Shown: piece after piece, positions 1 to 20,201 of the stretch
Layout of the letters: each line of letters starts with the position of its first letter
How positions within the stretch are numbered: position 1 is the first letter of the stretch
IMG/VR virus record: IMGVR_UViG_3300028794_000200
Location: 1 to 20,201 of that record
DNA: 20,201 bases
Direction: 5' to 3' (one strand)
Source of the DNA: a virus
Made by a program: the position numbers and the translations under genes
The notes under the pieces: model-generated
What the model saw: only the letters and a program-made list of their open reading frames with translations
Databases searched by the model: none
What the model was told of the DNA's origin: nothing

Positions 1-387
1 TCAGTTGTCCGTGCGTCGCTTCACACCGAACAAGAATGCCGAGACAAGCCCCACGACGGTCGTGCCACCGATGATGGCCGCCACGGTGTCGTGATTGGCC
101 ATTGCGAGCTGGTAGGACGCCCAGAGCGATGTGCAGCCGATAGCCAAGCCGGCAACGATGCCGAGCAGTCGCTCGGTGAAAACCAACGTGTTGACGCGTT
201 TGGTTTCATCGCGACGAAAGTTGCCTTCTTTGGCCGTCTCGTCGAAGACCCAAGAAACCCGATCGGGCGCGATCTCCTTAAGCTTTTCAAGCTGCGCGAT
301 TGGCAGGATAGGTGCGTCGGTTTCGTGAGCGGATGCTGTCAGTTGCCGGTCTTTGTCCCGCATCTGCACGGTCGTTGTTTTGCTCAT
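1..387 (-). CDS. DUF2335-like small membrane protein
   Basis: 128-aa protein of unknown function that resembles the DUF2335 family of predicted inner-membrane proteins. Residues 28-50 hold the family-like segment LPIAQLEKLKEIAPDR. A charged linker (about 51-66) follows, then two hydrophobic segments (about 74-94 and 101-121) separated by a short turn, and a basic tail GVKRRTDN. This predicts an N-terminal cytosolic part and a two-helix hairpin in the membrane. The start is well placed: GGAGGGGC lies directly upstream of the ATG at 387. The coding region overlaps the end of the upstream ORF (287-571) by about 100 nt in another frame. The gene lies outside the integrated element, left of the tRNA. 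The family match is from memory of its pattern; the molecular role is unknown. Confidence 0.8.
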   Translation of the reverse strand: MSKTTTVQMRDKDRQLTASAHETDAPILPIAQLEKLKEIAPDRVSWVFDETAKEGNFRRDETKRVNTLVFTERLLGIVAGLAIGCTSLWASYQLAMANHDTVAAIIGGTTVVGLVSAFLFGVKRRTDN

Positions 388-571
388 GCCCCTCCTTCAG
401 TGCCTTGTCGGTCGATGTCGCCAGATCGCGACCAACGACGCCAAAGTCTTGCTGGATCTTGCCCGCATCAGCAGCTTGAGCCCCGCGCTTCGGGTACTGA
501 TAGGGTGGGGCGGTACCGAACGCAGTGAGTACCTCGCCGAACCCCAAGAGTAGGTTCTTCAGGTGTTCCAT
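287..571 (-). CDS. Small hypothetical protein upstream of the DUF2335 gene
   Basis: 94-aa ORF starting MEHLKNLLLGFGEVLTAFG. GGAG lies about ten bases before the ATG at 571. Small proteins with a similar N-terminus are, as far as I recall, often found directly upstream of DUF2335 genes, which makes a two-gene unit plausible. The last third (after about residue 60: EGHEQNNDRADAGQRP) overlaps the start of the DUF2335 gene in another frame and is low-complexity and hydrophilic, so the natural C-terminus may have been extended by loss of an earlier stop. No catalytic motif or membrane helix is visible. Function unknown. Confidence 0.55.
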   Translation of the reverse strand: MEHLKNLLLGFGEVLTAFGTAPPYQYPKRGAQAADAGKIQQDFGVVGRDLATSTDKALKEGHEQNNDRADAGQRPATDSIRSRNRRTYPANRAA

Positions 572-901
572 GGTTCTATTGCTCCGGCCTTCGCCATCGA
601 CATGAGGCGGATTGAACGGTCGCATTGTGCGCTGTCGAAAGGGGTTTCGCATAGTGGGCGATGGATGCCGTCATTCATCCAGACGACGCGCTGTGACTGA
701 CAGTCGACGTTGGAGCAAGACGATCAAGAACCAGATCTTGATCCAGAATAGAGCACGAAGGTCTAGTTCGCTGTCAGCCATTGACTACGTCCCTTGTAAG
801 AAAGAGGACGACATTGGTTCGCAGAGAACGAGGCGTCCGGCCGCCGAACATCATCTGGGCTGGAAGCGCGACGTGCCCGGCATGACAAAATCGAAGGCTG
901 C
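572..901. other. Intergenic region before tRNA-Arg
   Basis: About 330 bases with no convincing gene. ORFs here have no ribosome binding site or family resemblance, and the longest one runs into the tRNA. The one clear structure is a perfect dyad at 722-743: GATCAAGA, a six-base loop, then TCTTGATC. It has no T-tract, so it is a possible operator or stem-loop, not an obvious terminator. The tRNA promoter must lie in the last ~60 bases, but I cannot assign its boxes confidently. Confidence 0.5.
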
Positions 902-976
902 CCCGCCGTAGTTCAATGGATAGAACGGGCGCCTCCTAAGCGCCAGATACAGGTTCGATTCCTGTCGGAGGGACCA
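902..976 (+). tRNA. tRNA-Arg (anticodon CCU), integration target
   Basis: Full cloverleaf of 75 nt including an encoded CCA (974-976). Acceptor strands are 902-908 and 966-972, the D stem is GTTC/GAAC (911-914, 923-926), the anticodon stem is GGCGC/GCGCC (928-932, 940-944) around loop CTCCTAA with anticodon CCT at 935-937, and the T stem is ACAGG/CCTGT around TTCGATT. The fourth acceptor pair is a G905-A969 mismatch. The 3' part from 954 on is duplicated at 18029-18051, which identifies it as the attachment core. The gene remains complete after integration because the element carries the same 3' end. Confidence 0.93.
954..976 (+). other. attL core (direct repeat, left end of element)
   Basis: 23 bp covering the T loop, T stem 3' strand, acceptor 3' strand, discriminator and CCA of tRNA-Arg (TTCGATTCCTGT...GGGACCA). 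The identical sequence occurs at 18029-18051. Tyrosine integrases of the P4 class typically recombine within such tRNA 3' ends. Confidence 0.92.
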
Positions 977-1010
977 GAAAGTTGTTCAAGGACAGCCGCC
1001 AAGGCTCAGA

Positions 1011-1045
1011 AGCCCGCTCCCGTACGAGGGAAGCGGGCTTTTTTT
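1011..1045 (+). terminator. Rho-independent terminator after tRNA-Arg
   Basis: Inverted repeat AGCCCGCT...AGCGGGCT with an inner CCC/GGG extension, followed by a run of seven T (1039-1045). It lies 35 bases after the tRNA, just inside the element, and probably ends the tRNA transcript before the integrase promoter region. Confidence 0.85.
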
Positions 1046-1086
1046 CGTTCCGGGATGTTCGCTGACGTTCGCGGGCAGCCGGTCGT

Positions 1087-1140
1087 GTCTGGGGGCAACT
1101 TTGGGGGCATCAGAATCCGCAACTGAAGGAGTTGCCCCCA
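1087..1140 (+). promoter_or_regulatory. Integrase arm-type repeats, left copy
   Basis: A 23-bp block at 1087-1109 (starting GTCTGGGGGCAACTTTGG) contains two tandem copies of TGGGGGCA. It is repeated exactly at 17972-17994, near the other end. A third, inverted copy (TTGCCCCCA) lies at 1132-1140, immediately before the integrase start. Position inside both att cores and identity suggest integrase arm-binding sites; because they overlap the integrase leader they may also autoregulate it. Confidence 0.65.
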
Positions 1141-1141
1141 A

Positions 1142-2365
1142 ATGCCTCTGACCGACACCGCCATCAAGGCCGCGAAACCCGGCTCGAAACCGCTCCGACT
1201 GTTCGACTCCGGCGGCCTGTATCTCGAACTGGCCCCGAGCGGCGGGCGCTGGTGGCGCCTGAAGTACAGGCACGGCGGGAAGGAGAAGCGGCTCTCGCTG
1301 GGCACCTATCCAGACACCACGCTGAAGGCCGCGCGCGAGCGCCGGGATGAGGCGCGCAAGCTGCTGGCCAGCGGCATGGACCCAGGCGCCGAGCGCAAGG
1401 CCGACAAGTTGCTGGCGCAGCTGGAGGCCGAGCGGGGTTTCAAGCCGGTGGCGCTGGCCTGGCTGAAGCACAACTCCGCCCGCTGGGCGCCTGACACCAA
1501 GGCGAGGGTCCTGGCCAGCCTGGAGGCGGACGCATTCCCCACCCTGGGCGCCATGCCGATCGCGGACATCAAGGCGCGCCACATCGCCGCGGCCGTGCGC
1601 GCGATCGAGCAGCGCGGGGTCGGCGAGACAGCCGTTCGCGTCCTGCAGCGCATCCGGTCCGTGTTTCGGTTCGCCGTGGTGAAGGAGTGGATCGACACGA
1701 ACCCGACACTCGACGTGAAGGCAGACGAGCTGCTGAAGCCACGCCAGGTGAAGCACCGTGCGGCGCTGCCCGAAGCCGAGCTGCCAGCACTCCTGGCCAA
1801 GCTCGATGCGTACGAGGGTGATGTGGCAACCGGGACCGCTCTGCGCCTGCTGCTGCTGACAGTTGTTCGGCCCGGTGAGCTGCGAGGGGCTCGCTGGGAA
1901 GAGATCGACCTCGACGCTGCCCGATGGCGCATTCCGGCTCAACGCATGAAGATGAAGGCCGAGCACCTGGTGCCGCTCTCTCGCCAGGCCGTGGCCCTGT
2001 TCCGCAGCATCGAGGCACATCAGGACCCCGGTGGCTTGGTCTTCCCGAGCCCGTACTACCCCGGCAAGTCGCTCAGTGAGAACACGTTCAACAGTGCGCT
2101 CGCACGCATGGGATACAAGGGCATCGCCACCGCGCATGGCTTCCGGGCGCTCTTCTCGACGGTCGCGAACGAGTGCGGGCACAACCCCGATGTGATCGAG
2201 CGGCAGCTGGCGCATGTCGAGCGCAACGACGTGCGCGCGGCCTACCATCGCGCCGCCTATGTGGCCGAGCGCACTGCCCTGGCGCAGTGGTGGGCCGACT
2301 TCCTCGATGCCAAGCGCACGGGTGTCGTGGTGCCGATCGGCAAGCGCAAGAGTCGCGGCACCTGA
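1142..2365 (+). CDS. int: Tyrosine recombinase/integrase, P4 type
   Basis: 407-aa site-specific recombinase that would integrate and, with an excisionase, excise the element at tRNA-Arg. Residues 1-85 form the DUF4102 N-terminal arm-binding domain (LTDTAIKAAKPG, then DSGGLYLEL and KRLSLGTYPD). The central core-binding domain spans about 95-190 and the catalytic domain 210-390. Visible catalytic residues are R243 (VVRPGELRG), H332 and R335 (HGFR), H358 (LAHVERN) and probable nucleophile Y368 (AAYHRAAY; Y373 is a second candidate). Length is normal for the family. AAGGAG lies ten bases upstream of the ATG. The gene sits directly inside attL and reads inward. Probable autoregulation comes from the TGGGGGCA repeats just upstream. 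The excisionase role may be filled by the AlpA-like protein at 9881. Confidence 0.96.
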   Translation: MPLTDTAIKAAKPGSKPLRLFDSGGLYLELAPSGGRWWRLKYRHGGKEKRLSLGTYPDTTLKAARERRDEARKLLASGMDPGAERKADKLLAQLEAERGFKPVALAWLKHNSARWAPDTKARVLASLEADAFPTLGAMPIADIKARHIAAAVRAIEQRGVGETAVRVLQRIRSVFRFAVVKEWIDTNPTLDVKADELLKPRQVKHRAALPEAELPALLAKLDAYEGDVATGTALRLLLLTVVRPGELRGARWEEIDLDAARWRIPAQRMKMKAEHLVPLSRQAVALFRSIEAHQDPGGLVFPSPYYPGKSLSENTFNSALARMGYKGIATAHGFRALFSTVANECGHNPDVIERQLAHVERNDVRAAYHRAAYVAERTALAQWWADFLDAKRTGVVVPIGKRKSRGT

Positions 2366-2609
2366 ACGGCTTTCGATCCGAGGGCACCCAAGCGTCCCCT
2401 GCAGCGCCCGGCCTTCTGCCGGGCGGCGTCCATCTGGCTATCGGCTTCGTGTGCGCAGGTGAGGTGCCAGCGCTTCGCCTCGTCGACCGGCCCTGATTCC
2501 TCTCGATGCAATGGTCGCCCGGGCCGTGGGGGGATGTGGGCGCATCCATCTTCGCGCGACGAGCTTGAGCGCCCGCCAAGGAAAAGCGCCGGCGCGTGCA
2601 CACATCGAC

Positions 2610-2748
2610 CGTAGACGCGTAGACAGGACCCTTGGCAAAGATGGTCGACCGGCCGGAAACCCGCATGGATGCTGGGTTTCACGGAATCTCGACGGCCGAA
2701 GAAGGACCGTAGACAGCACCGTAGACAGACCGTAGACAGCGTAGACAG
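2610..2748 (+). repeat. Iteron-like cluster A (CGTAGACAG)
   Basis: Direct copies of CGTAGACAG at 2618-2626, 2708-2716, 2720-2728, 2731-2739 and 2740-2748, plus one variant CGTAGACGC at 2610-2618. The last four are packed at 9- to 12-bp steps. The same motif forms a second cluster at 17759-17871. After excision and circle formation the two clusters would lie about 1.8 kb apart across attP. Repeats of this size near a primase-helicase element are expected for replicase binding (P4 alpha protein uses short iterons at ori and crr). Confidence 0.75.
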
Positions 2749-2756
2749 CGAAGGGC

Positions 2757-2815
2757 AGGAAGAGAAGAGAGAGAGGAGTGGAGTGCTCTCCTCTCCTCTT
2801 CTCTTCTCTTCTCTT
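2757..2815. repeat. Polypurine/polypyrimidine imperfect inverted tract
   Basis: A purine run (2757-2778, AGGAAGAGAAGAGAGAGAGG...) is followed after a few bases by a pure CT run (2785-2815). The two arms can pair imperfectly around GAGTGCTC. It lies nine bases after the last iteron of cluster A. It could be an easily melted or unusual-structure element of an origin, or a long RNA hairpin; neither can be told from sequence alone. Confidence 0.55.
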
Positions 2816-2953
2816 GTCTGCCCAATCCAGGCATCCTTCGTCCTGTGCTTCTGCCCTCCCTCACTGCGACGCCGCGCTCTCCTGGTGGCCCTCGGTCCTC
2901 GGACCGGCGGCCTTGCCTGACCGCAGGGTCGATGGGTCCCTCTGGCACCCTCC

Positions 2954-3010
2954 GGGGTGGGGGTAATTCGGACCCCGTCCAATCTCTAGTTCCAGCGCCC
3001 TATAGAGGGT
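2954..3010 (+). promoter_or_regulatory. Candidate packaging (cos/pac) or promoter region upstream of the small terminase
   Basis: Two dyads in 55 bases: GGGGGTAATTCGGACCCC (2959-2976) and CTCTAG...CTATAGAG (2984-3007). The position directly upstream of a Nu1-like gene is where lambda-type phages carry cos and terminase-binding sites. No direct evidence of cleavage; this is a positional inference. Confidence 0.35.
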
Positions 3011-3032
3011 GGGTGATCGATAGGAGCAGGGC

Positions 3033-3533
3033 ATGCGGATAGTCGGGCAGGAGGAAGTCGCCAAGCTGTTCGGCGTCACGGCCAAGACCATCGGCGAATG
3101 GCAGCACGCGGGGTTCCCCGTGCTGGAGCGCGGCGGCGACAACAAGCCGTCGGTGTACGACTCCGCGGCCTGCATTTGGTGGGACGTGCAGCGCAAAGTG
3201 CAGAAGGCCTCTGCACCCGAGACGCCGCAGGATCGCCTCTGGCGCCTGCAGGCCGACGGGCTGGAGCACCAGCTCGCCAAGGAACGTGCGCGCCTCATCC
3301 CAGCGGGCCAGCTCAACCCGCTCCTAGACGCTGCAAGCGCGGCAACGCGGTGCGCTCTGGATCGCGAGTGTTTGCACATCCTGGAGCTTGTCGAGAGCGC
3401 ACCGCCTGGGCGGCTGGAACGGGAGCAAGTTCTCCGTGCTGCCTTCGACAGCTTCCTGCGTCGGCTCTCGCGCTGGCGGCCCGGCGGGCCGGAAGTTGAG
3501 CCGCCGCCACCTGGTGACGGATTGAAGGGCTGA
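3033..3533 (+). CDS. Phage terminase small subunit, Nu1-like DNA-packaging protein
   Basis: 166-aa protein that would recognise the packaging site and recruit a large terminase. Residues 1-55 form the Nu1-type winged helix-turn-helix: VAKLFGVTAKTIGEWQHAGFPVLERGG followed by the family's YDSAACIWW segment. The middle (about 60-95) is charged and helical, as expected for dimerisation. The C-terminus is proline-rich. AGGAG lies six bases before the ATG. The partner large terminase is missing from the element, so the protein must either redirect a helper phage's motor to this DNA, as small terminases of PICI satellites do, or be a relic. Upstream dyads at 2954-3010 are candidate recognition sites. 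It is followed by the three-half-site operator at 3548. Confidence 0.9.
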   Translation: MRIVGQEEVAKLFGVTAKTIGEWQHAGFPVLERGGDNKPSVYDSAACIWWDVQRKVQKASAPETPQDRLWRLQADGLEHQLAKERARLIPAGQLNPLLDAASAATRCALDRECLHILELVESAPPGRLEREQVLRAAFDSFLRRLSRWRPGGPEVEPPPPGDGLKG

Positions 3534-3547
3534 GGGCAACCCAAGAA

Positions 3548-3618
3548 TGCAACCGCTTCGGTGCGGTTGCACCCTTGTCGGGTAGGCGGTTGCATGGCGA
3601 AAGTCGAGGCAGTGTCAC
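3548..3618 (+). promoter_or_regulatory. Three-half-site operator A, upstream of the capsid operon
   Basis: TGCAACCGC (3548-3556) and GCGGTTGCA (3563-3571) form a perfect 9-bp dyad with a six-base centre; a further direct GCGGTTGCA lies at 3586-3594, then CAGTGTCAC at 3610-3618. The same three half-sites with the same start-to-start spacing (15 and 23 bp), followed by the same CAGTGTCAC, precede the AlpA gene at 9801-9862. This is best read as a shared transcription-factor site for the morphogenesis and regulatory operons. The dyad has no T-tract, so it is unlikely to be a terminator. Confidence 0.72.
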
Positions 3619-3632
3619 TCTGACCGCTGCCC

Positions 3633-4487
3633 ATGAAACTCCCGAAACTCGCCACCCTCTTCGCGCGCCTCTTCAAGTCCGACCCCGAGCCCGTCGTGGT
3701 CGACGCCATGCGGCGTATCGAGGAAGTCGCCGCCGCCGACTCAAGTGCGGCCGAAACCGAGATCGCCACCGCCGAAAGCGCAGCTGCCAGTGCGCGCGCG
3801 ACTGAGCAGGCGGCCAACGATCAAGTCGAGCGCCTCACAGCGCGCGCCACCGAACTGCGCACCAAACTCGCAGACTTGAACGCGCAGTTGGCCACTGGCC
3901 TGAATCGCAGCGCGGCCGACTATGCCCAAGCCGTTGCCTCGGGTGACGACGCGGCGCAGAAGCGAGCCGAAAAGTCGGCTCCGAACGCCATGGCCACGCG
4001 CGAGGAAGCGGCGCGCATCGGCGCGTTGGTCGCTGGCCTCGAAGAGCAGGCAGCATCTTGCCGGGCGACAGCAGCCACGGCCCGCGCGACTTTGGAGAAG
4101 GCGACTCACCGCCTCGGCATCGCCACCTGCGAGCGCACGCATATCGCATGGGACCTGGCGCTGAACGACCTTGCACTGGCCTCTGGTCGACTCTTCGACG
4201 CCTACGAGCGAGCCGTGCGCCTCGTTCCGGTCGAGGTGCAGTTGCTCAAGGCGGCCTATTTCTCCAACCAGCGTTCCCTGGTCGCCCAACTGGACGGCTC
4301 CTATGCCAAGCCAGGGCGATCCGTCGCGCCGCTGACCCAGGACGCAGCGCGCCGTTGCATGCGCCTCCTGGCGGCGCCGGCGGCGGAGGTCGACTTGCCG
4401 CAGGTGCTCGCCACAGCCGCAGAACCTGTCGCGCCTGTAGAGGCGCAACAGACGCTTGACAAAACCATCCAGACAACGGAGTCGTGA
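3633..4487 (+). CDS. Alanine-rich coiled-coil protein, possible scaffold
   Basis: 284-aa protein with no recognised domain. Residues about 25-170 are almost continuous heptad-like, Ala/Glu/Arg-rich helix (IEEVAAADSSAAETEIATAE, ATELRTKLADLNAQLA). A more hydrophobic segment follows (AWDLALNDLALASGRLFDAYERAVRLVPVEVQLLKAAYF, about 172-210), and the C-terminal tail is Ala/Pro-rich. Position two genes before the major capsid protein, helical character and size are those of a capsid scaffolding protein, and no other scaffold or protease is present, so a scaffold or size-determining role is a reasonable inference but no more. It is the first gene after operator A. The ATG at 3633 has no strong Shine-Dalgarno sequence. 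Confidence 0.75.
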   Translation: MKLPKLATLFARLFKSDPEPVVVDAMRRIEEVAAADSSAAETEIATAESAAASARATEQAANDQVERLTARATELRTKLADLNAQLATGLNRSAADYAQAVASGDDAAQKRAEKSAPNAMATREEAARIGALVAGLEEQAASCRATAATARATLEKATHRLGIATCERTHIAWDLALNDLALASGRLFDAYERAVRLVPVEVQLLKAAYFSNQRSLVAQLDGSYAKPGRSVAPLTQDAARRCMRLLAAPAAEVDLPQVLATAAEPVAPVEAQQTLDKTIQTTES

Positions 4488-4488
4488 C

Positions 4489-4746
4489 ATGAACCGAGAC
4501 ACCGCCATCGATCGCGAGTCGATCGTTCATGCCGCCGAATCAACCTGGGCGAGCAATCCGGCCATCCGGCAGGAGTTCGTCGACAACAAGGCGTCCTTCA
4601 TCGCGTACCAGGTGGCATTCGCCGAGGGTCGCTTGCGGGTCCTCGGCAAAGGTGACCAGGACGCCGGCACCGCATCGTCGGCGCCCCCGGCCGGCGGCTT
4701 CCATAGCAAGGCCCACGCTGCAGGCCTGTTCCCCAACGGTCTTTGA
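4489..4746 (+). CDS. Small hypothetical protein between coiled-coil and capsid genes
   Basis: 85-aa protein (MNRDTAIDRESIVHAAES...). GGAG lies seven bases before the ATG at 4489, and the gene begins two bases after the stop of the coiled-coil gene, so the two are one transcription unit. A helical N-terminal half (about 10-50, with AIRQEFVDNKASFIAYQVAF) is followed by a flexible Gly/Ala/Pro-rich tail (GDQDAGTASSAPPAGGFHSK). Small proteins here in phage head modules are often decoration, scaffold-accessory or head-stabilising proteins, but nothing in this sequence fixes a role. Confidence 0.75.
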   Translation: MNRDTAIDRESIVHAAESTWASNPAIRQEFVDNKASFIAYQVAFAEGRLRVLGKGDQDAGTASSAPPAGGFHSKAHAAGLFPNGL

Positions 4747-4779
4747 CGCCAGCTCGGCAACCACGAAAGGCACCGCCAC

Positions 4780-5748
4780 ATGAGCGACCAAAGCCAACTT
4801 TCCAGCCGTTCTGTCATGGGCGTCTACTTCGCTCGCGTCGAGGCGGCCCCCGAGCGTGCCTGGGTGAGTCAACTTGCCGAGCTGTATGTGGGCTCGCAAA
4901 CCATGTCCGGCGTCTGGGAGCAATACCCGTTCATCGGGCATGCGCCTCCAATGCGGCCCTTCGGCGCGGGCCGCCAGGTCAAAGGGCTGCACCAGCTGGG
5001 CAGCGTCACCATCGAGAGCAAGCCCTACGAAGCCACGCTGGAAGTGAACGTCCGGGATTGGCGCAATGACAAGACCGGCCAGATGCGCTTGCGCGTGGAA
5101 GAGTTCGCCGATCAGAGCGTGCAGCACTGGATTTCGCTCATCTACGCGCTGACCGCGATCGGCGAAACCGCCACAGCGTACGACGGCCAGACCTTCTTCT
5201 CGACGACGCACAGCGAGTTCGACTCGGGCGTGCAGTCCAACAGCATCAGCGTCGACATCAGCGAAGAGCCGACGCTGATTCACGGCATCCCGACGCAGCC
5301 CTCGCTCGAAGAATTCCAGCGCTGCATTGCACGTGGAGTCACGCAGTTCTTCACCCTGAAAGACGACCAGGGCGAACCCATCAACGGGAATGCACGTCGC
5401 TTTGTGCTGATGGTGCCGGTCAAGTTCCTGCTTCTGGCCCAGGCTGCCGTGGCGGCGTTCGGCACGCAAGCCGCACAGCAGAACGTCAACCCTGTCGCGG
5501 CGCTCGACATCGAGCTCGAAGTGGTCGCGAACCCACGGCTCACGTGGACGGACCGCTTCGCTCTCTACCGGGTCGACGGCTCGACGAAACCCATCATTCG
5601 CCAGACCGAGCGCGATTTTCAGGTGCGCGCCCTGGCCGAAGGCTCCGAGTTCGAGTTCAACAACGATGCCTGGCAGTTCGGTATCGACGCCATCCGCAAC
5701 GTCGCGTTCGGCCACTGGCAGCGCGCCGTTCTCGTGCGCATGGTCTGA
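4780..5748 (+). CDS. Major capsid protein, Mu gpT-like (HK97 fold)
   Basis: 322-aa putative capsomer protein. It resembles the Mu-like major head subunit gpT (about 305 aa): residues 134-146 YDGQTFFSTTHSE match the gpT pattern YDGQNFFDKEHP, and the C-terminal part (about 262-318) with FALYRVDGSTKPIIRQTER, FEFNNDAWQFGIDAIRNVAFGHWQRAV matches the gpT end (ALYLLD...KPFIFQ...YGFWQMAV). Length is complete. AAGG lies ten bases before the ATG. No prohead protease or portal gene accompanies it, unlike complete Mu-like head modules. In a satellite, its own capsid protein would allow a head suited to the ~17-kb genome. The assignment rests on motif recognition; a search against gpT profiles would settle it. 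Confidence 0.85.
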   Translation: MSDQSQLSSRSVMGVYFARVEAAPERAWVSQLAELYVGSQTMSGVWEQYPFIGHAPPMRPFGAGRQVKGLHQLGSVTIESKPYEATLEVNVRDWRNDKTGQMRLRVEEFADQSVQHWISLIYALTAIGETATAYDGQTFFSTTHSEFDSGVQSNSISVDISEEPTLIHGIPTQPSLEEFQRCIARGVTQFFTLKDDQGEPINGNARRFVLMVPVKFLLLAQAAVAAFGTQAAQQNVNPVAALDIELEVVANPRLTWTDRFALYRVDGSTKPIIRQTERDFQVRALAEGSEFEFNNDAWQFGIDAIRNVAFGHWQRAVLVRMV

Positions 5749-5760
5749 GCCGCATCGAAT

Positions 5761-5828
5761 AGGCATCGCCGGAGAGCCGATGCCTGGGGATCGCGCCGAG
5801 TAGAGGGCGACGCATAAGCGCAGATCCC
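5761..5828 (+). promoter_or_regulatory. Two strong RNA stem-loops after the capsid gene
   Basis: Hairpin 1: AGGCATCG (5761-5768) pairs perfectly with CGATGCCT (5778-5785) around a nine-base loop. Hairpin 2: GGGATCGCGC (5787-5796) pairs with GCGC-A-GATCCC (5818-5828) with one bulged base. They lie in the 225-base gap between the capsid and tail chaperone genes, the largest gap in the morphogenesis operon. There is no T-tract. They could protect the capsid mRNA 3' end or partly attenuate read-through. Confidence 0.5.
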
Positions 5829-5973
5829 TCGGGGCCGCCGTTCATCGGCCAACTCATGCGGGCCCATCGGCGAGAAGGCAACCCGGCCTTCGAGCGAGGC
5901 ACATCGAGCGCGGCTGCTTCCTTGTCGTGTGACGGTGCCAACCCCTCAAAGCATCAGGCAGGAGCCTTCAGGC

Positions 5974-6303
5974 ATGTTCTGCATCACGCCTTCCCCCACC
6001 TTCACCATCGACGTCAACCTATCGTCGCCGGGCAGCGACAAGTCGACGCCGGTGAGCGTTACCTTCAGGCACAAGGGAGCCGCCGAGCTCAAGCTGTGGC
6101 AGCAGCAGGCGCAGGAGCGCAAGACCGAAGCTGAGTTTCTCGGCGAGGTCATCGCAGGCTGGTCGGGCTTTGTGGACCAGGAGGGCGCTCCCGTCGACTA
6201 CACGCCCGCGGCGCTCGAAGCCCTGCTCGATGCCTTTCCGAGCGCGGGGAGCGAGTTCTTCCTGGCGTACCACGGCCGACTCACCAGGCCGCGCGCGGCC
6301 TGA
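5974..6303 (+). CDS. Phage tail assembly chaperone
   Basis: 109-aa protein that would hold the tape measure protein and recruit tail tube subunits during tail assembly. It shows the pattern of siphophage tail assembly chaperones (Phage_TAC type): N-terminal PSPTFTIDVNL, then VSVTFRHKGAAELKLW, a charged helix, GEVIAGWSGFVDQEG and ALEALLDAFPSAGSEFFLAYHGRL. The gene lies immediately before the tape measure gene, the usual place. ATG 5974 was chosen because AGGAG precedes it by nine bases and family members start MF.I.P; a GTG at 5929 would add 15 residues. An open -1 frame with coding-like composition continues to 6356, reminiscent of the lambda G/GT arrangement. No tail tube gene is present in the element, so it would have to act on a helper's tube protein. 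Confidence 0.85.
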   Translation: MFCITPSPTFTIDVNLSSPGSDKSTPVSVTFRHKGAAELKLWQQQAQERKTEAEFLGEVIAGWSGFVDQEGAPVDYTPAALEALLDAFPSAGSEFFLAYHGRLTRPRAA

Positions 6304-6369
6304 GGCCGGCGGTTGCCGCGGCCGACCAGCTGACCCCCACCGATCCGGCGCGCTGAAGGACCACGCAGC

Positions 6370-8478
6370 ATGAGCACCAGAGAAGAAGCCGTCGTCGTCA
6401 TCAAGCTCGACGGCAGCACCGTGCCGGCCAGCGCCGACAGCATTGCCAAGTCGCTTGGCAAGGTCGGCCAGGCCGGCGAGATCAGCGCACGCCAGACCGC
6501 CGCAGCGATGCGCACGCTGCCTGCGCAATTCACCGACATAGCCACCCAGCTGGCCGGCGGCCAGAACCCGCTGCTCATCCTGCTGCAGCAGGGCGGCCAG
6601 ATCAAAGACAGCTTCGGTGGCGTCGGTAACGCCGTCAAGGCGCTGGGTACTTTCATCACGCCGGCCAACCTTCTGCTCGGCGGCCTGGCAGCGACTTTGG
6701 GCACCGTGGCGCTGGCAGCCTACAAGGGCGTGACGCAAACCGACGAGCTGCGCGACATGCTGGCTTTGACGGGCAACGCGGCCGGCGTCACCGCCAGCGG
6801 CGTCGAAGACATCGCGCAACGCATCAGCACCGCGTCAGGGCAGACGGTCGGCGGTGCAAGAGAAATCGCCCTGGCCCTTGCGGCCACCGGGCGCACCAGT
6901 TCGGCCGTGCTGGGCAGCCAGGCACTGGCCATCGCCCGCATCGCTGACCTGTCTGGCGAGAGCGCCAGGAAGATCGCCGGCACCTTCGCATCGCAGCTCG
7001 ACGAACCGGCAAAGTTCGCTGCGAAGCTCAATGAGCAATACAACTTTCTGAACCTGGCGCAGTTCAAGCGCATCCAGCAGTTGGACCAGGAGGGCCGCGC
7101 GGCCGAGGCTGCCAAGCTCACTAACGAGCTGTTGACCAAGGCGCTAGAGGGCCAGCGCGATCAGCTCGGCACCATCGAGAAGTTGCTGGAGGGCACAGCG
7201 AAGCTCTGGGGCCGCTTCTGGCAGGCCGCCCTGAACGAAGGCAAGCCAAGCACCCTGAAGCAGCAGCTCGACACGGTGCGCGGGGAGATCGAGTCGCTGC
7301 AGGGCCGCCTCAACGGCACCGACCCGAACGCTCTGGTGCGCACACCGGATGGCATACGCAACGCGGCCGAGCAGTTGCGCAGCCAGATCATCGCGCGCCA
7401 GCAAATAGCCCGCGAGCTGCAGCGTTCCGTCAGCACTGAACAGCTGAACGCGGACGCCCGCAGCGAGGCCGCGGCGAAGACGCGCGCGGGCATCAAGGAT
7501 GCGTTGGCGTCGTCAGCGGCCACGCGAAAGCTTGACCCAGCCGTCAATTTCGACATCTTGGACTCCAGGGACGCTCGCGCGCGCCTGCTGGAGGCGCAGC
7601 AAGTGGAAGAAGGTCTCGTCGATTCCTTCTTCACCAGCAAGCTGCAACTGCAGGATGAACGCGACGCCCAGCTGCGTGCGAGAGACGCCGAGTTCCTTGC
7701 ATCCCTCCGAGACCAAAACGCCCGCGCCGGCATCGAGCTGATCGCCGACGAGAGGCAGCGGGGCGAAGCCCTCATCGCACTGGATCGCTCCATCGCAGAA
7801 CGACGCCTCGCGGCGCAGGTGAGCCCCGGCGCGCGCGACGAAGCTCTGCGCCTGCTCGGCGAGAAGAGCGGACTCAGCCGCGACAAATTGGACACCGACA
7901 TACGCGCAGCCAGCGACAAGGCCGCTGCAGAAGCCGGCAAGGCCACGTACAACGACGTGCGCAACGCTCTCAGCGCCGCGTTCCGAGACTCGCACAACCC
8001 CGCCAAAGCCTTTGCCAACGCACTGGGCGACGCCGTGTACACACGGCTCACATCCAGCATCGCCGATGCAATCGCCACCGGCGCGGTGGGCAAAGACGGC
8101 AAGGGCGGCATCTTCTGGGACCTGCTGGGCATGTTCTTCCCGGCGATCAAGGGTGGCGGCGTCGACGCCAGCTTCACCGGCGGCTCACCATATCCCGGCT
8201 TCGACCGCCCAGGTGAAGGCCTGGCCACGGGCACGAACTACGTGCAACGCGACATGATCGTCAAGGTGCACAGGGGTGAGGCTGTGGTGCCGGCAAAGTA
8301 CAACCCCGCAGCTGGCGGGGCCGGCGGCACCTCCCGCCTCATCGTGGCCTACTCGCCCACCTTCCAGGTGGACGCACGCGCAGACCAGGCACAAACGGTC
8401 GAAGCGCTGTACCAGATGACCGTTCGCACCCAGCAGGAGTTCGTCGAGCACCTGCGTGCTCGTGGCTTCGCGGTATGA
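6370..8478 (+). CDS. Tail length tape measure protein
   Basis: 702-aa protein that sets tail length and later passes through the tube at DNA entry. Residues about 38-120 are the prophage tape measure N-terminal domain (MRTLPAQFTDIATQLAGGQ, PLLILLQQGGQIKDSFGG, then a hydrophobic segment ANLLLGGLAATLGTVALAA). A long helical, Ala/Arg/Glu-rich middle (about 200-530) follows. The lambda-type C-terminal domain (about 530-660) ends in GLATGTNYVQRDMIVKV and the conserved VHRGEAVVP. Both ends are intact. By the rule of about 0.15 nm per residue it specifies a tail near 105 nm; many family members are longer. AAGGA lies ten bases before the ATG. The stop overlaps the next start (ATGA). Tail tube, terminator and tip genes are absent, so it must work with a helper's tail or be a remnant. 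Confidence 0.94.
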   Translation: MSTREEAVVVIKLDGSTVPASADSIAKSLGKVGQAGEISARQTAAAMRTLPAQFTDIATQLAGGQNPLLILLQQGGQIKDSFGGVGNAVKALGTFITPANLLLGGLAATLGTVALAAYKGVTQTDELRDMLALTGNAAGVTASGVEDIAQRISTASGQTVGGAREIALALAATGRTSSAVLGSQALAIARIADLSGESARKIAGTFASQLDEPAKFAAKLNEQYNFLNLAQFKRIQQLDQEGRAAEAAKLTNELLTKALEGQRDQLGTIEKLLEGTAKLWGRFWQAALNEGKPSTLKQQLDTVRGEIESLQGRLNGTDPNALVRTPDGIRNAAEQLRSQIIARQQIARELQRSVSTEQLNADARSEAAAKTRAGIKDALASSAATRKLDPAVNFDILDSRDARARLLEAQQVEEGLVDSFFTSKLQLQDERDAQLRARDAEFLASLRDQNARAGIELIADERQRGEALIALDRSIAERRLAAQVSPGARDEALRLLGEKSGLSRDKLDTDIRAASDKAAAEAGKATYNDVRNALSAAFRDSHNPAKAFANALGDAVYTRLTSSIADAIATGAVGKDGKGGIFWDLLGMFFPAIKGGGVDASFTGGSPYPGFDRPGEGLATGTNYVQRDMIVKVHRGEAVVPAKYNPAAGGAGGTSRLIVAYSPTFQVDARADQAQTVEALYQMTVRTQQEFVEHLRARGFAV

Positions 8479-8738
8479 ACGTCGTCGATCCCGATCAGCC
8501 GAGGACGCAGGGCGACTGGGTCGAGATCGCCCGGCGCGCGTCGGTCCAAGACCTGGCGCGCCACGAGCTGGCGCTGGCATCCATGTACCAGGTGCTTGTC
8601 GACCTGGCCGCGCAGGGCGTCACCGAGGCCAATGCAGCGGCATTGATGGCAGGTGTGCAGCAAGCCTACGAAACCGTGGTCGCCGAGACTGCGTCAAGAG
8701 GCCGTGCGCCTCTCTTCGGGCTGGCAACCTTGCAGTGA
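8475..8738 (+). CDS. Hypothetical protein coupled to the tape measure gene
   Basis: 87-aa protein (MNVVDPDQPRTQGDWVEIAR...) whose ATG overlaps the tape measure stop codon, implying translational coupling. It is predominantly helical (about 13-72) with no membrane segment or recognised motif. In complete siphophages this place is taken by a minor tail or tail-tip gene, but this protein is too small and unlike those I know. Function unknown. Confidence 0.75.
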   Translation: MNVVDPDQPRTQGDWVEIARRASVQDLARHELALASMYQVLVDLAAQGVTEANAAALMAGVQQAYETVVAETASRGRAPLFGLATLQ

Positions 8739-8917
8739 GAAGCAAGGCCGAGTCGGCGGCTCGTCTCAATTTCCCCCCTTGTTTTGAGACACCGGCTACG
8801 GCAACATGCGCCTGCACCGCGCCACAGTGCTGCTGATCCCAGCGCTGCGTTTGGTTCCCGCCGCCGGCGCGGTGCATTCTTCTCAGTGCATCAGCGGGGC
8901 CAGTTAGCGGGAGCCAC

Positions 8918-9811
8918 ATGACGAAGTCACTCAACATCGGTTGCCTCGGCCTGGGTGCCAATGGTCGATTCGCGATCGGCATCCGTTGGCAGTCTCGTGG
9001 CCTTGGCCAGGCAGCGTTCAACCGTTTCTGGGCGGAAGACGCGCCACGCCGGCCCGAGCGCGCGGTGCAGCGTGTCGACCTGTCGCCCGACGGTGAGGCC
9101 GTTGTCTTCGAGCAGCTGCTCGAAGACCAGCGGCGTCAACACTCCGAACTCAACCTTCGCGCCGCTTCCTTGTGGACGCTGCAGCTTTGGACGCTGGCCA
9201 CGGTGGCGCGCGGCGTGCGCGTCTATGCCTTCGAACCTGGCGCTCATGATCGGGACAATGCTGTCGAAGTCACCGGCGACGAAGACTGGGGTGAGTTCAC
9301 CGGGGCTCACTTCACAGACGACTTCGAGAAGGTGTTCGCTGTGTCTCCGCCCGCCAACATCACAGGCGTGAACGCACCAGTCCAGGCAGCGCTCGCGCTG
9401 GCGTCCGAACTTCCAGAATGGGTCGACAACCCTTCGCGTTTGAGCTGCGGCCTGTCGTCTGTGCTCGCTATTCGACTCAAAGATGCACGGGAGTTCTTCG
9501 GCTACCAGGCAGACTCGGCAGCCGATGCCGATGGTGCTCGACCGGCGCCATGCGAGCCTGCGGCGCCTGCGAATGCCGCGTACACCGACGAAGAGTGCCT
9601 GGCCGTGCATCGAGCCTACAAGGACGGCATGGACAAGGCAGAGATCGGCGCCAACTGGGCCCGGTTGCTGCCTGGCCGAAAGGCCCAGGTTTCCCGCGCC
9701 AGCGTGGAGAAGGTGCTCAACATGGTGCTGAGCAGAAACCTGCTGCGCCCGCCTGTCTCCGCTCCCCGCGCCGGCGCATTCGCTGCACCGTCAGCAACTT
9801 TGCAACCGTAG
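8918..9811 (+). CDS. Hypothetical protein, end of the morphogenesis operon
   Basis: 297-aa protein without a recognised family. GGGAG lies six bases before the ATG at 8918, a clear start. The first ~200 residues look globular and mixed alpha/beta (SLWTLQLWTLATVARGVRVYAFEPG; GDEDWGEFTGAHFTDDFEKVF). A low-complexity Ala/Pro linker (about 200-222) leads to a helical, basic C-terminal part (YTDEECLAVHRAYKDGMDKAEIGANWARLLPGRKAQVSRASVEKVLNMVLSRNLL) that could fold as a small DNA-binding helix-turn-helix. This two-part layout suggests a regulator or effector and not a structural protein, but that is inference. A 179-base gap separates it from the preceding gene. Its last codons overlap operator B. 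Confidence 0.75.
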   Translation: MTKSLNIGCLGLGANGRFAIGIRWQSRGLGQAAFNRFWAEDAPRRPERAVQRVDLSPDGEAVVFEQLLEDQRRQHSELNLRAASLWTLQLWTLATVARGVRVYAFEPGAHDRDNAVEVTGDEDWGEFTGAHFTDDFEKVFAVSPPANITGVNAPVQAALALASELPEWVDNPSRLSCGLSSVLAIRLKDAREFFGYQADSAADADGARPAPCEPAAPANAAYTDEECLAVHRAYKDGMDKAEIGANWARLLPGRKAQVSRASVEKVLNMVLSRNLLRPPVSAPRAGAFAAPSATLQP

Positions 9812-9862
9812 CGACGCGGTTGCGTCATTGCCTGCACCGCGGTTGCACCGCGACAGTGTCAC
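9801..9862 (+). promoter_or_regulatory. Three-half-site operator B, upstream of the AlpA-like gene
   Basis: TGCAACCG (9801-9808), GCGGTTGC (9816-9823) and GCGGTTGCA (9839-9847), then CAGTGTCAC (9854-9862). Half-site start spacing is 15 and 23 bp, exactly as in operator A (3548, 3563, 3586). Only the distance to CAGTGTCAC differs (15 versus 24). It lies 20-80 bases before the AlpA start, overlapping the stop of the preceding gene. Confidence 0.72.
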
Positions 9863-9880
9863 CAACGGCCGCAGTGGCCG

Positions 9881-10141
9881 ATGGAGGCCGCCAAGGTGCA
9901 GCTCGTCAGCGAAACAAGGCCGCAGGTGCGGCAAGACCGGTTGTTGCGCCGGGCCGAAGTCTCCAGGCTCACCGGCCTGGGCCGTACCTCGATCTACACG
10001 CTTGAACGCAAGGGCGAGTTTCCGGCCCGGGTGAGGATCACCGAGCGCAGCGTGGCATGGGCCGAGAGCGCGGTCCTGCAGTGGGTGCAGGACCGCATCG
10101 CACCGGCCAAGCCGGCCGGCGACGAAGGGCACACGTCGTGA
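9881..10141 (+). CDS. AlpA-family regulator / excisionase-like protein
   Basis: 86-aa MerR-like winged helix protein of the AlpA family: RLLRRAEVSRLTGLGRTSIYTLERKGEFPARVRITERSVAWAESAVLQWVQDRI at about residues 20-73 matches the family from recognition helix to wing. In P4- and PICI-like elements such proteins activate element genes or act as excisionases. The ATG at 9881 has no good ribosome binding site; a GTG at 9896 has GGAGG eight bases upstream and may be the true start, giving an 81-aa protein. It is preceded by operator B and its stop overlaps the next gene's GTG start. A plausible ligand for operators A and B is this protein itself, which would make it the switch joining regulation and morphogenesis; this is inference. 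Confidence 0.88.
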   Translation: MEAAKVQLVSETRPQVRQDRLLRRAEVSRLTGLGRTSIYTLERKGEFPARVRITERSVAWAESAVLQWVQDRIAPAKPAGDEGHTS

Positions 10142-10452
10142 ACCGCGCCGGCGACATGCGGGCGCGCCGCCGGGCCCGCGCCGAGGCCGACAAGGCACGG
10201 CGCGCGCTGCTGCACGAGATCGCTTGCCTGCGCCGCATCGGTCTCTTCTACAAAGACCAGGTGCTGCTGTACCCACACACCCTTGCGCTGCTGGCCGCGG
10301 CCGAGCAAGCGTATGTGTGCCACCGCCGCCGGCGGTTCGAACACGACGGCCACCGCTACCGCATCGCCACCAGCAACATCGGCCGGCTGATCGTGTGGGA
10401 CGAAGCCACGGGGCAGGACCTGGTGTCGACGTTTCCGGCGGGCGGCGTATGA
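10138..10452 (+). CDS. Small basic hypothetical protein coupled to AlpA
   Basis: 104-aa protein starting at a GTG that overlaps the AlpA stop; AAGGG lies eight bases upstream of that GTG, supporting it. The N-terminus is very Arg-rich (MRARRRARAEADKARRALL), followed by a short helical part and a compact C-terminal segment with HRRRRFEHDGHRYRIATSNIGRLIVWDE that looks like a small beta structure. Basic charge suggests nucleic acid binding. No family recognised. It ends 38 bases before the convergent gene at 10491. Confidence 0.7.
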   Translation: MNRAGDMRARRRARAEADKARRALLHEIACLRRIGLFYKDQVLLYPHTLALLAAAEQAYVCHRRRRFEHDGHRYRIATSNIGRLIVWDEATGQDLVSTFPAGGV

Positions 10453-10490
10453 AGACACTACGCCGCGCCGCCGGGGCAGCCGCCGGCCCG

Positions 10491-11024
10491 CTATGCCGTG
10501 CGCCAGATCCTCGTGAACTCCGCACTCAGCTTGCGCACCACGAAGCTCGCAGACCTGTCGGCCCGGCTGTATTCCTGACGTGCGTGCGCCAGCGCCGCAT
10601 AGGCAGCAGTGGGCACCTGGAAGCTGTCGCCGGGCTTCATGCGGTCAAACAGCGCCTTCCATTGGCCACCGCGGGCAACGGGGTCTGCAATCGGTATGTC
10701 GTGCTCGATCTTGATTGTGCTGATGTCCAGCCTTGCGGTCGACCGCACACCGTTGGCGAACGGCGTCGCAAACTGATTCCGCACGCGCTGCGGCCGGCGC
10801 CACACGATGACGTTCTCGCTGTCGCGGGCGCGCTTCAGCAAGCCGGCGTCCACCGCCATGGCGAGCACCGAGTCGACGGTGCTCGCATCGGTCTCGAACT
10901 TCACGGCGACGTCGTGGCGGTTCAACATCTCGGTCTTGTGCAGGTGCAGGTAGTCGACCACGCGCCACACGACGCTGTCGCGCGGCAGGGAGTAGATCGC
11001 GGTCTTCTTGGATTCGCGGGCCAT
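10491..11024 (-). CDS. Putative DNA-binding regulator, divergent from the replication operon
   Basis: 177-aa protein. Residues about 10-75 suggest a winged helix (LPRDSVVWRVVDYLHLHKTEMLNRHDVAVKFETDASTVDSVLAMAVDAGLLKRA). A second domain (about 95-175) has the pattern IKIEHDIPIADPVARGGQWKALFDRMKPGDSFQVP...FVVRKLSAEFTRIWRTA, like small phage proteins of unknown function I have seen annotated only as domains of unknown function. AAGGA seven bases before the ATG at 11024 decides this start; an in-frame ATG at 11039 is less well placed. It is the only minus-strand gene in the element core and reads away from the C4 RNA/replication operon, the usual place of a repressor. A lysogeny repressor role is therefore inferred, not shown. 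Confidence 0.72.
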   Translation of the reverse strand: MARESKKTAIYSLPRDSVVWRVVDYLHLHKTEMLNRHDVAVKFETDASTVDSVLAMAVDAGLLKRARDSENVIVWRRPQRVRNQFATPFANGVRSTARLDISTIKIEHDIPIADPVARGGQWKALFDRMKPGDSFQVPTAAYAALAHARQEYSRADRSASFVVRKLSAEFTRIWRTA

Positions 11025-11233
11025 CTTCGGTTCCTTCATTGGACGTTGGGTTGCAAGACACCCGACGCCGACATGGCGGCGGATGGCGCCTTCGCCGCGC
11101 AGCGCCGCCGCGACCAGCGGGCGCACTCGAAGTGCAAGGCAGAAGACTTGGCCGTGCAAGGCCCGAGGCACCAGGCCCCCACGCTTGAAGCGCCGAGCCC
11201 CACTTTCTGGCGATGCCACGGTCGCCGCGCAGG

Positions 11234-11325
11234 GGTAACTTCCCGCCGCGCGCCTCCGGTGCTAAAGTGCTATCGCCCCGGCGTAGTCGGGGTCGGGTTT
11301 GGAAGCCCGGAAAACACAGGCGCGC
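11234..11325 (+). ncRNA. C4-type antisense RNA (phage P1/P4 class)
   Basis: Recognisable C4 features: GGTGCTAAAGTGCTATCGCC, then hairpin CCCCG-GCGTAGT-CGGGG (11276-11292), then CGGG-TTTGGAAG-CCCG (11294-11309) and AAAACACAGG (11311-11320). Segment 11294-11320 is complementary to 11419-11443 downstream on the same transcript (CCTGTGTT/CCGG.CTTCCAA.CCCG with a two-base bulge and two mismatches), the hallmark of C4 RNAs that are processed from the leader and bind a target on the same mRNA to shut off ant/icd-type genes and establish immunity. Boundaries are approximate. Confidence 0.78.
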
Positions 11326-11721
11326 GGCCGCCTAAAGAGCGGCCTTTTTTGCGCGTCAACGCCTTGGATTCCTGTTTCTACGGGGGCCAGGGCGGGGGAG
11401 CCGCAAGGCTCGCCGGTTCCTGTGTTCCGGTCTTCCAACCCCGCTTTGGTCCCCACCCTCGTTTGGAAGCGAGGGCGGCGGGCTTGCACCGCAACACAGG
11501 AGCCAACGCAATGGCTGGTCAGACCCTGGGCGCACCGTCGCCCGTTGATTCAACACCCCTTTCCGCGCCACGGCGCACCTTGCAGCTCGTGCCGGGCTCG
11601 ACTCGCACGCGTCGCAGTCATGGCGTCTTCACGCTGGCGGGGCAGCTCGCCTGCGTGTACAGCACCAGGCGCGCCGGCGCCTGCTACGGCGTCAGCTTCG
11701 AGCTGGGCGCCGGCACGCTGA
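11299..11721 (+). CDS. Ash/Icd-like leader ORF, doubtful
   Basis: Open frame starting at TTG. Its residues about 29-55 (GARAGEPQGSPVPVFRSSNPALVPTLVWKRG) resemble the Ash/Icd-like proteins that lie behind C4 RNA in P1/P4-type elements. The intrinsic terminator at 11326-11350 and the C4 target lie inside it, as expected for a regulated leader ORF. Against it: no ribosome binding site, a weak start codon, and from 11511 on a different frame has the composition and context of the real gene. It may be translated only in part or be a conserved leader without a functional product. Confidence 0.3.
   Translation: MEARKTQARGRLKSGLFCASTPWIPVSTGARAGEPQGSPVPVFRSSNPALVPTLVWKRGRRACTATQEPTQWLVRPWAHRRPLIQHPFPRHGAPCSSCRARLARVAVMASSRWRGSSPACTAPGAPAPATASASSWAPAR
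11326..11350 (+). terminator. Intrinsic terminator directly after the C4 RNA
   Basis: Stem GGCCGC (11326-11331) and GCGGCC (11339-11344) with loop CTAAAGA, followed by six T (11345-11350). Its location between the C4 RNA and the rest of the operon means that default transcripts would stop here, leaving only C4 RNA. Reading into the replication operon would require readthrough or antitermination. Confidence 0.85.
11415..11504 (+). promoter_or_regulatory. C4 target and ribosome-site-hiding helix
   Basis: GGTTCCTGTGTT (11415-11426) can pair with AACACAGGAGCC (11493-11504), eleven Watson-Crick pairs and one G-U, which buries the AGGAG of the gene at 11511. The left arm overlaps the C4 target (11419-11443), so C4 binding and ribosome-site hiding compete for the same bases. 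This forms a switch between alternative RNA structures. Confidence 0.62.
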
Positions 11722-11834
11722 CGCTGGCCAGCTCGATGACCCCCGGCCAGGCGCGCGCCATGGCCCGGGCACTCAGCGCAGCGGCCGACGCGGCCGAGGC
11801 CGTGCAGGCCCAGCAGTGCGGAGGTGCGCTATGA
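11511..11834 (+). CDS. Hypothetical protein, first gene of the replication operon
   Basis: 107-aa protein. AGGAG (11498-11502) lies eight bases before the ATG at 11511. The first ~30 residues are Pro/Thr/Arg-rich; the rest (GVFTLAGQLACVYSTRRAGACYGVSFELGAGTLTLASSMTPGQARAMARALSAAADAAEAVQ) looks like a small beta sheet followed by a helix. The stop overlaps the next start (ATGA). It stands where C4-controlled elements carry their antirepressor or derepression gene, so a regulatory role is possible, but no family is recognised. Confidence 0.7.
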   Translation: MAGQTLGAPSPVDSTPLSAPRRTLQLVPGSTRTRRSHGVFTLAGQLACVYSTRRAGACYGVSFELGAGTLTLASSMTPGQARAMARALSAAADAAEAVQAQQCGGAL

Positions 11835-12661
11835 ACGCCCCGACGATGACGGCCGCCGCCACCACGACAACCATCGTGGTCAGGCTCACCGCTTCCATCT
11901 GCCAGCACTACCGGGCTCGCGGCGTGTACGCTGACCTCATGTCCGCCCGCGACGACAGCGGGCACGTGAGCATTGACGGCAACGGCGCGGCCGGCTTGTT
12001 GGCCGATGCCGAGGGGCAGCTCCTGCGTCGCGATATCCCGCGCGGCCAGCCGAGGGCGCTGAGGTCACTTGTCGAGCAGCTGCGTGCCGCCCTTGGCATT
12101 GCTCCGTTGGGTGACGAGCAGGCATCGAAGCGGGAGCGCATGCTTGAGGATCGTGCGCTGTCGATGATCGGCCGGCCGTTGCGGCGGCCCGATCGCTGGG
12201 ATGCTGACCAGCTCAGGAAAGCGCGGGAACTGGTCGAGGCTGAGCGGTTGAAGCTCGCGGGCATGCCGAGCACCGATGCTGAGTTCTGCCGCCACGTTGC
12301 CGCGTTGTTCTGGTCGGCCTGGAGCACGGTGTACTACCAGTGCATGGCCGACAACACGCACGAGAGCGGCTTCAAGTTCTCGTCTGACGCTTCACGGGTG
12401 CTGAACGACATGGCGAAGGGCTTGTACCTTCGCATTCGCAACGCCCACCAGCACGAGATCGTCGACGCTGGCGATGATGACGACGAAGCCGATGGTCTCG
12501 TCCACAACGGCGCCAAAGGCCAGGTGATCCTCGATCCGTCGGTGCGCATCGGGGCGCTGGCGAACGCCATGGCCACTGCCGCCAGGGCAGACGCCATGCT
12601 CCAAGACCTCGTCGAGCGCGCCGCGGGTGCTGCTGCTGCGGCAGCGAGGAAGACAGCATGA
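11831..12661 (+). CDS. Hypothetical protein, replication operon
   Basis: 276-aa protein. GGAGG lies six bases before the ATG at 11831. A Thr/Ala-rich start leads into a helical, charged body (ERMLEDRALSMIGRPLRRPDRWDADQLRKARELVEAERLKLAG), then EFCRHVAALFWSAWSTVYYQCMADNTHESGFKFSSDASRVLNDMAKGLYLRIRNAHQHEIVD. An acidic stretch (DAGDDDDEADG) follows, and the tail is Ala-rich. No catalytic motif recognised. Coupled to both neighbours by ATGA overlaps. Third codon positions in the middle are slightly less GC-biased than in neighbouring genes. Probably an accessory to replication or early control. Confidence 0.75.
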   Translation: MNAPTMTAAATTTTIVVRLTASICQHYRARGVYADLMSARDDSGHVSIDGNGAAGLLADAEGQLLRRDIPRGQPRALRSLVEQLRAALGIAPLGDEQASKRERMLEDRALSMIGRPLRRPDRWDADQLRKARELVEAERLKLAGMPSTDAEFCRHVAALFWSAWSTVYYQCMADNTHESGFKFSSDASRVLNDMAKGLYLRIRNAHQHEIVDAGDDDDEADGLVHNGAKGQVILDPSVRIGALANAMATAARADAMLQDLVERAAGAAAAAARKTA

Positions 12662-13089
12662 GCGCCCGCACGATCAAGAGCACGGGCCAGAAAGCCGGCC
12701 CCGACCCGTGGCAGCTGCTGCGCGCGCTCGATGGCTGGATGGCAGCAGCGCACTACGGCGCTGACCATCCCTGGCGCGTGTCGATCGCGCAGGCGGTCTC
12801 GAAGGCGCCGGCTGCGGCCGTCACCGCGAGCGATGCGCATGCAGAGGCCGCACAAGACGTGTTTGCGCAGATCGCCATGCAAGCCGACACGATCATCGAC
12901 CTGCTGCAAAACCACGACGACGCGCTGACCACGCGCGACCTGGCAGCGGTGGCCCTCGCCCGCAACATCGGTTGCGTTGCTGACATCGCCTACACCGCGA
13001 TGGGCGGCGCCGGCATCAAGGGCACCGAGGCCTGGCTGCTGGCCCCGGCCACGAAGGCCTCTCTTCTGGCCATGGGAGGTGCAGCATGA
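12658..13089 (+). CDS. Hypothetical protein, replication operon
   Basis: 143-aa, almost entirely helical protein (DPWQLLRALDGWMAAAHYGADHPWRVSIAQAVSKAPAAAV; DVFAQIAMQADTIIDLLQNHDDALTTRDLAAVALARNIG). GAGGAAG precedes the ATG, which overlaps the previous stop. No motif identified. The repeated short-helix architecture resembles small phage accessory proteins, but no role can be given. Confidence 0.72.
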   Translation: MSARTIKSTGQKAGPDPWQLLRALDGWMAAAHYGADHPWRVSIAQAVSKAPAAAVTASDAHAEAAQDVFAQIAMQADTIIDLLQNHDDALTTRDLAAVALARNIGCVADIAYTAMGGAGIKGTEAWLLAPATKASLLAMGGAA

Positions 13090-13529
13090 ACGCGCGTGCA
13101 CCGAACCCGAACGTGCCGCCGCTATCGCCGGAGATGGATGCCTTCGTTGACGACGCGCTCCATTCCGCCCTAGCGCACGCGGCGCCGCCCGGACCGTTCG
13201 ATCTGGCGACTCTCACGCGGCTGCTGATGGCGCGCGCACTGCCCGCGCTGTCGGAAAGCGAACTTCAGTGGATCGCTGGTCAGTCGGGCGAACTGGCCCG
13301 CCGCATGGCGAACGAATCGGCCACCGTGATGGAGGCCGTGGGTTGCCTGCTCGCCGGGGACAACGCCAAGCACGGAATGGGCAACTTCCGAGGCCAGAAC
13401 GATGCCCCGGCGCTCGCCTTGCACGCGGCGGCGATGTTCACCGAGCTGGAGGCGCTGATCAACGTCGACATCGACGCTTGCTTTGCCCTGCGCGAGCGAC
13501 GCAAGACTCGCGGTGGGGACCCACGATGA
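13086..13529 (+). CDS. Hypothetical protein, replication operon
   Basis: 147-aa helical protein with GGGAGG seven bases before an ATG that overlaps the preceding stop. Features: acidic N-terminal segment (SPEMDAFVDDALHSALAHAAPPG), WIAGQSGELARRMANESATVMEAVGCLLAGDN, and a C-terminal helix ending in basic residues (ALRERRKTRGGDPR). The tail's end overlaps the next start. No family recognised. Confidence 0.72.
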   Translation: MNARAPNPNVPPLSPEMDAFVDDALHSALAHAAPPGPFDLATLTRLLMARALPALSESELQWIAGQSGELARRMANESATVMEAVGCLLAGDNAKHGMGNFRGQNDAPALALHAAAMFTELEALINVDIDACFALRERRKTRGGDPR

Positions 13530-13873
13530 CGCGCGGCGACCCGGGTGCCTGGACCACCGAGGAAGCGGCAGTGCTGCGCACCGCGCCGGCCGCGGTGGCC
13601 GCGCAGCTGGCGGTGCTGGGCAGTGACCTGCCCGGCTTCGACAACGGCGACAGAGCGCACCTGCGCCGCGTGGCGCACGCCCTGGGCGGAATGCAGCGCA
13701 ACCGCGACGAAGCGCTGCGCCTGGCGCGTGAAGCGATGGCCGCACGCGCAAGCATCGCGGCGCAGTGCTCACGGCCCGAGGCTGTGCTGCTGCAGGCCGT
13801 GCTGTACCTGCTGGCGCACGACGAGCGCCTGCGCCAGGCAGCCGAAGAGCAAGCGGGTTCGCAGGCCGCATGA
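13526..13873 (+). CDS. Hypothetical protein upstream of primase-helicase
   Basis: 115-aa Ala/Arg-rich helical protein (MTRGDPGAWTTEEAAVLRTAPAAVAAQLAVLGSDLPG...). Both start and stop overlap neighbouring genes by ATGA, so it is almost certainly made together with the replicase. The pair of helices with LRRVAHALGGMQRNRDEALRLAREAMAARASIAAQ suggests a coiled coil. Could be a replication accessory factor; no direct evidence. Confidence 0.7.
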   Translation: MTRGDPGAWTTEEAAVLRTAPAAVAAQLAVLGSDLPGFDNGDRAHLRRVAHALGGMQRNRDEALRLAREAMAARASIAAQCSRPEAVLLQAVLYLLAHDERLRQAAEEQAGSQAA

Positions 13874-16815
13874 CGAAGCGCACAGCTGCGAAGGGCAAGC
13901 GCGCGCCGGTGCAGGCCACGCCCGAGCTGGTGCGCCAGGCGCTGGCCAGCGTGCCGCCCGACGTTGGGCATGACGAGCGCGTGCGCATCGCGTTCGCCGT
14001 GTTCGACGGCGTCGGCGACGCCGGCAGCGACGCGTTCCTCGACTGGGCCGGCGGGCGCGGCAAGCCCGACCATGCAGAAGACCTGGCGGTGTGGAAGAGC
14101 GCGCGCAAGCCCGGGCCGGTGAAGGTGGCCACCCTCTTCGGCATCGCCAAAGACCACGGCTGGCGGTTCCCTGAAAGCGGCCAGCAGCCGGCCGTCGACT
14201 CCGCGGCGGCCGAGAAGCTGCGCGCCGACAAAGAGAAGCGCCAGGCCGAGATCGAGGCCGAATACCGGGCCCGGGCCGATGGCACTGCCATCGCGGCGCG
14301 GCGCCTGTGGGATGGGGCCAGCGAGCAGGGCAGCAGCCCGTACCTCGACCGCAAGGGCGTCGGCGCGCACGGCCTGCGGTTCCTGCCCGACGGCACGCTG
14401 CTGGTGCCCATGCGCAACGCGGCCGGCGAGCTGATGAACGTGCAGCGCATTGCGCCCGTCAAGCCAGCAGACGGCAAGGACAAACGCTACATGGCCGGCG
14501 GCCGCAAGTCGGCCTTGTGGCACCCGCTCGGCGTGTTCGAAGGCGCGACAGCGCTGCTGCTAGCCGAGGGCTATGCCACGGCCGCCACTGTGCACGAGGC
14601 ATCGGGCGCGCCGGCCGCGGTGTGCTTCGACTCCGGCAACCTGGCCAACGTGGCACGCGAGCTGCGCAGCCTGCACCCGGCGGCCCTGCTGCTGGTGTGC
14701 GGCGACGACGACCGAGATACGGCCGAACGCACCGGCAGGAACCCGGGCCGCGACTCCGCGGCCACGGCAGCGCGAGCCGTTGACTGCGACACCGGCAGCG
14801 CCGGTGCGGTGTTCCCCGAGGGCCTGCCGGAAGGTGGCACCGACTGGAACGACTTGGCGGCGCACGCCGGCCTGCAGGCCGTGGCCGAGCAGCTGCGCGC
14901 GGCGATCGCGGCGCCGCAGGTGCCGAAGGCGCGCCGAGGCGGCAAATCGGCCGCTGGCGGGCCGAGCGAAACCAAGGACGACGAAATGGAGCCACAGGCC
15001 ACCGACGCCGGCGCCAGCGGCCGTGCCGCGGCGGCTCCGGGCGATGGCGGTGATGCCGACCCGTTCGAGGTCAGCGACGCCGGTGTCTACTTCATCGAGA
15101 AGGAACGACGGCCGTGGCGCATCTGCGCCCGCCTGGACGTGCTGGCACACACGCGCGCCGAAGACACGAACGGCTGGGGCTTTCTGGTCGAGTTCAAGGA
15201 CCGCGACAACAACGTCAAGTCCTGGGCCATGCCCGAGAGCATGCTCAACGGCGAGGGGGCCGAGTGGGCTGCGCGGCTGGGCGACATGGGTCTCTTCATC
15301 GCCTACGGTCCCAAGGCTCGCAACCTGGTCGGGCAGTACATCAAGACTCGACGGCTCACCGAGCGCGTCACCTGCGTCGACCGGGTGGGCTGGTGGGGCG
15401 GCGGTGTCTACGTGCTGCCGTCCGGGTGCATCGGCGCCGTCGAGGGCCGCCGCTTCGTGTTCCAGAGCGAAGCGGGCATGGAGGACACCTTCCGCAGGCA
15501 CGGCGAGCTGGCGCAGTGGCGCAGCAGCGTCGCGGCGCTGGCGGCCGACAACTCGCGGCTGATCTTCGCGCTGTGCTGCGCGTTCGCCGGGCCCATGCTC
15601 CGCCTGGCGGGCATGGAGAGCGGTGGCTACTCGCTCCGGGGCGCATCGAGCACGGGCAAGAGCACGGCGCTCAAGATCGCGGCCAGCGTGTGGGGCCGAC
15701 CGAGCTACATGCAGACCTGGCGCCAGACCGACAACCACCTCGAAGCCACGGCCGTGCAGCACTCCGACGCGCTGCTGGTGCTGGACGAACTGGGCCAGGT
15801 CGACCCGCGCCTGGCCGGCGAATGCGCATACCTGCTGGCCTCTGGCCAGGAGAAGGGCCGCAACACGCGCGGCGGGCTCAACCGCAAGCGGCGCACGTGG
15901 CAGCTGCTTTTCCTGTCGTCGGGCGAAGTCTCGCTGGCCGATCACATGATCGAGGGCGGGCGGCGCACGCACGCTGGCCAGGAAGTGCGCATGGTCGACG
16001 TGCCGGTCGACGCGGGCGCCGGCATGGGCATCATCGAAGAGCGCCACGGCCGCGAGAGCGCCGCCGAGATCGCGGACACGATCACCGCCAACGCTGCGCG
16101 CTTCTACGGCACTGCGGGCCGTGCCTGGCTGGAATGGGCCTGTGCGCACTATGCGCAGCTGCCGGGCCTGCTGGCCGCTCGAATCGACCGGTACAGGGCC
16201 GACTTCGTGCCTGAGGCCGCGTCAGAGCAGGTGCGCCGCGTCGGCTCCCGCTTCGCCCTGGTGGCAGCTGCGGGCGAGTTGGCCAGTGAAGCCGGCATCA
16301 CCGGCTGGAAGCCCGGGCATGCGGCCTGGGGCGTGCGCCGGTGCTTCGAGGGATGGCTCGCTTCGCGCGGCCACCTCGACAACGGCGAAGACGCGGCGAT
16401 GCTGCGCCAGGTGCAGCACTTCATCGAGAAGAACGGCGACGCCCTGTTCACCTGGGAACAGCGCCTGGCCGAGGATCACCGCCCGTCGACCGCGTTGCGT
16501 GGCGGTGTGAAGCGCCGCGTGTCGGAAGACGGCGAGCCCCTGAAGGACGACACGGCGACCGACTACCTCGACCGGCGCAGCGCCGCGGCGTCGAGCGAGA
16601 TCCAGGCCAGTCTCACCGAGTACCTGGTCTTCCCGGAGTCCTTCCGCCGCGACGTCTGCAAGGGCTTCGACCATGCAGCTGTTGCCGCCCTGCTGAAACA
16701 GCGGGGCCACCTGCGGCACGACGCTAACCGGCTCACGATGCAGGTGCGCCTGCGTGCGCTGGGTCGTGTGTCGGTGTACCGCGTCCTGCCGTCCATCTTG
16801 CAGGATCAAATCTAG
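13870..16815 (+). CDS. Primase-helicase (PriCT-2, TOPRIM, DUF927 ATPase)
   Basis: 981-aa replication protein that would prime and unwind the element's DNA. Domains: PriCT-2-like N-terminus (about 18-85, HDERVRIAFAVFDGVGDAGSDAFLDWAGG...LFGIAKDHGW); TOPRIM core (about 160-340) with catalytic E233 (LLLAEGYATAA) and the acidic run D279-D283 (GDDDRD); a low-complexity linker (about 365-395); and a DUF927 helicase domain (about 400-750) with Walker A GASSTGKST (591-599, K597) and Walker B LLVLDELGQ (D639, E640). A helical C-terminal region (about 780-981) may bind DNA. No zinc finger is visible, unlike P4 alpha protein. Start overlaps the preceding stop (ATGA). Iteron clusters at both element ends are its likely targets. 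Confidence 0.93.
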   Translation: MTKRTAAKGKRAPVQATPELVRQALASVPPDVGHDERVRIAFAVFDGVGDAGSDAFLDWAGGRGKPDHAEDLAVWKSARKPGPVKVATLFGIAKDHGWRFPESGQQPAVDSAAAEKLRADKEKRQAEIEAEYRARADGTAIAARRLWDGASEQGSSPYLDRKGVGAHGLRFLPDGTLLVPMRNAAGELMNVQRIAPVKPADGKDKRYMAGGRKSALWHPLGVFEGATALLLAEGYATAATVHEASGAPAAVCFDSGNLANVARELRSLHPAALLLVCGDDDRDTAERTGRNPGRDSAATAARAVDCDTGSAGAVFPEGLPEGGTDWNDLAAHAGLQAVAEQLRAAIAAPQVPKARRGGKSAAGGPSETKDDEMEPQATDAGASGRAAAAPGDGGDADPFEVSDAGVYFIEKERRPWRICARLDVLAHTRAEDTNGWGFLVEFKDRDNNVKSWAMPESMLNGEGAEWAARLGDMGLFIAYGPKARNLVGQYIKTRRLTERVTCVDRVGWWGGGVYVLPSGCIGAVEGRRFVFQSEAGMEDTFRRHGELAQWRSSVAALAADNSRLIFALCCAFAGPMLRLAGMESGGYSLRGASSTGKSTALKIAASVWGRPSYMQTWRQTDNHLEATAVQHSDALLVLDELGQVDPRLAGECAYLLASGQEKGRNTRGGLNRKRRTWQLLFLSSGEVSLADHMIEGGRRTHAGQEVRMVDVPVDAGAGMGIIEERHGRESAAEIADTITANAARFYGTAGRAWLEWACAHYAQLPGLLAARIDRYRADFVPEAASEQVRRVGSRFALVAAAGELASEAGITGWKPGHAAWGVRRCFEGWLASRGHLDNGEDAAMLRQVQHFIEKNGDALFTWEQRLAEDHRPSTALRGGVKRRVSEDGEPLKDDTATDYLDRRSAAASSEIQASLTEYLVFPESFRRDVCKGFDHAAVAALLKQRGHLRHDANRLTMQVRLRALGRVSVYRVLPSILQDQI

Positions 16816-16845
16816 GCGCGCGGCCCCGTCTACACAGCAAGTCGC

Positions 16846-17292
16846 CTATGGGTACAGGATTACCAGCGAGCCAGTGGGGCCGTTCCAGTCGAGCTGGACC
16901 AAGTCGAGGATGTCGCGGCCGAGCAGGCCGTGGTGCCCATGCTCTCTGAGCGCCGTGGCCATGATCTTGAAGGGATCGAAGCGCCAAAGGTTCTGATCGG
17001 CGAGGGTGCCTAACGCCAGCGAGACAGGGTACACATCGCACTCGGCTGCCACCCCTTGGGTGGACGAGGAATGGTACTGACACGAATCAATTGGCGAGAT
17101 GCCGAGCGATGCAAGCCGGGACGCATCCACGAACGTGTGCGAAGCGCCGGTGTCTACCAGCAGGGTCAGCACGATACTCGGCGGTAGTGCCTGGCCTGCG
17201 CGCACCAACGCGTGCCGGTTCGGCTTGGCAACGCCGATTTCGACGTCGACCAGGGCACCGATGGGACCTATCCGACTGGTCAGTCGGCGCAC
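16846..17292 (-). CDS. Retropepsin-like aspartyl protease
   Basis: 148-aa single-domain aspartyl protease. Catalytic motif LLVDTGASHTFVD at residues 45-57 (D47, T48, G49), and the second family motif HGLLGRDILD (about 120-129) that forms the psi-loop support. Prokaryotic retropepsins act as dimers, each chain giving one aspartate. Start at GTG 17292, thirteen bases inside the end of the upstream DUF5678-like gene, so translation is coupled. The pair faces the replication operon and lies in the right-end cargo position of the element. No signal peptide or membrane segment, hence a cytoplasmic enzyme. Substrate unknown; an abortive-infection or regulatory protease role is speculation. Confidence 0.87.
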   Translation of the reverse strand: MRRLTSRIGPIGALVDVEIGVAKPNRHALVRAGQALPPSIVLTLLVDTGASHTFVDASRLASLGISPIDSCQYHSSSTQGVAAECDVYPVSLALGTLADQNLWRFDPFKIMATALREHGHHGLLGRDILDLVQLDWNGPTGSLVILYP

Positions 17293-17522
17293 GAACCAAC
17301 GTGCCGCGACAAGTAGGCAACCGGCTCGACCGCGTTGACTTGCTTGACCATGAACCGTTGGAGTCCGAACGTCTCGTATGCCCAGTCCAGGGCTTCTTCA
17401 TACGTGGGCAGGATCTTGCAGATGTCGTCGCCACGGATGACCACGTACTGGCCTTCTCCCGCTTTGAGCATGTCTGTCAAGGCCGACTCATAGGTCTGCC
17501 TTTCCTTGTCCAAATTCAGCAT
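17280..17522 (-). CDS. DUF5678-like small protein paired with the protease
   Basis: 80-aa protein resembling the DUF5678 domain: GQYVVIRGDDICKILPTYEEALDWAYETFGLQRFMVKQV at about residues 24-62 has the pattern 'G-x-YV-x-I-x-GD...-TYEEAL-x-x-x-Y-x-x-F-G-x-x-x-F-x-VKQ'. AAGGAGA lies seven bases before the ATG, the strongest ribosome site in this part. Its end overlaps the protease start. I recall DUF5678 proteins next to retropepsin-like proteases in other bacteria, which suggests a partner, inhibitor or adaptor. Together they form the only cargo operon on the right side. Confidence 0.8.
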   Translation of the reverse strand: MLNLDKERQTYESALTDMLKAGEGQYVVIRGDDICKILPTYEEALDWAYETFGLQRFMVKQVNAVEPVAYLSRHVGSCAD

Positions 17523-17758
17523 GTCGTGTCTCCTTCGCCTGCTGTGGACCGAGCGCTTTGATGACGCCCCTTCGTGTGCATACGCTCAAGTCGAATTGTG
17601 CGCTGCAGCGGCGACGGTGCGTCCATCGCTCTGGGGGGTTACGTTAGTGGGCAAAACGGGAGCGACCATTGGTGTTCATCCCGAGGTTCAGAACGGGCGA
17701 GCTGAGCCACTACTGAATCAGCGGCAGGAGTCGTGCCCGCCACGTGTGGGGGCGCCGA

Positions 17759-17871
17759 CCGTCTACGCCCACAAATGACACCGTAGACAGGTTTTTCGCC
17801 CGCCGTAGACAGCAAAAGTGTTCTGCGACAACAACTTAGGCCGCCTGTCTAAGCTGTCTACGCTGTCTACG
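17759..17871. repeat. Iteron-like cluster B, candidate origin
   Basis: CGTAGACAG in direct orientation at 17782-17790 and 17804-17812; inverted copies CTGTCTACG at 17854-17862 and 17863-17871, with a degenerate one CTGTCTAAG at 17845-17853; one inverted variant at 17759-17767. Direct and inverted copies face each other across an AT-richer spacer (17813-17844, AAAAGTGTTCTGCGACAACA...). This symmetry is typical of a replication origin, whereas cluster A has only direct copies. A lone related site (CCGTCTACA) occurs at 16826-16834. Confidence 0.75.
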
Positions 17872-17971
17872 GTGTTTTTGAGGGGGGGTCAGTCCCACAC
17901 CCCCCGCGATGACCCAAAACCGACAGAGTTGGCGGCTGGCGGCGCCTGCGGCAAACTGAGACAGCGCGTCG

Positions 17972-17994
17972 GTCTGGGGGCAACTTTGGGGGCA
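17972..17994 (+). promoter_or_regulatory. Integrase arm-type repeat, right copy
   Basis: Exact 23-bp copy of the sequence at 1087-1109, containing two tandem TGGGGGCA units, 35 bases inside attR. Same orientation as the left copy. Together they probably form the arm sites of attP. Confidence 0.65.
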
Positions 17995-18028
17995 ACTCAT
18001 GACAGATTGATGCCTTTTACCTGGGGAC

Positions 18029-18051
18029 TTCGATTCCTGTCGGAGGGACCA
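18029..18051 (+). other. attR core (direct repeat, right end of element)
   Basis: Exact 23-bp copy of 954-976 (TTCGATTCCTGT...GGGACCA). It is not preceded by other tRNA sequence, so it is the displaced chromosomal tRNA 3' end and fixes the right boundary. Confidence 0.92.
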
Positions 18052-18075
18052 CAGCGCCGGCCCTGAAACCCAACT

Positions 18076-18252
18076 TCAACGGTGCGGTTGCGCCCCGGCT
18101 CCCGTCAGCAGGCCGAACGCCCCCGGGACGGGTGCCGAAGGCCGATGGTCTTCGGCTGCGTCGCGCGGCTGCCGGTGCAGCGCGGCGGCGATACGGCGAA
18201 TGCGGGCAACGAGGTGCTTCATCGAAGCGGAAATGCGCGACCGGCTGAGCAT
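18076..18252 (-). CDS. Small basic hypothetical protein, chromosomal flank
   Basis: 58-aa ORF with AGGAG six bases before the ATG at 18252. Sequence MLSRSRISASMKHLVARIRRIAAALHRQPRD... gives a basic amphipathic helix in the first half and a Pro/Gly-rich second half. No family recognised. The good ribosome site is the main evidence; it could also be a chance ORF. Confidence 0.4.
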   Translation of the reverse strand: MLSRSRISASMKHLVARIRRIAAALHRQPRDAAEDHRPSAPVPGAFGLLTGAGAQPHR

Positions 18253-18345
18253 GGCGTGCTCCTGAAAGTGAATCGGCAGTCTGCGCTGCGCAACTCGAAT
18301 CCGGTCCCCGCAAGTGCGGGTGCAATCGGGGCCTGATTGGTGGTC

Positions 18346-18669
18346 TCAGTGCGCAAGCCCGTAGCGCGCACGGAACGCCGGCAGCACCTCGGCGGACCAG
18401 AACCGCAGCAAGGCTTCGCGCACGGCTGCGTCGGAGCCTTCGCCGGCCCAGGCCACCCACTCGGCCGGCGTCATGTCGGGGTCGAAGGCTTCGGCGATGA
18501 GCTGGCCGAACTGCGACGGCGGTGCGATCAGGTCGGCGGGGAAGTCCAACGCATCTTCTTTGCAGGTGCCAAGCACCTGGTCGAGCAGATCGAGCGCCGG
18601 AACGAGCGGACGCGAGTGGCGCAGGCTCAAAGCGGTATCGGCGAGAACGTGGGCTGGGGTGGCTTGCAT
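18346..18669 (-). CDS. Hypothetical protein, chromosomal flank
   Basis: 107-aa helical, acidic protein (MQATPAHVLADTALSLRHSRPLVPALDLLDQVLGTCKEDALDFPADLIAPPSQFG...). AGGAGGT lies eight to nine bases before the ATG, an excellent start. C-terminal part WVAWAGEGSDAAVREALLRFWSAEVLPAFRARYG suggests paired helices. No domain recognised. It lies outside attR, thus a host gene. Confidence 0.75.
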   Translation of the reverse strand: MQATPAHVLADTALSLRHSRPLVPALDLLDQVLGTCKEDALDFPADLIAPPSQFGQLIAEAFDPDMTPAEWVAWAGEGSDAAVREALLRFWSAEVLPAFRARYGLAH

Positions 18670-18779
18670 GGCGGGTTACCTCCTGGGGCCATGGTGACGG
18701 CCCGGCCGGCCACGCGCATCGTCCGTTCAGGGGGATGAAGGGCTGCGAAATAGGGGGTGCCCGCCACGGCACCGCGCGA

Positions 18780-19199
18780 TCACATGCGCCGCCGCTGACC
18801 CGCGGGTTCCGGGGCCGCCAGCGCGCGTGCCAATGCGCCGGCCAGGCGCGACAGGTCCAGCGGCTTGGGCCAGTATTCGCGCGCGCCCAGGCTCATCGCC
18901 TTGACCACTTCGATCGAGAACGGCTCGCTCGTCAGTAGCACGACACGCAGCTGCGTTTGCGAGATCGTCTCGTTCAGCAGCCGCACGACGCCCAGCCCGC
19001 CCATGTCCGGCAGATGCATGTCCAGCAACACCAGATCGGGATGCTCTTCAAGGGCCCTGCGCACGCCGTCCTGGCCGTTGAAGGCCTTCAGCAACTGGAC
19101 GCCCGGATAGCCCAGCAGAGCGGCTTCGACGAGCTCCATGCTGACCGGGTCGTCTTCGATGCACAGGATCGTGCCTGATAGACGCGTCGGCCCCGCCAT
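18780..19199 (-). CDS. Single-domain response regulator (CheY-like)
   Basis: 139-aa receiver protein that takes a phosphoryl group from a histidine kinase. Visible receiver residues: acidic pocket E15-D16-D17 (ILCIEDDP), phospho-acceptor D60 (LVLLDMHLPDMGG), switch T90 or S91 (VVLLTSEP) and K112 (EYWPKPLD). The domain ends at about residue 125, with no output domain, so signalling must be by protein contact or phosphotransfer. ATG 19199 was chosen because the receiver fold begins eight residues later; an ATG at 19307 would add an unlikely Arg-rich leader. No kinase gene is in the window. Confidence 0.92.
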   Translation of the reverse strand: MAGPTRLSGTILCIEDDPVSMELVEAALLGYPGVQLLKAFNGQDGVRRALEEHPDLVLLDMHLPDMGGLGVVRLLNETISQTQLRVVLLTSEPFSIEVVKAMSLGAREYWPKPLDLSRLAGALARALAAPEPAGQRRRM

Positions 19200-19364
19200 G
19201 TCAGCTTGCTGCTCCACGCGTGTACGCCCCCACGATACCGAGAGGCGCGCATTGTGGCCCCGCCGGTGGCGGACCGCCAGCCGGCGGCACGTAACTCGAC
19301 ATCTCAACAGTGACGTGGCCGCCCGCCACCCGGCGGCCGGGCGTTGCGGGCCCTGCGGCTGTCG
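19200..19364. other. Gap between PEP-CTERM and response regulator genes, with hairpin
   Basis: CGCCGG-TGGC and GCCA-G-CCGGCG (19261-19286) form a strong GC stem with one bulge. It lies between two minus-strand genes but lacks a T-tract in either direction; possible termination or mRNA-end structure. Confidence 0.35.
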
Positions 19365-20201
19365 TCAGCGCGCGCGGCGCCGCGATGCGGCCAGTGCCAG
19401 CAGGCCGATGCCGACCAGGCTTGAAGACACCGGTTCCGGCACCGGATTGAAGCCGCCGTCGTCGACTCTCACGTTGCCCGCCAGCGTGGTGGCGTTGCCG
19501 GCGGCGTCGGTGTCGACGATGTTCAAGCCGCCGACCAGCCCGAACGAGTTGTGGGTCGGGTCGTTCAGATCGGCCGCGGTCAGCCCCAGCGACAGGCCGT
19601 AGGCCGTGGGGGTGAACGGCGGCGCGGCGCCGATCGAGGTCACGTCCACCGGCAGGTAGCCGAACAGATCCGGGGCCGTCGCGCCGGCGAGCAGGTTGGC
19701 GCCGCAGGGGAAGCACTCGGAAGACGCGAACAGGCCGCCACCGGCGTTGATGAAGGCCTGGATGTCGGCCTTGCGCGCGATCAGCCCGTCGAGCTCGGCG
19801 CGCGTCAGCGTACCGCCGAACGACGATGCGACGGCGATTGCGGTGTATTGCGAGAAGTCGACGGTGGCCAGGCCGGCCGCGTTGACGATGTCGAAGTCGG
19901 CCGCCGTGACGCCGATGTCGTCGAGCGAGTTGTAGCCTTTGACGTGGCCACCGGGCGCTGCGATGTCCGACTCGACCCACAGGAACTTGGTCGTCGCGAG
20001 GCCATCGTTGTAGGTGCCGCCGGTCACGAAGGACATGGCCGTGGCCAGCAGATGGCTGCCACTGCCCAGCCCCGGCTGCGAGTGGAAGTCGGGGTCATGC
20101 CCGGTGATGAAGATCGGGCCCGCTTGCGCAGCACCGCTGGCCATCAACAGTGCGGAACTGGCCAGCGCTAGCGCCATCGTCTTGAAACTGGGTCGGCTCA
20201 T
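19365..20201 (-). CDS. PEP-CTERM exported protein
   Basis: 278-aa secreted protein. Sec signal peptide at residues 1-27 (KTMALALASSALLMASGAAQA, cleavage after AQA). The mature part is Gly/Ala/Asp-rich with FITGHDPDFHSQPGLGSG at its start. The C-terminal sorting signal is PEP (255-257) followed by a hydrophobic helix (SSSLVGIGLLALAA) and the basic end SRRRAR. PEP-CTERM proteins are anchored or released at the cell surface by an exosortase and are common in exopolysaccharide-producing Gram-negatives. The central part, with DIVNAAGLATVDFSQYTAIAVAS and IQAFINAGGGLFASSECFP, resembles a glutamine-amidotransferase-like fold, which is tentative. The ATG is the last triplet of the window and fits the signal peptide. 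Confidence 0.93.
   Translation of the reverse strand: MSRPSFKTMALALASSALLMASGAAQAGPIFITGHDPDFHSQPGLGSGSHLLATAMSFVTGGTYNDGLATTKFLWVESDIAAPGGHVKGYNSLDDIGVTAADFDIVNAAGLATVDFSQYTAIAVASSFGGTLTRAELDGLIARKADIQAFINAGGGLFASSECFPCGANLLAGATAPDLFGYLPVDVTSIGAAPPFTPTAYGLSLGLTAADLNDPTHNSFGLVGGLNIVDTDAAGNATTLAGNVRVDDGGFNPVPEPVSSSLVGIGLLALAASRRRAR

What the first reader, a model, noticed from the sequence alone, without database searches (positions are those of the whole stretch)
954..18051. Satellite-like element carrying its own capsid and tail-length genes but no packaging motor, portal or tail tube
Seen: a tRNA-bounded 17.1-kb element with int, AlpA, C4-type RNA and primase-helicase (the P4/PICI toolkit) plus small terminase, major capsid protein, tail chaperone and tape measure protein. 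All other head, tail and lysis genes are missing, yet operons are compact, with ATGA overlaps and no pseudogenes. Known capsid-forming satellites supply heads and borrow tails; one that also brings a tape measure and its chaperone would remodel tail length as well. Inference: a new class of helper-dependent satellite that redirects packaging (TerS), head (capsid and coiled-coil protein) and tail length. The alternative is a prophage reduced by deletions.
Basis: partly seen in the sequence, partly recalled or inferred. Interest (0 to 1): 0.85.

Follow-up and report, generated by a model that had tools for sequence, protein, structure and literature searches.

The report
Phage satellite carrying borrowed virion parts
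A 17-kb element, probably from a Burkholderiales bacterium, looks like a helper-dependent phage satellite that carries its own head-shell and tail-ruler genes but not the rest of a virus particle; some relatives carry other single virus parts, so it probably builds hybrid particles with a helper phage's remaining parts, a strategy already shown in cholera phage satellites.

Summary
Bases 954-18051 form an integrated element bounded by a perfect 23-bp repeat at a tRNA-Arg, with integrase, AlpA, C4 RNA and DUF927 primase-helicase, plus TerS, a Mu-gpT-type capsid protein, a tail assembly chaperone (TAC) and a full-length tape measure protein (TMP). No TerL, portal, protease, tube, tip or lysis gene was recognised. 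Two iteron clusters resemble a P4-type ori/crr pair.

A one-off deletion derivative is unlikely. Of 103 loci with a related DUF927 gene, 10 carry virion genes other than TerS, differing between loci: TMP alone (three), GpZ+TMP, portal, S49 protease, capsid domain, J-like tip, TAPI, GpZ. The closest TMP-bearing relative (DUF927 57% identical) has a TMP without detectable similarity in the same place, between int and C4.

New here is this cargo in an AlpA-C4-DUF927 lineage, with TerS and capsid added, and its variety among relatives. The TMP is not shortened. No helper or experiment is available.

The parts
902..976 (+). tRNA-Arg(CCT), integration site
   Evidence: ARAGORN; Rfam RF00005 64.3 bits
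954..976 (+). left attachment repeat, 23 bp, inside the tRNA 3' end
   Evidence: perfect repeat with 18029-18051
1142..2365 (+). tyrosine integrase, 407 aa (43% to phiAH14b integrase)
2619..2748 (+). iteron cluster 1 (five GTAGACAG), candidate origin
   Evidence: 9 sites in the window against 0.16 expected; sequence
3033..3533 (+). TerS, Nu1 family, 166 aa
   Evidence: PF07471 3.3e-10, phrog_57 3.5e-15
3633..4487 (+). coiled-coil-like protein (judged by eye), 284 aa, unknown; possible head-assembly factor (inference)
   Evidence: no significant family match; no significant similarity to satellite coiled coils
4489..4746 (+). small protein, 85 aa, unknown
   Evidence: no significant match
4780..5748 (+). 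major capsid protein, Mu gpT type, 322 aa, collinear with phage MCPs
   Evidence: PF10124 1e-23, phrog_371 2.3e-32; 44% to KT1, 39% to phi3LM21 over almost full length
5974..6303 (+). tail assembly chaperone (TAC_4), 109 aa
   Evidence: PF08748 1.9e-9; phage-contig TAC 2e-22
6370..8478 (+). tape measure protein, 702 aa, full length
   Evidence: PF06791 2.2e-60, phrog_24 7e-88; aligns nearly end to end with 696-699-aa TMPs
8475..8738 (+). 87-aa protein overlapping the TMP stop codon by 4 bp, unknown
8918..9811 (+). 297-aa protein, unknown
   Evidence: no significant match
9881..10141 (+). AlpA regulator/excisionase, 86 aa
   Evidence: PF05930 5e-17
10156..10452 (+). small protein of about 98 aa, unknown (start codon chosen by eye)
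11376..11460 (+). C4 antisense RNA (P4-type immunity RNA)
   Evidence: Rfam RF01695 77.3 bits, full model
11831..13873 (+). four 4-bp-overlapping ORFs (276, 143, 147, 115 aa), unknown; distant relatives of the 147-aa one in L194 and L127
13870..16815 (+). DUF927 primase-helicase, 981 aa
   Evidence: PF06048 2.5e-75, PF13362, PF08707; phrog_1139 8.6e-101
17783..17870 (.). iteron cluster 2 (four GTAGACAG, both orientations), candidate crr-like site
   Evidence: sequence
18029..18051 (+). right attachment repeat, 23 bp

Best explanation
The element is a helper-dependent phage satellite with a P4-like replication and immunity core (tRNA-targeted integrase, AlpA, C4 RNA, DUF927 primase-helicase, iterons). 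When a helper siphophage replicates, it excises and replicates itself, steers the helper's packaging motor to its own DNA with its TerS, and supplies its own head shell protein and its own tail ruler with its chaperone. The helper supplies portal, protease, TerL, connectors, tail tube, tail tip and lysis. The result is a chimeric particle whose head shell and tail core are satellite-made. The likely gain of a private TMP is that satellite tails escape anything aimed at the helper's TMP (tail-assembly blockers such as Tab or Rta, entry exclusion) and are favoured over helper tails; a changed tail length would be a by-product. Shown: gene content, boundaries, iterons, intact full-length reading frames, recurrence of isolated virion genes in related elements. 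Inferred: mobilisation, use of the parts in particles, the benefit.
For: Boundaries and genes. No other virion gene recognised. Iterons. MCP collinear with three phage or prophage MCPs; TMP aligned nearly end to end at 39-41% identity with the TMPs of L009, L010 and L012, so both frames were kept open over long divergence. Of 103 DUF927 loci, 10 carry virion genes other than TerS and 4 carry a TMP: L170 (DUF927 57% identical; TMP 720 aa between int and C4, phrog_8462 6.5e-14), L176 (TMP 1098 aa, ending 51 bp before DUF927, TMP_3 6e-55), L138 (GpZ-like + TMP 742 aa, PhageMin_Tail 5e-10), L130 (TMP 966 aa downstream of DUF927, phrog_8125 3e-19). Three Pfam TMP families (TMP_2 in the window, TMP_3 in L176, PhageMin_Tail in L138) point to separate acquisitions. 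The ORFs after the elements of L138, L170, L176 and L130 look like ordinary chromosome, not a prophage (read by eye). Named relative phiAH14b (integrase 43%, DUF927 37-39%) was found packaged in its helper's capsids and carries a TAPI gene (PMC4936722, passages and section 26). Mechanism precedent: PLE-encoded TMP replaces the helper's TMP in PLE virions and deleting tmp cuts PLE11 transduction by roughly 99.9% (PMC12987554, section 8); SaPIbov5 Ccm is a capsid-protein homologue that changes head shape (PMC8569155, abstract and passages).
Against: No helper is known for the window, whose record holds 20 kb only, and nothing was induced. None of the 103 loci has the same gene set. Loci with virion genes are a minority (10 of 103). 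Exact ends are not mapped for the relatives: for L138, L170, L176 and L184 exact matching to the tRNA/tmRNA ends gave nothing longer than 12-13 bp, and in L087, L130 and L157 the virion genes lie downstream of DUF927, so their place inside the element is not proven. Family support for two TMPs (L130, L170) and for the J-like protein (L197) is from PHROGs only; Pfam gave no TMP or tail-tip family for them. A capsid-gene knock-out in a PICI was tolerated (cited in PMC10111431, section 22), so a carried late gene need not be used.
Confidence: 0.68

Rival explanations
1. Captured late genes in transit: a genuine satellite swallowed a late-gene cluster of a helper prophage (Mu-like head, lambda-like tail) and is losing it piecemeal; MCP, TAC and TMP happen to remain and need not be used.
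For: PMC10111431 (sections 20-22 read) describes capture of late-gene clusters by gram-negative PICIs and proposes cycles of large capture followed by loss. The window order TerS-MCP-TAC-TMP is the order in phi3LM21. Gaps of up to 225 bp remain between the structural genes.
Against: All four recognised virion genes are intact, with no recognised fragments between them. Full-length TMPs as the only virion gene found recur in three other loci (L130, L170, L176), which random loss would not favour, although the local screen finds TMP more readily than TerL, portal or tube.
Confidence: 0.2
2. Deletion derivative of a full prophage.
For: Its MCP relatives lie in complete siphophages or prophages: phi3LM21 and the G133 prophage.
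Against: phi3LM21 is annotated with CI and Cro-like genes and gave no match to the window's AlpA or DUF927, whereas related DUF927 genes recur in 46 of 399 and 42 of 399 genomes, and in 70 of 103 loci a similar integrase lies within 12 kb before DUF927. Two iteron clusters at opposite ends and both attachment repeats are intact.
Confidence: 0.08
3. Decoy or poison: the element's tail proteins are made to spoil tail assembly of competing phages, as a defence, and are not built into its own particles.
For: Tail-assembly blockers are carried by P4-like satellites (Tai, PMC11364771, passages) and by prophages (Tab, which targets the TMP; PMC10884400, section 7). Particles of the phiAH14a/b pair, whose satellite carries a TAPI copy, are tailless (PMC4936722, section 26).
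Against: Tab and Rta are dedicated proteins, not TMPs. A satellite that blocks its own helper's tails would strand itself unless its own parts replace them. The presence of the chaperone with the TMP favours productive assembly (inference).
Confidence: 0.12

Closest known systems
phiAH14b of Pseudomonas sp. ANT_H14 (KU708005; PMC4936722)
   Same: Integrase 43% and DUF927 primase-helicase 37-39% identical, AlpA, similar size (16.8 kb); a single annotated tail gene (TAPI).
   Different: No capsid, TAC or TMP gene annotated; its DNA was found in tailless capsids of AH14a of one size.
PLE satellites of Vibrio cholerae (PMC12987554)
   Same: Encode TMP and TAC; the PLE11 TMP enters chimeric tails, shown by western blot, mass spectrometry and deletion.
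   Different: Helper is the contractile-tailed phage ICP1; PLE11 virions use ICP1 capsid proteins. The window has its own MCP and TerS, AlpA, C4 and DUF927, and siphophage-type tail genes.
E. [quoted passage not shown]
   Same: Capsid protein and TMP without terminase, protease, adaptors or most tail genes; mostly next to tRNAs.
   Different: Lack alpA and terminase genes; carry decoration and baseplate genes; a RepA_N replicon instead of DUF927.
Capsid-forming PICIs
   Same: Own capsid protein; a sampling carries putative tmp genes (PMC12987554, Extended Data Fig. 10 legend).
   Different: Defined by MCP, protease, portal, connectors, TerS, TerL and HNH (PMC10690885, introduction passage); of these the window has only MCP and TerS. 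The original cf-PICI paper was not read.
Gram-negative PICIs with a Late zone (PMC10111431)
   Same: AlpA, C4-type RNA in some, captured phage late genes, capsid genes commonest.
   Different: Late zone lies downstream of the replication genes; [quoted passage not shown] Here the virion genes lie between int and AlpA.
Sinorhizobium phage phi3LM21 and Pseudomonas phage KT1
   Same: Closest phage relatives of the MCP (39% and 44%); phi3LM21 has the same relative order TerS, MCP, TAC, TMP.
   Different: About 41-kb phages; phi3LM21 is annotated with TerL, portal, protease, tube and fibres; KT1 has no annotation.

Membership tests
P4-like satellites | tRNA-targeted tyrosine integrase plus AlpA | tested here: met
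P4-like satellites | C4/CI-type immunity RNA | tested here: met
   77.3 bits
P4-like satellites | large primase-helicase with iterons at two sites (ori and crr; the P4 arrangement is recalled) | tested here: met
   the protein is a DUF927 type; similarity to P4 alpha itself was not tested
P4-like satellites | Sid, Psu and Delta homologues (recalled) | tested here: not met
   no such family in Pfam/PHROGs scans of the 16 called genes
Capsid-forming PICIs | MCP, protease, portal, connectors, TerS, TerL, HNH | tested here: not met
   only MCP and TerS found
Chimeric-tail satellites (PLE kind) | satellite-encoded TMP with TAC, tube and most tail genes absent | tested here: met
Chimeric-tail satellites (PLE kind) | satellite TMP incorporated into transducing virions | not testable with these tools
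   needs virions
PLE family proper | homology to PLE genes | not tested
   PLE sequences were not compared
E. coli RepA_N satellites | MCP and TMP without terminase genes, no alpA | tested here: not met
   window has TerS and AlpA
Temperate siphophage or defective prophage | TerL, portal, tube, tip, lysis genes or remnants | tested here: not met
   none recognised

The most novel reading that the evidence does not exclude
AlpA-C4-DUF927 satellites of Burkholderiales have cargo positions for exchangeable virion parts: each element carries just the one or few parts that re-specify what it needs from its helper, namely shell or head maturation (MCP, S49 protease), the portal gate, the tail ruler and entry channel (TMP, with or without TAC or GpZ) or the receptor-contacting tip (J). 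The window re-specifies packaging, shell and tail core together, so that it would be a satellite of siphophages building particles chimeric in both head and tail.
Probability: 0.4. Interest if true: 0.75.

Novelty: new variant of a known kind. Interest (0 to 1): 0.62.

Why it matters
Chimeric tails were reported in March 2026 as a first for one satellite family, with the benefit still open (PMC12987554). Intact TMP genes of three Pfam families in an apparently unrelated satellite lineage suggest that replacing the tail ruler is a convergent satellite strategy, not a PLE oddity. The lone-TMP satellites make the question directly testable: an element of about 13 kb from int to DUF927 (L176) whose only virion gene found is a 1098-aa TMP either needs it for transfer or it does not.

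Tried and rejected
Exact-peptide scans for MCP relatives in IMG/VR and in GTDB contigs gave no confirmed hit; a DUF927 scan of IMG/VR gave none. tblastn with the MCP matched 32 phage records (9 over at least 80% of the query, all below 60% identity) and 11 plasmid records (none over 80%). In 399 genomes of the order the MCP was found once at E<=1e-15, in a full prophage (G133). So the exact gene set could not be shown to recur.

Shared coiled-coil head factor: window, L086, L169 and L184 have coiled-coil-like proteins, but only L184 and L169 are similar (1e-8); dropped as evidence.

Tail shortening: no support for the window, whose TMP equals its relatives in length.

Helper in the same genome: the L176, L138 and L170 TMPs were each sought in G713, G219, G768 and G060. 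In their own genomes L176 and L170 matched only themselves; L138 also matched another G219 element at 22% (L222). Across genomes, weak matches were the G060 siphoprophage TMP (32% to L138; L221), L227 in G219 (30% to L170) and the L130 TMP (26% to L170). The L130 TMP was compared only with proteins already held. No helper was identified.

L009 (IMG/VR) looked like a capsid+TMP satellite (int, AlpA-like, helicase, TerS, TerL, MCP domain, TMP, J), but the held stretch ends inside J and in L012 a portal-like ORF follows J, so it is not counted.

TerL 0 of 103 against TMP 4 of 103 is not used as a test, because the screen found TerL in only 2 of 4 controls and TMP in 4 of 4.


Full report
What is there. 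The window is a whole IMG/VR record of 20,201 bases. Bases 954-18051 are bounded by a perfect 23-bp direct repeat, the left copy being the 3' end of a tRNA-Arg(CCT). In order on the plus strand: integrase, TerS (Nu1 family), a 284-aa coiled-coil-like protein, an 85-aa protein, a Mu gpT-type major capsid protein, a tail assembly chaperone, a 702-aa tape measure protein, an 87-aa and a 297-aa protein, AlpA, a small protein, a C4 antisense RNA, four overlapping ORFs and a DUF927/Toprim/PriCT_2 primase-helicase. Nothing resembling TerL, portal, head protease, connectors, tube, tip, fibres or lysis genes was found in the library scans of the 16 called genes or in a homology screen of all ORFs of 50 aa or more (its reference set held no lysis genes). 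The motif GTAGACAG occurs nine times (0.16 expected), five at 2619-2748 and four at 17783-17870: an iteron pattern at two distant sites, like P4's ori and crr (the P4 comparison is recalled).

Integrity. The capsid protein aligns over its whole length, without a large gap, with those of phages KT1 and phi3LM21 and of a prophage in G133. The TMP aligns nearly end to end (about 700 residues, 39-41% identity) with the 696-699-aa TMPs of L009, L010 and L012, with the 690-aa TMP of L006 over residues 2-661 (46%), and in two pieces with the 608-aa TMP of L014. At such divergence open frames of this length imply selection on the protein (inference). The element is less compact than stated: 76% coding by the 16 genes, with 667- and 1378-bp gaps holding the first iteron cluster and C4.

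Is it a recurrent kind? Using a Rubrivivax MAG (L086, DUF927 54% identical) as centre, a related DUF927 gene was found in 46 of 399 genomes of its order at E<=1e-60, 42 of 399 of its family and 10 of 360 of its class at E<=1e-80 (the centre is counted each time and the draws share other genomes, such as G094). Every place listed in these three calls was fetched, up to 20 kb each, often cut by contig ends (the centre itself is L086). The final set is 103 loci: 100 from these places, plus L086, Paludibacterium L087 and phiAH14b L089. In 70 of them an integrase similar to the window's lies within 12 kb before DUF927.

TerS-like proteins alone were matched in L126 and L178. The same screen matched no TerL and no tube in the 103. 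These counts are lower bounds: nine of the ten were first noticed by eye (L089 from its annotation) and added to the reference set, not every ORF was scanned with PHROGs, and a leave-one-out control recovered TMP in 4 of 4, TerL and portal in 2 of 4 and the tube in 1 of 3 phages or elements.

Architecture of the TMP-bearing relatives. L170: tRNA, integrase, invertase-like ORF (by eye), TMP, 141-aa ORF, C4, further ORFs, DUF927, chromosome; its DUF927 is 57% identical to the window's, and its TMP sits between int and C4 as in the window but shows no similarity to the window's TMP at E<=1e-3. L176: tmRNA, integrase, int-alpA RNA, TMP ending 51 bp before DUF927, a 112-aa ORF, chromosome; about 13 kb from int to the end of DUF927. 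L138: tRNA-Leu, integrase, int-alpA RNA, GpZ-like, a 117-aa ORF, TMP, DUF927, chromosome, in a 4.2-Mb contig. L130: DUF927, two ORFs, TMP, chromosome; no similar integrase was found, only a serine-recombinase-like ORF by eye, so it is the least certain. What counts as chromosome was read by eye. For L138, L170, L176 and L184 no attachment repeat longer than 12-13 bp was found by exact matching to the tRNA or tmRNA. Pfam supports the TMPs of L176 (TMP_3) and L138 (PhageMin_Tail) but gives no TMP family for L130 and L170, which rest on PHROGs.

G219, which holds L138, has two further TMP-bearing regions without DUF927 among the ORFs seen: L222/L223 (integrase, replication initiator, DnaB-like helicase, Neck1, TMP 849 aa) and L227 (integrase, primase, TerS, TerL, protease-MCP, portal, head closure, Neck1, tail terminator, chaperone, TMP 789 aa, then what reads as ordinary chromosome). 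No tube was recognised in either, but unmatched ORFs remain (144, 232 and 99 aa in L222; 119 aa in L227) and I did not map their ends. L227 is like a capsid-forming PICI extended by chaperone and TMP.

What it most likely does. The nearest named relative, phiAH14b, was found with its helper AH14a in particles built of AH14a proteins and carries a TAPI gene 71-74% identical to the helper's two copies (PMC4936722; passages and section 26). That a satellite TMP can replace the helper's was shown for PLEs: PLE11 virions contain PLE TMP and BhuB and not ICP1's, tails are 10 nm shorter as expected from the shorter TMP, and tmp deletion cuts transduction by about 99.9%, and by 96% and 99% in PLE1 and PLE4 (PMC12987554, section 8). 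That a satellite capsid homologue can re-shape heads was shown for SaPIbov5 Ccm (PMC8569155, abstract and passages). Prophages and satellites target TMPs to stop rivals (Tab, PMC10884400 section 7; Rta, PMC12987554 passages), and a phage with a swapped TMP largely escapes Tab. I therefore read the window as a satellite that steers packaging with TerS and supplies shell and tail core, leaving portal, motor, tube, tip and lysis to a siphophage helper. Because the TMP is not shorter than its relatives and the five satellite TMPs (window, L130, L138, L170, L176) range from 702 to 1098 aa, I favour replacement of the TMP as such (evading TMP-directed blocks, out-competing the helper's TMP) over tail shortening. 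This step is inference.

What is new. In print within the library searched: late-gene capture by PICIs (PMC10111431), capsid+TMP satellites in E. coli (PMC10448857), chimeric tails in PLEs and putative tmp genes in PLE-like elements and cf-PICIs (PMC12987554). I found no report of TMP in AlpA-C4-DUF927 satellites, nor of lone portal, S49 protease or J genes in them, in nine paper searches (open-licence PMC papers only, of which I saw listings and the parts named above; subscription papers, including the original cf-PICI paper, were not read). Hence 'new variant of a known kind'.

Limits. No helper, no induction, no host genome for the window; Burkholderiales is inferred from its DUF927 relatives. 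Names such as GpZ, TAPI, J and Neck1 follow PHROGs or the records' annotation, GpZ being recalled for the minor tail/tail completion families.

Noticed in passing
window 16846-17292 (minus) and 17280-17522 (minus): Retropepsin-like aspartyl protease gene (Asp_protease_2 2.9e-8) with a small unmatched ORF upstream, opposite to the other element genes, between DUF927 and the second iteron cluster; function in the element unknown.
   Followed up: partly
window 19487-19585: ARAGORN calls a tRNA-Leu that Rfam does not report at its gathering threshold and that overlaps a PEP-CTERM-like ORF (by eye) on the other strand; probably a false call.
   Followed up: partly
L227 1-16326 (G219:C1:2486000-): Region like a capsid-forming PICI with TerS, TerL, protease-MCP, portal, head closure, Neck1, tail terminator, tail chaperone and TMP as the last phage gene, but no recognised tube or tip.
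   Followed up: partly
L222 14067-19981 and L223 578-3731 (G219:C1): Another TMP-bearing region in the same chromosome, with integrase, replication initiator, DnaB-like helicase, Neck1 and TMP 849 aa; ends not mapped.
   Followed up: partly
L197 41-642 and 12922-13933: Similar repeat arrays with a period of about 58 bp near both ends of the contig that holds the satellite with the J-like tip protein.
   Followed up: no
L009 (IMG/VR contig): int, AlpA-like, helicase, TerS, TerL, MCP domain matching only the second half of a protease-MCP profile, TMP directly after the MCP, then an ORF of unknown function and J; no recognised tube or chaperone between MCP and TMP. The held stretch ends inside J.
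   Followed up: partly
L143 8049-9152 (minus), between int and DUF927: Reverse-transcriptase-like ORF (recognised by eye, no family scan) in a satellite cargo region; possibly a retron-type defence gene.
   Followed up: no

What the first reader, a model, noticed from the sequence alone, without database searches (positions are those of the whole stretch)
5974..8478. Stand-alone tail chaperone and tape measure module: possible tail shortening of a helper
Seen: intact 109-aa chaperone and 702-aa tape measure protein with both conserved ends, but no tail tube, terminator or tip gene. Known: tape measure length sets tail length at about 0.15 nm per residue, and the chaperone couples it to the tube protein. 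Inference: these two proteins could compete with the helper's own pair and build tails of about 105 nm dedicated to the satellite, perhaps also carrying its own DNA-injection specificity.
Basis: partly seen in the sequence, partly recalled or inferred. Interest (0 to 1): 0.65.

Follow-up and report, generated by a model that had tools for sequence, protein, structure and literature searches.

The report
Phage satellite with own tail ruler
A 17-kb parasitic DNA element in a bacterial chromosome carries its own shell protein and its own tail-length ruler plus half of the ruler's chaperone, but none of the parts that make the tail tube, so it probably builds hybrid virus particles on another virus's tails; a few other such parasites do the same, and one such case has been proven in cholera bacteria.

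Summary
A TAC_4 chaperone (5974-6303, 109 aa) and a lambda gpH-type tape measure protein (6370-8478, 702 aa) lie in a complete element bounded by a 23-bp att repeat (954-976 / 18029-18051) at a tRNA-Arg gene. It has an integrase, TerS, a gpT-type capsid protein, AlpA and a DUF927 primase, but no large terminase, portal, connector, terminator, tube or tip gene.

In the phage relatives the chaperone ORF ends in a -1 slippery heptamer followed by a ~100-145 aa T ORF (lambda G/GT). The window has lost both: its chaperone is "G-only", able to hold the ruler but not to recruit tube protein.

Stand-alone tape measure genes of other ruler families occur in at least 3 of 48 related integrase-primase satellites. 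Vibrio PLE satellites are proven to put their own TMP and BhuB into chimeric tails.

Best reading: a satellite with its own capsid and ruler that borrows the helper's GT, tube and tip. Tail shortening is not supported: 702 aa equals its own phage clade (608-736 aa), though other prophage rulers in a related host family are longer. The helper is unknown.

The parts
902..976 (+). tRNA-Arg (CCT), integration target
   Evidence: ARAGORN
954..976 (+). attL: 23-bp exact repeat TTCGATTCCTGTCGGAGGGACCA (3' end of the tRNA)
   Evidence: the repeat finder D6
1087..1109 (+). left arm-type repeat GTCTGGGGGCAACTTTGGGGGCA, likely integrase arm site (inferred)
   Evidence: the repeat finder D7
1142..2365 (+). 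tyrosine integrase (Arm-DNA-bind_3 + Phage_integrase)
3033..3533 (+). small terminase subunit, Nu1 type
   Evidence: Pfam Phage_Nu1 40.3 bits (cut-off 30); phrog_57 3.5e-15
3633..4487 (+). 284-aa coiled-coil protein in the place of portal and protease; candidate satellite scaffold (inferred)
   Evidence: no family; single-sequence AlphaFold: long helices, pLDDT 69, only the first ~170 residues confident
4489..4746 (+). 85-aa protein homologous only to the C-terminal ~45 aa of the phage head maturation protease
   Evidence: matches end at the protease C-terminus in L096, L097, L113, L119
4780..5748 (+). major capsid protein, Mu gpT type; 43% to Pseudomonas phage KT1, 39% to Sinorhizobium phage phi3LM21
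   Evidence: Pfam 84.6 bits, phrog_371 2.3e-32
5974..6303 (+). tail assembly chaperone, G part only; no slippery heptamer, no -1 T extension
6304..6369 (+). shortened TAC-TMP spacer: TMP starts 67 nt after the TAC stop; the T ORF stands here in the phages
6370..8478 (+). tape measure protein, TMP_2 / lambda gpH type, 702 aa
8475..8738 (+). 87-aa ORF overlapping the TMP stop, unknown
   Evidence: no family
8918..9811 (+). 297-aa ORF, unknown
   Evidence: no significant family
9881..10141 (+). AlpA-type regulator/excisionase
   Evidence: Phage_AlpA 61.9 bits
10491..11039 (-). possible regulator on the opposite strand (weak MarR-like match, below cut-off)
11816..12661 (+). 281-aa protein of the replication operon, unknown
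12658..13873 (+). three overlapping small ORFs of the replication operon (143, 147, 115 aa)
   Evidence: the 147-aa one has relatives in two other satellites
13870..16815 (+). primase/helicase (PriCT_2 + Toprim_3 + DUF927)
   Evidence: relatives up to 62% in Burkholderiales satellites
16846..17292 (-). retropepsin-like aspartyl protease, cargo
   Evidence: Asp_protease_2 34.7 bits (cut-off 24.3)
17972..17994 (+). right arm-type repeat, identical to 1087-1109
18029..18051 (+). attR

Best explanation
This is an integrated phage satellite of about 17.1 kb. It replicates with its own primase, marks its DNA for packaging with its own TerS, makes its own capsid shell (gpT-type protein, perhaps scaffolded by the coiled-coil ORF and the retained protease tail), and loads its own tape measure protein into tails otherwise built from helper parts. 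The G-only chaperone keeps the satellite TMP soluble. The helper's GT fusion must then join the complex and bring in the helper's tube protein; helper tip, terminator, connectors, portal, protease and large terminase complete a chimeric particle whose tail length and ejection ruler are the satellite's. Shown here: gene content, att sites, absence of the other structural genes, loss of T and its frameshift site, recurrence in other satellites. Inferred: expression, use in particles, borrowing of helper GT, the identity of the helper.
For: Element bounded by 23-bp att repeats at a tRNA. MCP-to-TMP distance is 625 bp here against 2.4-4.7 kb in about 27 phage loci, where connectors, terminator, tube and TAC-T lie between. 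TAC and TMP are coding-like and full length, with no recognisable remnant of the missing genes. Stand-alone TMPs of different families lie in other int-primase satellites: L376 720 aa, L382 TMP_3 1098 aa, L425 742 aa, next to AlpA and/or primase. L228 has TerS, an HK97-type MCP and a TMP 47% identical to the window's. L005 shows the same MCP-TMP compression with dN/dS of about 0.22 for TMP and MCP against close phage relatives. Precedent: all V. cholerae PLEs encode TMP and TAC; PLE11 virions contain PLE TMP and BhuB and exclude the ICP1 ones, tails are 10 nm shorter, and tmp deletion cuts transduction by 96-99.9% (PMC12987554). G binds TMP and T recruits tube protein (PMC4493119, PMC5009743).
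Against: No helper, no particles and no expression data. The window's host genome is not held, so a compatible prophage could not be sought. Without T the satellite pair cannot start a tail alone. No close relative of the whole element was found, so selection on the window's own genes could not be measured directly.
Confidence: 0.6

Rival explanations
1. Interference: the G-only chaperone and TMP are weapons rather than building parts. Extra G upsets the required G:GT ratio, or G-TMP complexes without T trap tip and tube factors, so helper tails fail and satellite transfer or host survival gains.
For: A balanced G:GT ratio is required in lambda and TP901-1, and T mutants give tail-less capsids (PMC4493119). 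Satellites use tail-assembly inhibitors (Tai, PMC11364771; Rta, PMC12987554). Exactly the tube-recruiting half is gone.
Against: A full-length TMP with a conserved C-terminus is more than a decoy needs; the capsid and TerS genes beside it point to particle building; three other satellites carry a TMP with no lambda-type TAC.
Confidence: 0.2
2. Decay: the module is what is left of a lambda-like prophage that shrank by deletions or recombined with a satellite, and the TAC-TMP pair no longer functions.
For: Gene order follows phages such as phi3LM21 with genes removed. The 85-aa ORF is homologous only to the tail end of a protease, and T was cut away.
Against: TerS, MCP, TAC and TMP are all open, with normal GC3 and no frameshifts; no remnant of the lost genes is detectable; similar compression occurs in elements with unrelated MCP families (L005, L228), and stand-alone TMPs of other families occur in other satellites.
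Confidence: 0.15
3. Tail shortening: the point of the gene pair is to make tails of about 105 nm, shorter than the helper's, dedicated to the satellite.
For: 33 prophage TMPs of the anchor genome's family have open frames of 769-2805 aa, all longer than 702. PLE tails are 10 nm shorter than ICP1 tails.
Against: Nearest phage TMPs are 608-736 aa, the L005 satellite-type TMP has the length of its phage relative (699 against 696), and other satellite TMPs are up to 1098 aa. The PLE difference looks like a by-product of a different TMP.
Confidence: 0.05

Closest known systems
Vibrio cholerae PLE tac-tmp-bhuB cluster (PMC12987554)
   Same: Integrated satellite encoding its own TAC and TMP without a tube gene; in PLEs shown to enter chimeric tails
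   Different: Host group, helper type (contractile ICP1), replication and integration genes; PLE also brings BhuB, whereas no tip or hub gene is found here; the window adds its own TerS and MCP; whether PLE TAC has a T extension was not tested
P4-like satellites (P4; Pseudomonas AH14b, PMC4936722)
   Same: tRNA-integrated, tyrosine integrase, AlpA, primase, about 17 kb, no complete structural set
   Different: P4 and AH14b encode no capsid protein or TMP; P4 uses Sid and Psu; the primase here is of PriCT_2-Toprim-DUF927 type
Capsid-forming PICIs (definition quoted in PMC10690885)
   Same: Own capsid protein and packaging function, dependence on helper tails; some cf-PICIs carry putative tmp genes (PMC12987554, Ext. 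Data Fig. 10)
   Different: cf-PICIs carry TerL, portal, protease and connectors; none of these are here
Lambda G/GT-H tail module
   Same: TMP homologous to gpH-type rulers; chaperone in the G position
   Different: No slippery site and no T domain; no tube, terminator or tip genes
Sinorhizobium phage phi3LM21 and Pseudomonas phage KT1
   Same: Capsid family and gene order TerS ... MCP ... TAC-TMP
   Different: They are full phages with neck and tube genes between MCP and TMP (2.4 kb measured in phi3LM21)

Membership tests
P4-like phage satellite | Tyrosine integrase with att repeats at a tRNA gene | tested here: met
P4-like phage satellite | AlpA-type regulator and own primase/helicase | tested here: met
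   relatives in many int-AlpA-primase elements
P4-like phage satellite | P4-specific capsid genes (sid, psu) | tested here: not met
   no such family among element ORFs; hence filed as P4-like in backbone only, not as a P4 family member
P4-like phage satellite | Mobilisation by a helper phage | not testable with these tools
   host genome not held
Capsid-forming PICI | Own large terminase, portal, protease and head-tail connectors | tested here: not met
   none found; portal search of the whole record empty
Capsid-forming PICI | Own major capsid protein | tested here: met
   gpT-type MCP
PLE-type tail-manipulating satellite | Own TAC and TMP without a tube gene | tested here: met
PLE-type tail-manipulating satellite | Own baseplate hub (BhuB) | tested here: not met
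   no hub or tip family found
PLE-type tail-manipulating satellite | Satellite TMP present in particles, helper TMP excluded | not testable with these tools
   needs particles
Lambda gpH-type tape measure protein | TMP_2 domain and homology to a solved lambda-type tape measure | tested here: met
Lambda G/GT chaperone | G-domain ORF just before TMP | tested here: met
   34-50% identity to 11 phage chaperones
Lambda G/GT chaperone | -1 slippery heptamer and overlapping T ORF of about 100-145 aa | tested here: not met
   present in the phage relatives, absent here

The most novel reading that the evidence does not exclude
Satellites of this kind carry a deliberately halved chaperone: keeping G and deleting T with its frameshift site lets the satellite ruler take the helper's GT and tube while the extra G lowers the helper's own G:GT balance, so one gene both borrows and sabotages. 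Tail hijacking by ruler replacement would then be a widespread tactic of int-AlpA-primase satellites with several independent TMP acquisitions.
Probability: 0.25. Interest if true: 0.8.

Novelty: new variant of a known kind. Interest (0 to 1): 0.6.

Why it matters
The 2026 PLE paper called PLEs the first satellites shown to manipulate tail assembly and found putative tmp genes in a few others. The present data extend this to P4-like satellites of Burkholderiales, with rulers of several unrelated families and, in the window, a chaperone stripped of the half that recruits tube protein. That gives a clean natural test of whether G and T must come from the same genome, and of how a satellite chooses its own ruler over the helper's.

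Tried and rejected
Other ORFs of the element as missing tail genes: 43 scanned against PHROGs, only one weak unknown match. T domain elsewhere in the window: best tblastn E 0.037 against about 1e-20 in controls. Remnants of deleted genes in the gaps: only low-complexity noise. Fold search of the TAC model (pLDDT 84): no useful PDB match; PDB sequence search with the TAC profile: one chance-level match. Single-protein scans with MCP and with primase found no relatives in viral or genome contigs, so alignments and the genome search were used. L005 as a fully proven satellite: withdrawn, because its phage relatives keep the portal after the tip and the L005 contig ends there. tRNA-based att search in two TMP satellites (G387, G618) gave no second copy. 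Defence-gene scan of the unknown ORFs: only weak matches for the aspartyl protease. Relatives of the satellite TMPs in the same genomes as helper candidates: none in G387 or G333, one weak match in G618.

Full report
What is there. The window is an IMG/VR record of 20,201 bases holding a complete integrated element with host DNA on both sides. A tRNA-Arg gene at 902-976 ends in 23 bases repeated exactly at 18029-18051, and a second exact 23-base repeat just inside each end (1087, 17972) looks like integrase arm sites. Inside are an integrase, a Nu1-type small terminase, a coiled-coil ORF, an 85-aa ORF, a gpT-type capsid protein, the TAC and TMP of the finding, AlpA, and a PriCT_2-Toprim-DUF927 primase. 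The remaining ORFs show no tail, neck, portal or large terminase family, and the portal family is absent from the record.

The pair itself. The TMP matches a solved lambda-type tape measure protein (8iyk_H, 4.5e-37) and aligns over its whole length with six relatives. Codon-position composition equals that of the integrase and capsid genes.

What is missing, precisely. In phages with a related capsid or TMP, 2.4-4.7 kb of connectors, terminator, tube and chaperone genes lie between MCP and TMP; in the window the gap is 625 bp. In the phage relatives the chaperone ORF ends in a -1 slippery heptamer (A AAA AAC or G GGA AAC in 23 of 24 examined; the 24th has AAA AAC slightly upstream). A -1 ORF runs 99-138 aa past the chaperone stop in all but one locus (L171, whose near-identical copy L170 has it), carrying conserved T-domain residues. 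In the window the ORF ends CGC GCG GCC TGA, only 17 codons are open in the -1 frame, and the TMP starts 67 nt downstream. In lambda and TP901-1, G holds the TMP and T recruits the tube protein; T mutants give tail-less capsids and G mutants give TMP aggregates (PMC4493119, PMC5009743). The window thus encodes the TMP-holding half only.

The head side shows a similar reduction. The 85-aa ORF corresponds only to the last ~45 residues of the phage head maturation protease and follows a 284-aa coiled-coil ORF. A satellite scaffold is a possible reading, not tested.

Is it a family trait? The window's primase has relatives up to 62% identical in 46 of 401 genomes of one Burkholderiales family. Of 48 loci in which both integrase and primase could be placed, at least three carry a stand-alone TMP of a different family: L376 (720 aa), L382 (TMP_3, 1098 aa) and L425 (742 aa). 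Others carry a capsid protein or protease-capsid fusion (L377, L379, L390), a TerS-like protein (L384, L386, L389, L390, L444), a head protease (L389) or a tail tip protein (L447). The count is a lower bound: only ORFs of 450 aa or more on the primase strand were screened. An Aquincola MAG contig (L228) has TerS, an HK97-type capsid protein and a TMP 47% identical to the window's, with one in-frame TAG near its start. L005 has integrase, helicase, TerL, capsid, TMP and tip with only 55 bp between capsid and TMP; its capsid DNA is 91-93% and its TMP DNA 78-79% identical to phages L008/L009, which have 3.99 kb there, and dN/dS is about 0.22. Its contig is open at the end where those phages keep the portal, so it is a probable, not proven, satellite.

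Length. 702 residues at 0.15 nm give about 105 nm. The nearest full-length phage TMPs are 608-736 aa, and L005 (699) equals L008 (696), so the satellite rulers have the length of the phage lineages they resemble. Prophage TMPs in the anchor genome's family are longer, 769-2805 aa open frames. Whether tails are shorter than the helper's depends on an unknown helper.

Literature. The Nature 2026 study of V. cholerae (PMC12987554) shows that PLE satellites replace the helper's TMP and hub, need tmp for transfer, and make tails 10 nm shorter; it lists putative tmp genes in cf-PICIs and other Vibrio elements. The principle is therefore known. New here are the P4-like host element, the combination with own TerS and capsid, the several independent ruler families, and the chaperone without T.

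Judgement. Chimeric particles with the satellite's shell and ruler on the helper's tail parts is the best reading (0.6). Interference through the G:GT balance is the main rival (0.2), then decay (0.15); tail shortening as the purpose is unlikely (0.05).

Noticed in passing
L008 (record G795), L002 (G793), L010 (G796): A phage clade with a ClpP-protease/capsid fusion keeps its portal gene downstream of the tail tip instead of between terminase and protease.
   Followed up: partly
L377 (17268-19445) and L379 (17084-19504): Two int-AlpA-primase satellites in one genome end in a single protease-capsid fusion gene and no other structural gene was seen.
   Followed up: partly
L447, 5266-8337: A 1023-aa central tail fibre (J-like) protein upstream of a satellite-type primase: possibly a satellite carrying its own tail tip.
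   Followed up: no
L389, 11163-12524 and about 17256-17735: A satellite with a stand-alone head maturation protease and a TerS-like protein after the primase.
   Followed up: no
L425, 7032-7385 minus strand: A 117-aa chaperone-like ORF directly overlaps the start of the stand-alone TMP, again without a T ORF between; no family match.
   Followed up: partly
L228, about 3060: The TMP of the Aquincola MAG contig has one in-frame TAG near its start in an otherwise open frame: decay or sequencing error.
   Followed up: no
window 16846-17292 minus strand: A retropepsin-like aspartyl protease near the right end of the element.
   Followed up: no
window 19365-20201 and 19487-19585: Host flank: a PEP-CTERM-like protein gene (by eye), with a predicted tRNA-Leu lying antisense inside its frame, possibly a false tRNA call.
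   Followed up: no
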